Part shown: positions 1 through 63,209 of the stretch, in pieces | Layout of the letters: the number at the start of each line of letters is the position of its first letter | Numbering within the stretch: the first letter of the stretch is position 1 | Assembly (NCBI GenBank): GCA_030679035.1 | Contig: JAUXTH010000099.1 | Span: 1-63,209 of the forward strand | DNA from: Methylobacter sp. | Lineage (GTDB): Bacteria > Pseudomonadota > Gammaproteobacteria > Methylococcales > Methylomonadaceae | Direction of reading: 5' to 3' | DNA length: 63,209 bases | Position numbers and translations under genes: made by a program | The notes under the pieces: generated by a model | Told to the model about the DNA's origin: nothing | Seen by the model: only the letters and a program-made list of their open reading frames with translations | The model's database searches: none

Positions 1-200
1 AAGTCGGTAAGGTTTAGGCCAAATCCGACGCTGCCCCCGCAACGGTATATAAGTAAAGTTTCATCGAGATGCCACTGTGTTCACGCATGGGAAGGTGATG
101 ATTCAGGCTAACGCCACTTATAAGCCCGGAGACCGGCCCGAAAGTTTAATTCGGTACAGCGGAGGGCTGTCAGCGAAAATGACGGTACAGCTCCGCGTCA
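1..200 (+). promoter_or_regulatory. Cobalamin riboswitch (5' end cut by window edge)
   Basis: The RNA preceding the TonB receptor carries the conserved cobalamin aptamer blocks: GCCACTG near 71, TGGGAAGGTG near 88-97, and the AAGCCCGGAGACCGGCC-type box near 122-139. A later stem region (about 150-190) lies before the receptor start at 271. Established knowledge: this aptamer represses B12 uptake genes when adenosylcobalamin is bound. The following genes are a receptor and a BtuF-BtuC-BtuD-like ABC system, so the target fits. The first helix may be incomplete because the window begins inside it. Confidence 0.93.
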
Positions 201-270
201 TCTCTCGTTTTCTTTTGTCCTCTGTTGTGTAAAACAACTTTCCATGCGCGGGCGGCGCACGAGGACAAAC

Positions 271-2349
271 ATGCAAAAATTTATATCCGGCTCATTCCCG
301 GAATCATATTCCACCACTAAACGACGCAGTATTTCCGTTTCAATTTTAGTGCTCTCAGGTACTTGTTCGGCAGTAATGGCTAAAGAAGCCCCGTCAGTCC
401 AGGTATTGGATCCACTTGTCGTTACGGCCACGCGCTCCGAAACGCGTCAGTTTGAAACGCCTCAAGCGGTGCAGGTGATTTCCTCTAAAGATATCGACAA
501 GACCGTAAACGTTGACTTGACCGATCTGCTCAAGAAAAACGCCGGGGTCGATGTGATTCAATATCCCGGCATGCTTTCCGGCATCGGACTGCGCGGTTTC
601 CGCCCCGAATTCTCCGGAATCAGTAAGCGCTCGCTGTTACTCATCGACGGGCGACCCGCCGGCGCCACCAACCTCAGCATGATTCAGACCGGCATGGTCG
701 AACGGGTGGAAGTCGTCAAAGGCCCGGCCTCGGCACTCTATGGCCCCTCGGCGATGGGCGGCGTAATCAACATCATTCCCAAGCGCAGCACCGGCCCCAT
801 AACCGGTAAGGCTCGCGCCGGTTACGGCTATTTCGATACGCGGCAGTTCGGGTTTGACATAGGCGGAGACCTTGGCCCGATCAATTTTGATTATTCCGGG
901 TCCTATTACGATCAGGATGATAATTTTTCCATGGGTGATGGCAACAGGCGTCCCAACACCGACTTCAACACCATCAACAATGCGCTGCGGTTGGGGTTGC
1001 CCTTAGGCGATCATATGAATCTGGAAGGATTTATTGATAGCTATCTCGGCAAGGATATCGCTACCCCTGGCGATATTGCCGACGGTGAAAGGGAGCAATC
1101 CAACCTGGATTTGGATCGATATTCAGGCCATGTCCGTTTGGATGGCAAGTATGACTGGGGCGATTTTAAGTTCACCCTGTTTCGTGCAGAAGAAGCCAGC
1201 GAACGGAGGAAGATTACCACGCTGACAATCGCTGACCAGCCGTTTTTGCCATTTAAATCTTTTGGCAGTGATATTAATTGGTGGGGAGCGCAGGCGCAGG
1301 CAAGCCTGCCGTGGTGGAATAACGGGCAGCACAAGCTAATGGTCGGGTTTGACTATGAGGAAGTGGGACAGACAAGCCTGTCCTATAAGGCTAATGGCAC
1401 TCGCAAGGCGCCGTTCGCCGCTGATCTTGAGCGGCGCGGCTGGGGGATTTTCGCACAAAATGACTTTAACTTTGACTGGTTCGGCGGCAGCACGATATTC
1501 AGCGTAGGCGCGCGTTTCGATCAAATCATCCTGGAGACTTTTAAAACCCCGTTTAAAACGGATTTCACGCCATCGGAATCGTCTTTTGAGGTGTTCAATC
1601 CGCGCATGGGCTTTTCGCATCTCTTTACCCCAAAACTGCGGGTGCATGGCACGATAGGCCGGGCATTTACACCGCCGGAAGCGGGACAATTCACCGGTCA
1701 GAACGAGACGGTGGTCGGCGGCCGTACGCAAATCACCCAGGGCAATCCCAATCTCCAGCCCGAATCCAGCATCGGTTGGGATATTGGTTTGGGTTGGAAT
1801 GACAATAAGCGTTCCGCCGATTTGACTTATTTTGAAACCATCGTCGATGACAAGATCGCCTCCGTGGTTGCGAGCCGACCCGCCGCGCCGGCGCCCATTA
1901 TCAATTCGTATGTCAATGCCGACAGCTCCTTTGCAAACGGTCTGGAATTCCAGGTGCGCCAGGCGATTACGCCGGTCTGGAGTCTATTCGGCGATACCAC
2001 CTGGTTTTTCGAACGCACCGAGAAAATCGGCGGCGAACAACGCAATACTCACAATGTAGCGGATATGACCGCACATGTTGGCGTGGATTTCGATCAGGGA
2101 CCAGTCAGCGCACGTGTTAGCGGCCGTTATGTCGGTCATCGCAATGACTTTGATTTTATCGCGCCGACCCGCCCCATCATCGAATATCCATCTTTCATGA
2201 CTATGGATATCTCTGCCAGCTACCGCTTTTACAAAGGCCATACAATTTCTGCGCAGGCCAGCAATCTGCTCGACAAGTACTACTACGAGAAGCTTGGCTT
2301 CCCGCTGGCCGGGCGGCAGCTTAATCTTGTTTATAGCTTTGCGTTCTAA
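271..2349 (+). CDS. btuB: TonB-dependent outer-membrane receptor, BtuB-like cobalamin receptor
   Basis: About 692 residues. It likely brings cobalamin or a related corrinoid across the outer membrane using TonB energy. The ATG at 271 is chosen over the one at 244 because GAGGA lies 6 nt before it. Visible parts: a signal peptide ending around residue 37, a TonB-box-like stretch (DPLVVTATR), a plug domain to about residue 160 (VQVISSKDI, KNAGVDV, VKGPASALYGPSAMGGVIN), then a beta-barrel ending in aromatic YSFAF, the usual outer-membrane C-terminal signature. It lies directly under a cobalamin riboswitch and upstream of an ABC importer of the vitamin B12/siderophore class. Substrate is inferred from this context. 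The family is known to include siderophore receptors, but the riboswitch favours a corrinoid. Confidence 0.85.
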   Translation: MQKFISGSFPESYSTTKRRSISVSILVLSGTCSAVMAKEAPSVQVLDPLVVTATRSETRQFETPQAVQVISSKDIDKTVNVDLTDLLKKNAGVDVIQYPGMLSGIGLRGFRPEFSGISKRSLLLIDGRPAGATNLSMIQTGMVERVEVVKGPASALYGPSAMGGVINIIPKRSTGPITGKARAGYGYFDTRQFGFDIGGDLGPINFDYSGSYYDQDDNFSMGDGNRRPNTDFNTINNALRLGLPLGDHMNLEGFIDSYLGKDIATPGDIADGEREQSNLDLDRYSGHVRLDGKYDWGDFKFTLFRAEEASERRKITTLTIADQPFLPFKSFGSDINWWGAQAQASLPWWNNGQHKLMVGFDYEEVGQTSLSYKANGTRKAPFAADLERRGWGIFAQNDFNFDWFGGSTIFSVGARFDQIILETFKTPFKTDFTPSESSFEVFNPRMGFSHLFTPKLRVHGTIGRAFTPPEAGQFTGQNETVVGGRTQITQGNPNLQPESSIGWDIGLGWNDNKRSADLTYFETIVDDKIASVVASRPAAPAPIINSYVNADSSFANGLEFQVRQAITPVWSLFGDTTWFFERTEKIGGEQRNTHNVADMTAHVGVDFDQGPVSARVSGRYVGHRNDFDFIAPTRPIIEYPSFMTMDISASYRFYKGHTISAQASNLLDKYYYEKLGFPLAGRQLNLVYSFAF

Positions 2350-2425
2350 CAGCAACCCGGCTGTTAAATAGAGTAGAAACCACAATACTTAGGTAATTTC
2401 CAATAATGAATCTACCAAAAGAATC

Positions 2426-2513
2426 GTCCACGAAAGACACGAAAATCACGAAAAACCCCATAACACGAATCTTTCGATTGATTTTTTTCGTGCCTTTCGT
2501 GATTTTCGTGGAC
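2426..2513. repeat. Long inverted repeat, MITE/REP-like hairpin
   Basis: Two arms of about 30 bp (2426-2455 and 2482-2513) are imperfect reverse complements built on CCACGAAAGACACGAAAATC-like sequence around a short centre. A related CCACGAAGGACACGAAG stretch recurs singly near 36019. This looks like a dispersed non-coding repeat between the receptor and the next gene. It could also act as a transcription terminator or mRNA-stabilising hairpin. It overlaps no convincing gene. Confidence 0.7.
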
Positions 2514-2605
2514 CCTGTTTTTTTACGGATCAGATTCTTGATGGGATGCTCTTTCTCGGGAATCACCTTATTAAATTGCATCAACTAAATTAAGGAGCAA
2601 ACAGC

Positions 2606-3181
2606 ATGACTGATAGACAAGTAACCGAGCAGATCGCTTCCCGGCAAATCCTCATTGAACCGCCGAATAGACGGGTCGAGATCTTTCCCTTGCCGCTGAG
2701 TGAATCGCGGCTGCAAGGACTGTTGACTCGCTTGTTCGAGCAACACTGGCCGGACATTCGTTTTGGTGTCATGGTGCCCGGCGCAGTCTATGAAATCAAA
2801 GCACCCAATAAGCCGGAACGCATAAGCTATCTCGATGGTTATTTGACTATCGACTTCGGTTCCTGGCATTTTCACCTCTGTATCGGAGACTATCGCGGGA
2901 GCCACGAAGATGCGCGAGTGCATCAGACTGCCCGCGCCGAATTTTATCGGATGCTCAATTCTGATGATCAACCGATAAGTTGGGGGTTTCGGATGTTTAA
3001 TGGCGAAGGCCAGCAGCAACTGACCGTATTCATGCCCAATCCGTTATTGACACCGGAGGACAAAATTGCCCGAGAACCCGATTGGTCACGATTGAGCCTG
3101 TGGAATCAATTACGGGAGTCGTTTCTTGGCTTGCAGCCCGACCTGATCGACCGTACTGCACCCGCCTACAAAAATGTCTAA
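2606..3181 (+). CDS. Conserved-looking protein of unknown function in cobalamin-uptake cluster
   Basis: 191 residues, start supported by AAGGAG 8-9 nt upstream. I do not recognise a characterised family. It has no signal peptide or membrane segment. The middle contains a histidine- and aromatic-rich part (SWHFHLCIGDYRG, about residues 90-102) that could bind a metal or ligand, but this is only suggestive. Its 3' end overlaps the start of the periplasmic binding protein by 8 nt, so it is translated with the B12-uptake operon. A role in corrinoid handling is inferred from position only. Confidence 0.75.
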   Translation: MTDRQVTEQIASRQILIEPPNRRVEIFPLPLSESRLQGLLTRLFEQHWPDIRFGVMVPGAVYEIKAPNKPERISYLDGYLTIDFGSWHFHLCIGDYRGSHEDARVHQTARAEFYRMLNSDDQPISWGFRMFNGEGQQQLTVFMPNPLLTPEDKIAREPDWSRLSLWNQLRESFLGLQPDLIDRTAPAYKNV

Positions 3182-4016
3182 CAGTCCGATGCTAATGATG
3201 TTACTGATAGCGCTTTTGGTTCTTGCAAGCCCGGCAAAAGCGCTGCCAAAACGGATCGTTTCAGTGAATTTATGTACCGACGGGCTGTTGCTGACATTGG
3301 CGCCAAAACAGTATATCGCAGCGGTGAGCCGATACGCCAGTGACCACAACCGGAGCCCTTTTACTGAATTGGCGAAAGAAGTTCCTGCTGTATCGGTCCA
3401 AGCCGAAGCGGTTCTCGCGCTAAAGCCCGACTTGGTGCTTGCCGGTAAATATGGGGCGCGTGAAACTATAAAACAGCTGCAACGCTTGGGCATCCCGGTT
3501 GAAAAATTTGCACCCGTGCAGAATTTTGCCGAACTAAAGGAGCAGATAGCACGCCTGGGTAATTTGATAGGCGAGCCTGAGCGGGCGCAAGCCTTGATCG
3601 CGCAAATCCAGCAACTGGATAACAGCATGCCGCCGGTTTCGTCAAAGATCCGGGGTGTCATCTATTTCGGCAGCGGCGTGAGTCCCGGCAGCAATACGAT
3701 GGAGGGCCGGGTGCTGGAACTGGCTGGGATCGAGAACATTATTGCAACGCCCCTTCGTAAAGGCATAGTGCATCTTCCACTGGAGGAGTTCATCGTCGCC
3801 AAGCCGGATGTTCTGGTATTGACTGATTACCATCAGAACACACCCTCCCGCGCACAACGCTTTCAACATCATCCGGTTTTTCGACGAATGCAGCAGTCTA
3901 CTGTGATTTTACCCGCCAACTTGCTGGTTTGCGGCGGAGGTTCCTGGACAATGGAAGCCGTAAACCGTCTCCGTGCATTCACCGCCAAATCTTATCCCGC
4001 CAAGGAGGGCTTATGA
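3174..4016 (+). CDS. btuF: Periplasmic cobalamin-binding protein of ABC importer, BtuF-like
   Basis: 280 residues with an N-terminal signal peptide (hydrophobic residues 5-22, cleavage near AKA). The mature part begins RIVSVNLCTDGLLLTL, the typical opening of helical-backbone class III binding proteins (BtuF/FhuD/TroA type), and has the VLALKPDLVLAG stretch of the N-lobe and a second lobe from about residue 160. It would deliver substrate to the permease whose ATG overlaps its stop codon (ATGA at 4013-4016). Family members bind B12, haem or siderophores. The upstream riboswitch makes B12 the best choice. Confidence 0.85.
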   Translation: MSNSPMLMMLLIALLVLASPAKALPKRIVSVNLCTDGLLLTLAPKQYIAAVSRYASDHNRSPFTELAKEVPAVSVQAEAVLALKPDLVLAGKYGARETIKQLQRLGIPVEKFAPVQNFAELKEQIARLGNLIGEPERAQALIAQIQQLDNSMPPVSSKIRGVIYFGSGVSPGSNTMEGRVLELAGIENIIATPLRKGIVHLPLEEFIVAKPDVLVLTDYHQNTPSRAQRFQHHPVFRRMQQSTVILPANLLVCGGGSWTMEAVNRLRAFTAKSYPAKEGL

Positions 4017-4996
4017 ACAAGCTGGTCTGGATAGGGCTGGGGCTATTGATCATGATGCTGTCCGTGGTATCCATGCTGACCGGCCCGGTCTCTATTTTCG
4101 ATGCCGTAGCCGATTGGCGCGGCGACAGGAGTCAGGAATGGTCAATTATTCTATGGGAAATTCGCGCGCCGCGCACAGTGCTCGGCTTGTTGGTCGGTGC
4201 GGCGCTGGGACTGGCCGGCGCGGCTATGCAGGGTTTGCTGCGCAATCCGCTAGCCGAACCGGGTTTATTAGGGGCTTCGAGCGGGGCCGCACTGGGTGCC
4301 GTCGTAGCACTCTATAGCGGATTGGCCGCCGAGTTCTATTTGGCTTTACCGTTAGCCGGTTTCTGCGGCGCGATATTGATGTCCGTTATTGTCATCGCAT
4401 TGGCCGGTTTGCAAGCGGAAATGACCGTCATTATTCTTGCCGGCGCCGCCGGTAGTGCGCTGTGCGCCGCATTGATCGCTTTAGTGCTGAATTTTTCACC
4501 GAATCCGAACGCCGGCTACGAAATCATGTTCTGGCTGATGGGATCGCTGGCGGATCGCAGCTGGGATGAAGTCTATTTGGCGCTGCCGCCGATGGCCGTC
4601 GGTGCGGTGTTACTGTTGTTCGCGGGCAAAGGCTTGCTGGCGATGAGCCTTGGCGAGGAAACGGCCCATTCGATGGGGTTCTCTCCAGCGCGGCTGCGAG
4701 CCCTGGTGTTGATCGGTTCCTCCTTGCTGGTAGGCAGCGCTGTATCCGTTGCCGGGAGTATCGGCTTTATCGGATTGGTCGCGCCGCATTTGATGCGCTC
4801 CGCAGTGATGGCCGATCCGCGGCGGCTTTTGCCAGCCGCCGCGCTGGCCGGGGCGGCATTATTACTGAGCGCCGATATTGGCACCCGTTTACTGGTCACC
4901 CAGGGGCAGGAATTAAAGCTGGGCGTATTGACCGCTTTATTCGGGTCGCCGTTTTTCTTTGGCCTGGTGTTACGTTTACGGAGTAGGGGATGGTGA
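4013..4996 (+). CDS. btuC: FecCD-family permease of cobalamin ABC importer, BtuC-like
   Basis: 327 residues from the ATG at 4013, preceded by AAGGAGG. Strongly hydrophobic throughout, with about ten membrane segments as in BtuC/FecCD permeases. Family motifs are visible: APRTVLGLLVGAALGLAGA followed by MQGLLRNPLAEPGLLGASSG near residues 50-90, and GSIGFIGLVAPHLMR near residue 250, the loop that contacts the ATPase. It overlaps the binding-protein gene by 4 nt and the ATPase gene by 7 nt, indicating translational coupling of a complete importer. Confidence 0.9.
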   Translation: MNKLVWIGLGLLIMMLSVVSMLTGPVSIFDAVADWRGDRSQEWSIILWEIRAPRTVLGLLVGAALGLAGAAMQGLLRNPLAEPGLLGASSGAALGAVVALYSGLAAEFYLALPLAGFCGAILMSVIVIALAGLQAEMTVIILAGAAGSALCAALIALVLNFSPNPNAGYEIMFWLMGSLADRSWDEVYLALPPMAVGAVLLLFAGKGLLAMSLGEETAHSMGFSPARLRALVLIGSSLLVGSAVSVAGSIGFIGLVAPHLMRSAVMADPRRLLPAAALAGAALLLSADIGTRLLVTQGQELKLGVLTALFGSPFFFGLVLRLRSRGW

Positions 4997-5772
4997 GTCT
5001 TTTAGAAGGCCGCAGTTTATCGTTAACCTTGGGGAAACGCCAGGTCATCGATCAGGTATCGATTAGCCTGGCGCGGGGCCAACTGACCGGCATTATTGGC
5101 TGCAACGGAGCGGGCAAGTCCAGTCTGCTGGGCTTGCTGTCCGGTTACCGGCAGCCGCAGGCGGGCGAGGTGTTTCTCGGCGGCAGCGCCTTAACGCAAC
5201 TGACACCGGCGGAACGCGCCAAGCGTCTTGCCTTCCTGCCGCAAGGGCAAGTCGTTCACTGGCCCTTATCAGTGGAGCGGGTCGTCGCGTTGGGACGGCT
5301 CCCGCATGGCTCGGGCATGAAACTGGGCGCGGAAGACCGGGCGGCCGTCAATCAGGCCATGACCTGGACTAATGTCGGCCATCTTGCCGCACGCAATGTC
5401 AATGCCTTGTCCGGCGGCGAGCGGGGACGTGTTCTGCTGGCCCGCGCCCTGGCTACGCAGACACCGGTGCTGCTCGCAGATGAGCCGCTGGCGGGGCTTG
5501 ATCCCGGCTGTCAGTTGCGATTGATGGACGTATTGCGCGAGCTGGCAAATGACGGCATGTCCATTGCGCTGGTCCTGCATGATCTCGATCTTGCTACGCG
5601 TTATTGCGACAGGCTTTGTCTTTTGCATCAAGGGCGCTTGTTAGCGGAGGGCTCGCCTGAAACAGTATTGACCGAAAATAACTTAACCTGCGCTTTTGGC
5701 ATCAAAGCATGGCATGGCGTTATCGATAATCGTCGCTGCCTGGTTCCGATCATGGCTACAGCATCAGGCTAA
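4990..5772 (+). CDS. btuD: ATP-binding subunit of cobalamin ABC importer, BtuD-like
   Basis: 260 residues. All ABC motifs are intact: Walker A GCNGAGKSS (about residue 37), Q-loop FLPQ, signature LSGGERGR, Walker B LLADEPLAGLDP and the switch histidine in VLHDLD. It would form a dimer under the BtuC-like permease and power import. The start overlaps the permease stop. It is the last gene of the operon; a 6-bp GC-rich hairpin at about 5850-5873 lies downstream but lacks a clear U-tract. Confidence 0.9.
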   Translation: MVSLLEGRSLSLTLGKRQVIDQVSISLARGQLTGIIGCNGAGKSSLLGLLSGYRQPQAGEVFLGGSALTQLTPAERAKRLAFLPQGQVVHWPLSVERVVALGRLPHGSGMKLGAEDRAAVNQAMTWTNVGHLAARNVNALSGGERGRVLLARALATQTPVLLADEPLAGLDPGCQLRLMDVLRELANDGMSIALVLHDLDLATRYCDRLCLLHQGRLLAEGSPETVLTENNLTCAFGIKAWHGVIDNRRCLVPIMATASG

Positions 5773-5882
5773 ATATCAAGTCCCGCATGAGCATATTCGG
5801 ATTTTTACCCGCAAAAGTGGTCAACAGAATAAGCTCAGGGAGGTCAGCCCCCAATACTGCTCTTGTGGGGGAACTAGCCAAC

Positions 5883-6113
5883 TTATTTTTCATCCATTTC
5901 CTCGAATTTCAATAATTCAGGGGGTGGCACTCCTAAAGTATTTGCAAGTTTGCATATATTGACCAGCGAAATATTTCGCTGCCCACGTTCAACCCCGCCT
6001 ATATAGCTTCTCGCCAAGTCACTCTCCCAAGCAAGTACTTCTTGAGACCATCCATGTTCTTTTCGTAATTGTATAAGTCGTTTTCCAAATAATTTTTTCG
6101 GATCTGCTGCCAT
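5883..6113 (-). CDS. XRE/Cro-type helix-turn-helix regulator
   Basis: 76 residues from the ATG at 6113 (an upstream TTG at 6119 is possible). The whole protein is one HTH_3 domain: KRLIQLRKEHGWSQEVLAWE followed by the recognition region with SYIGGVERGQRNIS, then a hydrophobic last helix. Proteins of this size often autoregulate or control nearby mobile or restriction genes. No target can be assigned here, since the neighbours face away. The gene stands alone between the B12 operon and a pseudogene. Confidence 0.85.
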   Translation of the reverse strand: MAADPKKLFGKRLIQLRKEHGWSQEVLAWESDLARSYIGGVERGQRNISLVNICKLANTLGVPPPELLKFEEMDEK

Positions 6114-6331
6114 CTGCAATTAACCAGGAGTCATGAGCTGGTTGTATGCTAACTATGTAGACCTCTATAGTGCCACGTACTATGAGTGACATTTATTTGC
6201 TTTTTTGATCTAATAGCTTTTATTTGTAACGCAGAGAATTATCGACATGTTTCTTGACACTAAAAACTTAGATCCTATTTTATCTAAACTTGACGATTCT
6301 CAGATCGAAGAGCTGGTTCTAACGATCCGGT

Positions 6332-6625
6332 TATTCGTCGTTGGCCTATCTCAAACACTTTCCGCTGGATGTGTTGAAAATCGACAAAAGCTTTATCGAT
6401 GATATTCCTTTCCTGCAAGACGATATGGAAATCGCCGCCACTATCATTGCTATGGGCCATACCTTAGGTTTCAAAGTGCTCGCTTAAGGCCTGGAAACCA
6501 TAGCGCATCTGAACTTCCTCAGCGAACAAGGTTGCGATCTGTATCAAGGTTACCTAAAAAGCAAACCCTTAGACGCAGATAGCTTTGCAAAATTTCTGCA
6601 TAGAGGAAACAGCTCACATGATTAG
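6332..6625 (+). pseudogene. EAL-domain (c-di-GMP phosphodiesterase) C-terminal remnant
   Basis: One frame reads YSSLAYLKHFPLDVLKIDKS, then FIDDIP and ATIIAMGHTLGFKVLA, a stop codon, then GLETIAHLNFLSEQGCDLYQ and GYLKSKPL. This is the second half of an EAL domain. The stop (TAA) falls where the family has the glutamate of the VxAEGVE motif, consistent with a GAA-to-TAA change. No start or N-terminal half is present. A different short frame from the ATG at 6247 runs into it out of frame, suggesting two unrelated fragments joined. Nothing else is seen in 6114-6331. Confidence 0.85.
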
Positions 6626-6772
6626 AAAGGAACAACTCCGAAGAAAGAATACCACCCTATAAGCGGTTTATAGCTTTAGCAAGATAACTTTGTCCGCAAA
6701 TAGTGGGGCTTAAGACCTTTGAATATTTGCGACAGAACCTGAGAATCTGCTGCACAGAAAAGAGACCAATCT

Positions 6773-8626
6773 ATGATCAATGAATTCAATTTTCATGAAC
6801 TGAAAGCCGCTGAGCGTCTGCCTTCACCTTCAGGAACCGCGTTGGCCATTGTGAGGCTTGTACAGCGGGACGATGCCACAATGCAGCAAGTTTCTCAATT
6901 GGTTAAAATAGATCCCGCTTTAAGCGGTCGAATATTGCGTTTCGTCAATTCAGCTGGTTTCGGGACGCGGCGCCCCATCGCCAACGTTCATGATGCGGTG
7001 ATGATGATGGGCATGCAGGCGGTGCGCAACTTTGCACTCAGTCTCTCTTTAATTGGTAACAACAGCACCGGCAATTGCGCAGAATTCGATTACGCAGCGT
7101 ATTGGTCACAATCCCTGGCCATGTCGGTGGCTATCGCAGCCATCACTACACGAGAACGCACAGTGTTACCCGAGGAATCATTTACTCTGGGGCTGCTCTC
7201 GGACATTGGTCGCCTTGCGCTTGCAACCGCTTGGTCCGAGATATATGGCGAATGCCTTACCATAGCGCAGGATGAACAGCTTATTGCTTTGGAGAGAGAG
7301 CGTTTCGCCATCGACCATAATGCCTTGAGCTTGATTCTGCTGGATGACTGGGGATTCCCGCAAATATTTCTGGATGCTTTAAAACTGAGCCTTGAGCCGG
7401 AAACAACTGATACTTCTCGAGTTGCCCGGTTTGCCAGTCAACTGGCTTTTGCCCGACAGATCGCGCGTTTCTGTTTGGCTGATGAATGCTATAGAGCTTC
7501 ACTGTTAACCGATTTAAAAACACAAGCGAATCTTCACCATCTGGACGAAACAGCCCTGATCAATTTTGTCGATGAAGTCATCGAAGAATGGCACGAATGG
7601 GGCAAGCTGATTGAGGTTAACACCAACATTCAAAACTCTTTACCAAAAGCCACCTCCGCAGAAGCAATTTTTTCGGGTCTGGATTTATTGCTGGTCGATG
7701 ATGACACCATAATGCTCACACGTCTTTCCAAACAGTTTACAGAGGCCGGGCATCGGGTCGAGGTCTGTCGCAGCGGCGAATCTGCATTGCAGTATGTCAT
7801 TGATCACAAACCCCAAATGGTCATTACCGATTGGCACATGAAAAACATGGATGGACTCGCCCTCTGTAAGACACTACGCACATCAGGCTTTGGGAAGAAT
7901 CTTTACCTTATCATGCTCACTGCCAGTGAAAACGAGGATGCTCTGATTGAGGCTCTCGATGCCGGCATCGATGACTACTTAACCAAACCAGTCAGTTTGC
8001 GCGTACTTCTGGCTCGCATCCGGGCCGGTCATCGTATTGTTTTGCTGCAGCAGGCATTAGAAAAGGAAAGCCGAGACATTCAGCACTATACCGCCGAGCT
8101 GGCGGCAGCTAACCGCCGCCTTCGGATTATGGCTAATACAGACATTCTGACCAAATTACCCAACCGCCGTTATGCGCTTGACCGTCTGGAGCAAGAGTGG
8201 GCAACCGCGCAACGGTGCAAGCGTCCGATGAGCATTTTGATGCTGGATTTGGATCACTTCAAATCGGTCAATGACACCTTTGGACACGATGTCGGAGACC
8301 GGGTATTGTCGCATACAGCCAAACTTATGAAAGAGGCTTCACGCACCAACGATATCGTTTGTCGATTGGGCGGTGAAGAGTTTCTGATAATCGCTCCCAA
8401 CACCAGCGGCAATACTGCCCTGTTGTTGGCGGAACGTATCCGGAGCTCCATCGAAAAAAACCAATACAAGGAACTGGCACAGCACCAACCGATTACCGTC
8501 AGCATTGGCGTGGCAAGTTCTATGGATGACAAGCTGGGCTGGAATGAGTTGATGAAATTGTCGGATCAAGCTTTATATAGTGTCAAGCGCAGTGGCCGCA
8601 ACGGTGTACAGCTTGTCACATGCTAA
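6773..8626 (+). CDS. HDOD - response-regulator receiver - GGDEF signalling protein (diguanylate cyclase)
   Basis: 617 residues. Residues about 10-210 are an HDOD domain (an HD-superfamily output module usually without phosphohydrolase activity). About 303-420 is a receiver with acidic DDD at about 308, the phospho-acceptor Asp in MVITDWHMKNMDG (about 351) and the Lys of YLTKP (about 404). About 455-615 is a GGDEF domain with an intact GGEEF active site (about 530). An RTND inhibitory site stands five residues before it, so product inhibition by c-di-GMP is expected. It should make c-di-GMP in response to phosphorylation by an unlinked histidine kinase. No kinase gene lies beside it. Confidence 0.92.
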   Translation: MINEFNFHELKAAERLPSPSGTALAIVRLVQRDDATMQQVSQLVKIDPALSGRILRFVNSAGFGTRRPIANVHDAVMMMGMQAVRNFALSLSLIGNNSTGNCAEFDYAAYWSQSLAMSVAIAAITTRERTVLPEESFTLGLLSDIGRLALATAWSEIYGECLTIAQDEQLIALERERFAIDHNALSLILLDDWGFPQIFLDALKLSLEPETTDTSRVARFASQLAFARQIARFCLADECYRASLLTDLKTQANLHHLDETALINFVDEVIEEWHEWGKLIEVNTNIQNSLPKATSAEAIFSGLDLLLVDDDTIMLTRLSKQFTEAGHRVEVCRSGESALQYVIDHKPQMVITDWHMKNMDGLALCKTLRTSGFGKNLYLIMLTASENEDALIEALDAGIDDYLTKPVSLRVLLARIRAGHRIVLLQQALEKESRDIQHYTAELAAANRRLRIMANTDILTKLPNRRYALDRLEQEWATAQRCKRPMSILMLDLDHFKSVNDTFGHDVGDRVLSHTAKLMKEASRTNDIVCRLGGEEFLIIAPNTSGNTALLLAERIRSSIEKNQYKELAQHQPITVSIGVASSMDDKLGWNELMKLSDQALYSVKRSGRNGVQLVTC

Positions 8627-8640
8627 AGCATAACGTTTGT

Positions 8641-8768
8641 AATGGTCAACTCTAAAACAGGACACTTTCTTAGGCAGGCTTTCTATAGAATTCCCGCTCA
8701 AATTCCAGCGGGGATTGATAGCCTAATTTTGAGTGCGCGCGTCTACCATTATAAAAAGCTAAATAATG
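8641..8768 (-). pseudogene. IS3-family transposase C-terminal remnant with element end
   Basis: The minus strand encodes HYLAFYNGRRAHSKLGYQSP then LEFEREFYRKPA and a stop at 8670-8672. This is the typical C-terminus of IS3-family OrfB integrases (YN..R.H..LGY.SP..FE). Only about 32 codons remain. The following 29 nt (8641-8669, TGTCCTGTTTTAGAGTTGACC in part on the minus strand) would be the terminal inverted repeat. It is a scar with no coding capacity. Confidence 0.8.
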
Positions 8769-8797
8769 CCCTATGGGTGACAAAATGAATTCTCGAA

Positions 8798-9229
8798 TTA
8801 TTGGCTTTTGGGCTGTTTCTTAACAGGGTGTTCTTCTTGCGATCTCAAGCTTGGCCGCGACAAGTCTTCGGATAACGAATCTCCCATCGCTTGCAACCCT
8901 TTCACCAACGAGCCAATCATTTTTTCCTCGGCTGGTTTAGTTTCGGCATCATCCATCAGAATCGCACGAAAACCGTGCTTCATAAACGCATCAAGCTTGG
9001 CGTTGATAACCTTCGGCATTTGTAAGGCAAAAGCATCGAAATGATCGGCTGCCTGTTCAATTTGAGTCTGTGCATCATTCTTTTCGGAATCCGGCGAAGA
9101 CTGTCTGAAGCCAGCATCCTGCTTTTGCCGTGTTTTATCAACAGTAATCACGGGTTCTCCGCTTGCAGTCCCTACTGCCAACAGGAGAGACGCAAATAGA
9201 ATGGGTAGAATTGGTTGAATTCGACACAT
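8798..9229 (-). CDS. Small secreted protein of unknown function
   Basis: 143 residues from the ATG at 9229; a TTG at 9238 would add three residues. The first ~22 residues form a signal peptide (IQPILPILFASLLLAVGTAS). The rest is charged and helix-rich, with a glutamine/aspartate-rich linker and a lysine-rich tail. I recognise no family. It starts 6 nt after the stop of the giant FN3 protein gene, so the two are almost certainly co-transcribed and possibly translationally coupled. It may be an export or assembly partner of the giant protein, but that is inference. Confidence 0.7.
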   Translation of the reverse strand: MCRIQPILPILFASLLLAVGTASGEPVITVDKTRQKQDAGFRQSSPDSEKNDAQTQIEQAADHFDAFALQMPKVINAKLDAFMKHGFRAILMDDAETKPAEEKMIGSLVKGLQAMGDSLSEDLSRPSLRSQEEHPVKKQPKSQ

Positions 9230-9234
9230 GGCAA

Positions 9235-12200
9235 TCAATAAGCGACGTTAATGGATACCGGCGTGGACAGTTCTTTGGCGTCGTCCATACCCGTTATAGT
9301 CGCCGAAGCCGACTGTGGCGTAGTCGTTTTGCTAAAACTGATCCGGTAGGATGTGGAACCGATGGGTTGGCCGTTAACCTCCCAGGCATAACCAATCACC
9401 TTGCCGTCAGGATCGGTACATTTGGCTTCGACATAGACCACATAGGACGATGGTTTCGCCATCAGTTCGCACACTGGCAGTTGGTTTTGAACCAGATTCA
9501 ACGGCGAATTAACGGTTGTCGTTTCGCCCATTTTGCTGTTCAGTGTGTAACTGACAATGTGGTTGCCGGCGTCAGTGATGTTGGACACCATATAGCTGCG
9601 GTTGGTGAATTCATCCACCGGTATGCCATCGACTTTCCAAAGCTGGCCCACCACGGAATCGAGCGGGTGCCCGCCGTAAATGGTGGGCCTGACCGTGACT
9701 GTCATGGGTGCCCGGTCGTAATAGTTGGATTTGCCCACCTTCAGCGTGACGGTATACGGCACCGCCTGCTCGGCGACGATGTGCTGGGTTAGCACGGTTT
9801 CATGTCCACGGGCGTCGCGGATAGTCACTGTGACATCGTACTCGCCGGCATAGACCACCTGACCGGCAGCTCGGTTTGGGAAAGCGTCGTTCTGGCGTCC
9901 GTTGACATTGGCAGGAAATGACCATTCGTAGCTCAAGCCCTCAAAGCGTCGGTTCATTTCAGGGCGGTCATGATTGACCATCAGGATAATATCGGACGGC
10001 GCCTGAACAGTCAGCTGTTTCATGCTCATGATGAAGTTAGGCCAGACGTATTGCCAAGGAACGTATGAAACCGTGGTTTCTTTGGTAGTCGTGTCCTTGA
10101 AGCCATCCACCCAGGCTCGGAAAATCAGAGGTTTGGTGTCAACCATGTCCTGTGGTGTCGGCGTCCAGTCGAGAGTGTCGCCGGATACGAGTGAACCATC
10201 CGGCTTCTGCCATTCGGATTTGGTGGTATGCACGCTGACCATGCCACCCCAAGATGGCCGGACAGAACCCTCGTAGTGATAGGTTTTGCCGGTTTCGACA
10301 TCCCGCTGGCCTTTGGCGCTGACGCTGGGTCGAGTCGGTGTTTTGACGATTAGATAATGCCGTGCGACCGACCAGGCATTGGGGTCGTCGGCGCGGGTGT
10401 CGACCGGGCGGGTTCTCAGGGTTACGTACACCTTGCCTTCCTGCTCCGCAGTGATCGTCGCCGTTGCGCCGGTCGTAGTTGTGGTGCCACTGGGCGCTTC
10501 GATGGTCCATTCGTTGACCGTGTTGGTGGTCAGTACGCCTTCACGGTGCAGTTCGGCCGCCAGGGTGGCCGCATAACCCGGCGCCATGTGACGCGGGCCG
10601 GTGATGGATGCCTCCAACGTTGCGTAGGCCCATACCTCAACCGGCATAGTGTAGCTCTCGATCAGTGTGTTCTTGTTGATCATCTTTACGCGCACTTGAC
10701 GTTTACCTGTATCCTTCATGGTAACGTTATGACGAAGCGTATTTGACTTCTCGATGGCTATCCAGGAATTGCCATCCGTACTTTCTTCCCAGGAAACTTC
10801 CTTGAGCGCAACCCGATTATCCGTGGTCATGTCCAGGTTCAGCGTGAAGGTTTTCGGTGCCGGATCATCTAATGCCTTGCTGGATATCGTCCCTTGGATC
10901 AATGAGCCCTTGACCACTTCAATGTAACGTGTGGATGATTCTAAGGTGCTTTCCAGTCCATTAATTGTCGATACCAGCTGTGATACAGCGGTCAGTTTCA
11001 TCCACAGTTTGCCCGTCGGATTGACCTGGAAAGTGGCTTCACCATTAACCGTGTCCTGCATTCCAGTGATTGGAGTTTTGGCTACCTGATTGTTACTTTG
11101 CATTAAAATTTGCGTCCGCCACTGTCCCATCGTTTCCGGTGTGTAGATGAGGCCGTCTTTGGTGTACTTACCCACGTTAACCTTGATTTTAATTAGATCG
11201 GTGTCAGCAATTTTCTTTGGTGAATCAATGACTAGCTTCATATTGCTTTCAGCGCCACCGATAGCGGTAATCACCTGCTCGTTATAAACGGTAGGAAAAT
11301 CTTGCCAGGCGACCCGCAAGGTCACCGGGCGCTTTTCCAGTAAATTGAGATTTGGAGTCGATATCCAATAAGAAGCGCCACTCATCACATTGGTACGTTC
11401 AATCGACTGTTTGCTGTCTGTAACCGATAATTTCATCTTGGCATTGGTCGGTACTCCGGCGGTAATGACTGCATTCGTGATGGATTGCCCCATCGGGACG
11501 TAGTATTTGCCCTCGGTGATTTTATAGCCGCCTTTCAATGCCACAATCGGAGGAACTAAGGGGTTGACGGTGATCGACAGCTCCCCTGACTGAAGGTTCG
11601 CGGCCATACCGTCGGGGAATACGCGCTTGACGAGATAGAGTATTTTTTGAACACCCACCGTCGGCAGTGTGCCTTCCAGTTTAATCTGTTTTGTCGTCAA
11701 CGTGGTGGTAAGCCCCGTATTACCGGTCAAGCTCACGATAGCTGCACGAGTACCCTTCGCAGCCTCAGTTTGCGCAATTGCCTGATCAGTATAAAAACTA
11801 TAAGGTGCTCCGGAATCTTGAGCAAAAGCCAAGTTGACTTTTTCGATGCCCATGTAGACATTCGTGCCCCCGGTAAACAGGAAAGTCGGAGGCGCTGAGG
11901 CCGTAACTTTAACATTTTTGATTATCGGATCAGAGTCATGTCGGGTGCCATTGACCCAACGCGATACGACCGCCTGCACAACGAAATCACCTGTTACAGA
12001 CGGGTAACCGGCTAAGGTTGGTAAACCCTTGACGTCAGTGCCAGGTGCCATATCTGATAACGTTGTTGTTAAGGCCACGTAACACCGCCGGGGATCAACT
12101 TCGGCCTCGGATTGAACATAAGTTAGTGGGCAAGATAAATCCGTTGAGGGTTCAATCGAAGCATCGACACGGGTTTCACTTTGAAATATTGATCCTGTTG

Positions 12201-15200
12201 CCGGCAACACCGTCAATGTCGGCATCGGCACGGGTTGAACTGTGAAAGCCACATATTTGAAGGCAACGCCACTAGTACCAACAATGCTCAGTAACGCAGT
12301 ATAATCACCAGATGGTAAACCGGTAACCGCTGCATTCAAATTGACAGAGGCACCATAACTAAGTCCGGACAGGCTTTTGGTTTCAATAACCTTAACGCCA
12401 CTTTTTATAGTCAATGTGCCTGACATGGCTCCATTACAGGAATCAGACTTATACTCGATTGCGGCGGTCGGCACCTCATAGGGCAGTAAATCTGGAATAC
12501 TCATCGAGGTAATTGATGGAGCGCTACAGTTGACGTTAATTGTACCCGAACCGATGACAGATGCGCTGCCTTTATCGGTCACCATAAACGCAAAAGTTAA
12601 ATTACCTGAGAACAGGCCGTCTGCTGGCGGAGTGAATACAAAATTATTATTAACAATGGTCAGTGTACCAGCTGCGGGCGGAGTGGTAATCGCTAGTGTA
12701 AATATCTCTGTTTTGCCTGCCGTTACGTTGGGATCGGTAATTGACGGTGCGGTGGGGAGACTGGGACTGGTCGAGCTAGATGTTAATGCCGCCGTCGCAG
12801 ACGTCGGTGCGGCGTTGGCCCATCCTTCCGCTTCGTTACTGGGCAAACTTGACTGTAAGCCAATAATGGTCTTGATCGTGTAAAAATAGGATGTGACACC
12901 GGAAACAGTTGTGTCAAAAAAGATAGTTGGAAAAGTAGTTGAGGCGACGTAAGAAGGAACGCCTCCAGGTGTTGTCGATCTCCAAACTTCATACTCTGTA
13001 GCGTCTGGATTATCCGTCCATATTAGCGTCACTTTATGGCTTAAGGTACCTTGTGTAGCAGTCAAATCCGAAACAACCGCTGGTATTTTGCTCCATCCTG
13101 TCGCTTGATTAGAGTCGGGGGCTGAACCCATAGCATTCTTTGCAACCACGGTATAGAAATAATGTGTCTCTCCGGAAACAGTGGTGTCGTTAAAATTGGT
13201 GCCAATAACGTCAGCTCCCACAATGGCGCCTTTGGTTCCGGCAGCAGTGGAACGATAAACATCATAACTAGCGGCTGATGGATCTGCCGTCCAAGTTACA
13301 GTGGACTGGGCATAAAGAGTGCCTTGGGTTGCTGTCACGCCAATAATTTTTAACGGAACTATCATCGCAAAACCCATTGCTTCGTTACTGACTTGTGACG
13401 CTACAGAATCAACAACAGTTTTGACCGTATAATAATATTGCGTCATTCCGGATACAGTGACATCTTCGTAATAACCCGTTGCCAGTATACCCAACGTGGC
13501 AATTTTTGCTGAGCCTCCCCCTGAAGTCGCAGAACGCCAAACCTCATAGCCTGTAGCGTCTGTATTCTTTGACCAGCTTAACCCTACCTTATTCGCTAAG
13601 GTGCCTTTTGTAGCGGCCAGATCAGAAATAACTACTGGCACCTTTCCCCATCCAGTCGCTTGATCGGAATCAGGTGCTGACCCCAAGATATTCTTTGAAA
13701 CGATGGTATAGAAGTAATGAGTTGTTCCTGAGACGGTAGTGTCGTCAAAACTGGAACCAAGAACATCAGCGCCCACAATAGTCCCTTTGGTGCCAGCAGC
13801 GGTGGAACGGTAAATGTCATAAGTGGCGGCGGATATATCCGCCGTCCAGCTTACGATAGACTTGGCGTAAAGTGTACCTTGGGTTGCTGTAACACCCGTG
13901 ACCTTTACTGTTGTATTAACGGCATAGCCCATGTCTTCGTTACTGGGTTGTGATAGTGCCCCATTAGCCACGCTTTTGACTGTATAAAAATAATGAGTCA
14001 TGCCGGATACAGTGACATCTTCGTAATAACCAGTTGCCAGCGTACCTAACGTAGCAATTTTTGTTGACATTCCCCCTGAAGTCGCAGAACGCCAAACCTC
14101 GTAACCGGAGGCGTCCGGATTCTTAGACCAACTCATTGCCACTTTGTTTTGTAAAATACCCTTCGTGGCAGTCAAGTCACTAATATTAACGGGTACTTTG
14201 CCCCAGCCAGTTGCTTGATCGGAATCGGGTGCTATGCCTGAGCTGTTTTTTGCAACAACGGTGTAAAAATAGTGGGCCGTTCCAGAAACAGTGATGTCGT
14301 CAAAGCTTGCCGGTATTACATCAGCACCTACAATACTGCCCTTGGTGCCAGCAGCGGTAGAACGGTAAACGTCATAAGTGGTGGCAACAGGATCTATCGT
14401 CCAACTTACGTTAACCTTGCCATAAAGCGTGCCTTGCGTTGCATAGACGTTCAGAACTTTTGATGGGTCATTCATAGCAAACCCCATAGCCTCGTTGCTT
14501 TTAAGGCCTACGAGTACACCTACAACGGCTTTGACGGTGTAATAATAATGGGTTGCCCCGCTAGTCGTGGTGTCATCATAGGTAATTGCTGATGTCGTGG
14601 TTAGCTGCGTGGCGGTGCCACCCGGAGTCAGCGAGCGCCACACTTCATAACTGGTTGCATCGGTGATGGTCGTCCAATTTAAACGGACCTTGGCGGGGAT
14701 AGTGCCTTGAGTTGCGGTTAGATCCGCGATAATGCCGGGCATTTTCGCCCAGCCTTGACCTGAAATAGTGCTCGTTGAATAGTTAACGTGAACGATATTG
14801 GGTACCCATTGCCAATTAGCAGACCAGACCCAATTCGATACCCAGACCCAATCAGATATCCATACTGTTGTTTCACAAAGGCTATAATTCATGCACATAG
14901 GATCGTCCGCCGGCCATCCTGATGTATACCAATATCCGTTATCAACCATTGAACCGTTATCAACCCAATGCCCCTGATCAACCCAGCTCCCTTGATCAAC
15001 CAAATTATAGTTATTCAAACGAACCACGTAATCGTATTGGGTAGAACCAACTACCGTGCCGTCTGTAAATACGCCTTTTGACGAAAAAGTAGCACAGCTA
15101 TTTGTTTGAGTATCAATGCCATTACGCACCAAAGTTATCGAACACCCCGCATCCATGTGCCAGGTAGAATAATCAATGGGAATCGTTGAAATGTTAACCT

Positions 15201-15312
15201 TCCCGTATAACGTTCCTTGAGTAGCGTCAGTTTGCCAAGCGTAAGCAGTATTAAATCCCAAGAAAAGAAGGATAATTAATTGTAGTAATTTTAATAAGCT
15301 GTTTTTTAACAT
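9235..15312 (-). CDS. Giant secreted protein with seven FN3 repeats and Ig/PKD-like domains
   Basis: About 2025 residues from the ATG at 15312, with a signal peptide ending AYA near residue 25. Residues about 95-165 are tryptophan-rich, with repeated [WV]xDxGxW and VWVSNWVW-type units. Residues about 195-830 hold seven fibronectin-III repeats that alternate between two forms: a YEVWRS...GG form and a YD(V/I)YRSTAAGTKG form, each ending with HYFYTV-type strands. After a linker there are Ig/cadherin-like beta domains. From about residue 1550 there are PKD-like modules (EYDVTVTIRDARG). No transmembrane anchor, LPXTG or autotransporter domain is visible at the C-terminus. An adhesin, surface or matrix scaffold role is likely from the architecture, not shown. 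Confidence 0.85.
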   Translation of the reverse strand: MLKNSLLKLLQLIILLFLGFNTAYAWQTDATQGTLYGKVNISTIPIDYSTWHMDAGCSITLVRNGIDTQTNSCATFSSKGVFTDGTVVGSTQYDYVVRLNNYNLVDQGSWVDQGHWVDNGSMVDNGYWYTSGWPADDPMCMNYSLCETTVWISDWVWVSNWVWSANWQWVPNIVHVNYSTSTISGQGWAKMPGIIADLTATQGTIPAKVRLNWTTITDATSYEVWRSLTPGGTATQLTTTSAITYDDTTTSGATHYYYTVKAVVGVLVGLKSNEAMGFAMNDPSKVLNVYATQGTLYGKVNVSWTIDPVATTYDVYRSTAAGTKGSIVGADVIPASFDDITVSGTAHYFYTVVAKNSSGIAPDSDQATGWGKVPVNISDLTATKGILQNKVAMSWSKNPDASGYEVWRSATSGGMSTKIATLGTLATGYYEDVTVSGMTHYFYTVKSVANGALSQPSNEDMGYAVNTTVKVTGVTATQGTLYAKSIVSWTADISAATYDIYRSTAAGTKGTIVGADVLGSSFDDTTVSGTTHYFYTIVSKNILGSAPDSDQATGWGKVPVVISDLAATKGTLANKVGLSWSKNTDATGYEVWRSATSGGGSAKIATLGILATGYYEDVTVSGMTQYYYTVKTVVDSVASQVSNEAMGFAMIVPLKIIGVTATQGTLYAQSTVTWTADPSAASYDVYRSTAAGTKGAIVGADVIGTNFNDTTVSGETHYFYTVVAKNAMGSAPDSNQATGWSKIPAVVSDLTATQGTLSHKVTLIWTDNPDATEYEVWRSTTPGGVPSYVASTTFPTIFFDTTVSGVTSYFYTIKTIIGLQSSLPSNEAEGWANAAPTSATAALTSSSTSPSLPTAPSITDPNVTAGKTEIFTLAITTPPAAGTLTIVNNNFVFTPPADGLFSGNLTFAFMVTDKGSASVIGSGTINVNCSAPSITSMSIPDLLPYEVPTAAIEYKSDSCNGAMSGTLTIKSGVKVIETKSLSGLSYGASVNLNAAVTGLPSGDYTALLSIVGTSGVAFKYVAFTVQPVPMPTLTVLPATGSIFQSETRVDASIEPSTDLSCPLTYVQSEAEVDPRRCYVALTTTLSDMAPGTDVKGLPTLAGYPSVTGDFVVQAVVSRWVNGTRHDSDPIIKNVKVTASAPPTFLFTGGTNVYMGIEKVNLAFAQDSGAPYSFYTDQAIAQTEAAKGTRAAIVSLTGNTGLTTTLTTKQIKLEGTLPTVGVQKILYLVKRVFPDGMAANLQSGELSITVNPLVPPIVALKGGYKITEGKYYVPMGQSITNAVITAGVPTNAKMKLSVTDSKQSIERTNVMSGASYWISTPNLNLLEKRPVTLRVAWQDFPTVYNEQVITAIGGAESNMKLVIDSPKKIADTDLIKIKVNVGKYTKDGLIYTPETMGQWRTQILMQSNNQVAKTPITGMQDTVNGEATFQVNPTGKLWMKLTAVSQLVSTINGLESTLESSTRYIEVVKGSLIQGTISSKALDDPAPKTFTLNLDMTTDNRVALKEVSWEESTDGNSWIAIEKSNTLRHNVTMKDTGKRQVRVKMINKNTLIESYTMPVEVWAYATLEASITGPRHMAPGYAATLAAELHREGVLTTNTVNEWTIEAPSGTTTTTGATATITAEQEGKVYVTLRTRPVDTRADDPNAWSVARHYLIVKTPTRPSVSAKGQRDVETGKTYHYEGSVRPSWGGMVSVHTTKSEWQKPDGSLVSGDTLDWTPTPQDMVDTKPLIFRAWVDGFKDTTTKETTVSYVPWQYVWPNFIMSMKQLTVQAPSDIILMVNHDRPEMNRRFEGLSYEWSFPANVNGRQNDAFPNRAAGQVVYAGEYDVTVTIRDARGHETVLTQHIVAEQAVPYTVTLKVGKSNYYDRAPMTVTVRPTIYGGHPLDSVVGQLWKVDGIPVDEFTNRSYMVSNITDAGNHIVSYTLNSKMGETTTVNSPLNLVQNQLPVCELMAKPSSYVVYVEAKCTDPDGKVIGYAWEVNGQPIGSTSYRISFSKTTTPQSASATITGMDDAKELSTPVSINVAY

Positions 15313-15478
15313 TGGAGCCAAGAGTAATGGGTGTAGGAATGGATTAAGGCAGCAATACGTTAAATATTTTATTAATTGCGCCGCAATATTTTAATAGTCA
15401 TCAATATTCCTATTACCGAAGGCTCAAACATTCAAAAGATTGGAATTGAGCCGTTCACCGTAACGTATAAATGCCTTA

Positions 15479-15646
15479 TTAAAGATTTTGATAGGTTTGT
15501 TGGTTCCTTATGAATTTCACCATTTGCTCTTTTTTTTCCATTGAACGGCAATCTTCGTTACCAGCACGTTCTTGCGCAGATAGTGGTGATTGATTTGCGC
15601 AAGCTGAAAAGGTCATTACCGCTATAACCATAAATAGTTTGTTCAT
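15479..15646 (-). CDS. Small lipoprotein
   Basis: 55 residues, ATG at 15646 with GGAGA 9 nt upstream. The N-terminus is a lipoprotein signal: hydrophobic MNKLFMVIAVMTFSAC with Cys at 16 in a usable lipobox (TFSAC). The mature peptide is short, hydrophilic and charged (ERAGNEDCRSMEKKEQMVKF). It is probably an entericidin-size outer-membrane lipoprotein of unknown role. It stands alone between the giant protein gene and the plasmid operon I terminator. The intervals 15313-15478 and 15647-15778 show nothing else. Confidence 0.7.
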   Translation of the reverse strand: MNKLFMVIAVMTFSACANQSPLSAQERAGNEDCRSMEKKEQMVKFIRNQQTYQNL

Positions 15647-15774
15647 GCTTTTTTCTCCGAATTAGGCAATCAAAAATATTTTATTAAAACGTTTACGTTA
15701 CGCTAATTTCTGGCTTAAGTCGGATTGAAAGCCCTCGAAAAAAGCGACCTTTCAAAATAAATAAAAATCAGGCG

Positions 15775-15813
15775 AAAAAAAACCGAACACTGAAAAAATT
15801 CAGATTCGGTTAT
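15775..15813 (-). terminator. Rho-independent terminator of plasmid operon I
   Basis: Read on the minus strand: ACCGAATCTGAA, a short loop, TTCAGTGTTCGGT, then eight or more T. Stem halves CTGAA/TTCAG and CCGAA/TTCGG pair around a small internal bulge. It lies about 47 nt after the stop of the primase gene and would end operon I. Confidence 0.8.
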
Positions 15814-15859
15814 GGGGATTGCACATATCAATTAAACAGTAGTACGCTTCGTTTCTCAG

Positions 15860-16930
15860 TTAAGAGCAAGGCCGAATAACAGAAAACGCATTCGGGCCAT
15901 ACTGGTTGAGAACATCCAACCAATCGATACTTTTAGCATTGGCAGGTATAGGCCCTTTAGGTTCCCAAGTTACTGCTTCAACACCTTGAGCATTTGCACG
16001 CTCAGTAAGTTTTGCAGCAGCAAACGATCCAGCAAAAGACAGATCAAGATCAGACCAGATAATCAGTTTTTCAACACCACTCGGTATTATAAAACCGGAC
16101 ATCAATGTCGAACTAATCAGCGGCCATGTCACCATACCGGTAGCTTCAATAACAGCCAAAGCCGTTTCAAAACCTTCCGTAACACACAGGACACGACCTG
16201 GAGCACCTAAACGAATAGCAGACCCCATTACAATCTTGTTAGACGGTGCCGGCATCATTTTCTTAGGTGAATCCACAGCCGCTTTACATCCGTCGGGCGT
16301 CAAAAACGTACGATGAATAGTAATAGCCTCATTGCCTCTTTCAACTAGCGCAAGAATGGCCGGATAATTACCTATCAATTTACCGTCTTCGTCACGATAC
16401 TGCATGCGAGGATGAAAGCGAATTGAAGGCCAATTTGGAATCATATTGTCCAAACCGCGTGATTGTAAATAAAGCCTTACAGGTTCGGCGTCTGGATGGT
16501 GAACCGATTTTGATTCCTGCCACACAGTACGAAGAATCGCTTTTAGCCAGTTATCGTCCACAGAGGATTTTGACTTCGTAAAAACAGGCCTCTGTGCAAC
16601 AATGGGTCTTTGATGATGTTCATCGGTCGACAACCCAAGTACATTGGAAACAGCCATTAATGCATCGGGGAAACTCCAACCTCTAAGCCACATCAATAAC
16701 GAAAAACCATCCGGTTTGGCGCCACAGGTATTACAGATGCCTCCACCTGAGATGTCGGCATCACGAAACAACTTAAAGCCATCTTTTCCACCGTGAACAG
16801 GACAACCAATATGCCTGCCAGGTTTTAAAATAGCTCGTTCAAGCTCGGGCGCCAGGGAATCCAAAACGGACAACCAGGAACCACGAACTGCATTTTTGAT
16901 AACGTCAGATTCAAGCGACTGAGTTTTCAT
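15860..16930 (-). CDS. Toprim-domain primase with N-terminal zinc finger (plasmid/phage type)
   Basis: 356 residues. An N-terminal zinc finger (GCPVHGG...GGICNTCGAKPDG, residues about 42-72) has the C-x-H...C-x-x-C pattern of CHC2-like primases. A toprim domain follows from about residue 235: CVTEGFETALAV supplies the catalytic Glu and LIIWSDLDLSFAG the DxD. No helicase domain follows, so it would prime plasmid replication together with a host or separate helicase. Its ATG overlaps the previous stop (ATGA at 16927-16930). It is the last gene of operon I. Confidence 0.85.
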   Translation of the reverse strand: MKTQSLESDVIKNAVRGSWLSVLDSLAPELERAILKPGRHIGCPVHGGKDGFKLFRDADISGGGICNTCGAKPDGFSLLMWLRGWSFPDALMAVSNVLGLSTDEHHQRPIVAQRPVFTKSKSSVDDNWLKAILRTVWQESKSVHHPDAEPVRLYLQSRGLDNMIPNWPSIRFHPRMQYRDEDGKLIGNYPAILALVERGNEAITIHRTFLTPDGCKAAVDSPKKMMPAPSNKIVMGSAIRLGAPGRVLCVTEGFETALAVIEATGMVTWPLISSTLMSGFIIPSGVEKLIIWSDLDLSFAGSFAAAKLTERANAQGVEAVTWEPKGPIPANAKSIDWLDVLNQYGPNAFSVIRPCS

Positions 16931-17154
16931 GCGATCACCTTATCGACAATAGCAACAGTCTTAATGAAAAACATCGCATTCAAATAAGATTCTTTACCGT
17001 TATCCCATCGAATCGTTACGTAGAAGTCCCTGCTACCTCGACCCACTTCTTTGAGTCTAACAACTTCCCCCAATGATTCTTTGGTTACGCCAGGAAGAAT
17101 ATCGTCGCAAACGGGACGTACTTGAGTTCCAATTTTAATATTGCGGTAAAACAT
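16927..17154 (-). CDS. Small plasmid protein of unknown function
   Basis: 75 residues, start preceded by AGGAG and by leader hairpin I-5. It looks like a small beta-rich (SH3/KOW-like) protein: VRLKEVGRGSRDFYVTIRWD and NGKESYLNAMFF suggest a barrel, but I cannot name a family. Its stop overlaps the primase ATG, so it is probably needed with, or regulates, the primase. Confidence 0.65.
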   Translation of the reverse strand: MFYRNIKIGTQVRPVCDDILPGVTKESLGEVVRLKEVGRGSRDFYVTIRWDNGKESYLNAMFFIKTVAIVDKVIA

Positions 17155-17182
17155 GATTTTTCTCCTAGAAATGTCCCGACAA

Positions 17183-17230
17183 CCGAGACTTCCTTAATGC
17201 CCGTCCAGGGAAAATTAAGGAAGTCCCGGA
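17183..17230 (-). promoter_or_regulatory. Leader hairpin I-5 (before the 75-residue gene)
   Basis: Sense 5' arm CCGGGACTTCCTTAAT (17229-17214) pairs over 16 positions with ATTAAGGAAGTCTCGG (17198-17183). The loop contains TTTCCCTGGACGGGC, whose TCCC can also pair with the GGGA of the 5' arm. This is the longest stem of the set. Confidence 0.85.
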
Positions 17231-17250
17231 AGGCAGGATGAAAAATTCAT

Positions 17251-17304
17251 CCGAGAGAAAAACATGCCCCAGAAGGAGAAAGTATTTTTTCTCCCAGATG
17301 GGTG
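17251..17304 (-). promoter_or_regulatory. Leader hairpin I-4 (orphan, no gene follows)
   Basis: Sense: ACCC, then 5' arm TGGGAGAAAAA, middle arm TTTCTCC, GGGG, 3' arm TTTTTCTCTC. Full architecture of the family, but only an 11-codon frame lies between it and leader I-5. The gene it served may have been lost. In 17305-17463 there are only tiny frames, the first (17 codons) overlapping the stop of the 78-residue gene; I do not call them. Confidence 0.75.
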
Positions 17305-17463
17305 ATTTAATTGAAGTATCTAACACAAGTATCCAGCGGTCACATGCCTAAGATACTGGTAAAGGTAAAGCTAATTTGCATAATGTCACATCGAGCAGAT
17401 CCTCGTTTGTACGCTATAAAATACCGGTAAGTGAACCAAACCAAGCAACGCCATTAATCAAAT

Positions 17464-17700
17464 TCATAACAAACCTGCTTTTCTCAAACCATCTTCCACG
17501 CATTTATGAAGCGGTGATGGCGTGCAAGCAAAGTGCTGCAAGATTGAATTCAGCGTTTTATCATCAAGTTCAATGCCATAGTGTTCACGCGCAAGTTTTG
17601 CGGCTTGATACTGCGGCAAAGTCTCGTTGAGGATATTCTGGTAGTGCTCCGTACACGCTTCCAGATCCTCGTCCAAAACATCGTCGGCTTCATTTAACAT
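17464..17700 (-). CDS. Small acidic plasmid protein of unknown function
   Basis: 78 residues, mostly helical and acidic at the N-terminus (MLNEADDVLDEDLEACTEHY). No recognised family. It starts 8 nt after the preceding stop with CTTAGGAGG as Shine-Dalgarno and, unlike its better-spaced neighbours, has no leader hairpin. This fits the rule that the hairpin is absent where genes are tightly coupled. Confidence 0.65.
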   Translation of the reverse strand: MLNEADDVLDEDLEACTEHYQNILNETLPQYQAAKLAREHYGIELDDKTLNSILQHFACTPSPLHKCVEDGLRKAGLL

Positions 17701-17708
17701 AAAACCTC

Positions 17709-18545
17709 CTAAGCAGCGTGAGCTACAAGCTTTTTGACTTGAACAGGACGATGTTCGGTAATTTCAACAACGTCATAATCATCAAGAAGATTGATAAAAT
17801 TGCTACGGATAGAATCACATGCTGCATCAAACGCGCAAACCAGTTCAACACGATCACGAAGACTTCCCATTGACCAATCTTCGGCACAAAAGTCCTCGCC
17901 CTGATCAATGCTTTTATTTGCCACCATTAATCGTGAAGGCGGAACGCTGAAATTGGATCGAGGATTTCCACAAACACCACAGGTATTTGATAAAGAACAG
18001 TCTGCCAATTGAGATTTGAGTCGAATAATCAGAGAAAATTTCTCATCATCTGAAATGGACAAGTCCTGAATTGTAGATTGCCCAAGATATACTTTAGGTA
18101 GCCAAGAATTCTGGCTTTTGAGTATTTCTTGAGCAATAACTTCTTCGTTATTGTCCTGAAAAGTTACCGGTGGCACTTTTTTGAAATTCCGCTGAGAACA
18201 GGTAGGACAGTAACTAAGATGCCCGGTGAGTTCCAGATGAGAATCATGCAAAATCAGATAACCGCTAGAACGTCCATTGGAACCAATGGTATAACGATGA
18301 CCTTGCTCATAAGTAAAGTCGTCAATAGGACTTCTAATGTCATCCCAATAATCAACGCCCAGTAATTCGTAAGCCTTATCATCCTGTGAAGACGACAAGC
18401 CAAGATGGTGAAACTTGACGTTATTGGCATAGGACGTTAGACGATTCCAAGAACTCATGGTGTCGTAACGAAAATGCCCGTGTAAAAAATCTACCATTGC
18501 GGAACGGCTGCGACGGTCAACTTTCTTTTGAAAAAAAGTAGTCAT
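17709..18545 (-). CDS. Plasmid protein with two CxxC zinc knuckles, function unknown
   Basis: 278 residues. Two cysteine pairs (CPTCSQRNF near residue 118 and CGVCGNPRSNF near 199) suggest a zinc-binding fold. The rest has no motif I recognise. The N-terminus (FFQKKVDRRSRSAMVDFLHG) resembles the opening of several uncharacterised plasmid proteins, so the gene may be widespread, but I cannot assign a role. Leader hairpin I-3 and AGGAG precede the ATG. Confidence 0.65.
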   Translation of the reverse strand: MTTFFQKKVDRRSRSAMVDFLHGHFRYDTMSSWNRLTSYANNVKFHHLGLSSSQDDKAYELLGVDYWDDIRSPIDDFTYEQGHRYTIGSNGRSSGYLILHDSHLELTGHLSYCPTCSQRNFKKVPPVTFQDNNEEVIAQEILKSQNSWLPKVYLGQSTIQDLSISDDEKFSLIIRLKSQLADCSLSNTCGVCGNPRSNFSVPPSRLMVANKSIDQGEDFCAEDWSMGSLRDRVELVCAFDAACDSIRSNFINLLDDYDVVEITEHRPVQVKKLVAHAA

Positions 18546-18564
18546 GATGTTTCTCCTGCTTTGA

Positions 18565-18625
18565 AAAGTAAAAAGCGGAAAAAAACAATTGTCCCAGTGG
18601 GAAAATGAATTTTCCCGCGTGGGTA
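18565..18625 (-). promoter_or_regulatory. Leader hairpin I-3
   Basis: Sense: ACCC, 5' arm GCGGGAAAA, middle arm TTTTCCC, then ACTGGGA, 3' arm TTTTTCCGC, U-rich tract, AGGAG, ATG. GGGAAAA can pair with either TTTTCCC (loop TTCA) or the 3' arm. Confidence 0.85.
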
Positions 18626-18642
18626 AGGTAAAGTAAGGTTAA

Positions 18643-19044
18643 TTAGTCAATTGAAAACCAGTAAGAGCCCGTTTCATTGCGATCAAAGCCAGTATTAAAG
18701 TCCTCGAATACAAGACGAGAGACTTCTTTTAAAGCCAGTTGCAAATCATCAGTTTCCTGACCTTCTATTTCGACGATTAATTTTAGGCCGGATGAATTAT
18801 CGGGCGAAGGATCGACGATTGTTTCCAGTCGCGTAATCTCTGGTTTAGCTTGATCAAGGGCTTTGCTCAGATGGAAATAAGAAATTCCTAAATCCGGCCA
18901 GTCTAAAGATTCCTCCCAAACCGGTTCGCCTTCATCTGACACGCCAATAGCACCTAGTTCAATCGTTTGCTTAATCTCTAAAGACGCTTTGCAAACATTG
19001 ATTAAAGCGCGTAAAGAAGCGCTTGTTAACGTGATATTGCTCAT
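18643..19044 (-). CDS. Plasmid protein of unknown function
   Basis: 133 residues, acidic, no signal peptide, membrane segment or zinc motif. Pattern suggests alternating helix and strand (LRALINVCKASLEIKQTIEL; LKLIVEIEGQETDDLQLALK). No family recognised. It follows the Hsp90-fold ATPase gene and may be its partner by position. Preceded by leader hairpin I-2 and AGGA. Confidence 0.6.
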   Translation of the reverse strand: MSNITLTSASLRALINVCKASLEIKQTIELGAIGVSDEGEPVWEESLDWPDLGISYFHLSKALDQAKPEITRLETIVDPSPDNSSGLKLIVEIEGQETDDLQLALKEVSRLVFEDFNTGFDRNETGSYWFSID

Positions 19045-19057
19045 AGTGTTTTCCTGG

Positions 19058-19109
19058 AAAAACGGGAAACACTAATATTCGCGACGGGAAAGTGTTTCCC
19101 GGTCGGGTT
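19058..19109 (-). promoter_or_regulatory. Leader hairpin I-2
   Basis: Sense: AACCC, 5' arm CGGGAAACACT, middle arm TTTCCCG, 3' arm AGTGTTTCCCG, T5, AGGA, ATG. The 11-bp outer stem is perfect, and the alternative CGGGAAA/TTTCCCG stem with a CAC loop is also perfect. The loop GGG seen in other copies is replaced by CGCGAA. Confidence 0.9.
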
Positions 19110-19125
19110 AAATGAAAAGAATGAA

Positions 19126-20724
19126 TTAAGCAGCGGTTACCGAAGCAACTTTGCCGCCATCATCCAGGGTAATAACAAACGACTTGCTATTTAGCGATGG
19201 ACAATTAAAAGAACTAGGTATCAATTTCTTCATTGCATCAGCAGGATCACTTGCCGTATTTGCGACAGTAAACGAGGAAAAAGCATAGACATCGGACTCA
19301 TGCGTTGATTCATGGAACTCGTCGTACTCAGATTTATAGCTTGAAATCTGTTTTAGGACATAACCTGAAGCATCACCCTTTGGCACAACAGCTAAACCAC
19401 TTTGATCTTCACCGTGGTAGAAAGCGGAGTCGGCAATTTCAACAACATCGTTGCCAATCTGAATTCGGTACGCGTCACAAAAATGCACATAGACCGTAGT
19501 CCACTCACCTTCAAAAAGCGCTCCGTGTGATGCATTGACCAGTTCAGTCGTCAATTCTTCATTATCGAGATACCGAATCGTAGGATAAATCCAGTGATCA
19601 TTATCAAGTCCATCGTTATAAATCAGGCTTTCCCTTTTCCATGCGAACATGTGCAAAGCAGAGCCTTCATTTTGCATATCATCATTAAAGTTAACAACTT
19701 CGCGACTTTCAACTTCTGATCTGGTCAATGCTTTGTCAGGGTGACGCGTAAAATCGCTATAGACTTCGGTGTCACACACAGGGTAATCGTCATATTCGTG
19801 AAGAACTTCACGAGGAACAACGGGGACGTCATTAAGCAAGCTTAATAGTTTCCAGTGCTTCAGCGTGTCGTAAAAGAGCACAAAAACATCAGCAGGTGCT
19901 GTAGTTTTAAACAACGTAAAATGCTTCTCCATTTCTTGCGCTAAGACGATCCTGACAAGAGCAATAACTTCTTTTTCATCAATAAGCTTATCCCGATCCG
20001 GTAAACGCGCATAAAAACGCGAAGAATCAAGATGAATGATATGCCGATTAACCAATCTAAAGTTATAAGAGCTGTAAACGGGCAAGCCCTGTAGGTACAC
20101 TTCAAAATCACGAACAACATTGTCCGCTTTATCAACACCATCCAAATAGACGGCACCAATTTCGGTATCTACGAAGTGAAGTCCTGAATCAAGCGCACAT
20201 TTCCTATCAAAGCTTGTGCCGTTGAATTCAACTGGAATCGGAAAACCCTGTGCAAGCTGATTAAGCATGCTCTCGATTTGTTCGATTTCCAGATCAACGC
20301 CAAGCATTGTGATAGCGGTAACACCATCCCAATCTGTCACTGGCGAAATAGTGACAGGTTTAAACGACAATACATCGTCAGTATTAACTGATATGCGGCC
20401 GCTTTTACTGACAACCGTCATGTGACGACAAGCAAATAAGGCGGACAAGAAGCCGATACCAAATGGATGCTCTTGAGCAACCACATCAGCGTCCCATCCG
20501 GATTCAGCGACAGTCAACAGGGTCTCGATAGAATCGATACCGCAACCATCATCAGTTACCCGAAGAATTTTGGTTTCAGGCGCAAACTCAAAAACGACTT
20601 GAGTCGCATTAGCGCGGCGGGCGTTTTGCATCAGCTCGCCAAGAACCGTAGTTTTATTGGTAAAGCTGAATTTCAAGCTTTTGACCAGGTTGGCTTGGTT
20701 AACTTTCATTGCTACTTCTTTCAT
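19126..20724 (-). CDS. Hsp90/GHKL-fold ATPase of plasmid operon I
   Basis: 532 residues; start at 20724 chosen because GGAGA sits 7 nt upstream (an internal ATG at 20709 is less well placed). The N-terminal ~200 residues show the Bergerat ATP fold: N-box LGELMQNARRANA, G1 box TDDGCGID and G2 box HPFGIGFLSALF. The remaining two-thirds does not match Hsp90, MutL or gyrase domains I know. It would bind and probably hydrolyse ATP in the cytoplasm. Similar Hsp90-fold proteins occur as orphan genes on plasmids and phages and in some defence loci, but I cannot say which applies here. It is the first full gene after a spacer/promoter copy. Confidence 0.8.
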   Translation of the reverse strand: MKEVAMKVNQANLVKSLKFSFTNKTTVLGELMQNARRANATQVVFEFAPETKILRVTDDGCGIDSIETLLTVAESGWDADVVAQEHPFGIGFLSALFACRHMTVVSKSGRISVNTDDVLSFKPVTISPVTDWDGVTAITMLGVDLEIEQIESMLNQLAQGFPIPVEFNGTSFDRKCALDSGLHFVDTEIGAVYLDGVDKADNVVRDFEVYLQGLPVYSSYNFRLVNRHIIHLDSSRFYARLPDRDKLIDEKEVIALVRIVLAQEMEKHFTLFKTTAPADVFVLFYDTLKHWKLLSLLNDVPVVPREVLHEYDDYPVCDTEVYSDFTRHPDKALTRSEVESREVVNFNDDMQNEGSALHMFAWKRESLIYNDGLDNDHWIYPTIRYLDNEELTTELVNASHGALFEGEWTTVYVHFCDAYRIQIGNDVVEIADSAFYHGEDQSGLAVVPKGDASGYVLKQISSYKSEYDEFHESTHESDVYAFSSFTVANTASDPADAMKKLIPSSFNCPSLNSKSFVITLDDGGKVASVTAA

Positions 20725-20736
20725 GGTTTATCTCCA

Positions 20737-20799
20737 AATTTCAATTAAAAAAACCGGGAGACAAAACATTCCCACTGGGAAGTTGGTTCCCGGCGGGTT
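20737..20799 (-). promoter_or_regulatory. Leader hairpin I-1
   Basis: Sense: AACCC, 5' arm CCGGGAACCAAC, middle arm TTCCC, GTGGGA, 3' arm GTTTTGTCTCCCGG, T8, GGAGA, ATG. The outer stem has a small internal loop; the inner alternative is GGGAA/TTCCC. Confidence 0.85.
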
Positions 20800-21049
20800 A
20801 AAAAATAAATCAAATAAAATCACGGCTAAGCCGCTTCATAAATATCACGCCGGAGCGCTTCATTGATTCCTTATTTAAAGTGCTGAACTGGCACTGCTTT
20901 CGAGTCCTCTTAGAGAACTACAAAAAAAATCGTCTTTCCACAATACTCACTCAAAGCACTCTGGAAAGACGGTAAAGGTATTATGCCAGTTACCGTCAAA
21001 ATAGTAAGATCAAAAGAAGCTTAAATTACGCGCCTTTTGAGATAAAATG
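20800..21049 (-). promoter_or_regulatory. Inter-operon spacer copy 1 (promoter region of operon I)
   Basis: About 250 bp nearly identical to 47614-47866 and, in its operon-proximal half, to 52477-52600. In sense order it holds an imperfect TCAAAAG/CTTTTGA dyad, GACGGTAA...TTACCGTC, CGTCTTTCC...GGAAAGACG followed by T8 (terminator-like, sharing CGTC with the previous dyad), TTGTGG...TGTAGT as a weak promoter candidate, the near-palindrome AGTTCTCTAAGAGGACT, AGTGC...GCACT, and a short reading frame. Homology to copy 2 stops at GATAAAATG (21041-21049), where chromosome-type sequence begins. Confidence 0.75.
20810..20863 (-). CDS. Possible leader peptide of operon I (17 codons)
   Basis: Reads MKRSGVIFMKRLSRDFI with AAGGA 6 nt before the ATG. 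The equivalent frame in spacer copy 2 differs by a synonymous change and one conservative replacement (I-F to I-L), and copy 3 keeps the first 15 codons. The constrained frame suggests translation, perhaps coupling ribosome movement to the following leader hairpin. The alternative is that it is only the conserved DNA of a regulatory region. Confidence 0.4.
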   Translation of the reverse strand: MKRSGVIFMKRLSRDFI

Positions 21050-21346
21050 GGCGGCATTATCCGGCAAAATTACCTGTGGGCCGTCGGATTTAACAGCATT
21101 GGATTGGCGTTAGCCACGTTCGGTATTCTCAACCCCATCGTTGCCGCGTTGCTACATCATTTCAGTTCAGTATTTGTCGTTGTCAATGCCGGCCGCCTGT
21201 ATTTTACCGGGATAGAGCAATCGGTGATCGGATCGTTATTCAGGAAAATGGATGAAGTGACCAACCGAAAACGAATTTGCCGGGAAGGGCGATTAGAGTC
21301 AGGTTCCGAAAACGCGGCCGAAACGGTCCTGGAACAAGAGTCCTGA
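21047..21346 (+). pseudogene. C-terminal fragment of heavy-metal P-type ATPase
   Basis: 99 codons. IIRQNYLWAVGFNSIGLALA, then LNPIVAALLHHFSSVFVVVNAGRLYF, matches the last two membrane helices of P1B-type (Cu/Cd/Zn-transporting) ATPases. Everything upstream (ATPase core, phosphorylation Asp) is missing: the sequence changes abruptly to plasmid spacer at 21049. The fragment therefore marks the left junction of the inserted block. The hydrophilic tail (residues 65-99) is followed 4 nt later by the ABC-ATPase fragment. Confidence 0.8.
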
Positions 21347-21350
21347 TAGT

Positions 21351-21792
21351 ATGCCGCTATTGGAGATACGCCACGCGGGTTATAAGGCAGGTCAAAAAAA
21401 AATTCTTGACGATCTGAAATTTTCGATCAGAGAAGGAGAAATGCATGCGCTGATCGGAACGAATGGCACCGGCAAAACTACATTGGCGCGATTGATCATG
21501 GGTTGCGAGGGTTATCGGCTCAGTTCAGGACAAATCAACTTTGCCGATCAAGACATCGGCGAGTGGCCCATGTTCAAACGCACGCAGTTAGGAATCTCGA
21601 TGATCTGGCAGGAACCGGCCCGGTTCGAGGGAATCATGGTGCGCGATTATCTGAGCCTCGGCCGCAGCAACGCCGACTTGTCGGATTGTCTGGCTCAGGC
21701 CGGACTGAACCCCGGTGAATATCTCGACAGACCGTTGGACAAAACGATGAGCGGCGGCAAAAGAAAACGTATCGAGCTGGCATCGATGCTAG
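21351..21792 (+). pseudogene. ABC ATPase (SufC-like) gene interrupted by an IS/intron insertion
   Basis: About 147 codons of an ABC ATPase: LLEIRHAGYKAGQKKILDDL, Walker A IGTNGTGKTTL, Q-loop WQEPARFEG, signature MSGGKRKRIELASML. The spacing and GKRKRIELASML resemble SufC (Fe-S assembly) and its relatives rather than transporters. The frame is broken at CTAG (21789-21792) by an inserted element. Just after the distal CTAG (about 23805) the frame could resume as GEPLTL, but no Walker B follows, so the 3' part is also lost. It cannot make a working ATPase. Confidence 0.75.
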
Positions 21793-21805
21793 GAGGCTGT
21801 CGGAC

Positions 21806-23650
21806 GTGTGTCACGAGCGCAAGCGAAAGCTTGCGGTGCTATATCAGAGATGGGAGTAGGCCTCCCGAGGTCGGCTTGCAGGAGTCGGTCTCAAACCGCC
21901 CAGTGCTGCTGCGTCTAAAATACGCGGTGGTGAGCGACTGTGGAAAAGGCATCGTAAAAGATGTCAGGTAGGTATTGAGAAGATGAGCGAAAGCAAACCG
22001 TTCGATGACGCATCGTTAGACTCTTAAGGTACTGTCAAAACTGGAGTCGGTCCGATACTCCAGGATCAGTCGGGACGAAACCTGTCTACGGGCCCGATGG
22101 CAGTCGGTGTAAAGGCGGCATGAGCTCAATACAGGCTTTGGTATGGAACGTGAGAACCTTGTTCTGAATGTAAAGGAAAATGACAAATGGCAGACACCAT
22201 GAGAAAGAATACTGATGCCGGAACGAGGGGCGGAGTTGCCCATAGTAGTGATGAAGCTCTTGTAATGAGGGTGGAGAAGGGGTGGCGTTATCCTGCTGAC
22301 GAAGGTTGCCAACCTGCCTTTGCAGGGATGAGTGACATGATATCAGCCAAACCTTATAGTATTGCTAAGCGCACGGTATGGGAGGCATACCTGCAAGTTA
22401 AGGCCAACCGTGGGACTGCCGGTATTGATGGTGAAACAATCGCAATATTTGAGCAGAACCTGTCCAAGAATTTGTACAAGCTGTGGAATCGGATGTCATC
22501 GGGGTCGTATTTCCCGCCACCGGTAATGCAAGTGGAAAGTGGGTGGTTTTAGAAAGCTGGGTATTCCCACCGTGTCAGACCGGATTGCGCAGACCGTTGT
22601 CAAACTCATTATTGAGCCTATACTCGACCCGATGTTTCATCGAGACTCCTATGGTTATCGGCCTGGGCGGTCGGCGAAACAGGCGGTTGCCACCAGAAAG
22701 CGGTGCTGGCAGTATGAATGGGTGGTTGAGTTTGATATCAAAGGAGCCTTTGATCAAATCGATCACGGTCTCTTGATGAAAGCGGTTCGCGTCTACATCA
22801 GGGAAAATTGGATTCTTCTGTATATCGAACGGTGGCTGACTGCGCCGTTCGAAAAGGAAAACGGTACCCGATTGTCACGGGAACGCGGTACTCCGCAAGG
22901 AGGTGTGGTCAGTCCGATTCTGATGAACCTGTTTATGCATTATGTATTTGACTGCTGGATGCAGCGATCCCATCCTCAATGTCCTTTTGCTCGCTACGCT
23001 GATGATGCGGTAGTTCACTGCCACAGTCAGAAGCAAGCAGAAGCTGTGATGCAATCCATCGCATTCAGGTTGAAGGAATGCGGGTTGATGATGCATCCTG
23101 AGAAGTCGAAGATTGTTTATTGCAAACACAGTCGACGTACCAAAGACTATCCACTAGTGACGTTCACGTTTCTTGGTTTTACGTTTCGGCCGAGGAGGGC
23201 GCTGAACAAGCAAAACCGGCGATTTACCAGTTTTCTGCCGGGTGTAAGTGAGGATGCCTTGAAGCGGATAAGGCTGGAAGTACGTGGGTGGCGGCTATGC
23301 CGACAGACATCGGCGACGCTTGTTGATCTGGCGCTGTTGGCGCAGCAATACAACCCGACGATACGCGGGTGGTGCCAATATTATGGGGCGTTTTATCCAA
23401 CGGCGATGCGCAGGCTATATCGGTATATTGACGAAAAGCTTGAGCAATGGGCCAGACGTAAATACAAAACACTGAAGCGACATAAGCGAAGAAGTGTGGA
23501 ATGGCTTAACAAGATGAAGGATGTCTTACCCCAAATGTTCGTCCACTGGCGTGTTATAGGAGGAGAGGTTGGATAACGGGAGCCGTGTAAATCGAGAGAT
23601 TTACGCACGGTTCTGCGAGGGACTCAAGGTGAAACTCCTTGGGTCTGCCA
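21806..23650 (+). mobile_element. Bacterial group II intron
   Basis: The region carries a reverse transcriptase/maturase gene inside a structured RNA. Domain V is visible at about 23580-23613: GAGCCGTG, a GAGA tetraloop hairpin, then CGCACGGTTC, with the AGC triad. Domain VI follows (GGACTCAAGG...CCTTGGGTC). The ribozyme 5' part occupies about 21806-22186. Exact ends are approximate because I cannot fold domain I by eye. The maturase is frameshifted, so mobility would need help in trans. Confidence 0.8.
22187..23576 (+). pseudogene. ltrA: Group II intron reverse transcriptase/maturase, frameshifted
   Basis: The first frame (22187-22552) gives the RT N-terminus: SIAKRTVWEAYLQVKANRGT, AGIDGETI, SGSYFPPPVMQVE. 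It then hits a stop, while a second frame (22539-23576) continues with GGFRKLGIPTVSDRIAQTVV, FDIKGAFDQIDHGLL, the active-site FARYADDAVV and QGGVVSP, and a maturase domain (RGWCQYYGAFY). A few residues normally between QVE and GG are missing, so a small deletion or indel near 22540 is likely. No HNH endonuclease domain is present. Confidence 0.85.
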
Positions 23651-23655
23651 ACCTT

Positions 23656-23993
23656 AGCGATTCGATACTAAAATAACTCCACTAACGACAGGAAAAAGAC
23701 TACAAAATCACATTAAAAAACTACTTTCACCAATACTTATTGGTTAATACGCTAGAAAATATCCACCTGCGTGACCGAAACAGTGCCTATCCGACAGCCT
23801 CCTAGGCGAACCGCTGACGCTGACACATCAGTTGTACCATTCAAAAAAATGTGTGACATCGCGTTCAACCGTTGCGTACGTTGCGTAGACAACCACTGTG
23901 CTACCAGACGCTCCAGACAACAAAAAGGGCTTTGACATGGTTTCGTCAAAATCCTTGATGTAGAGACATGCGCCGCAGTCGGCGTAACGATCC
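23656..23993. other. Non-coding stretch after the group II intron
   Basis: Apart from the right IS end near 23793-23808 I see no gene, RNA or repeat here. The sequence probably holds decayed 3' parts of the interrupted ABC gene. Confidence 0.5.
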
Positions 23994-24518
23994 TTACGGC
24001 TGGATCTGTACGTAGCCTTCTTGTGTTAACTGGATGAGACGGCCGATCGCACCAGCATTCACCTTCACCTTAGGCAACAGATCTTTATTGGTCCAGCCAT
24101 TGCTCTTCAAGGATACCGCGCATTCTTCAATCTGCACACCAGACGCCACCAACTCCTCGATCAGACCCTTGTAGGGATTGCCAGTAGTAACCTTGCGATT
24201 GACATTGTAGGCTTGGTCGTTCAAAGCCATGAAGGCTGCAGGACCGTGGAATACACCGATAATTTTCCCTGGCGTTTTGTCCTTGCTCATTTTCCTGTTA
24301 AGAAGATCCATGTACTTCATACCGATAGGCATATCGCCGCTGAGTGCAATGTGATCCATGTTAAATACCACGTTTGCCACTTTCAGGGTAACCGGCACAT
24401 CGATAGTAATCTGACCTTCACCACTAATCGGTTTCACATCTTCAGCCACCGCATATGTTGGCAAACAAACACTGGTTATCATGATGCCACATGCAAGGTA
24501 ATTTAGAACTTTATTCAT
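23994..24518 (-). CDS. Secreted DsrE/F-like protein
   Basis: 174 residues with a clear signal peptide (MNKVLNYLACGIMITSVCLP, cleavage after AVA). The mature part has the DsrE-like alpha/beta pattern: VANVVFNMDHIAL, KIIGVFHGPAAFMALND, LIEELVASGVQIEECAVSLK. DsrE-family proteins carry sulfur in sulfur-oxidation pathways; periplasmic versions are common but poorly understood. A cysteine (EECAVSL) lies at the position often used for sulfur transfer. Its neighbour is a SoxB-like nucleotidase, which supports a sulfur-related role. Confidence 0.8.
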   Translation of the reverse strand: MNKVLNYLACGIMITSVCLPTYAVAEDVKPISGEGQITIDVPVTLKVANVVFNMDHIALSGDMPIGMKYMDLLNRKMSKDKTPGKIIGVFHGPAAFMALNDQAYNVNRKVTTGNPYKGLIEELVASGVQIEECAVSLKSNGWTNKDLLPKVKVNAGAIGRLIQLTQEGYVQIQP

Positions 24519-24809
24519 TTGAGCCTCTTAATTGAGTTTTGTCTTTTACCAGAGCAGGTCTGGTAAAAGACGGTCGTAGCCACACGCATCAGCTTACCTA
24601 GCGCACGAACAATAATAAGCCATTATCTAAATATCATAGTCTCTCTGATTTTGTATGGGATAGCTTTAATTTGGTATCACACCTTTCAAACGCTGCGAGA
24701 CAGGAGTCGAGTAGTCCCCAGAAGCGATAGCGCATGTGTTTTCACGCAGCTTGCGAAGTGAAAATGCAGGCTTTCCGAAATCGCGTCGAGTCATTGGAGA
24801 GCATGTGAG

Positions 24810-26897
24810 CTACCCCTTGTTGGGTAGCGATCGAGTGACCAGGACGGCTGGGGCCGCCGCAGGCATAAGCGGTCGCGTAGTTTTTGCCGCTTGTTGGGCT
24901 GGGAGGCCCATAAAAGCTTTCGCAAAAATAGCGACTCCCCGGGGCTGAATCTCTGGGCTGCCAAAAGCTGGACCTGACAGGGGATAGAGTAGATTGATGC
25001 GGTGCCCGGGCGGGTTGGCTGTCATTTTAGGCAGCGTCTTCAAGTAACGCACCACAATTTCGCTGACATCTAGCGGCTCGCCTTTTTCGTCCTTAACAAC
25101 GTCAATAGAACTGCCTGGTGTAGCACAAGAGCCGCAGTTGTTGATGGTCTTAGGATCATCTGCATACCAGTAGCCAGCTACGGAATAAGGAACTGATGCC
25201 GCATGCGGTGTAATGTATTTGCTTTCATCTTTGGGGTCGATAGCTTTTCCGCCGATCTTGATGTTAGAGCTACTTGAGCCATAAGGCGCATATACATTCA
25301 AATCGAAGGTCACGTTACTGTAGCCGAACATCCATCCGCCAGTCCAAAGACCCGGTACAGTAGAGAATGAACCACGGGTAGAGTTCTCGATCTGTTTTTT
25401 GAGCTGATTGCCAAAAACGGGATAAACTTTGGCAATGCGCGCACCTATAGGCAAATAATGGTAAATATCCGACATGGTGATTGGACCCGGTACAACATGG
25501 GTGCCGTAACGAAAACCGCGAATCGTCGCAAAATCCGAACCGGCAGCCCAACGCATTGCATCGACAATCAGGTTGTGAGAGCTGCCCTCAATGACGCTAG
25601 GATTATCTGTTTTGCTATCGGTGAAATTTGAGCGATGCAAAGCCACGTCGGTATATCCCACCACGGTATCTACCGGGCGTAGCAAAGTACTGGTGTTGCC
25701 GCCGATTGTTACCGTCTGGCCCTCAACAAAAGTGCTGCTTACAAAAGGCGCACGGACTTCTGCAATCTTGCGTGCGACTGCCGCATTTTCCATGATCTGG
25801 TCTGTGATGATGTGCGGCGTCCATTTCCAGGTCAGTTTTCCATCTCCTGGAAGTTTATGATCTTTTTTAACCTTGATGCGAATCTCACCCAGCATGGTGC
25901 CATCTTGGCCTTCTTCCACCAGGACGGTGCCTGTTTTAAGTACTATAGGTTTGATAGTACGTTCGTGCATGTCCGCATTCAGAATAAAGTCAACGCCAGG
26001 GTATCTGGAAGCAAGATCGATGGTCCTGGCCAATTCCAGTTCCGAGATCATCACAATGATGTCAACATGCTCGATATTACGCAGCTCGTTAATGTAGTAA
26101 GGCATTTCGTTTTCACCATCGGTGTATACGAAACCCTTGGTGACAACCGGACCGACCGCACGAATGGCTCGCGCTGTAGTCATGCCCAGAACGCCGACTT
26201 TTATGCCGTTGATTGTTTTCACAAGATAAGGCGGTAATGGGCGCTGACCTGCCAGCTTAGGATAGGGGGTGGTGGCATCGGTTGATGGAAAGTCGATATA
26301 GCCTGGCACACCGGTCGTCTTTTTATCCACGCCAAGTGCCGGGCGATCGGATTCGCCAGGTTTGTCAGAAACCTGGCCAGGACAGAGAGGTTCGGATTCG
26401 CCGGCGCAGACATAATACAGATTAGCGGCGACGGTCTTGGTATCAAGCAGCGGCGGCTTACCGGGTGAACCGACGAAAGTCTCCAGGAACCGTTCCGGCC
26501 CATAGAGATAGTCCCAGTTGCCCGGCTCGTCGAAGTCAGGCTTCAGCAGATTTATTACATCAATTAGCGCCTGGCCGCGGGTGAACATGGCTTCGGCAGA
26601 GCCTTGCAGAGTATCGCCTGTATTGAAATAAAGCGTCTTTCCAGGATTGGCTTTTCGGATATGGTTGATGACGGTCGCCATGTGCGCAAGCCCCCCTTCC
26701 ATGCGGCCGGTGGTGTCGCTACGAACATTGTGCCTTGGCGCGAGGTGGCCGTGGATGTCGCCAGAATGAATCAGTGTGAGCTCGCCGCTTCCGGCAAAGG
26801 CTGCGCTGGACATCATCAATCCGGCCAGTACGGTTAATTTTCCTATAAAATTGCCCCTTATCACTTTATGCACCTGCCCAGTTAAAAATAACCCCAC
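24810..26897 (-). CDS. Periplasmic metallophosphatase/5'-nucleotidase, SoxB-like
   Basis: 695 residues, signal peptide ending AFA near residue 36. The N-terminal calcineurin-like domain has LIHSGDIHGHLAPR (metal ligands D, H), YFNTGDTLQGS and ILNADMHERT. The C-terminal 5'-nucleotidase domain begins after about residue 420. It would hydrolyse phosphoesters, or thiosulfonate bonds if it is a true SoxB (which liberates sulfate from SoxYZ). No other sox genes are present, so nucleotidase is the safer name. A long Ala-rich tail (from about 655) is unusual. A DsrE protein lies 291 nt downstream on the same strand; 24519-24809 shows nothing else. Confidence 0.8.
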   Translation of the reverse strand: MGLFLTGQVHKVIRGNFIGKLTVLAGLMMSSAAFAGSGELTLIHSGDIHGHLAPRHNVRSDTTGRMEGGLAHMATVINHIRKANPGKTLYFNTGDTLQGSAEAMFTRGQALIDVINLLKPDFDEPGNWDYLYGPERFLETFVGSPGKPPLLDTKTVAANLYYVCAGESEPLCPGQVSDKPGESDRPALGVDKKTTGVPGYIDFPSTDATTPYPKLAGQRPLPPYLVKTINGIKVGVLGMTTARAIRAVGPVVTKGFVYTDGENEMPYYINELRNIEHVDIIVMISELELARTIDLASRYPGVDFILNADMHERTIKPIVLKTGTVLVEEGQDGTMLGEIRIKVKKDHKLPGDGKLTWKWTPHIITDQIMENAAVARKIAEVRAPFVSSTFVEGQTVTIGGNTSTLLRPVDTVVGYTDVALHRSNFTDSKTDNPSVIEGSSHNLIVDAMRWAAGSDFATIRGFRYGTHVVPGPITMSDIYHYLPIGARIAKVYPVFGNQLKKQIENSTRGSFSTVPGLWTGGWMFGYSNVTFDLNVYAPYGSSSSNIKIGGKAIDPKDESKYITPHAASVPYSVAGYWYADDPKTINNCGSCATPGSSIDVVKDEKGEPLDVSEIVVRYLKTLPKMTANPPGHRINLLYPLSGPAFGSPEIQPRGVAIFAKAFMGLPAQQAAKTTRPLMPAAAPAVLVTRSLPNKG

Positions 26898-27169
26898 ACC
26901 TTATCTCATAAGGGGAGTTCTTCTCGAAGTCAGTGGCATTAAGTTCCTGAAGTATCCATATTTCGTTCATGTTTGTATTTCTCATAAAAATCCGGCAACC
27001 CAAAGACGCTGCCACTTTCCCTTGGTTAAAATATTCATAATGTGAAAATCAGGTTCTTGTAACTATCACATAGCTACGTAATGTCTAGACTATAACCATG
27101 CCAATAAATATAAACTTTAATAACTTATTGATTTATAGAAATATTATATGGATTTATTAGTCCGTAGTA

Positions 27170-27770
27170 AGGTTAAAACCACCGCCTTTCAGGCGGTCAG
27201 ATTTATCTATGATTTTTTGACGTATGATATTGGTCTGAACTGAAAAGTAGGTGGACCGATGGATTACCGTTATGGAAGTCATACAGTTTATAAAATTCAA
27301 TATCATTTTGTGTTTGTCACAAAGTATAGATACAAAGTGTTGAAAGGCGACGTTGGTTTGAAAGTTCGTGAGCTGATTAGGCAAACTTGTGAAGCCTTTG
27401 AGATAGAAATTCTGAAAGGCGTTGTCAGCCAGGATCATGTGCATGTTTTGCTGTCTGCGCCACCCAATCTGGCGCCGAGCGAGATTATGAGACGGATTAA
27501 AGGAAGAAGTTCGATGAAGCTGTTCGAAAGTTTTCCCGATTTGAAAAAACGCTATTGGGGTCGTCACTTCTGGGCGCGAGGATACTTTTGCGTGACTTCG
27601 GGTGAGTTGACAGATGAAATGATAAAAAATTATCTGGAGCATCATTTTGAACCGAAAGGCGATGATAATTTTAGGACGGAAGCATGACGGGTCTTATGAC
27701 CCGTATCCGGACTTTAGTCCATTATACGAACCCACCAGCTTTAGCTGGTGGTTGTTCAGTTAAGCCCGGT
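27170..27770 (+). mobile_element. IS200/IS605-type insertion sequence with terminal hairpins
   Basis: A single transposase gene is bounded by subterminal imperfect hairpins: ACCGCC...GGCGGT at about 27179-27197 and CCACCAGC-TTTA-GCTGGTGG at about 27735-27754. These are the single-strand recognition structures of IS200-like elements. No TnpB gene is present. Ends are approximate. 26898-27169 contains no gene. Confidence 0.8.
27259..27687 (+). CDS. tnpA: IS200/IS605 family transposase TnpA (Y1 HUH nuclease)
   Basis: 142 residues, the usual length. HUH metal motif in SQDHVHVLLSAPP (about residue 62) and the catalytic tyrosine in DEMIKNYLEHH (about 127). The opening YKIQYHFVFVTKYRYKVL is diagnostic of the family. 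It would cut and rejoin single-stranded DNA at the flanking hairpins during replication. The gene appears intact, so the element may still move. Confidence 0.93.
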   Translation: MDYRYGSHTVYKIQYHFVFVTKYRYKVLKGDVGLKVRELIRQTCEAFEIEILKGVVSQDHVHVLLSAPPNLAPSEIMRRIKGRSSMKLFESFPDLKKRYWGRHFWARGYFCVTSGELTDEMIKNYLEHHFEPKGDDNFRTEA

Positions 27771-28010
27771 GCATGCATTGTTTCATGAAACAGCAATATA
27801 ATTTTCTGATACGCTGATGAAACAAATGAAATAAACGGCACTATTTTTCAAGCACGACCCTGTATGGGTATGCGTAATTCGACGGCACAACTCTTTATTT
27901 AACAACGCCGTTTCACAGGCATCTGATAAACGATAAAACAGATTGCTGGCTGGAGCGGGATCTGTGCCCGCAGTATTGAACTGCACCGTCTCCATTGATT
28001 GCTGATAAAT

Positions 28011-28451
28011 TTATTTTTCTGATGCTAATTCAAAAATGATTAATTCAGCAGAGTCTTCGCCCATGTTTTCTACAGACATTAAATGCCCGGATTCCCAAAA
28101 TACATCGCCGACAGCGTATATGTTGGTTTTGCCTCCTTCAACAACTTTTAGTTTGCCTTTGACAACATAACGAGGCCCCGGTCCTTCGTGGGTATGCCAG
28201 GGGGTTTTAAAGGTGGGCGGAAATTCAACATTGGGATTCAACCGCACAATTTCTGTTTGTCCCAGAAGAAAGCGCCTCGCCACATCCGGTAAGGTCTCGT
28301 TTTGTGCCGCACGCGTTAAAGGCACATCGTCCTGGAATTGGGTGATGACGCTATCCTTGCTGTTTTCCGGCAATATATAGGTCGTGGCATTAGCGATACC
28401 GCTAATGACAGGCAATAAAACAGCAACGGCAAATAGCGAACGAACTTTCAT
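28011..28451 (-). CDS. Secreted cupin-domain protein
   Basis: 146 residues, signal peptide to about residue 22 (GIANA). One cupin barrel: FKTPWHTHEGPGPRYVVKGK has the HxH...E/G motif 1 metal ligands, followed by VGDVFWESGHLMSVEN as motif 2 with a further His. It would bind a metal in the periplasm; substrate unknown. It is the last gene of a six-gene minus-strand run beginning at the DUF938 gene (31856). Confidence 0.8.
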   Translation of the reverse strand: MKVRSLFAVAVLLPVISGIANATTYILPENSKDSVITQFQDDVPLTRAAQNETLPDVARRFLLGQTEIVRLNPNVEFPPTFKTPWHTHEGPGPRYVVKGKLKVVEGGKTNIYAVGDVFWESGHLMSVENMGEDSAELIIFELASEK

Positions 28452-28501
28452 TACGGTAATTTTCTCAGGTTTATTAACAGGAATTTAACAGCGGGTAATC
28501 T

Positions 28502-29257
28502 TTAAGCAATTAACAGGGCAACTCCCCACGCAACAAAAGCGGCACCTACCGCTTTGCAAATGAGCTTTGACTGAAGAGGCATTGATTTCTCCGATATAAC
28601 CAACAAGGTTATCAAAGCCATTCCCAGCAGGTTCATCACCCCCACGACAAACATGATCAACATTTGTGCCCAGCAACAGCCTACACAGTATGCGCCATGT
28701 TTCAGACCCATATTAAATGCGCTTGCGGTGCCATCCCGCCATTCATTTAATAAAAAGCCCATCGGAGTTTTACAATGGGTCAAACAAGCGTTTTTTATCG
28801 GCATAAACTGATAAAAACCTGCCAAAAACAAAATACCGGCAGCCGATATTGAATTTTGATTATCCATCATCGGTGACAACCAGGCCAAGCCATACATTTG
28901 CCATTGCAGCAACGTTAACGCGCTACTGAATAACAGCCATATTCCCAGATAGGCCGAAGTAAACAGGTAAGTCAATTTATAGGTCGCTTTGTTTTGTTGC
29001 CGACAAACACGGGCAAACGCCAGAATCATAGGTATGGCGGAAGGCAACATCATTGCCGCCATCATGACTGCCCACATAAAATAAACCAAAGCGAAGTCGA
29101 TAAAGTGCCATGCCAACGGTTCGGAGGGAGGCATCCACATACTCGACATCGGTTGAGATGTCATTTGGTTATGTTGATAAAACAGATAACCCCAGGCAGC
29201 AAAAACCCATGCCAGCACAATGGCTAAAATTGAAGTCTGCACTTTAAACCAGCCCAT
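28502..29257 (-). CDS. DUF2182 integral membrane protein
   Basis: 251 residues with about six membrane helices. The family motif FALVYFMWAVMMAAMMLPSA and the MxxAxMxP pattern are visible near residues 55-75, and KHGAYCVGCCWAQMLIMFVV near residue 185 supplies the conserved Cys pair. Predicted metal-binding membrane proteins of this family usually sit next to DUF1326 genes. Here the ATG overlaps the DUF1326 stop. Function is not established; a metal or oxidative-stress role is the usual guess. Confidence 0.85.
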   Translation of the reverse strand: MGWFKVQTSILAIVLAWVFAAWGYLFYQHNQMTSQPMSSMWMPPSEPLAWHFIDFALVYFMWAVMMAAMMLPSAIPMILAFARVCRQQNKATYKLTYLFTSAYLGIWLLFSSALTLLQWQMYGLAWLSPMMDNQNSISAAGILFLAGFYQFMPIKNACLTHCKTPMGFLLNEWRDGTASAFNMGLKHGAYCVGCCWAQMLIMFVVGVMNLLGMALITLLVISEKSMPLQSKLICKAVGAAFVAWGVALLIA

Positions 29258-29865
29258 TACGGCTGATAAACAAATGCGGAGAAATAACCGTTACGCTCAG
29301 AAAACTGCCAGTTTTTATCGTAGTCCTGGTACTGGTAATTTTTTGATTTGGCGACAACCGCGGGATGACTTGTTACCACGCACAACGGCGGATTGTTTAT
29401 GGTTGCTTGTCCGCCTGTTATGCCCTGAATACTTTCAATATCGGCCTGGGCTATACCGGGAATAATCACACACCGACTGTCGCCCTGCTCCTGATAGTCG
29501 ATTTTTACTTTTTTCACACCCAAAACTTCACTAACAAAGCTCATCAAAATGGCCGGATGTCCGCCTTGCCGACCGCTAAAGATTTGCATGATCGCATCAA
29601 ATTGATTGTCATCAGCGCGCTCGTCAACATACAAAGCCGCTTGCCAATTACCGTCTTTCATATGTCCCGGTGAATAACATGCCATCGCAACATTCAAGCC
29701 GTCCAGCGATTGATCATCCAGATGCCCCTGTTCAATATGCCATGCCACCAACAGCTTACAATCGCCTGTTGTCGGCGGTTGCAGCCATACGCAAGGACAG
29801 GCGGTTTCGCAGTTACAGGTTTCAAAATAACTACCCTGCAAAATCCAGTTTTTGGTTTCCGACAT
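29257..29865 (-). CDS. DUF1326 protein
   Basis: 202 residues, soluble. The N-terminal LQGSYFETCNCETACPCVWL with its Cys cluster is the DUF1326 signature, and the rest has the expected GxxxxxWHIEQG and ILMSFVSEVLGVKKVKIDY pattern. It pairs with the downstream DUF2182 gene (1-nt overlap). The cysteines could bind copper or iron or be redox-active. Not experimentally assigned as far as I know. Confidence 0.85.
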   Translation of the reverse strand: MSETKNWILQGSYFETCNCETACPCVWLQPPTTGDCKLLVAWHIEQGHLDDQSLDGLNVAMACYSPGHMKDGNWQAALYVDERADDNQFDAIMQIFSGRQGGHPAILMSFVSEVLGVKKVKIDYQEQGDSRCVIIPGIAQADIESIQGITGGQATINNPPLCVVTSHPAVVAKSKNYQYQDYDKNWQFSERNGYFSAFVYQP

Positions 29866-29873
29866 GCTACCTC

Positions 29874-30608
29874 CTAAAACGGTTCTTTAAACGGTCTCAA
29901 ATCCAGTTCATGCGTCCATGCGCTGGGGTGTTGCTTGTGAATGGCCCAATAGGTTTCGGCGATGGCATCAAGCTGTAATAAGCCATCCTTACCTTTGGCC
30001 TTAACATAATCCGGAAATTGATTTTTCGCTCGTTCGCCATCGATCACGCCGTCAATAATGGTATGCACCACATGGATGCCTTGCGGTGAAAATTCCCTTG
30101 CCATGCCTTGCGCCAAGGCTCTTAAACCGGCTTTCGCGGCTGCAAATGCGGTAAACGGCGGTTTCGCTCTTAATGACGCAGTCGCTCCGGTAAAAAACAG
30201 CGTTCCCTTTTGTTGGCCCTTCATTGCATTAAGCGCTTCCTTGCCGAAGAAAAAGGCACCCAGGCAATTTTGCTGCCAAAGCGTAGTAAAGGTCTCCGCA
30301 TCCGTTTCCAGAATAGGCGATGGAATATTGCTGTCTACATTGTAGGCAGCAATATCGATACTATAACCCTCCCGTTGCGCCGTTTTGAATAAATTCGCCA
30401 CGTCGCGCTCAACCGTTGCATCGGCGATTACCGTACTGACCGAACCGCCTTGTTGCCGAATTTTTTCCGCGACCTGGTGCAGCTTGCTTTCACTTCGGCC
30501 GGCTATGTAAACGTGTAAACCTTGTGCAGAAAAACAGTTGGCGAGTGTAGCGCCCAAGCCTTGTTCGGGACCCACTCCGATGATAACGGCTGAACATTTT
30601 TGCACCAT
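29874..30608 (-). CDS. Short-chain dehydrogenase/reductase family protein with altered catalytic Tyr
   Basis: 244 residues. Rossmann dinucleotide motif GVGPEQGLGATLA at the N-terminus, AYNVDSN at the NAG position, and the active-site region FFTGATASLRAKPPFTAFAA followed by AKAGLRAL. The YxxxK motif reads FAAAK: the catalytic Tyr is replaced by Phe, so ordinary SDR hydride-transfer chemistry may be impaired or use another residue. Co-transcribed with carbonic anhydrase upstream (1-nt gap) and DUF1326 downstream (8 nt). Substrate unknown. Confidence 0.85.
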   Translation of the reverse strand: MVQKCSAVIIGVGPEQGLGATLANCFSAQGLHVYIAGRSESKLHQVAEKIRQQGGSVSTVIADATVERDVANLFKTAQREGYSIDIAAYNVDSNIPSPILETDAETFTTLWQQNCLGAFFFGKEALNAMKGQQKGTLFFTGATASLRAKPPFTAFAAAKAGLRALAQGMAREFSPQGIHVVHTIIDGVIDGERAKNQFPDYVKAKGKDGLLQLDAIAETYWAIHKQHPSAWTHELDLRPFKEPF

Positions 30609-30609
30609 T

Positions 30610-31182
30610 TTATTTTCCGGCTGCCGTAGCTTCCGGAACTTCGATTAATTCGCCTGATTTAACGTCATAAATATAACCGTAAACAGGAATGTCGGAAGGC
30701 ACCAATGGATGTGACTTGATACGCACGACATCTTCAAGGACGCTTTGCGCCTGATCTTTGATAGTCAGCCAATCAATATATTTAGCTTCTGCTGAGCCAG
30801 GACCTTCACAGCAATCATGCCAGCCGCTCGCATCAACAGAGGCGGTTTTTAAACTGCTGGACAGTAAATCACGCATAATCTCGTCGGTAAAAGTTTCCAT
30901 GCCGCAATCGGTATGGTGAATAACAAACCATTCACGCGTACCGAGCAATTTATAGGAAATGACCAGCGAACGTATTGCATCATCACTGGCTCTGCCGCCC
31001 GCATTGCGGATGACATGAGCATCGCCTTCGGAAAGTCCTGCATATTTGGCGGGATCAAGGCGAGCATCCATACAGGTTAAAATGGCAAAGTGACGGCCTG
31101 GAGGCATCGGTAAATCGCCTTTGTCAAAGCCGGCAACGTAGCCGCGATTGGCTATTAAAACTTCATTTAATACAGTACTCAT
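30610..31182 (-). CDS. Beta-class carbonic anhydrase
   Basis: 190 residues. Interconverts CO2 and bicarbonate in the cytoplasm. Zinc ligands are visible in [12 protein letters not shown] (Cys with its Asp-Arg dyad) and [13 protein letters not shown] (His and Cys). [20 protein letters not shown] is the conserved substrate region. The length and the C-terminal half match the small bacterial beta-CA group. It sits in the sigma-54-controlled run headed by DUF938, with a 20-nt gap. Confidence 0.9.
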
Positions 31183-31202
31183 CGTTATTCCTCGTGTAAT
31201 TA

Positions 31203-31856
31203 TTATTTTCTGCCAAATATCAGTGAGAAATTATTAGCAGGCATATTGATTTGTTCTTTTAATTCCAAGCCATGATTTGCTGCGGCCTTTTTCAGATCGG
31301 CTACATCTTTTAAACCCCATTCTGAAACACCGGCAGAACTTAATGTCTGATGAAACTCTTTATTGGAATCCGTGGTAAAAGTACCTTCCACCTGAAACGG
31401 GCCGTAAATTAACAAAAAGCCATCGTCATCCAGTAAATTTGCAGCACATTCCATCATGCCGTCGGCAATTGAAACAGGTGCCACCTGAAAAATATTGATG
31501 CAGAAAATTGCCGCAAAGGAATGGGGGGTTCCGGCATTAAACCAGGTTTCAGGATTGGTTAAATCCAGATGCACGGGGTCGGCAATATTATCGTTACCAT
31601 GATCACTGGACAGTTTCTTGATATTATCAAAAACATCTTCATCTCTATCGGAAGGATGAAAATGCAAATGTTCAAAATGCGGCGCAAAATAGTTAATGTG
31701 CATACCGCTGCCGCTGGCGAGTTCCAACACATTTCCCGGATCTTTAGGCAGCTTTTCTTTTAAAACGCCTAAAAGTGGTTCACGGTTGCGACTTCCGGCC
31801 CAGGCAACATACTCGCTTAATGGATGTGGATCTAACGGTGGCTTATCTTGGTTCAT
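31203..31856 (-). CDS. DUF938 family SAM-dependent methyltransferase-like protein (copy 1)
   Basis: 217 residues. SAM-binding fold motif [20 protein letters not shown] near residues 40-60 and the Asp-rich LDLTNPETW region. First gene of the run 31856-28011, headed by a sigma-54 promoter. It is a close paralogue of 36086-36739 (most residues identical over the full length). The substrate is not known. Context with the SAM cycle genes metK-ahcY-metF is notable but does not prove a link. Confidence 0.88.
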
Positions 31857-31901
31857 TATTAACTCCTCTTTATTATTGATTGTTAGTTACTCTTCAATAA
31901 A

Positions 31902-31917
31902 AGCAAATGTTGTGCCA
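31902..31917 (-). promoter_or_regulatory. Sigma-54 (-24/-12) promoter for DUF938 copy 1 operon
   Basis: The minus strand reads TGGCACAACATTTGCT, with GG and GC spaced as in the TGGCAC-N5-TTGCA consensus. It lies about 46 nt before the ATG at 31856. The same site, one base different, stands before copy 2. A sigma-54 activator gene is 5 kb away. Confidence 0.85.
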
Positions 31918-32024
31918 GTAATTATTAACTAATATTTTCTTAAACTACAACAACTTGGTTTTTTAACTCTGTCGAATTAAGGAAGCATTACTTCAATTTG
32001 AGAAAATTTATTTCACAAAACGCC

Positions 32025-32090
32025 ATGAACAACAATATCAAGAACAGCTCGAACAATTGCTTGAACACATTGCCTTGACAAAATTGATTA
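32025..32090 (+). pseudogene. 5' remnant of a second sigma-54 activator gene
   Basis: The sequence from about 31930 to 32090 aligns with 36810-37035, i.e. the intergenic region and start of the activator gene. ATGAACAACAAT matches ATGAACAATAAC, and GAACAATTGCTTGAACACAT matches its codons about 40-46 after a deletion. The frame then ends. So the whole DUF938/activator pair was duplicated and this activator copy was deleted. Confidence 0.75.
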
Positions 32091-32157
32091 TTTTTCATAG
32101 AAACAATCAATTTTCCACCACCATAATCTATCGATAGACTCTCATCCTACTGAATGA

Positions 32158-32322
32158 GGACTATTCCGGCATGGCGAACTGAAAACGATACTGGCGCATA
32201 ACCGTGATGAAGAAAAAGAACGTGCCGCTATAGTACTGGAATGGATACGCGGCAAAAACCCGAAGATGGATAAAGAATTACGGGGGTATCTATTCACTGA
32301 CAAGCCTATCGCACATCAATGA
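32158..32322 (+). pseudogene. C-terminal remnant of an encapsulated ferritin (EncFtn)
   Basis: The frame reads ELKTILAHNRDEEKERAAIV then LEWIRGKNP, LRGYLFTDKPIAHQ and a stop. It matches the second half of encapsulated ferritin-like proteins, whose consensus is ILAHNRDEEKEHAAMTLEWLRR...YLFT. In characterised EncFtn the His of KEH is an iron ligand of the ferroxidase centre; here it is Arg. No start codon or first half is present and no encapsulin gene is nearby, so this is a decayed fragment. Confidence 0.8.
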
Positions 32323-32345
32323 CCCTTTATTCAGAGCATTCATAA

Positions 32346-33191
32346 TTAAAGCTTCAGATTTTCCCAAATCGCCAGAGTGGGTGCCGCCTGATTCATCGTA
32401 TAAAAATGCAAGCCCGGCGCGCCATTATCCAGCAAGCGTTGACAAAGCTTTGTTACTACATCCAGACCGAATGCTTCTATCGCCTGACGATCATCGCCGA
32501 AACATTCCAATCGTTTTCTCATCCAACGCGGAATATCAGCTCCGCACATTTCTGAAAAGCGGAATAGTTGTGAATATTGGGTAATCGGCATAATGCCGGG
32601 CACGATAGGGATGGTTATGCCGTTTTTTTCACAGGCATCGACAAAATGAAAATACGCTTCGGCATTGTAAAAATACTGGGTAATGACTGCATCGGCGCCC
32701 GCAGCTACTTTACGTTTGAAGTTTTTAAAATCTTCTATACCGCTGGCGGCTTGTGGATGGACTTCGGGGTAGGCAGCAACATGAATCTGAAAATGATCGC
32801 CGGTTTCCTGGCGAATAAACTCGACCAGCTCATTGGCATAGCGAAACTCTCCGGCTGACATCATGCCGGAAGGCAAATCGCCTCTTAACGCGACAATTTT
32901 AGTAATGCCGTGATCCTGATAGTCTTTAAGAATCGCGCGAATATTGGCTTTAGTCGAGGCCACACAGGATAAATGCGGCGCGGCGGCGACGCCTTTGGCT
33001 TGGATATCGACGACCGTAGTGAAGGTAAGATCGCGGGTAGAGCCCCCGGCGCCAAAGGTAACGGAAAAAAAGTCCGGATTGAGTTTTGCCAGTTTGCTAT
33101 GTACAACCTGCAAGCTTGCCGCGCCTTCTTCGGTTTTTGGCGGGTAAAATTCGAAACTAAACAGTTGGGGATGGTTTTTTTGTGATTGCAT
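32346..33191 (-). CDS. metF: 5,10-methylenetetrahydrofolate reductase
   Basis: 281 residues, full length. Makes 5-methyl-THF for methionine synthesis using FAD and NAD(P)H. Diagnostic N-terminus FSFEFYPPKTEEG, FSVTFGAGGSTRD, the folate-binding IVALRGDLPSG, and the FAD region ADAVITQYFYNAEAYFHFV. Third gene of metK-ahcY-metF on the minus strand, separated from ahcY by a 136-bp interval containing a nested inverted repeat. Confidence 0.96.
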   Translation of the reverse strand: MQSQKNHPQLFSFEFYPPKTEEGAASLQVVHSKLAKLNPDFFSVTFGAGGSTRDLTFTTVVDIQAKGVAAAPHLSCVASTKANIRAILKDYQDHGITKIVALRGDLPSGMMSAGEFRYANELVEFIRQETGDHFQIHVAAYPEVHPQAASGIEDFKNFKRKVAAGADAVITQYFYNAEAYFHFVDACEKNGITIPIVPGIMPITQYSQLFRFSEMCGADIPRWMRKRLECFGDDRQAIEAFGLDVVTKLCQRLLDNGAPGLHFYTMNQAAPTLAIWENLKL

Positions 33192-33223
33192 TTTATGGTC
33201 TCACTGACGGGAATCTGTAATGT

Positions 33224-33321
33224 ATCGTTCCCACGGTTTTGGCCGATACCGCTGTGGACGCGCTGCATCCGTGTCGCTGCAGCGACACGGCCTGCATTCC
33301 CACGAAGGCCGTGGGAACGAT
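33224..33321. repeat. Nested inverted repeat between ahcY and metF
   Basis: Outer arms ATCGTTCCCACGG (33224-33236) and CCGTGGGAACGAT (33309-33321) are exact reverse complements. Inside, 33269-33290 is a perfect 22-bp palindrome centred on CTGCAG. It resembles a dispersed REP/MITE-type element. In the transcript it would fold into a strong cruciform-like hairpin between the two cistrons. Confidence 0.85.
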
Positions 33322-33327
33322 GATTAA

Positions 33328-34620
33328 TCAATAACGATAATGATCAGCTTTAAATGGCCCTTCAACCGGAACATTGATGTATTTGGCTTGCTCATCGGTT
33401 AACACCGTCAAATTTACGCCCAATTGTTTAAGATGTGATCTTGCGACTTTTTCGTCCAGTTTCTTGGGCAGTATGTAAACCTTGTTTTCATACTGGGCTG
33501 CATTGCTCCAAAGCTCCATTTGCGCCAGAACCTGGTTGCAGAACGAATTAGACATCACAAAGCTTGGATGACCGGTGCCGCAACCTAAATTTACCAAACG
33601 ACCTTCGGCTAAAATAATCAGGCGTTTGCCATCAGGAAAAATCACATGATCAACTTGGGGCTTGATATTTTCCCAGGTGTATTGACGCAATGACGAAATT
33701 TCAATTTCCGCGTCAAAATGGCCGATATTGCAGACAATTGCTTGGTCTCTCATCGCAACCATATGCTGATGGGTAATGATATTAAAGTTACCGGTCGCGG
33801 TAACAAAAATATTAGCCTGTGGTGCCGCCTCTTCCATGGTGACTACGCGATAACCTTCCATAGCCGCTTGCAATGCACAAATCGGATCGATTTCAGTAAT
33901 CAATACTGTTGCGCCAAGGCCGCGTAAGGATTGCGCGCAACCTTTACCGACATCGCCGTAACCGCAGACTACGGCGATTTTGCCGGCAATCATCACGTCG
34001 GTTGCGCGCTTGATGCCGTCAACCAGTGATTCGCGGCAACCGTACAGGTTATCGAATTTTGATTTTGTTACCGAATCGTTAACATTAAAGGCAGGAACTT
34101 TTAACGTGCCTTTGGCGACCATTTCATACAGACGCAATACGCCGGTGGTGGTTTCTTCGGACAAGCCTTTAATATTGGCCATTAATTCAGGATATTTGTC
34201 ATGCATCATGACGGTTAAGTCGCCGCCATCATCCAGGATCATGTTCGGACGCCAGCCATCAAGGCCGTCAATGGTTTGGGCAATACACCACTCGGCTTCT
34301 TCTTCTGTTTCGCCTTTCCAGGCAAAAACAGGAATGCCAGCCGCAGCCATCGCCGCAGCGGCATGATCCTGTGTGGAAAAAATATTGCAAGAAGACCAAC
34401 GCACGGTTGCACCTAATGCAGTCAGGGTTTCAATCAATACCGCTGTCTGAATAGTCATGTGCAAACAGCCGGCGATACGCGCACCTTTTAAGGGCTGTGC
34501 TGCACCGAACTCTTCACGCAGAGCCATTAAGCCCGGCATTTCTGTTTCGGCGATATTGATTTCCTTACGGCCCCATGCTGCGAGAGCGATATCGGCGACT
34601 TTATAATCAGGTTGGCTCAT
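33328..34620 (-). CDS. ahcY: S-adenosyl-L-homocysteine hydrolase
   Basis: 430 residues. Splits SAH to homocysteine and adenosine using bound NAD. Visible landmarks: [20 protein letters not shown] near the N-terminus, the NAD-binding [19 protein letters not shown], the family block [20 protein letters not shown], and the C-terminal FKADHYRY that reaches the neighbouring subunit's NAD site. It lacks the ~40-residue insertion found in some bacterial forms. It follows metK by 25 nt, completing the SAM recycling pair. Confidence 0.97.
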
Positions 34621-34645
34621 TATATTTCCTGTATTCAGTATTTAA

Positions 34646-35806
34646 TTAAAGACCGGCCGCATCTTTTAATGCGTCAACCTTGTCGGTTTTTTCCCAGCTA
34701 AAGGAGTCTTCGGTACGGCCGAAATGACCATACGCAGCCGTTGTTTGATAGATAGGCTTTAACAAGCCCAACATTGCAATCAAACCTTTGGGTCTTAAAT
34801 CAAAAATGTCTCTGATAATTTCCACCAGTCTGTCTTCGCTGATTTTACCGGTGCCAAAGGTTTCAATGCTGATAGACGTAGGTTCTGCAACACCAATGGC
34901 GTAAGAAACCTGGATTTCACAGCGCTCGGCTAATTCGGCAGCAACAATATTTTTTGCTACATAGCGAGCCATGTAGGCCGCGGAACGGTCAACTTTTGAT
35001 GGATCCTTGCCTGAAAACGCGCCACCGCCGTGTCTTGCCATGCCGCCGTAAGAATCAACAATAATTTTACGCCCGGTTAAGCCACAGTCGCCGACAGGGC
35101 CGCCAATAATGAACTGGCCGGTTGGATTAATAAAATATTTGGTGTCTTTATGCAGCCATTCTTTAGGCAGAACCGGCAGGATAATTTCATCCATTACCGC
35201 CTCATGCAATGCTTTGGTGGCAATTTCGGGCGAATGCTGGGTAGACAAAACAACCGCATCAATCGCTACAGGCTTGTTATTTTCGTAACGGAAAGTAACC
35301 TGGCTTTTTGCATCAGGACGCAGCCAAGGTAAGGTTTTATTTTTGCGTACTTCAGCCTGACGTTTGACCAGCAGGTGAGCATAGGTAATCGGAGCCGGCA
35401 TCAATACATCGGTTTCATTGCTGGCATAACCAAACATTAAACCTTGATCACCCGCGCCTTGTTCATGGTTGTCGGCTTCATTAACGCCCATCGCGATATC
35501 CACCGATTGTTTACCAATGGCATTTAAAACCGCACAGCTTTGACCGTCAAAACCTATGTCGCCGTGATCATAGCCGATGTCACAAACAACTTTCCGTACC
35601 AGGGCTTCAAGATCTACCCAAGCATCGGTGGTTACTTCGCCTGCCAAAATAACCATGCCGGTTTTTACCAGTGTCTCGCACGCAACCCGTGATCGAGGAT
35701 CTTGTGCTAATAAGGCATCAAGTACCGCATCTGAAATTTGATCTGCAACCTTGTCAGGATGCCCTTCTGAAACCGATTCTGATGTGAAAGTATAATTATT
35801 GCTCAT
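34646..35806 (-). CDS. metK: S-adenosylmethionine synthetase
   Basis: 386 residues. Makes SAM from methionine and ATP. Classic signatures: [20 protein letters not shown] at the start, [32 protein letters not shown] and the C-terminal [14 protein letters not shown]. Full length and intact. metK and ahcY are normally essential single-copy chromosomal genes, so finding them between plasmid segments matters for interpreting the window. 35807-36085 upstream holds no gene; I looked for a SAM or SAH riboswitch and saw none I can support. Confidence 0.97.
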
Positions 35807-36085
35807 GAATGACGCCTTCTTAAAATAGTTAAAGCTGAAAATTTGGATAGCGGATTATTATGGCGTGTCCGCCATATTGGATCTTTTACGGATAATTCGG
35901 ACTAGAGCCAAGTATCTGGATCAGACTTGATCGCGATGGTTGAACATTTTTCTCCATACTTAATTTTCCAGATTTAACTTCGGTTTGAGGGAATAGCGTT
36001 ATGGCCGATCAAGATTTACCACGAAGGACACGAAGAATGGGATATTAAACTGCGTGTCTTTCATGGCAAATGACCAAAAGCTTTA

Positions 36086-36739
36086 TTATTTTCTACCGAA
36101 TATCAGTGAGAAATTATTAGCAGGCATATTAATTTGCTCTTTTAATTCCAAGCCATGATTTGCCGCCGCCTTTTTCAGATCGGCTACATCTTTTAAGCCC
36201 CATTCTGAAACACCTGCAGAACTCAAGGTCTGATGAAACTCTTTATTGGAATCAGTGGTAAAGGTACCTTCCACCTGAAATGGGCCGTAAATTAGCAAAA
36301 AACCATCGTCATCCAGTAAAGTTGCAGCACACTTCATCATGCCGTCAGCAATTGAAATAGGCGCTACCTGAAAAATATTGATGCAGAAAATGGCAGAAAA
36401 TGAACGGGGTGTGCCGGCATTAAACCAGGTTTCAGGATCGGTTAAATCCAGATGAACAGGGTCGGCAATATTATCGTTCTTGTGATCTGTGGACAGCTTC
36501 TTAATATTGTCAAAAACCTCTTGATCTCTATCGGAAGGATGAAAATGCAAATGCTCGAAATGCGGCGCAAAATAGTTTATGTGCATGCCGCTACCGCTGG
36601 CGAGTTCCAACACATTACCTGGATCTTTAGGCAGCTTTTCTTTTAAAACGCCTAGCAATGGTTCACGGTTACGACCTCCGGCCCAGGCAACGTATTCGCT
36701 TAATGGATGTGGATCTAAAGGTGGTTTATCTTGGTTCAT
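36086..36739 (-). CDS. DUF938 family SAM-dependent methyltransferase-like protein (copy 2)
   Basis: 217 residues from the ATG at 36739, which aligns exactly with the start of copy 1. Same SAM-binding [14 protein letters not shown] motif. Differences from copy 1 are few and conservative (for example EDVF to QEVF and SDHGND to TDHKND). It is transcribed alone, divergently from the sigma-54 activator, from its own -24/-12 promoter. It is probably the ancestral location, because the activator is intact only here. Confidence 0.88.
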   Translation of the reverse strand: MNQDKPPLDPHPLSEYVAWAGGRNREPLLGVLKEKLPKDPGNVLELASGSGMHINYFAPHFEHLHFHPSDRDQEVFDNIKKLSTDHKNDNIADPVHLDLTDPETWFNAGTPRSFSAIFCINIFQVAPISIADGMMKCAATLLDDDGFLLIYGPFQVEGTFTTDSNKEFHQTLSSAGVSEWGLKDVADLKKAAANHGLELKEQINMPANNFSLIFGRK

Positions 36740-36779
36740 GAATAACGCCTCGTTGTTAGTTAAGTTACATTTCATTAGC

Positions 36780-36795
36780 AGCAAGTGTTGTGCCA
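36780..36795 (-). promoter_or_regulatory. Sigma-54 (-24/-12) promoter for DUF938 copy 2
   Basis: The minus strand reads TGGCACAACACTTGCT, an excellent match to TGGCAC-N5-TTGCA, about 41 nt before the ATG at 36739. The divergent gene starting 107 bp away encodes a sigma-54 activator, the obvious regulator. Confidence 0.88.
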
Positions 36796-36901
36796 GTAAT
36801 TTTTAACAATGTTTCTATTAAATTACAACAACCTAAGTTTTAGCTTTACCATGTCAATGAAATCGTGCTTCAATTAGAGAAAATTTACTTCACAAAACAC
36901 C

Positions 36902-38461
36902 ATGAACAATAACTCTCTTTCCGATTTAACGCCTGTTTTTTTCCTGCAAACCTTCATCCTTGAGCTGATGCATGCCAGCGAACAACAAGGACAAAAGCAT
37001 TGCGAGCAATTGATTGAACACATCGCCAAGACTGCCGGGTGCTTTTTTGAAGAAACCTATCGGGAAGAAACCCACAAAAGCGAACTGCTCGATAAAGAAA
37101 GCTATACCGAACTGATCCTCGGCCTTAAAAATAATATTGGCGGTAAATTTTCACTGACTTCCAGTAACCGGGATTGCATTACCGTTACCAACAGCTGCTG
37201 TCCTTTTGGCGATCGGGTTACCAATTTTCCTGAATTGTGCAGAATGACGTCCAGTGTCTTTGGCGGCATTGCCGCCAGAAATTTCGGTTACGCCAAAGTG
37301 GAAATCAAACAAAGCATTGCCCGCCACGATGGTAAATGTGAAGTTTGTGTATACACCAATCCGAATGCAGCAAAAGACCGCCCGGGCATGGAATACACCG
37401 ACACCACGCCTGTTAAAGCAATGCAGGATATTAACGAGTTGCACTCCCGCATTGAACAGAGCATGCAACAGATCTGGCGCAAACAAAGCCAGCAGCCTGC
37501 AAAAAAGCACCAGCCCCCGGCTATTATTGCCAAATCGCCAACTATGCAGAAAATATTGCAAGCTATAGAAGTGATTGCACCGACGCTGGCGACAGTCCTG
37601 ATTCAAGGGCAAACCGGTGTCGGCAAGGAATTGATTGCACGCGCCATACATGCGATGAGCGACCGCTGTCAGAAACCTTTTATCCCGATTAATTGCGGAG
37701 CAATTCCCGAAAGCTTGATCGAGAGCGCGCTGTTCGGACATGAAAAAGGCGCGTTCACCGGCGCCATCGAAGTGCATCAAGGTTATTTTGAGAGGGCTGA
37801 AGGAGGAACCTTATTTCTGGATGAGGTCGATACACTGTCCCCGGCTGCACAAACCCGGTTACTGCGCGTACTTCAGGAAGGTGAACTGGAGAGAGTTGGC
37901 GGCAAACAGACATTAGCGGTTGATCTGAGAGTAATCTCTGCAACCAATAACAATTTGGAAGAACTGGTTAAGCAAGGTCGGTTCCGCAATGACTTGTATT
38001 ACCGCATCAACGTAGTCCGTTTAAACATCCCCACCTTGGCCGAACGGCCTGAAGATTTACCCTATCTTGTGCAATTGATTGTGCAGCGCTTGAGCAAGAA
38101 ATATAACAAAGCCGTTGAATCAGTCAGCCGTGAAGTCATGAAAAAAATTCGTGCTTATCCCTGGCCGGGCAATGTCCGTGAACTGGAAAACATTCTTGAA
38201 CGTAGCATTTTATTTGCCACCGGAACAGAAATGACCAATCTGGATTTGGAATTTCCAGTTGACTCAAACAACGTCAATGAATGGAAAGGCATCAAAGAAC
38301 TCGCTATTACCCAGGCCGAACAATCATTTCTTGAAAGCGCTCTAAAACAGCATCAAGGCGATGTGAAAAAAGTAGCTGAAGAGATGGGAATTACAACACG
38401 CGCGATCTACACAAAGCTGAAAAAGTATAAGCTGCATTCAGCGAGCTATCGAGGAATTTAA
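36902..38461 (+). CDS. Sigma-54-dependent transcriptional activator with cysteine-rich sensor domain
   Basis: 519 residues. Residues about 1-165 form a sensor resembling methanogen-output/V4R-type domains. It is rich in cysteines (DCITVTNSCCPFGD, ELCRMT, KCEVCVYTN) that could bind a metal or sense redox. The central AAA+ domain (about 215-440) has Walker A GQTGVGKEL, the sigma-54 contact loop GAFTGA and Walker B GGTLFLDEVD. The C-terminal FIS-like helix-turn-helix ends with VAEEMGITTRAIYTKLKKY. It faces DUF938 copy 2, and both DUF938 promoters are sigma-54 type, so it likely controls both, including the carbonic anhydrase/SDR/DUF1326/DUF2182/cupin run. The signal is unknown. Confidence 0.9.
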   Translation: MNNNSLSDLTPVFFLQTFILELMHASEQQGQKHCEQLIEHIAKTAGCFFEETYREETHKSELLDKESYTELILGLKNNIGGKFSLTSSNRDCITVTNSCCPFGDRVTNFPELCRMTSSVFGGIAARNFGYAKVEIKQSIARHDGKCEVCVYTNPNAAKDRPGMEYTDTTPVKAMQDINELHSRIEQSMQQIWRKQSQQPAKKHQPPAIIAKSPTMQKILQAIEVIAPTLATVLIQGQTGVGKELIARAIHAMSDRCQKPFIPINCGAIPESLIESALFGHEKGAFTGAIEVHQGYFERAEGGTLFLDEVDTLSPAAQTRLLRVLQEGELERVGGKQTLAVDLRVISATNNNLEELVKQGRFRNDLYYRINVVRLNIPTLAERPEDLPYLVQLIVQRLSKKYNKAVESVSREVMKKIRAYPWPGNVRELENILERSILFATGTEMTNLDLEFPVDSNNVNEWKGIKELAITQAEQSFLESALKQHQGDVKKVAEEMGITTRAIYTKLKKYKLHSASYRGI

Positions 38462-38598
38462 CTCTACTTTTTAAAAACAACAAAATAATCAAAGAACTTA
38501 TGATTAGCTCGCAAGTACCATTAGATATTTCGAACCTTTCTGGGTAGGCGTAAGGATTACGTAAATGGGTAATAGCGCTCTGAAAGCCTTATCTCGCC

Positions 38599-39411
38599 TA
38601 GGGAAGCGCTGATTAAATCCCCCATTGTGGGATAATATTGCCATCAATCAAAGCAACCCCAATACCTCATGACATATCAAACCAGTTTTTCTGACCTCGA
38701 ATATAGCCACAAAAAACGCCTCACAAGAAGGGAAGTGTTTCTGAACGAAATAGAGCAAACAGTTCCCTGGATAAAGCTGGTTGCCTTAATTGAGCCCGCT
38801 TATCCCTCCTCGGAGCGACGCGGTCGCCAATCGATGCCACTGGCCAGTATCCTGCGCATTCACTGCATGCAGAACTGGTCTTGTTTTTTCGACCGGCAGA
38901 TAGAAGATGCCCTTTATGAAATTGAGAGCATCCGCCGCTTTGTTGCCGGATGAGACCACGATCCTCAACTTTCGTCACCTCCGTTGCAGAAACAGCAACT
39001 GACCAAAAAACTGTTAGAGACGATTAATGCATACCTGAAAGAACAAGGACTTTTAGTCTCTCAAGGCACGATGGTCGGCTACGATTATTCATGCACCCAG
39101 TTCCACCAAAAACAAGGATAAATCGCGTGATCCAGACATGCATCAAACCTGAAAAGGCAAGCAATGGTATTATCCATATAGGCGCCGATGTGAATTCCGG
39201 CGCTGTTCATACGGTCACCACAACGGCAGCCAACGTAGCTGACATTAATGAATTGCCCAAGCTGTTGCGAGAGGATGATCGAGTCACCTTTGCGGATGCC
39301 GGTTATACCAGCGATGAATACAGGCGTGGAGCCCGGCATCTGGGTATACGCCAACACCCATGCGGACAGTCCGTCAGCCTCAATGCCAACATTGGCCTGA
39401 ACATTATTTAG
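38599..39411 (+). mobile_element. IS5-family element, degenerate and 3'-truncated
   Basis: GGGAAGCGCTGATTAAAT at about 38599-38616 looks like the left terminal repeat. The transposase frame starts at 38669 (SFSDLEYSHKKRLTRREVFL; MPLASILRIHCMQNW) and stops at 38951. Later pieces read KKLLETINAYLKEQGLLVSQ and HTVTTTAANVADINELPKLL then DRVTFADAGY, i.e. catalytic regions in other frames with several stops. No right repeat is found. The sequence abuts the plasmid gene end at 39404, so it marks the right junction of the inserted block. 38462-38598 shows nothing. Confidence 0.8.
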
Positions 39412-39721
39412 CGCCACAATTCGGACAAAATTGGCCGCCACGAGCAACATAACTTTCCTGTTGCTTATCGATTACAGGATATTCTTCATCAAACGCGGCA
39501 AAAACATCTGCCACACAAGAATCATTATGAATAATGGCCTCAATGTGACCAATAAACTCCGTGCCATCATTAAGCATCGCTATCTCGTCGCCATCGGCAC
39601 CCTCAATATCGAAATCCTGAATAGCAACCTGAATGGGCGCCGAGGAATTCGAATAAATCGCTTGAACAATGCCTCCTTCAACGTGAATGACAAGACGGAT
39701 TTGATTTGTATTTGTAGTCAT
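39404..39721 (-). CDS. Small acidic plasmid protein with C-terminal zinc knuckle (paralogue A)
   Basis: 105 residues from the ATG at 39721, fixed by GGAGA and leader II-9. The N-terminal ~60 residues match 39819-40148 (MTTN.N.IR.VI.VE.G.V...YS.S). The end is GGQFCPNCGAK, a CxxC zinc-ribbon-like tail. Unknown function. Last gene of operon II. Its stop codon lies at the edge of the IS5 remnant, so the true 3' end could have been altered by the junction, although the CPNCG tail looks natural. Confidence 0.7.
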   Translation of the reverse strand: MTTNTNQIRLVIHVEGGIVQAIYSNSSAPIQVAIQDFDIEGADGDEIAMLNDGTEFIGHIEAIIHNDSCVADVFAAFDEEYPVIDKQQESYVARGGQFCPNCGAK

Positions 39722-39738
39722 GGTGTTTCTCCAAAAAA

Positions 39739-39793
39739 ATAAAAAAAGGGAAAACACTGGCCCGTCGGGGAAAGTTGTTTTCCCTGAAGGGTT
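39739..39793 (-). promoter_or_regulatory. Leader hairpin II-9
   Basis: Sense: AACCC, 5' arm GGGAAAACA, middle arm TTTCCC, GACGGGCC, 3' arm TGTTTTCCC, T7ATTTTTTT, GGAGA, ATG. Confidence 0.9.
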
Positions 39794-39818
39794 AAGTCAA
39801 TCTAAGTGAGTTATTCGC

Positions 39819-40148
39819 TCAATTGAGTACTGTGGTTGCTTTCATAACACTGAGCGCAATAGGCATCGCCAAATCTTCTTGCTGTTTATCGACCATGTGA
39901 ATTTCTTCGTCAAATGCAGCAAAAACTTCTGCCACATAATTAGAATCATCCATGGAAGTAACATCATCGAGAGCGACAAACTGATCACCATTGGTGAGTG
40001 TTACAAGCTCGCTATCATCGGCGCCATCTGCCATATCGTAATCCGCAATAATAAACCTTATAGGTACTAATGAGTCCGAATAAACGTCTTTCACAAGTCC
40101 TTCTTCGACGCGGATAACGATACGGATTTCATTTGCATTTGTAGTCAT
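39819..40148 (-). CDS. Small acidic plasmid protein (paralogue B), 3' end frameshifted
   Basis: 109 residues from the ATG at 40148 (GGAGG, leader II-8). Paralogue of 39404-39721 over most of its length, including VFAAFDEE and DKQQE. After that the frame diverges. The -1 frame would give FGDAYCAQCYESNHSTQLSE, which matches EAYCAQCYESIGDD in the protein at 40266-41486. So the native zinc-knuckle C-terminus was lost by a one-base indel near 39870-39885, or there is a sequencing error. Confidence 0.65.
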   Translation of the reverse strand: MTTNANEIRIVIRVEEGLVKDVYSDSLVPIRFIIADYDMADGADDSELVTLTNGDQFVALDDVTSMDDSNYVAEVFAAFDEEIHMVDKQQEDLAMPIALSVMKATTVLN

Positions 40149-40164
40149 GGTGTTCCTCCAAAAA

Positions 40165-40219
40165 ATAAAAAAAAGGGGAAACACTATGCCCATCAGGGAA
40201 GTGTTTCCCCTGCTGGGTT
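40165..40219 (-). promoter_or_regulatory. Leader hairpin II-8
   Basis: Sense: AACCC, 5' arm GGGGAAACACT, middle arm TTCCC, TGATGGGC, 3' arm AGTGTTTCCCC (perfect 11-bp outer stem), T8ATTTTTT, GGAGG, ATG. A good type example. Confidence 0.92.
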
Positions 40220-40265
40220 AAGTCAATCCTGATGAGTTATAGCTTATGAGCGTGACGTTTATAAT

Positions 40266-41486
40266 TTAAGATGGTTTGTCCTGGCTTTGGGCCATACGTG
40301 TAACGCTATCTTTCGCGTACCACCGACTGTTCCGGTAGTCCTCATCACCGATTTCGTCAACCAAAAAGCAGTCAATGTCATCAGCAAATTCCTGATCAGA
40401 TCCTTTGTTAAACAAAGCATTCAGATCAACCAATACCTCGGCCTTTTGAATCGCATCAGCATGGCTTTCCGCTTCAATATCGCATACCTTGACACGCACA
40501 ATGGCGTAGATGTGGACGTTGTGTTTTTTGACACCATTGCTGGAAGATGAGACGGTATACAGCAACCGTTTTTCAACTAGCATTTCCTCAGTAATGTCGA
40601 CCAACCGGTCAGCACCAAAGAATTCGAGAATCGACTCTTTAACGCTGACATAGTGCGGCCCAACATGATCAGTCAACCCGTAAACGAGTTCATCGCTTGG
40701 GTAGTCGTCATCTTCCAACTGATGAATCACTTCAGCAGACAAGGCAAGAACGCGACCGGTAACATCAAGATCACAAGCGCCATCAATATCCATCGCGGTG
40801 TCGTGAACCCAAGCCTGCGGCTGGAAATGAGCAATGACGCGCCGATCATCAACGACTTGAACGTCTACAGGTAAAACTTGATACCTGTTGTTATCGTCTA
40901 ATTCGGCTTGGCTTAGTAAAACACTTACGCCAAGCGGAAAACTAACCGAATAACAGTGCGCTTGTCCGAACAATACATGACAAATAACCCCATCTGCATT
41001 AGGCCCGGTAAAAACATCCTGGTCAGAGTCAGTGTCCGAAGTTTCGCCTTGAATGGAGATAAGTCGAGTTCCAACAGGAAGATGGATCAATCTAGTATCG
41101 TCACCAATGCTCTCATAACACTGAGCGCAATAAGCTTCATCAAACAAGGTAGTAACTTTTGTGCTGCACTGGTCACAAGTCCAATAAGGCTTATCGAACG
41201 TAAAATCCTGATATTCCCAGTTATGCCGGGTAGCAAGATTTTTTGCAAGAGTGCGAAGATCCTCAAGCTTATACATACCAGCATCAGCGATACAATAAGC
41301 CTCATTATTGAAATCTCTTGTATAAGCTGAGAAAAATTGAGGATTATCGTCATCAACTTCACAAATGGTTTCATTCGCTTCGGGATCGAATTCGCCCTTT
41401 ACCCCGTGAATCTCAATGCTCACGTAAAGCTCGGGCTTGGATTCAAGAAGGCTGGTATATTGGTCAAAATATTCATCATCAAACAT
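40266..41486 (-). CDS. Plasmid protein with central zinc ribbon, function unknown
   Basis: 406 residues; start at 41486 fixed by GGAG and leader II-7. A CxxC...CxxC ribbon (WTCDQCSTKVTTLFDEAYCA, then QCYES) lies near residues 108-135. The rest is acidic with beta-rich stretches (YCIADAGMYKLEDLRTLAKN; VDVQVVDDRRVIAHFQPQAW). No family recognised. Its ribbon is shared with paralogue B downstream, suggesting exchange of C-terminal modules among operon II genes. Confidence 0.65.
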   Translation of the reverse strand: MFDDEYFDQYTSLLESKPELYVSIEIHGVKGEFDPEANETICEVDDDNPQFFSAYTRDFNNEAYCIADAGMYKLEDLRTLAKNLATRHNWEYQDFTFDKPYWTCDQCSTKVTTLFDEAYCAQCYESIGDDTRLIHLPVGTRLISIQGETSDTDSDQDVFTGPNADGVICHVLFGQAHCYSVSFPLGVSVLLSQAELDDNNRYQVLPVDVQVVDDRRVIAHFQPQAWVHDTAMDIDGACDLDVTGRVLALSAEVIHQLEDDDYPSDELVYGLTDHVGPHYVSVKESILEFFGADRLVDITEEMLVEKRLLYTVSSSSNGVKKHNVHIYAIVRVKVCDIEAESHADAIQKAEVLVDLNALFNKGSDQEFADDIDCFLVDEIGDEDYRNSRWYAKDSVTRMAQSQDKPS

Positions 41487-41497
41487 AAGGTTCTCCA

Positions 41498-41559
41498 AAA
41501 AATAAAAGTGGGAACCCCAAAGCAACCCAATTGGGAAACGATTGGAGTTTCCCAAGGGT
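41498..41559 (-). promoter_or_regulatory. Leader hairpin II-7
   Basis: Sense: ACCC, 5' arm TGGGAAACTCCAA, middle arm GTTTCCCA, ATTGGG, 3' arm TTTGGGGTTCCCA, U-rich tract, GGAGA, ATG. The inner alternative TGGGAAAC/GTTTCCCA is a perfect 8-bp stem; the outer stem has one A-G mismatch. Confidence 0.88.
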
Positions 41560-41570
41560 AAAATTAATGA

Positions 41571-41855
41571 TTAAACAGACTTTTCCATGTAAAACATTTC
41601 AAAGACGTCATCAAATTCTTCAAACATCGAGTAAAAATTCTTCGGAGCATAAAGATCCTTGAATTCTTTCAACGCTGCTGTAGTGGACTTTCTTTTACGA
41701 CTCAACCAAACTTTTTTAATGCCGGGTTGCTCGCAAAATGCCGTTATTGCCTTTCTGATTTCCAATTGCTTGGTAAAGCCAGAGCCATTGTTATTCCAAT
41801 AGATGGCAGCATCTTTCGGAATCGTTTTCAGGTTGTGGACAATTACTTTTTTCAT
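41571..41855 (-). CDS. Small basic plasmid protein of unknown function
   Basis: 94 residues. N-terminal VIVHNLKTIPKDAAIYWNNN and a basic KKVWLSRKRKSTTAALKEFK stretch suggest nucleic-acid contact. The C-terminal part is acidic (FEEFDDVFEMFYMEKSV). No family recognised. Leader II-6 precedes it, though the Shine-Dalgarno (GAGAG) is weak. Confidence 0.6.
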   Translation of the reverse strand: MKKVIVHNLKTIPKDAAIYWNNNGSGFTKQLEIRKAITAFCEQPGIKKVWLSRKRKSTTAALKEFKDLYAPKNFYSMFEEFDDVFEMFYMEKSV

Positions 41856-41872
41856 CTTCGTAGTCTCTCAAG

Positions 41873-41923
41873 AAAAACGGGAAACCACATAAGCCCGATA
41901 GGGAATATGATTCCCGGTTGGGT
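41873..41923 (-). promoter_or_regulatory. Leader hairpin II-6
   Basis: Sense: ACCC, 5' arm CGGGAATCATA, middle arm ATTCCC, TATCGGGC, 3' arm TATGTGGTTTCCCG, T5. GGGAAT/ATTCCC with a CAT loop is the alternative stem; the outer stem CGGGAA/TTCCCG continues after a bulge. Confidence 0.85.
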
Positions 41924-41983
41924 AAAGAATTGAAAAAATGGCGAATCAAAAACCTGATTCGCCAGTTAAAGATTAAATGGACG

Positions 41984-42175
41984 TTAAATTTTGGAGCTTA
42001 GCGTTTTACGAAACATACCCGCAGCATCAGTATCAAGATGGTCGGCAAAAATATCATCGCCATCCACCAAAACATGAGTGCCATCGTCATTGTTTGTGTA
42101 AGTAAAGCCCGCGTTGTATTCATCGCACAAATCAGCCAGTTTCTTCAAAAACTCGGATTGCTTTTCAGTCAGCAT
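41984..42175 (-). CDS. Small plasmid protein of unknown function
   Basis: 63 residues, AGGAG before the ATG. Helical start (LTEKQSEFLKKLADLCDEYN), then a strand-rich middle (FTYTNNDDGTHVLVDGDDIF). No family recognised. Lies between the vWA gene and the 94-residue gene in operon II. Confidence 0.6.
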   Translation of the reverse strand: MLTEKQSEFLKKLADLCDEYNAGFTYTNNDDGTHVLVDGDDIFADHLDTDAAGMFRKTLSSKI

Positions 42176-42194
42176 AAATTCTCCTAAAAGATTG

Positions 42195-42233
42195 AGTTAA
42201 AAACCGGCTAATCGAAAGTGATTAGCCAGAAGG
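42195..42233 (-). promoter_or_regulatory. Leader hairpin II-5 (divergent form)
   Basis: Sense: ACC, then GGCTAATC, a short loop, GATTAGCC, GGTTTTT and AGGAG. Position, ACC start and U-tract match the family, but there is no middle arm. It is a simple terminator-like hairpin and may show the minimal form. Confidence 0.65.
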
Positions 42234-42239
42234 TAAGGA

Positions 42240-44135
42240 TCAAGCTGCCAACAAATCGCGGCTGATTCTGAATAGCTCAGAACGCAACTCGGACACGTTG
42301 TTTATACAGATTGATTGATCAAATAAATGACTTGTGTCGAAACAGATCCCCACGCCTACAATCTCAATCCCGGACGATTCGCAGCGCTTGATAACGGCTT
42401 TTGCGGCGCATTCATCGTCAGGTTGCCCATCGGTCAACACCATAATTACTTTCCGTTCTTCACGAGTAGCAATCACGGATGATGCGGCATACCACAAAGC
42501 GGCATGAAGCGGTGTACTTCCATTGGTAACAGCCGAGAATGCAGAAGCATTAGGACGAACCTTTTGTCCATGTTTCAACAGCGGAACAACATCATCAGAA
42601 TCACCAAACGGGAATCGCGTCACGGCAGGATTAACGCCTGAAATACCTTCAAGTGCCAATGCCAATGCCATAGCGGATTCGATGGCTAATTGAATCAGCC
42701 TACGATTTGAGTCCGTACTGTAAATTCCATTCATTGAGCCTGAACAATCAACCAGTAAATGAATAGCGGTATTTGGCGCCTGCTTATGACTCCTGCGTTC
42801 GAAAACACGAGCATCACCTTGAATCAAGCGCGACAGTTTCCGTCCATCAATACGATTACCCGAGCGTTTATTCAGGGGACGATCATAACGACTGGATTGA
42901 ACCAGACCTTGAAGCGAAGCGCGAATTTTGCCGGAGTCACTTAAAACCTTATTCATTAAGTCGTTACCAACAGAAGAATTCCGGTTAGGATCCATAGCGA
43001 CGGGCATGTAAATATCAGCATCGTAACTATTGCGAGATTGACTGCCTAAAAGCTCTTGAACAGCTTCAAATAAATCTTGAGGCACATCATCTTCATTGGC
43101 TGATAAAACAGAAGCCAGGGCTTGCAGCGTGTGCTCGCTATCCTGACCTTGTGAATCATCGGCACCACTCCCAGTAGAATCAACATGACTCTGTCCAGAT
43201 TGAGAATCTTGATCTTGATCATCGGTGTCAGCGTCGTTCTGAGAACCTGCGCCTTGACTTTGATTTTGATCGTCCTGTCCAGATGCATCCTGATCTTGAG
43301 CGGATTGACTGTCATCAGTATCTTGATCGGGTTGAGAATCATCACCTTGCGACTGATTATCCTGTGAGGAATTGCCGGAGCTTGGATTGGTTAAGTCATC
43401 ATCCTGATCATTATTGCTTTGTCCAGATTGAGATTGTGACGACGAATCATCACTTTCTTCTTGCTGAGACTGGTTAGACTTAGACTGCTGCTGACGCGCT
43501 TTTTCCTGCTCTTCTTCAATCATGCGCAAGATGCGGTCGGCAAGCCGAACACAGTCACGCGTTACTTGAAACTCAGGGACTTCAGATAAAAGAGCCACAA
43601 GTCTTGTAACCGCACCCACTGGAAAAGTATCTTCCAGTAATGATTCTGCGGTGTCTGCATATGACGCTAGAGCGGTTTGGCCCAAGACATCGTTACGAAG
43701 ACGAAACAACAAAAACTGCGACAAAACGTCAGCTGGATGAATCTGTTTATTTTGACCGATTATTTGAAATCCACCGGTTTGAACAAGATACTCAACCACC
43801 TTCTCAGTAGTTCGTTTAGTGCCTGGATATGTATTCTGCATTAATTTCTCAATACGGATATCTTCCAGGATGTTGACGATACTTCTCCGAATAGGACTGG
43901 TAGCTGCTTTACGAAAATCAGCAAATTCGGTAAACCGAACATGAGCTGCTTCATGTGCCAAATAGCCCCATGCCACATCCTTGTAAGACGGATCTTCAAG
44001 GTTGTAAGCCGGCAAGTTAATCGTATTTCCATCTGTATACGCATCAGAACCGCCAACTTTAACTTTGACGCCAAATTTGTTACCCAGTGCAGCGGCAACG
44101 ATAGGGAATGCGTTATTCAAACTTTGATTTTTCAT
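42240..44135 (-). CDS. CobT-like von Willebrand A (vWA) protein with HExxH motif
   Basis: 631 residues. The N-terminal region (1-210) contains GYLAHEAAHVRFTEF, an HExxH zinc-protease-like motif near residue 60. Residues about 215-340 are a long low-complexity linker of S, Q, D, N and G. The C-terminal vWA domain has the MIDAS motif LVDCSGSMNG near residue 465 and KVIMVLTDGQPDDE further on. Such proteins act with a MoxR/CobS-type AAA+ ATPase, which is encoded first in the same operon. Known relatives insert metals or remodel proteins. Similar sets (ATPase, DUF3150, vWA) occur on SXT/IncC-type elements. Its client is unknown. Confidence 0.85.
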   Translation of the reverse strand: MKNQSLNNAFPIVAAALGNKFGVKVKVGGSDAYTDGNTINLPAYNLEDPSYKDVAWGYLAHEAAHVRFTEFADFRKAATSPIRRSIVNILEDIRIEKLMQNTYPGTKRTTEKVVEYLVQTGGFQIIGQNKQIHPADVLSQFLLFRLRNDVLGQTALASYADTAESLLEDTFPVGAVTRLVALLSEVPEFQVTRDCVRLADRILRMIEEEQEKARQQQSKSNQSQQEESDDSSSQSQSGQSNNDQDDDLTNPSSGNSSQDNQSQGDDSQPDQDTDDSQSAQDQDASGQDDQNQSQGAGSQNDADTDDQDQDSQSGQSHVDSTGSGADDSQGQDSEHTLQALASVLSANEDDVPQDLFEAVQELLGSQSRNSYDADIYMPVAMDPNRNSSVGNDLMNKVLSDSGKIRASLQGLVQSSRYDRPLNKRSGNRIDGRKLSRLIQGDARVFERRSHKQAPNTAIHLLVDCSGSMNGIYSTDSNRRLIQLAIESAMALALALEGISGVNPAVTRFPFGDSDDVVPLLKHGQKVRPNASAFSAVTNGSTPLHAALWYAASSVIATREERKVIMVLTDGQPDDECAAKAVIKRCESSGIEIVGVGICFDTSHLFDQSICINNVSELRSELFRISRDLLAA

Positions 44136-44149
44136 GGTGTATTCCTAAA

Positions 44150-44205
44150 AATAAAAAAATAGGCAAACCATGACCCAAAGGGGCTATGTTTGCCCCTGGT
44201 GGGTT
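44150..44205 (-). promoter_or_regulatory. Leader hairpin II-4
   Basis: Sense: AACCC, 5' arm GGGGCAAACAT, middle arm GCCCC, TTTGGGT, 3' arm ATGGTTTGCC, T7ATTTTT, AGGA, ATG. Compared with II-8, A-to-C in the 5' arm is matched by T-to-G in the 3' arm and by GCCCC in the middle arm. 44206-44362 holds no gene. Confidence 0.9.
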
Positions 44206-44362
44206 AAAAACTAAAAATATCTATCAAGGGAAATAATAATCCCCAATAGTTGATTCAGTGTCTTTCAAATCATCAAAAATTTTTTTTAAGTTTTTTAGAT
44301 GGCTAAAGCAATCCGGGATCAGGATGCAATCGCGAACCTTCAATAGTATCTGGTAAAATGAA

Positions 44363-44412
44363 GGCGGGACAACAACGCAACCCATACGGATTGAATTGCA
44401 ACCCGCCGGGTG
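44363..44412 (-). promoter_or_regulatory. Leader hairpin II-3 (orphan)
   Basis: Sense: CACCC, 5' arm GGCGGGTTGCAA, ATCCG, ATGGGTT, 3' arm TTGTTGTCCCGCC. It begins 14 nt after the DUF3150-like gene stop, but the next gene is ~230 nt away and has its own leader. No open frame of useful length follows, so the gene it served appears lost. Confidence 0.75.
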
Positions 44413-44425
44413 AAAATAAATAAAA

Positions 44426-45730
44426 TCAGAACCAGAAGTCCGTAGATTCTGCGGTTTCTTCTGATTCGACTAGATCGTCGTCATCAATATCTTCCAGATC
44501 GTCTTCAGATGAAGATTCAACCGGCGTAACATTAGCGAATTGAGTAACCGCTTTAGCAGTGACCTGAACATCGTCTACAAGTGATCCAAGAACGCTTTCT
44601 ACTAAACCAAGTAATGCATCGGATGGAACGAAAGGTTTTGCGGCTTCTAAAGGTTCCTGAGTAACGGTGTCTTCTTTCGAAGAGTCGTATTTAGCCAGGA
44701 ATGCATCAAAACCAGGAAGATCGTCAACATCACTTTCAATTTGAACTTCAGGTTGTTCACCTAAGTCGTTATCTTCAGTATCCGTTGTAATCTCCAGCAC
44801 AGGCTGTTGAACGATATCTTCATCGGCAAGCGTTGAATCGGCATCTGAAATGAGTTGATCATCCAAATCGTCTTCAAGCTCAATATCAAAATTGATAACA
44901 GTATCTGGCTGCAATAAACCACTGCCATGCCGTTTGATCTTTTCCGGATCGGACAATAACAAACCAAGACGGAATAGGCTATGAAAGACAACGCCGTTAT
45001 AAGGACCACTTTTTGGAAGCAAATCCAAAACACTATCGATTTCATCAACAATCGGCATACACCGATGATCGAGAAAACCAAGACTATCGAGCTTGTCACG
45101 TATTCTTCGAAAACCATTCAATGCCCGAACGGTCACTGAATCTTTACCCACAAATGACCTATCGATAATCTGATTGGCATCTTGAGAAATTTCCCTAAAA
45201 AGTTGTTCACTCATAGTGAGTGCGCGACGTTCGAGAGATTCTTCTTGCTCAGGTTTAGTTACACGAAAAACCACATAATCAAAACGCAGCTTGGCAGCTA
45301 CAGTTCCAACCGGTTCAATGGCTCTACGAATAGCATCGCCAAATTCAGCATGACAACGAATCCATTCTTCAGTATCGGCGGTGTAGCTTGCCAAAAACAG
45401 ATCTCTTTCCTGATAAAACTTCTTGGAAAGCGCATCAAGCTCTTGAGTAATCCTTGTGATCTCAGTCCTTGGATTAGCAAAACCACCAATAAAACGGGTG
45501 CCGGATTCAAGACAAATCCTTTCCGCTTCTTTCTTAATACGATTGAATTCCTTCAGCTTGTCAGGATGAATGGTCTTCTTAGTGCCAAGGGACGCTAGGT
45601 CTTCCGGTGGAAGTCTGGAACCATCGGCAAGCATAAGGTCTTCAGCTCGAAGTTTTTTCGAACTTGTCCAAATACTGATGTCGAGTTTAACGACGTCAAC
45701 CTGGTCAAGTATCATGTCTGCGTTTGTCAT
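44426..45730 (-). CDS. DUF3150-like protein of AAA+/vWA module
   Basis: 434 residues. Residues about 1-270 resemble DUF3150 proteins: LDISIWTSSKKLRAEDLMLA, KEFNRIKKEAERICLESGTR, and EWIRCHAEFGDAIRRAIEPV, rich in helices. The C-terminal 150 residues are acidic and low-complexity (DDLDDQLISDADSTLADEDI). It sits between the WGR-like gene and the vWA gene. It is probably an adaptor or substrate of the AAA+/vWA pair, as inferred from recurrent co-occurrence on plasmids and integrative elements. Confidence 0.75.
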   Translation of the reverse strand: MTNADMILDQVDVVKLDISIWTSSKKLRAEDLMLADGSRLPPEDLASLGTKKTIHPDKLKEFNRIKKEAERICLESGTRFIGGFANPRTEITRITQELDALSKKFYQERDLFLASYTADTEEWIRCHAEFGDAIRRAIEPVGTVAAKLRFDYVVFRVTKPEQEESLERRALTMSEQLFREISQDANQIIDRSFVGKDSVTVRALNGFRRIRDKLDSLGFLDHRCMPIVDEIDSVLDLLPKSGPYNGVVFHSLFRLGLLLSDPEKIKRHGSGLLQPDTVINFDIELEDDLDDQLISDADSTLADEDIVQQPVLEITTDTEDNDLGEQPEVQIESDVDDLPGFDAFLAKYDSSKEDTVTQEPLEAAKPFVPSDALLGLVESVLGSLVDDVQVTAKAVTQFANVTPVESSSEDDLEDIDDDDLVESEETAESTDFWF

Positions 45731-45739
45731 ATCTGCTTC

Positions 45740-45805
45740 TCCAAAAAAAGTAAAAGTGAAGAGACAGATTGCGTCCCATCAGGGCGAAAAATGCCCCTTC
45801 TGGGT
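45740..45805 (-). promoter_or_regulatory. Leader hairpin II-2
   Basis: Sense: ACCC, 5' arm GAAGGGGCA, middle arm GCCCT, GATGGGA, 3' arm TGTCTCTTC, U-rich tract, GGAG, ATG. The outer stem uses two G-U pairs. Confidence 0.8.
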
Positions 45806-45823
45806 AAGTAAAAAATTAAAAGT

Positions 45824-46567
45824 TCAGAAGTAAAAGTCTTCCTGTTCAGATGCGATCATGGATAGATCAATCCTTTTCACAAGCAAACCTATTTCTTCTG
45901 CGATAAGACGTACGGATTCCAGATCGGTGTCAAAAAATGACAACGCTTCGGTTTCCAGTTTGAGCTGGTCACTGATTTCAACACCGTCTTCATGGGACAA
46001 GGAAACAGTGATACCTTCGGGTGCGTTTTTCTTCAGTACCATAAGCAGCAACAAAGAAGCAACACCATCCTCTTTCGACAAACACCCCGCATCTGGTTTA
46101 ACAAAATCACCATGACCATGAATGATCATTTCTGCCCATAAACAATCCGGATATGTACGCAGAATCGCGTTGGCATAACCGGCAGCCAGGCCTCTTGAAA
46201 AATGATGTGCGGGACTATCCACCATAGGAGGAGGTATCTTAATTCGCCAATAAATATGCGGATCATTCTCTGTAGGCTGATGGTCTACACCAACGGGCTT
46301 TGAAGATGTGGGAGGAACGTTGCTAATTTTTCCGTCATCACCAATCCAGGCTTGTCCGGAATGTTCATAGCCTTTTCGCTGTTTCGAACGTATCAGTTTA
46401 TGCATATCGTCGGGATGAACAATACCTTTGGTGTTGGACGACATCTTTGCACCCGATTTCCCCCAGAATGTTGTGAATGTGCCATCGTGATTATAACGAA
46501 GAGCCCACAACTTTGACGAACCGTCTGGATTGTCAAACCGATAAAAATCAAATGGGTTAAGGTTCAT
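45824..46567 (-). CDS. WGR-domain-like protein
   Basis: 247 residues from the ATG at 46567 (GGAG 7 nt upstream). Residues about 5-70 look like a WGR domain: FYRFDNPDGSSKLWALRYNH then GTFTTFWGKSG, the W-G-[RK] core. WGR domains bind nucleic acid (they occur in PARPs and molybdate-locus proteins). The C-terminal half is unrecognised, with acidic and helical segments. The gene starts 3 nt after the AAA+ ATPase stop and has no leader hairpin, consistent with coupling to that gene. Confidence 0.7.
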   Translation of the reverse strand: MNLNPFDFYRFDNPDGSSKLWALRYNHDGTFTTFWGKSGAKMSSNTKGIVHPDDMHKLIRSKQRKGYEHSGQAWIGDDGKISNVPPTSSKPVGVDHQPTENDPHIYWRIKIPPPMVDSPAHHFSRGLAAGYANAILRTYPDCLWAEMIIHGHGDFVKPDAGCLSKEDGVASLLLLMVLKKNAPEGITVSLSHEDGVEISDQLKLETEALSFFDTDLESVRLIAEEIGLLVKRIDLSMIASEQEDFYF

Positions 46568-46569
46568 TG

Positions 46570-47541
46570 CTATTCTCCCCAAGCATCACCGAAAACGTCT
46601 TTGGCAATACGATGGATAGCTTCACGTTGAGTCGGCTCTGCACGTAATGTGAGGGCACGATCTAACGAATACGCCAGCGCATTAGGAGCGCGTTTGTAAG
46701 CAATCATCAAGTTCGTCCAGCGCACCAGAGTCCGTGTGGACATCGTAACGCTTAATTCACCAGAGCTGTCAGAACCACCGACAAAAAGCCGACGGATTTC
46801 ATTAGCGACCTCAATCATTTTATCAGTCAAATTTCCCATAACCGCATCAACAGAAATACCCATGCTAACAAGCGCCGCTTGCAGGATGGACTTCTCAATA
46901 GAAGCTTCAGGATAACCGACTTCCATTAATCTGAACCGATCCAAAAACGCAAGGTTTTGTTGCATGATGCCTTGATAAAGACCGCTTTGATCACCTTGAC
47001 CTGCGGAGTTGCCGGTAGCGATCAGACGGAATTTAGGATGAGGTTTAATTACTTCACCGCCGTTTTGAGGAATGACCAAAGGTTGCCCTTCGATAATATC
47101 GTTCAAACCAGCGAGTTCAGAGGGATCCATCAAGTCGATTTCATTTAAAATCAACAGATGACCATCGCGAACAGCTTGAGCAAGCGGTCCATGCATAAAA
47201 GACATGGAACCATTGACAAGCATAAATTGACCAATAAGATCGTTCAGCTCAAGACGACCATGACAGGTGACTTGATTAACGGGCCAATTCAAGCGAGAAG
47301 CAACCTGGCAGAGCAGCGAGGTTTTGCCTGAACCGGTAGGGCCAGTCAAATACAGCGCATCGCCGAGAGGATTGGTAATAAATGCCAAGATATCGCGTAG
47401 ATGTTCATTTCTGAATACATATTCTTTATTGGCTGGAATTAAAGGATGCAGAGCATCTTCAAAGCCATCAACAGTCATTGCGGCAGGAGCAACAATGCCA
47501 AAAGTTGAACCAATCGCGAATTTTTTAGTTTGAGCAGTCAT
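46570..47541 (-). CDS. MoxR/CobS-like AAA+ ATPase
   Basis: 323 residues. Walker A LTGPTGSGKTSLL (about residue 70), Walker B HLLILNEIDLMD, sensor 1 RLIATGNSAG and an arginine near ERFR-like FLDRFRLMEVG. The N-terminus (FEDALHPLIPANKEYVF) matches CobS-type members. It would form a hexamer that remodels a client together with the vWA protein encoded five positions downstream. First gene of operon II, behind spacer copy 2. Confidence 0.88.
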   Translation of the reverse strand: MTAQTKKFAIGSTFGIVAPAAMTVDGFEDALHPLIPANKEYVFRNEHLRDILAFITNPLGDALYLTGPTGSGKTSLLCQVASRLNWPVNQVTCHGRLELNDLIGQFMLVNGSMSFMHGPLAQAVRDGHLLILNEIDLMDPSELAGLNDIIEGQPLVIPQNGGEVIKPHPKFRLIATGNSAGQGDQSGLYQGIMQQNLAFLDRFRLMEVGYPEASIEKSILQAALVSMGISVDAVMGNLTDKMIEVANEIRRLFVGGSDSSGELSVTMSTRTLVRWTNLMIAYKRAPNALAYSLDRALTLRAEPTQREAIHRIAKDVFGDAWGE

Positions 47542-47554
47542 AGTGTTTTCTCAG

Positions 47555-47614
47555 ATTAAACCAGAGAAAACACACAGTTCCCAGCCGGGAAAAATGAATT
47601 TTCCCCAGTGGGTT
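47555..47614 (-). promoter_or_regulatory. Leader hairpin II-1
   Basis: Sense: AACCC, 5' arm CTGGGGAAAA, middle arm TTTTTCCC, GGCTGGGA, 3' arm TTTTCTCTGG, then GAGA and ATG. The outer stem has three G-U pairs; the inner GGGAAAA/TTTTCCC stem is stronger here. Confidence 0.8.
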
Positions 47615-47866
47615 AAAAAATAAATCAAATAAAATCACGGCTAAGCCGTTTCATAAGTATCACGCCGGAGCGCTTCATTGATTCCTTATTTAAAGTGCTG
47701 AACTGGCACTACTTTTGAGTCCTCTTAGAGAACTACAAAAAATCGTCTTTCCACAATACTCGCTCAAAGCACTCTGGAGAGACGGTAAAGTCATTATGCT
47801 ATTTACCGTCAAAATAGTAAGATCAAAAGACGCTCAAATTACGCGTCTTTTGAGGGGGATAAAATG
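47614..47866 (-). promoter_or_regulatory. Inter-operon spacer copy 2 (promoter region of operon II)
   Basis: Nearly identical to 20800-21049. Sense order: AAAAGACGC...GCGTCTTTT hairpin (47823-47853; terminator for operon III), GACGGTAAA...TTTACCGTC, CGTCTCTCC...GGAAAGACG then T6, TTGTGG...TGTAGT, AGTTCTCTAAGAGGACT, AGTGC...GCACT, a short reading frame, and ACGGCTTAGCCGT. These dyads are kept between copies, so they are probably functional DNA or RNA sites. Confidence 0.78.
47625..47678 (-). CDS. Possible leader peptide of operon II (17 codons)
   Basis: Reads MKRSGVILMKRLSRDFI with AAGGA upstream. Same frame, start and stop as in spacer copy 1, with two nucleotide differences inside. See the entry at 20810 for the alternative explanation. 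Confidence 0.4.
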   Translation of the reverse strand: MKRSGVILMKRLSRDFI

Positions 47867-47905
47867 AACTCAGTTCGCAAGCAAGAAATTCTATTTAAAA
47901 AGAAA

Positions 47906-48267
47906 TTAGTATTCCGAAGGCAGCAACAGAACGTCGTCGAACAAATAAAAGCTCCAGGTTCCCTCAACCAAAGTTGTGAATGGCACATGCTTTGATTTTA
48001 GTTCTTTACTATCGCCATCTTTGACAACGATTGTGCAAGATCCATTTTGAGACTCCACCGTAATAAATAAAACGGCTGGTCTTTTAGCATTGGGAAGTAC
48101 TCGGTCGCAATAACATCCAACAGCCAATAGCTTTCGGTTTGCTCCGCAAAATACTTAACGCCATCGGTATATGTCATCGTAGGCATCAACGGGTGTTTAT
48201 GCCAGTGTTCCGTGCCAATAAACTGCATTAGCTCAGATTCCAATGCTTCTTTTCGTAGTGTTTCCAT
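47906..48267 (-). pseudogene. DUF6876-like plasmid gene with a frameshift
   Basis: The first frame from 48267 gives METLRKEALESELMQFIGTE, HKHPLMPTMTYTDGVKYFAE and YWLLDVIATEYFPML, typical of DUF6876 proteins. It then runs out of frame. From about 48090 another frame continues the family with AVLFITVESQNGSCTIVVKD and ends DVLLLPSEY at 47906, the usual family C-terminus. The switch lies at GCTAAAAGACC; adding one A would restore a ~120-residue protein. This is a homopolymer indel (mutation or sequencing error); programmed slippage at A-AAA-AG is possible but less likely. Confidence 0.75.
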
Positions 48268-48289
48268 GTGAATCTCCAGGTAAAAGTAA

Positions 48290-48341
48290 AAGACCGCAAG
48301 AAACGCAGCATCCGCAAAGGATGAGTGTCTTTGCAGAAGGT
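48290..48341 (-). promoter_or_regulatory. Leader hairpin III-8 (divergent form)
   Basis: Sense: ACC, CTGCAAAG, then an inner CATCC...GGATG hairpin, then CTTGCGG and a U-rich tract before GGAGA. The layout fits the family but the outer stem is weak. It stands before the frameshifted DUF6876-like gene. Confidence 0.55.
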
Positions 48342-48447
48342 GAAATAAAGAATGATCAGGCCAGTCATCGCAACCCTATGTACTTGTTGAGTGTTGAGAG
48401 CCGTCAGTGATGTAACAGTTCAGCATTCCTGGGTAATACGGGCCTGT

Positions 48448-48798
48448 TTAGCAGATACCTAATGCCTGGTTCGCAAAATCACGAGCAGAGTCAATTTCAC
48501 CTGCAAGCAAGGCTTGGCACGCATAAAACGCAAATTCCTTTCGCTTTATAGCTTTAACGGAGGCATCGGGTTCTGGGAACGCCGAGACTTCTTCAGCACT
48601 AAAACGCAAGGTTTCGCCGTTCACTTCTTCGAAATCATCGAATAGCAAAGGCATATTTTGAGTGTTATCCCAAATAGTGCTTTCATCAAATGCAGTCTGG
48701 GCCAATTGCTTGGCGGATTCAGCATCAGTCGCGGTTACACCCACAACAACGCGGTGGGTGTAGTCAATTTCGTATGTGACAGCGAATTTTGTAGTCAT
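48448..48798 (-). CDS. Plasmid protein of unknown function
   Basis: 116 residues from the ATG at 48798, placed by leader III-7. The start TTKFAVTYEIDYTHRVVVGV and ATDAESAKQLAQTAFDE suggest a small alpha/beta domain like those found in many phage and plasmid proteins; the C-terminal AFYACQALLAGEIDSARDFA is helical. No family recognised. Confidence 0.65.
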   Translation of the reverse strand: MTTKFAVTYEIDYTHRVVVGVTATDAESAKQLAQTAFDESTIWDNTQNMPLLFDDFEEVNGETLRFSAEEVSAFPEPDASVKAIKRKEFAFYACQALLAGEIDSARDFANQALGIC

Positions 48799-48811
48799 GG
48801 TTATGTCCTCT

Positions 48812-48866
48812 AAAGGTTTAAAAAAGAGGCAACTATTTCCAATGAGGATGTTGCCCCTCATGGGTT
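48812..48866 (-). promoter_or_regulatory. Leader hairpin III-7
   Basis: Sense: AACCC, 5' arm GAGGGGCAAC, middle arm CCTCAT, TTGG, 3' arm GTTGCCTC, T6, AGAGGA, ATG. ATGAGG/CCTCAT is a perfect alternative stem. Confidence 0.88.
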
Positions 48867-49207
48867 TAGTGAGATTTTCTATTTGGGATGGATTCGAATT
48901 TGCCTAAAACAGCATCACGAATGTCATTAGGATCCAATCCAGATACCTTGCAGCAGTTGATGAAACTGAAGGGATTTAGATCGCCGATGTTCGTCAGCCA
49001 GTTGTATATTTCAACAACCGTTTTCATTGAACATCTACCGTCAAACAGATTGTGTAACGAGTCTTCCAGAAGACAATCGCAGATATGCGCAATTTCTGTA
49101 TCAGTCCAGGGCGGTACTTCTTCAGGCAAGGTCTCTGTGCTTTGTAGCCACAGCCATTGATCATCGAACAAATCGAGATTTAGGCTACGATCAAAACCTC
49201 GTCGCAT
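48866..49207 (-). CDS. Plasmid protein of unknown function
   Basis: 113 residues, acidic, with WLWLQSTETLPEEVPPWTDT near the N-terminus and a predicted helical C-terminus (FINCCKVSGLDPNDIRDAVL). No family recognised. Preceded by GGAGG and leader III-6. Confidence 0.6.
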   Translation of the reverse strand: MRRGFDRSLNLDLFDDQWLWLQSTETLPEEVPPWTDTEIAHICDCLLEDSLHNLFDGRCSMKTVVEIYNWLTNIGDLNPFSFINCCKVSGLDPNDIRDAVLGKFESIPNRKSH

Positions 49208-49218
49208 GGTGCCTCCAA

Positions 49219-49272
49219 AAATTCGGGAAACACATGCGCCCAGTCGGGGGGGGCAGTGTTCCCCGATGGGTT
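49219..49272 (-). promoter_or_regulatory. Leader hairpin III-6
   Basis: Sense: AACCC, 5' arm CGGGGAACAC, middle arm CCCCG within a run of eight C, ACTGGGCG, 3' arm GTGTTTCCCG, T5, GGAGG, ATG. Confidence 0.88.
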
Positions 49273-49300
49273 AAGGTTAATGATGAGTTAAGGTTTTAAA

Positions 49301-50302
49301 TCAAAACCAAAAATCACCGTCTGTAGAAGACATAATTTCGTCCATTGAGAACGGAACTTGTGCCTTTTCTTCGCCTTTAAGCGTAAAACGTGTTCGCTCA
49401 GTCGATTTCTTGCGGAAGGTTTCCAAAAAAGCGGGATCAACATCGGGATGCAGGGCCATTAATGCAGCCTTGTAGTCGACATTACCTTGCGTAAGATAGC
49501 GATTGATTCTAAGCCCACTGCTTTCGGCTTGAGCATAATCACCCATTAATTTAAGGAGATTTTTCGCGATATCAGCCTGCTGTTTTTCATAAGGTTTAAT
49601 CTTGGATGCGAAGTCTTTAATTATTTCTTCAGCACTGTGATAATTTGCTGCCAGTACGTTCCATTGATCAATTTCCAGTCCAGACGGAATGAAGATGTCA
49701 CGATCAATATCAGTCGCTGGCGGCTGATTTTTTAACAAATGATCAGCAAACTTTTGGCCCTCGATAATCAAACTATCAATAACCAAATCATTCTTTTTAA
49801 TCAAAAAGTCTAAAGGCGGCTCCTTATCGTTCAAATAAAACGACAAATAACCTTCATTAGTTCCAGCGACTACAATCTGCTGCTGAACTTGATAGTAATA
49901 ACGCCTATAAACTTTTGATTTAGTGCCATTTTGCTGCGCATCTCGAAAATTAACTTCCATTGGAACTTTAAGTTCTACAGGAATTCCATCATCGTTCAAC
50001 CCATCAAAAGAAGCCCTTAGAAAAGGATGATCTTCTGATTCTGCGCATAACGGTAAAACTATCGTGTTATGACGATCTTCAAAAGACCTTCGAGCTGTTG
50101 CCTCAAGTCTAATTCCTCTTTGGACAAAGGGATTACTGTCCAGATTATCTGGAAGAGTAATTCCCTTCTTCTCGTTGTATAAGCGATAAATTGTCTTTAA
50201 AGGACATTGTCCAAGAACAATAATTGCTTCTGATGCAGAAACACCCAAATTGCGCCATTGGTGCCATTCGGGCGTGCGCTGTTGAAGATTAACGACTTTC
50301 AT
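49301..50302 (-). CDS. exo: YqaJ-type recombination exonuclease (lambda Exo-like)
   Basis: 333 residues; start at 50302 supported by GGGAG and leader III-5. PD-(D/E)XK nuclease of the YqaJ family: LGVSASEAIIVLGQCPLKTI, FVQRGIRLEATARRSFEDRH, catalytic LRASFDGLN (Asp) and IPVELKVPM (ExK), and YYYQVQQQIVVAG. It would resect double-strand ends to give 3' single strands for the annealing protein encoded two positions upstream. Together with SSB this is a Red-type recombination set as on SXT/IncC elements. Confidence 0.9.
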   Translation of the reverse strand: MKVVNLQQRTPEWHQWRNLGVSASEAIIVLGQCPLKTIYRLYNEKKGITLPDNLDSNPFVQRGIRLEATARRSFEDRHNTIVLPLCAESEDHPFLRASFDGLNDDGIPVELKVPMEVNFRDAQQNGTKSKVYRRYYYQVQQQIVVAGTNEGYLSFYLNDKEPPLDFLIKKNDLVIDSLIIEGQKFADHLLKNQPPATDIDRDIFIPSGLEIDQWNVLAANYHSAEEIIKDFASKIKPYEKQQADIAKNLLKLMGDYAQAESSGLRINRYLTQGNVDYKAALMALHPDVDPAFLETFRKKSTERTRFTLKGEEKAQVPFSMDEIMSSTDGDFWF

Positions 50303-50321
50303 AAAAGACTCCCAGTAATTA

Positions 50322-50372
50322 ATGGGCGTCATGAAAAAACCCAAGTGGGCTTTCAGTGACGCCCAACGGGTG
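50322..50372 (-). promoter_or_regulatory. Leader hairpin III-5
   Basis: Sense: CACCC, 5' arm GGGCGTCA, middle arm GCCC, ACTTGGG, 3' arm TGACGCCC, AU-rich tract, GGGAG, ATG. The stem is perfect although its sequence is unlike the GGGAAAC copies, strong evidence for pairing. Confidence 0.9.
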
Positions 50373-50408
50373 AAAGTAATTAGTTAACCAAGAACGGCTC
50401 TAACAATA

Positions 50409-50519
50409 TCAATTACATTTCCTTCTGGAAACGCAGCTCTTCCTAATAATGAAACCAGAAAAACTGATGAAAATAAAAAAGCTGAAATTAGGCCAAAAAT
50501 TAATTTAAGAATACTCATG
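50409..50519 (-). CDS. Small membrane peptide (36 residues)
   Basis: MSILKLIFGLISAFLFSSVF forms one membrane helix, followed by a basic Cys-containing tail (IIRKSCVSRRKCN). The ATG has AAGGA 5 nt upstream and leader III-4 in front, the main reason to call it a gene. Unknown role, between bet and exo. Confidence 0.55.
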
Positions 50520-50528
50520 ACGATCCTT

Positions 50529-50586
50529 TAAATAATGAAGGGCATCATGAAGTCCCGAGGGGCATACATGATGCCCTGTAGGGTTA
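50529..50586 (-). promoter_or_regulatory. Leader hairpin III-4
   Basis: Sense: AACCC, 5' arm AGGGCATCATG, middle arm ATGCCCCT, CGGGA, 3' arm CATGATGCCCT. Both the 11-bp outer stem and the GGGCAT/ATGCCC alternative are perfect. Confidence 0.92.
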
Positions 50587-50594
50587 AAAGTAGA

Positions 50595-51569
50595 TTAAGC
50601 CAAATTAGCTTTTGCTTCAGCTAAAGGTGACTTCTTATTGTTGACGATACTACTAGCTTGCTCTGGAGCTTTACCTTCAGAAGAATTCTCTTTAGGATTT
50701 GGCACAGAAGCAGCTTGCGTATTAACAGGATCTTTCTTTTGCGGAAGATTAATCAAATTGGCTTCATAAAGTGATTTAGCCTTATTAATTTCTTCATTCA
50801 CAAAAAGCAAGTTGAATCCTGAGAAGTTTTCGCCGGCATAATCAAGTGCTGCTTGAAATGCACCACCGGCTTTCTGAGCCCGATCAATAAGTCTTGGTGC
50901 CATCTTCGTAGCTTCAACACTGGGTGCCTGATCGGTCGAACCTGACATATCAATGACAGTAGACTGACCTTCGATAATGCGTTCAGCTTCGTCCTGGTCA
51001 TAAATACCGACAAAACCAAATGCAATACGTGAACACTGGATCATGGCTTTATGACGTAACAACCTTTTGGTATGAGTCTGCCAAGGGCCATTGATAATGT
51101 AAGGAGCGCCGCCGTTCTTAGGTGTGCCAGTAAAAGGTGGACGGTAAGTTTCATCAAGAAATTCTTTAATGCGAATAGGATGAGTTCTACCTTTACGGTA
51201 AATTACGCATTCAATCCAAGTTGAGCAAAGTTTGCCACCTTCAGGTGTAATGATTTCATCGGCGTAAACAAATTCAAGCCCATCCATATCGGGATGCTGA
51301 TTAATGATACGAGACCATCCGTCAATACCGACAACAGGAACGATACCGTTCTGCTTATCAGGAAAAGCATAAATTTCTTTAATGAACGGATTCAAACCAT
51401 ATTGATCAGCAACGATCAATAAAGCATTCATCTGTTCATCGCTTACAACACCATCTTTAACTTTAAAGGCTGTCGCTTTTAAAGTGTCAATCAATTTTTG
51501 TTCGTCCTCAAAATTGAATTTATCGGCGAACTTTTTGAACAGTGAATCTTTTTTACTAGTGCTACTCAT
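50595..51569 (-). CDS. bet: RecT/Bet-type single-strand annealing protein
   Basis: 324 residues from the ATG at 51569 (GGAG, leader III-3). Family features of phage Bet/RecT: ALLIVADQYGLNPFIKEIYA, GIVPVVGIDGWSRIINQHPD, the STWIECVIYRKGRTHPI strand pair and GPWQTHTKRLLRHKAMIQCS. It anneals complementary single strands during recombination. The C-terminal 80 residues are a variable Ser/Pro/Lys linker. Encoded next to SSB and an exonuclease gene. Confidence 0.92.
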   Translation of the reverse strand: MSSTSKKDSLFKKFADKFNFEDEQKLIDTLKATAFKVKDGVVSDEQMNALLIVADQYGLNPFIKEIYAFPDKQNGIVPVVGIDGWSRIINQHPDMDGLEFVYADEIITPEGGKLCSTWIECVIYRKGRTHPIRIKEFLDETYRPPFTGTPKNGGAPYIINGPWQTHTKRLLRHKAMIQCSRIAFGFVGIYDQDEAERIIEGQSTVIDMSGSTDQAPSVEATKMAPRLIDRAQKAGGAFQAALDYAGENFSGFNLLFVNEEINKAKSLYEANLINLPQKKDPVNTQAASVPNPKENSSEGKAPEQASSIVNNKKSPLAEAKANLA

Positions 51570-51585
51570 GGTGTACTCCAAAAAA

Positions 51586-51637
51586 TGACACAGAAGGGAC
51601 ACCAAGAGTCCCAAAGGACAAATGGCGTCCCAAGGGA
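51586..51637 (-). promoter_or_regulatory. Leader hairpin III-3
   Basis: Sense: CCC, 5' arm GGGACGCCA, middle arm GTCC, TTTGGGA, 3' arm TGGTGTCCC, U-rich tract, GGAG, ATG. One G-U pair in the outer stem. Confidence 0.87.
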
Positions 51638-51715
51638 AAGTAAAAATTAGCGAAGTTTAATAAAACGAAACGGCGCTAAACTTTAAAAAAGCTAATAAAT
51701 TAAATAACTTGACTC

Positions 51716-52201
51716 CTAAAACGGTATGTCGTCGTCAAAATCATCATAAGCAGGTCCATCATAAGCAGGAGGTGCGGAATGAGAATTAGATTGTGACGAA
51801 GTAGAAGAAGCATTGGCCGAATAAGAAGGCGAAGGTGAAGATCCGGTTGAAGATGATCCAGAAGAATCGTTCGGTTTTCCGCCTAACATTTTCATTTCGG
51901 TAGCATGGATTTCAGTCGAGTAACGATCCTGGCCGGATTGATCCTGCCATTTGCGTGTACGGATAGGACCTTCAAACAGAGTTAAAGAGCCTTTTTTAAG
52001 ATAGTCCCGCGCAATTTCAGCAAGCTTTCCAAAAAGAATGACACGATGCCATTCGGTTTTTTCTTTACGTTCACCTGAAACTTTATCTTTCCAGGATTCT
52101 GTAGTTGCAAGACTGATAGTGGCTACAGCTTTACCTTCTTGAGTAAAACGGATTTCTGGGTCTGAGCCTAAACGGCCGATAACTTGAGCTTTGTTGTACA
52201 T
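51716..52201 (-). CDS. ssb: Single-stranded DNA-binding protein
   Basis: 161 residues. OB fold (residues 1-110): [75 protein letters not shown]. Then a Ser/Ser-Pro linker and the acidic tip FDDDIPF that recruits partner proteins. Plasmid-encoded copy that works with the Bet and exonuclease proteins encoded downstream. Confidence 0.95.
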
Positions 52202-52224
52202 GGTAAATCTCCTTAATAGACAAA

Positions 52225-52273
52225 AAGAAAAAAGGAGACCATTGCCCTGGGGGACATGATCTCCCAGAGGGTT
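52225..52273 (-). promoter_or_regulatory. Leader hairpin III-2
   Basis: Sense: AACCC, 5' arm GGGAGATCAT, middle arm TCCC, CCAGGGC, 3' arm ATGGTCTCC, T6CTTTTT, AGGAG, ATG. Confidence 0.88.
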
Positions 52274-52409
52274 AATTCGACGTCAGCGCTTCGATTTGGG
52301 CGTGACGATTGTTGATTAAAGCAGTGTATGTATCCAAATATTGCTTGGCAGCAGACAAAGCGGTTTCCATGCTGAACATCAGTACAGCAAAAATCAGTAA
52401 CTTTTTCAT
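52272..52409 (-). CDS. Small secreted peptide (45 residues)
   Basis: [20 protein letters not shown] is a good signal peptide, leaving a ~25-residue helical mature peptide ([20 protein letters not shown]). The ATG is placed by AGGA and leader III-1. It is the first gene of operon III. It may act as an entry-exclusion, lysis or signalling peptide; nothing in the sequence decides. Confidence 0.6.
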
Positions 52410-52423
52410 AGTGTATTTCCTCG

Positions 52424-52477
52424 GGTAAAACCAGGGAAAACACATGAGCCCAGCAGGGAGTGTTTCCCTGGAGGGTA
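52424..52477 (-). promoter_or_regulatory. Leader hairpin III-1
   Basis: Sense: ACCC, 5' arm CAGGGAAACAC, middle arm TCCCTG, CTGGGC, 3' arm GTGTTTTCCCTG, then GAGGA and ATG. CAGGGA/TCCCTG with an AACAC loop is a perfect alternative stem. Confidence 0.9.
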
Positions 52478-52743
52478 AAAAAATAAATATCACGGCTAAG
52501 CCGCTTCATAAGTATCACGCCGAAGCGCTTCATTGATTCCTTATTTAAAGTGCTGAACTGGCACTGCTCTTGAGTCCTCTTAGAGAACTACAAAAATTAA
52601 AGATACTTTGTCACAAAAAAAGCAATTAATCAGTTCGAAAGAGCGCGAAAAAACGCGCCTTTCGGTGCAATGCAAAAAAAGATCAAAAGAGGCAGAAAAA
52701 CCGCGTCTTTCACCCCGATGCAATTGTTTATAAGCGCATACTA
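52477..52743 (-). promoter_or_regulatory. Inter-operon spacer copy 3 and divergent promoter region of operon III and rep
   Basis: 52477-52600 repeats the operon-proximal half of spacer copies 1 and 2 (TGTAGTTCTCTAAGAGGACT, AGTGC...GCACT, AAGGAATCAATG frame from 52533). Here the short frame keeps its first 15 codons but has lost its stop. Further upstream the sequence differs and holds GC-rich hairpins with short T-runs: CGAAAG-GCGCG...CGCGCCTTTCG near 52638-52667, and AAAGACGCGG-type near 52683-52712. They may insulate operon III from the divergent rep gene. Confidence 0.65.
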
Positions 52744-53877
52744 TTGGAGACCGTTAAACATCTACCCTTAACGGCCATGTCATCAAAAAATACGCAACAA
52801 GAAAAAAAGTTCGAGCCACCAACAGTGGAAGCTTTTGATTGTAAACAAATTGACTTGTTTCAATCCTTTCTATGCAATCACGAAGAACAGCGTGGCAAGC
52901 TGTCAAATGCCTTTCCGCTATGGGATTGCCTTCCCCGATATTCAATGTCGCGGCGGGCCGCACAGAAAATGCTAAAAGCCGGAACGTTTCCGAAGCTGCT
53001 AAATATTGCGTGCCAATATTTAGGCCGAAAGATCAAGATCGAGATTCAGCCAGCCCGGCTTAATGATAATGGCGTGGTCACGGAATACTACCCTGGGATC
53101 AGCGAAGAGCTCGTTGAAGATGCCCTTCGAAAAATCGCGACATTGCAGAACCATGGTTACTACGATGAAAGCCGCCCCAGACATGGCGTGTCATTTACGA
53201 TCTACCAGTTACGTAAAGAATTGAAGAAACAAGGTCACACCCGCTCCTACCAGGAAGTTGTTCTGAGCTTAAGAATCTTGGCACGCAGCTCAATCGAAAT
53301 CAGCTCCGAGGATAAAAAAAATAAGATTTACGACGTCTGCACCTATTTCAGCCGGCTGTCGACTGTATCAAGGGCTGGCTTGGAAGAAGATCCTGACGCG
53401 AAGTGGTACGTTGAATTCCATCCCCTGATTACCAAGGCGATCAGCGCCATTGATTACCGGCAGTTTAACTACGAACTAATGATGAGCCATAAAACGCAAC
53501 TGGCTCGCTGGCTGCATAAATACCTCGTTGCTAAATTTATCAACGCATCGGTTGGTCAAAAGTTTGAAATGCGGTTTAGCACCATTAAGCGTGATAGTGG
53601 ATTGCTGGAGGGTTATGGACGAAATCGCGCCGGGATGGAGGCAGTAAGAAATGCGCTTAATGAATTAGCGAATAATGGAATATTGCAACCGATTCTAGAA
53701 AAAGAAGGCAAAGACGAAAAAGTTATGCCATTTATGGAAAACAAAATTATCGGATCAAAGAGTGTGGTCGAAGACATCGTTTATACCGTCTTCCCCTCCG
53801 CCCAATTTTCAAGCGAGTCGAAAAGAGCAAATGCAAATGTTAATCGCCTGAAAGAAAAATCATCCGCAGACCGGTAG
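52744..53877 (+). CDS. repA: Plasmid replication initiator protein
   Basis: 377 residues if it starts at TTG 52744, or 366 from the ATG at 52777; neither has a strong Shine-Dalgarno. Two winged-helix-like halves are suggested: residues about 130-200 (GVSFTIYQLRKELKKQGHTR, VVLSLRILARSSIEI) and 235-320 (QLARWLHKYLVAKFINASVG, FEMRFSTIKRDSGLLEGYGR). This matches RPA/TrfA-like initiators. Its stop codon TAG is itself inside the first of seven iterons, which it would bind to open the origin and probably to repress itself. Confidence 0.8.
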   Translation: METVKHLPLTAMSSKNTQQEKKFEPPTVEAFDCKQIDLFQSFLCNHEEQRGKLSNAFPLWDCLPRYSMSRRAAQKMLKAGTFPKLLNIACQYLGRKIKIEIQPARLNDNGVVTEYYPGISEELVEDALRKIATLQNHGYYDESRPRHGVSFTIYQLRKELKKQGHTRSYQEVVLSLRILARSSIEISSEDKKNKIYDVCTYFSRLSTVSRAGLEEDPDAKWYVEFHPLITKAISAIDYRQFNYELMMSHKTQLARWLHKYLVAKFINASVGQKFEMRFSTIKRDSGLLEGYGRNRAGMEAVRNALNELANNGILQPILEKEGKDEKVMPFMENKIIGSKSVVEDIVYTVFPSAQFSSESKRANANVNRLKEKSSADR

Positions 53878-54147
53878 GTACAGGTGGCGGCTCTGCCCGA
53901 TTTTCGGTAGGTATAGCTGGCGCAGATAGGTAGGAATAGCTGGCGGGGGAGGGAACCGGGATAAAAATGAGCTGTTTAGAGCGTTTTGACCGGTAGGTAG
54001 AGGTGGCGGGAGGTCCAATTTTCGGTAGGTATAACTGGCGGGGTATCAATTTTTCGGTAGGTATAGCTGGCGGGGCAAGAAAATGATGGGGTGAAAAAGC
54101 GAAATCTGTGGATAACTTTAGGCTGTTCGGTAGGTATAGCTGGCGGG
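53872..54147 (+). repeat. Seven iterons (plasmid origin of replication)
   Basis: Repeats of consensus CGGTAGGTATAGCTGGCGG start at about 53872, 53905, 53927, 53991, 54023, 54055 and 54128. Copies vary at a few positions (GTACAGGTGG, GTAGAGGTGG). All have the same orientation; spacing of 32-33 between several is close to three helical turns. They follow the initiator gene directly. Confidence 0.93.
54107..54115 (-). promoter_or_regulatory. DnaA box in plasmid origin
   Basis: TGTGGATAA is the exact complement of the consensus TTATCCACA. It lies between iterons 6 and 7. Confidence 0.85.
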
Positions 54148-54583
54148 TCAATTTTGTAAGACATTGATTTGTTAAAATTAAATAATGTTTTTTTTGCCCT
54201 TATCCTTTTATCCTTATTACTATCCTTTTTTTAACCGTCCGGCATCCGTCTTCGTCACCCAAAAAACACATCGATACAAAATAACTTCATCATCACTAAG
54301 AGGACAAAAAAATGAGCGAAACGAAAAATAGAGATTCTTACCAGCCTGATGGCCTAAACCGACTTTTGTGTTGAGCAACTGGCCGCCAGATTGCAGCCAT
54401 CAATACGGTAGCTTATAAACAATGCAAAAACCGTATTGATGCCGTCAAAAAAGCTTTTGCTGAAAAATGCCGGATTTAGATGATCGGCATAATTAAGAAG
54501 ACGAAAAAAATGCGAAAAAGGCTATTGCGTTATTTCCGACCTGTTTTAAGGTAGATGAAAAAACAGAAAAAAGGGAAACGAAG
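54148..54583 (+). other. AT-rich part of the origin and gene-less interval
   Basis: 54165-54235 is T-rich with repeated ATCCTTT/ATCCTTAT units, a likely unwinding element next to the iterons. At about 54397-54441 ATCAATACGGT and ACCGTATTGAT form an 11-bp inverted repeat with a 20-nt loop. A 20-codon frame at 54312 is too short to call. A decayed gene may lie here. Confidence 0.55.
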
Positions 54584-55453
54584 ATGCAAACCGCAGAAAT
54601 AGTTAAAAACAATATTAGAAGCCGTCTACAGGAAATGATTGAATCTCGTCGCCAACTTTTAAATCACGCTAATTTTTTATCTTCACTTGGCGTTGAGATA
54701 AAAGACAACAGGCTTCATCTGTGTCGATGTTTTGAATCTGTTGCAAAAACCTATATTGATGGTCTGTGTCAGAAATTAACACAGGAGCACGCTAACGGCA
54801 CGCCAGCTAAAATAATGATTGATCCCGAACTTTACTGCATCATTGGTAGTAGAGCAGCAAGCAGAGCGCTTTCATTACTGTTTAACAATGCGGACGATTA
54901 CTCTCTTGATGATGAAAAATCGTTGATTGACAAGTATCTGACTGAGATTGATTTTGAATGCATCGCCGACGAAATTAATACACAGGCTGAGCAACTAAAA
55001 GATACTGGTATTGGTATTTTTGCCCGCCAAATCATCGACCAAATGAACCTGTGGAACCTGGATGGTTACTATTCTCCCTACCGAAAAAACAGCCGAATAA
55101 TTTGTAAAACCTGGGCATTCAATTACCTTCATAATCATTCAGAAATCAGCAAACTGGAAACTTTGAAAAATGCCTTCAATGCTATTGAAGAGGATGCCGG
55201 GATAACGTTCGGGCCGTCGATTAGGGAATACATTTCTGCCGCCGGAAAACTGCATTGGAAATGCGAAAAAATCCCCTCCCGCACAATCTTTGGCAAAGGT
55301 GGTCACCTCGAAATCCATTGCTTCAAAGACAAACACGAATACCGATTTTCAAGCCAGGCCTTTGACGCGCTTATGGCGTTTCTAACGATCAACGGCAAAT
55401 CTGATGTCGTCGATAATATTATGGAAAAAACCGATTTTATGGAGGCTGTATAA
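54584..55453 (+). CDS. Plasmid protein, possibly DUF4942
   Basis: 289 residues, soluble. Helical N-terminus; the end (FGKGGHLEIHCFKDKHEYRF) resembles the DUF4942 C-terminal part, where the family has FKNGNLH-type sequence. DUF4942 genes often stand just before adenine-specific DNA methylase genes on plasmids and prophages. Here the stop overlaps the start of the methylase-helicase gene (TAATG). It is probably a helper of that enzyme. The family call is tentative. Confidence 0.65.
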   Translation: MQTAEIVKNNIRSRLQEMIESRRQLLNHANFLSSLGVEIKDNRLHLCRCFESVAKTYIDGLCQKLTQEHANGTPAKIMIDPELYCIIGSRAASRALSLLFNNADDYSLDDEKSLIDKYLTEIDFECIADEINTQAEQLKDTGIGIFARQIIDQMNLWNLDGYYSPYRKNSRIICKTWAFNYLHNHSEISKLETLKNAFNAIEEDAGITFGPSIREYISAAGKLHWKCEKIPSRTIFGKGGHLEIHCFKDKHEYRFSSQAFDALMAFLTINGKSDVVDNIMEKTDFMEAV

Positions 55454-58400
55454 TGATCCATAGATATTTACCTATTGAACTCGATAACCTGCAGTCAAGG
55501 GGCAGTGTTGCCGCAAAACCCGGATCATTGGCGGCCTTGCACGAAAAAAGAAAAGAAACGCTCTCGCAGTTCTGGACGCCGGATTGGTTGAGCAAATTCA
55601 TATGGCAAACACTATCACCGGCTTTCCCTGGCGAACAGCGCTACAGTTTGTTTGATAACAGCATCGGCAGTGCCGGCATGTTTCGTTATGCCGATCCCAA
55701 GCAGTTTCATTTATTCGGCATTGATGCAGACGGCGATCTGATTGACGAGGTTGTCAGTATTCTCGAAAAGAGCGAGTACGGGTTCGGGTTCGATGTATTG
55801 CATGCTCACATGGAAAATGTCGAGCTTGAAAAATTCAGTGCGGCGCTGATTAATCCTCCATTTAGCATCCCGTTATCGAGCCCATTCCTGAAGCCCTATC
55901 CAGAGATTACCCATTACGGCAAGCATGGCCCCGATACTTCAGCAGTCTCTCATGAGTATGCGTTAGCGCAGGCATTGAGCCATTGCGACATTATCGCAGC
56001 CGTGGTGCCACAAACTACCAAGGACGTTATCTCCCAGAACAGCGAAATGGCTGGTAGACTGCGGGCTGTGTTTGAGCTGCCCAGCGACACATTCAAAGAC
56101 GAAAACGTCAAAGCGGTAAAAACGGATTTGCTGATATTCGGAAGGAAATTAACCGGCGTCAAAGCCAATGTTCCGGAAGCAATTCGGGTAAAAAGACTCG
56201 CGATTGATGAGTTCTCGGTACCGCCTGCTCTTTATCAATTCGAATGCCGGACTATCGGCGATATCGGTCATAGTCGACACCCGATTAAGGTTGTCGGGGT
56301 TGAACAAAGTAAACCTGTAATTACCACACCAGTCACAGGCAACAACACAGTGCTTTTAAAAAGAGCCGGACGGTGGATTAAGCTGACCTTTTCAGACGGC
56401 GCAACCGAAGCGCGTGTTAAAAACAGCCTGTACCGGCTACGACTTTATTCCGACCATCTGCACAAGTATCCGTCGAAAACGCTGTATGCAGGGCAGTTCA
56501 AGCTTAATCTGGATGTTATTGCAATGCAGAACGAACCTTTTGCAGCGCTGGATTCTATTTGCGACGCGATTAGAAGCGCGGGCGGTGATCCGATCGTAAC
56601 CGATCAGTTAAAAGCTGGCATTAAAGGGATTGTTGCTGAAAACAATAGAATGAGCGTTCCTTACGGGCGCACTGTTTACAGAAAAGGTGTGCCTGAATTT
56701 AACGCCACGGCAAAACGCATGGCCTTGATCAATCGCACGCAAAAAGGCGCTGCCATAGCGATGAATGAAGCGGTAACGGCCAAGCGAATTGAATCTGGCT
56801 TCTTGGTCACGACTCGACGCGGACAGTTTACCTGCGAACATGACACTTTCTTCTCGCTATTCGAGCCTGAAGAAAAGGCTCTAGGCGAAGGGTATTGGGA
56901 AGAAATTTACCCGTCCATCGCCAAAATATTCCCTTCTGAAATCGCCAGGCTGCGGACAAATGCAACGCAGTTAGGTATCGACCAATGGCTTACCTGGGAC
57001 TTCCAGATGGAGGACTTGTGTGAGCTGGCATTTAAGCCCACAGGCGGTATTTGTGGCTGGCAAATGGCACTGGGCAAATCCAGGCTTGCCATTTCCCTGG
57101 CACTGCTTCTCACCGGAAAATCGTTAATCGTCCTTAAGTCCCGGTTGATTCCTGAAATGGTTAATGAGCTAAAGGAATTGGGGATCTCGGATTGCCGGGT
57201 AATTAAAACCAAAAGCGACGCTGAATGCTTATGCAAAATTAATATCATCAGTTACGAACGCCTGAAGCGCCCCCTTCACCCCAAATACCCAAAGATCACC
57301 CTAGCGAAATTTATCCGGAAGAAAGTACCTAACGTGCTGTGCGATGAAGGCGGGCTGCTGGCTAACTATCATTCGCTGCAAACGCGATCCGTTTGGCGGC
57401 TTGGCGCAAAGTGCAAATACATCCTGGATGGAACGCCAAGCCCAAACTATCTACGCGAAATGTTAAATCTTGCGGCCTGGGCCGTTGGCGAAGAAAGAGT
57501 ATATCAACCCTATTCAATGAGCAGGGGGTTTATTGAGCCAAGGCTGTTCAATGGTGCCGAACTCCAACCCACTGGCCGTGATGAATTTAATAAGCGTTAT
57601 GTAACAATCGAATGGGCTACCAATGAGTTTTTGGATACTGGGGTGGGTGCCAAGCGCGAAGTACCCAAGATCAAAGCGGCTTTTTTGCAGGATTTTAGGA
57701 ATTGGGTAGCGCCCATGATTAAGCGCCGCGTCCAACAAGAACCCGCTGTAAGCCGGTATGTTAAATTCCCGGTACCCGAGTTACGAGATCCTATTGAGGT
57801 CGATTGGGATTTTGATCATTTACTGTTGTACGTCAAAACCGTTGAGGAATTCGCGAACTGGTACAAAAACTACGCCCAGGAACGCGGGGAAGAAGGTAAA
57901 TCGCTTAATTTGACCATGATCCTTGCGAGACTGGAGGCCTGCTTCAAAGCGACTAATGTGCCTAGTGCGGTATCCGGTTTCGGACAAGGCTTTCAACGCC
58001 TGACTACGAAAGAAATAGCCTGCCTGGATCTGATCGAGAGCGAAGTTAATCGGGGATTGCGCCCCATCATTTTTGCCAGAAACCCAGTTGTTTTACATCG
58101 ACTATCGGCGGAACTGGATAAGCGCAACATCACCAATCTGGTATTTTCCGGAGAGGAAACCATCAATAAACGAATCGAGAAACTGAATACCAGAATCCGT
58201 CAAGGAAATGATCAGGTCATGCTTGCGAGCCTCGGAGTAACCCAGGATGGCCTTAACCTACCTCAATTGAACTCATTCATTTTTTACAATCGGAGTTACA
58301 AACTTCGCGAAGAGTTCCAAGCGATTTACCGGCTTATACGGCCCCAACAAAAAAGCCAGGTATCAGGTAGCTTCCTCCATTTGAAAGGCAGTATCGACGA

Positions 58401-58575
58401 GTACATGGGGCAGCTCATTAAGTGGAAATCCCTCGCGAGCGAATCGGGTCTCGATTATGCCGAGCAAAGTAATGATGAAGAATTTGTGCATTTTGACGCA
58501 TTCGTCTACAGGTTTATCAACTCACTGCCCGAGCTTAAAGAAAAGCTCGACTCATTGAAGAAATTGGCGGCATAA
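55453..58575 (+). CDS. N6-adenine methylase-like / SNF2-family helicase fusion
   Basis: 1040 residues. N-terminal part (about 40-270) is methylase-like: LFDNSIGSAGMFRYAD as a degenerate SAM motif and ALINPPFSIPL as the NPPF catalytic motif. From about 530 an SNF2-type motor: GWQMALGKSRLAISLALLL (Walker A variant), VLCDEGGLLAN (DExx), YILDGTPSPNY (motif III), then helicase C with LASLGVTQDGLNLP and YRLIRPQQK (motif VI). It could modify and translocate on DNA to protect the plasmid, or act as an anti-restriction or replication factor. It could also be a phage-type remodeller without methyl transfer, since the SAM loop is atypical. Confidence 0.8.
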   Translation: MIHRYLPIELDNLQSRGSVAAKPGSLAALHEKRKETLSQFWTPDWLSKFIWQTLSPAFPGEQRYSLFDNSIGSAGMFRYADPKQFHLFGIDADGDLIDEVVSILEKSEYGFGFDVLHAHMENVELEKFSAALINPPFSIPLSSPFLKPYPEITHYGKHGPDTSAVSHEYALAQALSHCDIIAAVVPQTTKDVISQNSEMAGRLRAVFELPSDTFKDENVKAVKTDLLIFGRKLTGVKANVPEAIRVKRLAIDEFSVPPALYQFECRTIGDIGHSRHPIKVVGVEQSKPVITTPVTGNNTVLLKRAGRWIKLTFSDGATEARVKNSLYRLRLYSDHLHKYPSKTLYAGQFKLNLDVIAMQNEPFAALDSICDAIRSAGGDPIVTDQLKAGIKGIVAENNRMSVPYGRTVYRKGVPEFNATAKRMALINRTQKGAAIAMNEAVTAKRIESGFLVTTRRGQFTCEHDTFFSLFEPEEKALGEGYWEEIYPSIAKIFPSEIARLRTNATQLGIDQWLTWDFQMEDLCELAFKPTGGICGWQMALGKSRLAISLALLLTGKSLIVLKSRLIPEMVNELKELGISDCRVIKTKSDAECLCKINIISYERLKRPLHPKYPKITLAKFIRKKVPNVLCDEGGLLANYHSLQTRSVWRLGAKCKYILDGTPSPNYLREMLNLAAWAVGEERVYQPYSMSRGFIEPRLFNGAELQPTGRDEFNKRYVTIEWATNEFLDTGVGAKREVPKIKAAFLQDFRNWVAPMIKRRVQQEPAVSRYVKFPVPELRDPIEVDWDFDHLLLYVKTVEEFANWYKNYAQERGEEGKSLNLTMILARLEACFKATNVPSAVSGFGQGFQRLTTKEIACLDLIESEVNRGLRPIIFARNPVVLHRLSAELDKRNITNLVFSGEETINKRIEKLNTRIRQGNDQVMLASLGVTQDGLNLPQLNSFIFYNRSYKLREEFQAIYRLIRPQQKSQVSGSFLHLKGSIDEYMGQLIKWKSLASESGLDYAEQSNDEEFVHFDAFVYRFINSLPELKEKLDSLKKLAA

Positions 58576-58585
58576 GGGGAATATC

Positions 58586-58855
58586 ATGGCAAACAATCGA
58601 GTCATTAAAAAAATCAGTCTTAACGAGGAATCACGGAGGCTTGTAATTCAGTTTCGAGGCAGCTCCCAAGCCATCGAAGCGAAAGCGTTGGATTTCAAGA
58701 AAGACAAGCTTGGCAATATCGTTTATTTGCTGTTGGATCGATTGATCCATAAGGCAAACGAAGCCTGTTTTGATTGCTTCTTGGATAACGAATGGCAGAA
58801 TGGGTTTTCGGTGTTAGGCTGTTATGTTACTGAGATGGACAGGCGTCCGTTATGA
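58586..58855 (+). CDS. Small plasmid protein of unknown function
   Basis: 89 residues, GGGGA before the ATG, 10 nt after the methylase-helicase stop. Basic N-terminus (NNRVIKKISLNEESRRLVIQ) and a C-terminal FDCFLDNEWQNGFSVLGCYV. No family recognised; probably part of the same transcript. Confidence 0.65.
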   Translation: MANNRVIKKISLNEESRRLVIQFRGSSQAIEAKALDFKKDKLGNIVYLLLDRLIHKANEACFDCFLDNEWQNGFSVLGCYVTEMDRRPL

Positions 58856-58889
58856 GTTTTGTAGTCTTATTTGGATTAGGTGGGTTTTA

Positions 58890-59177
58890 ATGGAAATCAT
58901 GGAGTATCCTTTTTGTGGGGAATCATCAGAAAATTCGTTGATCGTAACAGACAGTCGTCGTCAGAATTTAGCGCTCAACAAAAGCGGTAAGCTTCATAGA
59001 CAAGCCGTTTTGGAGTGTGTTGTGCAGTGTTTAGGGTGTGGAGCTTTAAGTCCATTGAGTCCAGGGTTTGAGTATAAGGAAATTGACTTAACAGAGATTG
59101 CAGAGCTGGAGAGCAAAAAACGGAGCAATTCTTGTTTGGAACGCCAGAAATCCTTTGAACGAAACGATTTTCCGTGA
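58890..59177 (+). CDS. Lar-like zinc-ribbon protein (possible restriction alleviation)
   Basis: 95 residues from the ATG at 58890. MEYPFCGESSENSLIV and VVQCLGCGALSPLSPG resemble the CPFCG...CxxCGA pattern of Lar family proteins, which moderate host type I restriction. The first Cys of the usual pair is Tyr here, so zinc binding may be altered. It lies 0.5 kb before a type I restriction-modification operon, which makes the match interesting but unproven. Confidence 0.5.
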   Translation: MEIMEYPFCGESSENSLIVTDSRRQNLALNKSGKLHRQAVLECVVQCLGCGALSPLSPGFEYKEIDLTEIAELESKKRSNSCLERQKSFERNDFP

Positions 59178-59235
59178 AGCATCCTCTGTCGGCCAGTGAC
59201 AAACAGGCTGATCTATGGATGGCCTGTTGAGAATT

Positions 59236-59440
59236 TCTCTCACGCAACCTGATGTTCTAAAAATTGACGGTAATTTTCTGAAGCTGGCAATGTCCAGCGC
59301 GGAAAATAAAGCAATTTTGAAACACTTTAGTTCATCACTTCACATCAAAAAATATCACCGTTGTAGCCGAGCATATCGAAACCAGCAGGCACCTAAGTGC
59401 CGTTCAGCTCCATCACGGTTCTGGCAACCACGATATTAAA
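59236..59440 (+). pseudogene. Second EAL-domain remnant
   Basis: QPDVLKIDGNFLKLAMSS in one frame, then after a frameshift near 59345 NITVVAEHIETSRHLSAVQ with the VVAEHIET motif of EAL phosphodiesterases. No start and no end. It is different in sequence from the remnant at 6332-6625. Confidence 0.75.
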
Positions 59441-59610
59441 CTGGGCTTGAATACGTTTATATTCAAAAATTGCAAAAAATAACAGGTTATTTTCGATATC
59501 CAGGAACACACAAGGCCTGATCGATATTACCAAATCGATGCAAATCGGGCTGGTTTATTGAGGAGATATGCTGTTAGTGATACAGTCAAGTGTATCTATG
59601 CATCTTCTCC

Positions 59611-59664
59611 TTTAACGCAAAAATATTGACATGAGTTGGCTGCTCTATTACATTATGCGTTAAA
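59611..59664 (+). promoter_or_regulatory. Promoter of type I R-M operon, flanked by an inverted repeat
   Basis: TTGACA (59626-59631), 17 nt, TACATT (59649-59654). Exact 9-bp repeats TTTAACGCA (59611-59619) and TGCGTTAAA (59656-59664) flank both hexamers, a layout suited to repression or looping by a dimeric protein. 59441-59610 shows nothing. Confidence 0.7.
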
Positions 59665-59682
59665 TAGATTGACGCACAAAAA

Positions 59683-60276
59683 ATGAATTTAAAAACTTTA
59701 GCAATATTGATGGCAGGGCATCCGTTACGTGGCAGTATTGAGCATACGCCGAGTGGAGAAGTGGCTGTCGTCCAGATGAAAGATGTAGACCCAGAAGGCG
59801 GCATCAGCAAGGATCGGTTTTACCGTGTAAATTTAACTGGCCGAAAAAACCCGGATTATTTGCGTCAAGGTGACATCTTGTTCGTAGGTCGCGGGTATCG
59901 AATTTTTGCTGTGCTGGTCGATGAAGATTTAAAACAAACAGTAGCCAGCCCACATTTTTTTATTCTTCGGATCAAACCGGAAAAACCTATTCGGCCTGAT
60001 TATCTAGTTTGGTATATCAACCATACACGGGCACAGCGATATTTTTCCAAGCATGTTGCAGGTACAGCATTGCCACATATCAACCGCCAGGCACTGGAAG
60101 ATTTACCGGTAATTTTGCCACCCTTGCAGGTACAGGAGCAGATTGTTAACGCCCATCGTTGCAGGCTTAAAGAAAAAGCCTTGCTGGAAACGTTGATTGA
60201 AAAAAAGAAACTATTTTTAAATGAGCTATTGGATAAAAGATTAAAACACTATGAAACATACGAGGACAGGGCATGA
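59683..60276 (+). CDS. Type I restriction specificity-like protein, single target-recognition domain
   Basis: 197 residues, about half of a standard HsdS. One TRD (VVQMKDVDPEGGISKDRFYR; LRQGDILFVGRGYRIF; ASPHFFILRIKP) followed by the conserved helix (LEDLPVILPPLQVQEQIVNA, EKALLETLIEKKKLFLNELL). Half-size subunits can dimerise to give a symmetric target. Its stop overlaps the hsdM start by 4 nt. A second specificity gene follows at the window end. Confidence 0.8.
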   Translation: MNLKTLAILMAGHPLRGSIEHTPSGEVAVVQMKDVDPEGGISKDRFYRVNLTGRKNPDYLRQGDILFVGRGYRIFAVLVDEDLKQTVASPHFFILRIKPEKPIRPDYLVWYINHTRAQRYFSKHVAGTALPHINRQALEDLPVILPPLQVQEQIVNAHRCRLKEKALLETLIEKKKLFLNELLDKRLKHYETYEDRA

Positions 60277-61778
60277 CCACCAAAATTAATCAGGATGAAA
60301 TCAATGGCATACTCTGGAAGGCCTGCGATACCTTTCGCGGTGCGGTCGATGCGTCGGAGTATAAAAACTCTATTCTGGTTATGTTGTTCGTCAAATACAT
60401 CTCCGATGTTTGGAAGGAACACTACGACGCCCTAATCGAAAAATACGGTAACGACGAGGAAACCATCCTGCGTCGTCTGCAACGCGAGCGCTTCGTGCTG
60501 CCCAAAGGCTGCGCTTTCGAGGATCTCTATAATCAACGCAACCAAGCCAATATCGGCGAGATTATCAATATCGCCCTGGAGCATATCGAGGAATCCAGCA
60601 AACAAAAACTCGCTGGCGTGTTCCGTAATATCGATTTTAATTCAGAGGCCAATCTTGGCCAGACCAAGGACAGGAACACTCGTCTCAAGCACTTGCTGGA
60701 AGATTTTTACGATCCGCGTCTTGATCTGCGTCCTTCCCGCGTCGGCAATCTGGATGTCATCGGCAACGCCTACGAATACCTGATTGCAAAGTTTGCCGCC
60801 GGCGCCGGAAAAAAGGCCGGGGAGTTTTATACGCCGGCGGAAGTGTCGGAACTGATCGCCGAACTGGTCAATCCGCAAGCGGGCGAACGTATTTGTGATC
60901 CGGCCTGCGGTTCCGGGTCGTTGCTGGTTAAATGCGGCAACCAATTGCTGGGGCGCGGCATCAAAGACTTTGCCCTTTACGGTCAAGAAATTACCGGCGC
61001 AACATGGGCACTGGCGAAAATGAACATGTTTCTGCATGGCATGGACAATGCCCGCATCGAATGGGGAGACACCATTCGCAGCCCGAAGCTGATCGAAGAC
61101 GACAGCACTATGAAATTCGAGGTGGTGGTCGCCAATCCGCCGTTCTCGCTGGATAAATGGGGCCATGAAGTAGCGAACAACGATCCGCATAAGCGATTCC
61201 ATCGCGGTCTGCCGCCGCAATCCAAGGGCGATTACGCTTTTATCACGCACATGATTGAAACCACGACCAAAGACTCCGGTCGGGTCGGCGTGGTCGTGCC
61301 AAACGGCGTGCTGTTCCGTGGCGCCGCAGAAGGCAAAATCCGCCAGCAACTCATCGAAGAAAACCTGCTCGATGCCGTGATCGGCCTGCCCGCCAATCTG
61401 TTCTATGGAACCGGCATACCGGCGGCGGTGCTGGTGTTCAAGCGCAACAAGTCCGATGACAAAGTGTTATTTATCGATGCCAGCCGGGAGTATCAGAACG
61501 ACAAGAACCAGAACAGGCTGAGACAAACGGACATTGATAAGATCGTAGTGACTTATCAGGCCAGGGAAACGATTGATAAATACGCCTATCTGGCGAGCTT
61601 CGAAGAAATCAAGGAGAACGACTTCAACCTCAATATCCCGCGTTATGTGGACACTTTCGAGGAAGAGCAGGAAATCGACATCAATGCGGTGCAGACTGAG
61701 ATTATCAAGCTGGAAAATGAACTGGTCGACGTAAAGCGGGAAATGGCGGAGTATTTGAAGGAGTTGGGTTATGAATAA
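60273..61778 (+). CDS. hsdM: Type I restriction-modification methylase subunit
   Basis: 501 residues. N6-adenine methyltransferase: helical N-terminal domain (LWKACDTFRGAVDASEYKNS), GEFYTPAEVSELIAELVNP, SAM motif ICDPACGSGSLLVKCG and catalytic VVANPPFSLDKWG. Full length and intact. It methylates host DNA at the site set by the specificity subunit. The next gene overlaps by 8 nt. The hsdR gene would be expected beyond the window. Confidence 0.96.
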   Translation: MTTKINQDEINGILWKACDTFRGAVDASEYKNSILVMLFVKYISDVWKEHYDALIEKYGNDEETILRRLQRERFVLPKGCAFEDLYNQRNQANIGEIINIALEHIEESSKQKLAGVFRNIDFNSEANLGQTKDRNTRLKHLLEDFYDPRLDLRPSRVGNLDVIGNAYEYLIAKFAAGAGKKAGEFYTPAEVSELIAELVNPQAGERICDPACGSGSLLVKCGNQLLGRGIKDFALYGQEITGATWALAKMNMFLHGMDNARIEWGDTIRSPKLIEDDSTMKFEVVVANPPFSLDKWGHEVANNDPHKRFHRGLPPQSKGDYAFITHMIETTTKDSGRVGVVVPNGVLFRGAAEGKIRQQLIEENLLDAVIGLPANLFYGTGIPAAVLVFKRNKSDDKVLFIDASREYQNDKNQNRLRQTDIDKIVVTYQARETIDKYAYLASFEEIKENDFNLNIPRYVDTFEEEQEIDINAVQTEIIKLENELVDVKREMAEYLKELGYE

Positions 61779-62820
61779 AAAAACTACGCCAACAACAGCA
61801 CCCGAGCCGATAGTTCCTCAATCTGAAACACCCTTTTTGCTCTATGCGGGTGATAATGAAAAAGTGCATGTGAATGTGTTATTGCACGCTGAAACCATCT
61901 GGTTACCCCAACGGCTCTTAGCTGAGCTTTTTCAAACCTCAACAGATAACATCGGTCTGCATCTTAAGAATATTTACGCAGAAAGTGAACTGACTGAAGC
62001 AGCAACTACCGAGGATTTCTCGGTAGTTCAAAACGAAGGCGGGCGGGCGATTCGCCGCAAGCTCAAACACTACAATCTTGATGCCATTATTGCGGTAGGC
62101 TACCGAGTCAGCTCCAAACGTGCCACCCAGTTTCGCATTTGGGCCACGCAGATTCTCAAGGAATATATCAAAAAAGGCTTTGTGCTTGACGATGAGCGAC
62201 TTAAGCAAGGTAAACAAATTTTTGGCGAAGATTACTTTCAGGAACTATTGGAGCGTATTCGCTCCATTCGTGCCAGCGAACGACGAATCTATCAACAAAT
62301 CACCGATATTTTTGCCGAGTGCAGTACGGATTACGATCCCAAGTCAGACATTACCAAAAATTTTTACGCGATGATTCAAAATAAGTTCCACTACGCCATC
62401 ACCGGACAAACAGCAGCGGAAATAATCCATGGTAAAGCTGATCGAAGCGAACCCCACATGGGTTTGCTTACCTGGAAGAATGCGCCTCAAGGTCGCGTAT
62501 TGGCATCCGACGTTACTATTGCTAAAAATTATTTAACCGAACCCGAAATCAAACGGTTGGAACGCACCATTTCCAGCTTTTTCGACTATATCGAAAACAT
62601 CATTGAAAATCGAGTACAAATGGGTATGGACGATATGGCTGCCAGTGTGGACAAATTTTTAAGCTTTAACGAATACCAACTGTTGCAAGGCAAGGGGCAC
62701 ATTAGCAAAACGCAAGCCACACAAAAAGCATTGGCTGAATATGCTGAATTCAACAAAACACAGAAAATAGAATCCGATTTTGATCGGGTGATTAAAGGGC
62801 TGAAACACAATGAACAGTGA
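61771..62820 (+). CDS. rhuM: RhuM-family protein
   Basis: 349 residues. Residues 15-110 match the RhuM opening (ETIWLPQRLLAELFQTSTDN, IYAESELTEAATTEDFSVVQ, NLDAIIAVGYRVSSKRATQF). The C-terminal part has HYAITGQTAAEIIHGKADRS and a helical tail. RhuM genes are frequently found inside type I restriction-modification operons and pathogenicity islands. A DNA-binding or defence-associated role is suspected, not shown. Overlaps hsdM by 8 nt. Confidence 0.9.
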   Translation: MNKKTTPTTAPEPIVPQSETPFLLYAGDNEKVHVNVLLHAETIWLPQRLLAELFQTSTDNIGLHLKNIYAESELTEAATTEDFSVVQNEGGRAIRRKLKHYNLDAIIAVGYRVSSKRATQFRIWATQILKEYIKKGFVLDDERLKQGKQIFGEDYFQELLERIRSIRASERRIYQQITDIFAECSTDYDPKSDITKNFYAMIQNKFHYAITGQTAAEIIHGKADRSEPHMGLLTWKNAPQGRVLASDVTIAKNYLTEPEIKRLERTISSFFDYIENIIENRVQMGMDDMAASVDKFLSFNEYQLLQGKGHISKTQATQKALAEYAEFNKTQKIESDFDRVIKGLKHNEQ

Positions 62821-62852
62821 AAAGATGGCGGGATATTTGATGGGGTTGGATT

Positions 62853-63209
62853 ATGGTATATGAGGCAGCTGATAAGCTTGGAAACTTCTTCAGTAGTCGC
62901 AGGGAGCGCGGAATACCTAATCTGCCAACTCTGTCTGTTACATTAACAAATGGACTTATACCCCGCGACTCGCTGGACAGAAAAATGGAAACCAACTTAT
63001 CGGATGAGGAGCATTTGTTGGTTCGGAAAGACGATATCGTCTACAACACAATGCGCATGTGGCAAGGCGCTTCCGGCTTGGCGGATAGAGATGGATTGCT
63101 AAGCCCTGCATATGTGGTGCTTGCTCCAAAAAAAGGAATCGATCCTTTATATGCTTCTTATCTGTTTAAAAGTTCACGGTTCATTTACCTGTTTTGGGCT
63201 TATTCATAC
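62853..63209 (+). CDS. hsdS: Type I restriction specificity subunit, 5' part (cut by window edge)
   Basis: 119 codons are visible. DKLGNFFSSRRERGIPNLPT, then DLVRKDDIVYNTMRMWQG-type and SPAYVVLAPKKGIDPLYASY motifs are the first TRD of an HsdS protein (FSSRRE...LS, KDDIVYNxM, SPAY). Start uncertain: ATG at 62853, or a 17-codon frame before it. Second specificity gene of this locus. Confidence 0.88.
   Translation, partial: MVYEAADKLGNFFSSRRERGIPNLPTLSVTLTNGLIPRDSLDRKMETNLSDEEHLLVRKDDIVYNTMRMWQGASGLADRDGLLSPAYVVLAPKKGIDPLYASYLFKSSRFIYLFWAYSY

What the first reader, a model, noticed from the sequence alone, without database searches (positions are those of the whole stretch)
17183..52477. A hairpin leader of one architecture before almost every gene of three plasmid operons
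Seen directly: 22 copies (17183, 17251, 18565, 19058, 20737, 39739, 40165, 41498, 41873, 42195, 44150, 44363, 45740, 47555, 48290, 48812, 49219, 50322, 50529, 51586, 52225, 52424). In sense (minus-strand) orientation each reads ACCC, a 5' arm, a loop usually with CCC...GGG, a complementary 3' arm, mostly a U-rich tract, then GGAG and ATG. Arm sequences differ greatly (GGGGAAACACT, GGGCGTCA, AGGGCATCATG, GGGACGCCA, GAGGGGCAAC) while complementarity is kept, so pairing is under selection. Genes that start within about 10 nt of or overlapping the previous stop (16930, 17700, 46567) lack it. I know of no described element of this kind. Possible roles: gene-by-gene attenuation, translation control, or RNA processing and 5' protection.
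Basis: seen in the sequence. Interest (0 to 1): 0.92.

Follow-up and report, generated by a model that had tools for sequence, protein, structure and literature searches.

The report
RNA switch before each plasmid gene
Almost every gene in these plasmid operons is preceded by its own small RNA switch whose parts can either hide or expose that gene's ribosome-binding site, and the same design, with different letters each time, recurs on plasmids across Proteobacteria.

Summary
The leaders are real: 19 of the 22 listed positions lie in 18 matches of a covariance model; 42195, 44363 and 48290 do not, and 17183/17251 are one element. Each leader has four private segments: A, B, C and D, where D is the gene's own Shine-Dalgarno and start codon. 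C pairs with A or with D; A pairs with B or with C. Own partners fit better than partners from other leaders of the same plasmid (116 leaders: C:D z -15.1, A:C z -16.5, 0 of 5000 permutations each), repeated on 76 leaders from other genomes. Before the SD exists A:C is favoured (96 of 116); afterwards the SD-hiding fold (101 of 116); 81 show both, against 11 when C is swapped. Best reading: an aptamer-free translational switch in which A:C exposes and A:B+C:D hides the SD; co-transcriptional timing is my preferred but unproven trigger. It occurs on IncC, SXT/R391-type, R27, pCAR1 and methanotroph plasmids; no match on F, pWW0, R388 or Rts1. No Rfam family covers it where scanned, but radC and STAXI RNAs lie just upstream in five cases.

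The parts
17152..17304 (-). element before the 75-aa gene 16930-17154; C and D pair across an inserted hairpin
   Evidence: CM match 21.6 bits; fold
18543..18625 (-). element before gene 17709-18545
   Evidence: CM 29.2 bits
19042..19109 (-). element before gene 18643-19044
   Evidence: CM 30.5 bits
20722..20799 (-). element before HATPase gene 19126-20724 (first gene of its operon)
   Evidence: CM 27.5 bits; both folds shown
39719..39793 (-). element before gene 39404-39721
   Evidence: CM 54.1 bits (a training sequence)
40146..40219 (-). element before gene 39819-40148
   Evidence: CM 54.1 bits (a training sequence); both folds shown
40215..40217 (-). example, segment 5' CCC (pairs with GGG in the SD-hidden fold)
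   Evidence: fold
40200..40210 (-). example, segment A GGGGAAACACT (pairs with B or with C)
   Evidence: fold
40194..40200 (-). example, segment B (pairs with A; its CCC pairs with GGG when A:C forms)
   Evidence: fold
40189..40191 (-). example, GGG that toggles between the 5' CCC and the CCC of B
   Evidence: fold; column pairs
40175..40185 (-). example, segment C (pairs with A or with D)
   Evidence: fold
40146..40159 (-). example, segment D = Shine-Dalgarno and start codon
   Evidence: fold
41484..41560 (-). element before gene 40266-41486
   Evidence: CM 23.5 bits
41853..41924 (-). element before gene 41571-41855
   Evidence: CM 22.7 bits
44133..44205 (-). element before VWA/CobT-like gene 42240-44135
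   Evidence: CM 54.9 bits (a training sequence)
45728..45806 (-). element before DUF3150 gene 44426-45730
   Evidence: CM 24.6 bits
47539..47614 (-). element before AAA (CbbQ/CobS-like) gene 46570-47541 (first gene of its operon)
   Evidence: CM 36 bits
48796..48866 (-). element before gene 48448-48798
   Evidence: CM 31.9 bits
49205..49272 (-). element before gene 48866-49207
   Evidence: CM 31.5 bits
50300..50372 (-). element before YqaJ exonuclease gene (ATG at 50302)
   Evidence: CM 17.2 bits, E 0.034
50516..50585 (-). element before the small gene starting at 50518
   Evidence: CM 24.1 bits
51567..51638 (-). element before RecT gene 50595-51569
   Evidence: CM 19 bits, E 0.013
52199..52273 (-). 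element before ssb gene 51716-52201
   Evidence: CM 33.6 bits
52407..52477 (-). element before the small gene starting at 52409 (first gene of its operon)
   Evidence: CM 33.7 bits (a training sequence)
20819..20921 (-). operon-start leader, near-identical in the three operons, upstream of the first element
47634..47736 (-). operon-start leader, second copy
52489..52591 (-). operon-start leader, third copy

Best explanation
Each leader is a cis-acting translational switch without an aptamer. Segments in order: 5' CCC, A, B, GGG, C, spacer, D (SD and start codon). Fold 1 (OFF): CCC:GGG encloses A:B, and C pairs with D, hiding SD and often AUG. Fold 2 (ON): A pairs with C, B's CCC pairs with GGG as a cap, and D is free. 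A is a decoy that resembles D, so both compete for C. Shown here by computation: the three pairings, their gene-private specificity, their balance, and that the favoured fold changes from A:C to OFF when the SD is transcribed. Inferred: that hiding the SD lowers translation, and the trigger. My preferred trigger is timing (about 0.4): the nascent mRNA passes through A:C, ribosomes can load then, and ageing mRNA refolds to OFF, so protein follows fresh transcription. The confidence below is for the switch, not for the trigger.
For: Gene-private pairing: 116 leaders (window and eight plasmid records), own C:D mean -12.6 vs -8.8 kcal/mol after permutation within plasmid (z -15.1), own A:C -12.5 vs -8.5 (z -16.5), 0 of 5000 permutations each; controls B:D z -1.0, A:D z -1.5. 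Independent leaders found by a model that contains A:B and C:D but not A:C: 76 leaders in 12 groups, A:C z -8.2, C:D z -10.9. Earlier test on 75 leaders picked by eye: own upstream region fits own SD region, 0 of 10000 permutations. Order of folds: truncated before the SD A:C is lower in 96 of 116, full length OFF lower in 101 of 116, both in 81, against 11 of 116 with C swapped; at 20, 30 and 37 C and with a second energy set 78-81, against 15 (25 C) and 19 (second set) swapped; independent set 56 of 83. Column covariation scores of both folds exceed all 500 shuffles and every slid control. Orthologous genes: own partner scores better than the mean of the orthologues' partners in 35 of 41 (A:C) and 32 of 41 (C:D). 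The annotated upstream ORF does not run into the hairpin in 108 of 109; no conserved core beyond the G/C stems, AACCC and the SD.
Against: No expression data of any kind. In 20 of 116 the truncated leader already prefers A:B, and in 15 of 116 the full leader prefers A:C, so a timer cannot be uniform. The number of pairs changed on both sides is not above shuffles (16 vs 15.6; 8 vs 7.1), nor is the number of pair types for the OFF fold (58 vs 55.6). In the independent set the controls are not flat: B:D z -2.4 and A:D z +2.2. 81 of 204 listed CDS starts gave no parsed CCC..GGG hairpin, and the pairing tests were made only on those that did. One orthologous pair (133-aa gene) shows no preference for its own partner. 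Folding is equilibrium MFE, not kinetics. Which state is ON is inferred from SD exposure.
Confidence: 0.74

Rival explanations
1. Transcription attenuation: A:C plus a U-tract is an intrinsic terminator before each gene, and an operon-start RNA (the repeated leader here; radC or STAXI RNA elsewhere) makes RNA polymerase read through, as conAn does on Gram-positive conjugative plasmids.
For: In this window 10 of 14 and in Methylobacter L003 11 of 12 parsed leaders have 5 or more T in the 8 nt after A:C; in Methylomonas L005 5 of 12. Structured operon-start leaders exist. conAn precedent: passages of PMC8955417 seen.
Against: In six other plasmids only 0-3 of 7-16 leaders per plasmid have that U-tract (L006, L007, L009-L012), while own C:D beats the others' mean in all nine. 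A terminator does not require C to match the SD.
Confidence: 0.2
2. The same two folds, but chosen by a trans-acting factor (plasmid RNA-binding protein, helicase or host chaperone) that recognises the CCC/GGG hairpin shape rather than by timing.
For: The outer CCC:GGG and inner GGG:CCC are the most conserved letters (the parse requires the outer ones). In the window's genome the model's matches lie on this one contig, as a dedicated regulator on the mobile element would suggest.
Against: No conserved loop or bulge letters; arm letters are private to each gene, so a common small RNA is unlikely. I looked for no candidate factor beyond Pfam scans of window proteins, which show no evident one.
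Confidence: 0.35
3. Translational coupling: ribosomes ending the upstream gene open the hairpins.
For: Elements begin 0-15 nt after the annotated upstream stop in 29 of 109.
Against: Median distance 34 nt, 48 of 109 over 40 nt (upper bounds where a gene is not annotated); three in the window are first in their operon.
Confidence: 0.07
4. RNA processing, 5' protection or mRNA stability is the selected function and SD pairing is incidental.
For: Stable hairpins are predicted before each gene.
Against: Stability would not require private complementarity to the SD.
Confidence: 0.05

Closest known systems
Translational attenuators such as ermC and cat leaders (recalled, not from a call)
   Same: Four segments with mutually exclusive pairing; one arrangement hides SD and start codon.
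   Different: Those use a translated leader peptide and a stalled ribosome, before one gene. Here the annotated upstream gene does not enter the hairpin in 108 of 109, A pairs with B or C (in erm, segment 2 pairs with 1 or 3), and the switch recurs before most genes with private letters.
Metastable leaders of hok and aapA3 toxin mRNAs (passages of PMC6733600 seen)
   Same: Co-transcriptional order of folding decides whether the SD is accessible.
   Different: There transient hairpins keep the nascent mRNA silent; here the predicted transient fold exposes the SD.
Rfam radC RNA RF01754 and STAXI RNA RF01728 (Weinberg 2010, PMC2864571, passages seen)
   Same: Occur on the same stretches; STAXI is described there as near ssb, topoisomerase, antirestriction and integrase genes.
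   Different: Different models; in five cases they end 21-46 nt before an element of the present kind and do not include it.
conAn processive antitermination of pLS20-type plasmids (PMC8955417, passages seen)
   Same: Many hairpins inside plasmid operons plus an RNA at the operon start.
   Different: Hairpins there are terminators; here SD pairing is the shared feature and U-tracts are not.

Membership tests
Any Rfam 15 family | match at the family's gathering score over the element | tested here: not met
   at gathering; with lax thresholds gave no match better than E 0.34. Loci L039, L042, L046-L048, L050 and L007 outside 8000-19000 were not scanned.
radC RNA (RF01754) | match to its 149-position model | tested here: not met
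   none in the window, in 21 genomes, own and relatives or L007 8000-19000; in 398 genomes 11 matches in 5 genomes, and the five in L040, L041 and L043 lie upstream of elements, not on them
STAXI RNA (RF01728) | match to its 153-position model | tested here: not met
   two matches, 25 and 46 nt upstream of elements in L044 and L045
Riboswitch | conserved aptamer core | tested here: not met
   in alignment A1 the only columns conserved at 90% or more are in CCC, GGG, CC and the start codon
Translational attenuator (erm/cat type) | mutually exclusive pairing that hides or frees the SD | tested here: met
   by computation:
Translational attenuator (erm/cat type) | translated leader peptide covering the first segment | tested here: inconclusive
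   annotated upstream ORFs do not enter the hairpin in 108 of 109; short unannotated ORFs were not searched
Intrinsic terminator | G+C-rich hairpin followed by U-tract | tested here: inconclusive
   present in most parsed window and L003 leaders, 5 of 12 in L005, rare in L006, L007, L009-L012
conAn-type antitermination | operon-start antiterminator acting on internal terminators | not testable with these tools
   operon-start leaders exist but function needs experiments

The most novel reading that the evidence does not exclude
A two-tier RNA control layer shared by a large class of conjugative plasmids and ICEs: a structured RNA at each operon start (radC, STAXI, and the unnamed leaders found here) marks the transcription complex, and a private, sequence-barcoded folding timer before nearly every gene lets only mRNA made by that complex, while nascent, be translated; private letters keep some 20 switches on one plasmid from cross-pairing and from recombining.
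Probability: 0.25. Interest if true: 0.93.

Novelty: new variant of a known kind. Interest (0 to 1): 0.86.

Why it matters
If right, conserved accessory genes (ssb, RecT/bet, exonuclease, CobS/CobT-like, DUF3150, RadC, ArdC, antirestriction) of IncC, SXT/R391-type and related elements are under a layer of translational control for which I found no description in the searches I ran of an open-access library. It would give radC and STAXI RNAs a place in a larger scheme, and it offers a natural set of more than a hundred aptamer-free switches with the same layout and different letters, useful for testing how co-transcriptional folding sets translation.

Tried and rejected
Membership of radC RNA was my first guess because RadC genes are among the targets; rejected. 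A DUF3085 RNA motif was recalled from memory; the leader of a DUF3085 gene in L010 has no Rfam match better than E 4.6. A phage origin was checked: the DUF3150 protein has 1 match in 50,697 phage records, and 25 of 26 stretches of viral contigs with the operon-start pattern hold no element at E <= 0.01. Upstream-ribosome coupling as the general trigger was rejected on distance. The first energy comparison used a wrong constraint setting and is void; one search replaces it. In one search three of the 20 window start codons were off by one base (corrected). L008 was dropped from the permutation tests as a near copy of L007; L004 has no annotation and entered only model searches. For the model, 56 leaders passed length and energy limits and I removed 10 by eye before aligning 46. 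Of 25 operon-start leaders, 22 were aligned; two divergent ones and one near copy were left out. The paper library is open-access only, so subscription papers on SXT and IncA/C were not seen. The first hand-ins of this report were returned, once for checking and once for its format.
Full report
Setting. The window is a whole contig (C19) of an unnamed 4.79-Mb genome. Its minus-strand operons carry ssb, RecT, YqaJ exonuclease, DUF6876, CbbQ/CobS-like AAA, DUF3150, CobT/VWA, a HATPase and a DUF7146/Toprim gene. Similar gene orders stand in R997 and in an IncC-typed Edwardsiella plasmid; that this is the SXT/R391 and IncA/C module, and that R997 is of the SXT/R391 family, is recalled. The best plasmid match of the VWA protein is Methylobacter sp. 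YRD-M1, 75% identity over 81%, so a methanotroph host is likely (inference).

Observation. The leaders were read directly. A descriptor (CCC..GGG hairpin ending 22-60 nt before the start codon) fits 123 of 204 hand-listed CDS starts in ten regions, against about 14.5 in mononucleotide shuffles. A covariance model, R1, from 46 leaders (alignment A1; model) finds 18 minus-strand leaders in the window, covering 19 of the 22 reported positions. In the whole genome its 14 matches at E <= 0.1 are all on this contig and strand (150 of 408 first-look candidates were scored).

With parsed segments, permuted only within each plasmid, 116 leaders give C:D z -15.1, A:C z -16.5 and A:B z -15.0 (A:B by construction), while B:D (z -1.0) and A:D (z -1.5) are near flat. 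The three pairings are about equally strong on average (-12.6, -12.5 and -12.2 kcal/mol).

Independent check. R1 was run on 20 stretches from other genomes. It models A:B and C:D but not A:C. Of 94 matches I used 86; 83 were parsed and 76 fell in groups of three or more: A:C z -8.2, C:D z -10.9; controls B:D z -2.4 and A:D z +2.2. Column tests on A1 agree: covariation score 0.247 vs 0.174 shuffled for the OFF fold and 0.357 vs 0.221 for the ON fold, 0 of 500 shuffles, best at slide 0; but the number of pairs changed on both sides is not above shuffles.

Two folds and their order. Column pairs of the constrained folds show that the GGG between B and C pairs with the 5' CCC in one fold and with B's CCC in the other. 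Truncated just before D, A:C is lower in 96 of 116; with D present A:B + C:D is lower in 101 of 116; 81 of 116 change from the first to the second. With C taken from another leader of the same plasmid only 11 of 116 do. The result holds at 20 and 30 C and with a second energy set, and in 56 of 83 independent leaders. These are equilibrium energies, not kinetics. One search is void (wrong constraint).

Trigger. The hairpin starts at or after the annotated upstream stop in 108 of 109 and at a median of 34 nt from it, 48 of 109 beyond 40 nt, so ribosome coupling is unlikely to be general. Apart from the G/C stems, AACCC and the SD no letters are strongly conserved, which speaks against an aptamer and, with private arms, against a common small RNA. 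That leaves timing or a shape-reading factor; I rank timing slightly first because the folds change order as the SD emerges.

Termination. In this window and in L003 the A:C hairpin is followed by a U-tract (mean 5.4 and 6.1 T in 8) as in intrinsic terminators; L005 is intermediate (4.1) and the other six plasmids have 2.1-3.3. Attenuation may be added in methanotroph plasmids but is not the shared feature.

Distribution. R1 matches at E <= 0.001 in 19 of 398 Pseudomonadota genomes, the window's own included, often several per contig (only 12 candidates per genome were scored, so lower bounds), and at E <= 0.01 in 9 of 41 (own and 40 relatives). Whole plasmid records at E <= 0.01: pAR060302 (IncC) 24, Vibrio alfacsensis plas2 25, Methylobacter 19, Methylomonas AM2-LC 17, Azospirillum 16, Edwardsiella IncC 14, Comamonas 13, Methylomonas UP202 10, Pseudoalteromonas 9, R997 9, pCAR1 6, R27 5; F, pWW0, R388 and Rts1 0 (stricter filters, a few weak opposite-strand matches included). 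That pCAR1 is IncP-7 is recalled; R27 is called the archetype of IncHI1 in an abstract seen. Genes behind 83 independent elements include RadC 5, DUF3577 4, RecT 4, CbbQ-type AAA 4, DUF3150 3, ArdC N-terminal domain 3, YqaJ 3, CobT 3, antirestriction 2, SSB 1.

Orthologous leaders. Among 41 leaders of seven gene groups the own partner scores better than the mean of the orthologues' partners in 35 (A:C) and 32 (C:D). Example: in the VWA gene, window A GGGGCAAAC with C GGTTTGCC, and L003 A GGGGTAAAC with C GGTTTACC.

Operon starts. Each of the three operons here begins with a near-identical 103-nt leader before the first element. In IncC-, Vibrio-, Comamonas- and Pseudoalteromonas-type plasmids I found 25 copies of another leader: a hairpin with loop UARCUGG followed by an A-rich stretch, typically AAANAAACAG (the loop and roughly the stretch were the search terms, so their constancy is partly by construction; the stem was not). 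In 22 aligned copies (21 distinct) the stem is paired in 84 of 84 cells with changes on both sides at all four pairs; its loop lies 34-55 nt before the CCC in 11 of the 16 with a parsed element. In genomes of the same class radC RNA and STAXI RNA hold this place: in five cases called by both models the gap is 21, 21, 21, 25 and 46 nt. Of the five genomes with radC RNA, three had R1 matches.

Literature. Ten searches of the open library were used. Passages were seen of PMC3118119, PMC4344509, PMC2864571, PMC8955417, PMC6733600 and PMC3155540; none of the passages describes such leaders. PMC12370729 (listing only) holds the words STAXI and EFASI and concerns small RNAs of outer membrane vesicles.

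Verdict. A real, widespread RNA element without a name that I could find; a translational switch by anatomy; ON/OFF behaviour and trigger untested.

Noticed in passing
L010, L011, L012, L006 (for example L010:6264-6297): A second unnamed RNA at operon starts: hairpin with loop UARCUGG and covarying stem, then typically AAANAAACAG; 25 copies on four plasmids. In 398 genomes the exact pattern TARCTGGN7AAANAAACAGC occurs only in G310, four times, on the contig richest in the present elements.
   Followed up: partly
window 20819-20921, 47634-47736, 52489-52591: Three near-identical 103-nt operon-start leaders with small hairpins; two more in L003.
   Followed up: partly
L043, L041 (G396, G230) and L044, L045: Rfam radC and STAXI RNAs end 21-46 nt before elements of the present kind in five cases called by both models, suggesting they are operon-start leaders of the same system; an EFASI match in L045 has no element called next to it.
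   Followed up: partly
window 17152-17304: An independent long hairpin sits between the C and D arms of the element before the gene preceding the Toprim gene; by eye long hairpins also precede Toprim genes in L006 (16213) and L012 (20450).
   Followed up: no
window around 44363: A leftover leader with no gene right behind it; the similar leader in L003 (13519) precedes a gene that is missing here.
   Followed up: no
window 28011-35806: SAM-cycle genes (S-adenosylmethionine synthetase, adenosylhomocysteinase, MTHFR) lie between the plasmid-type operons; a second synthetase gene, 97% identical, is on contig C81.
   Followed up: partly
window 39404-39721 and 39819-40148: Two adjacent small genes that look alike, with similar leaders, probably a duplication.
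   Followed up: no
window 1-155 and 21852-23666: A cobalamin riboswitch cut by the contig end and group II intron matches.
   Followed up: no
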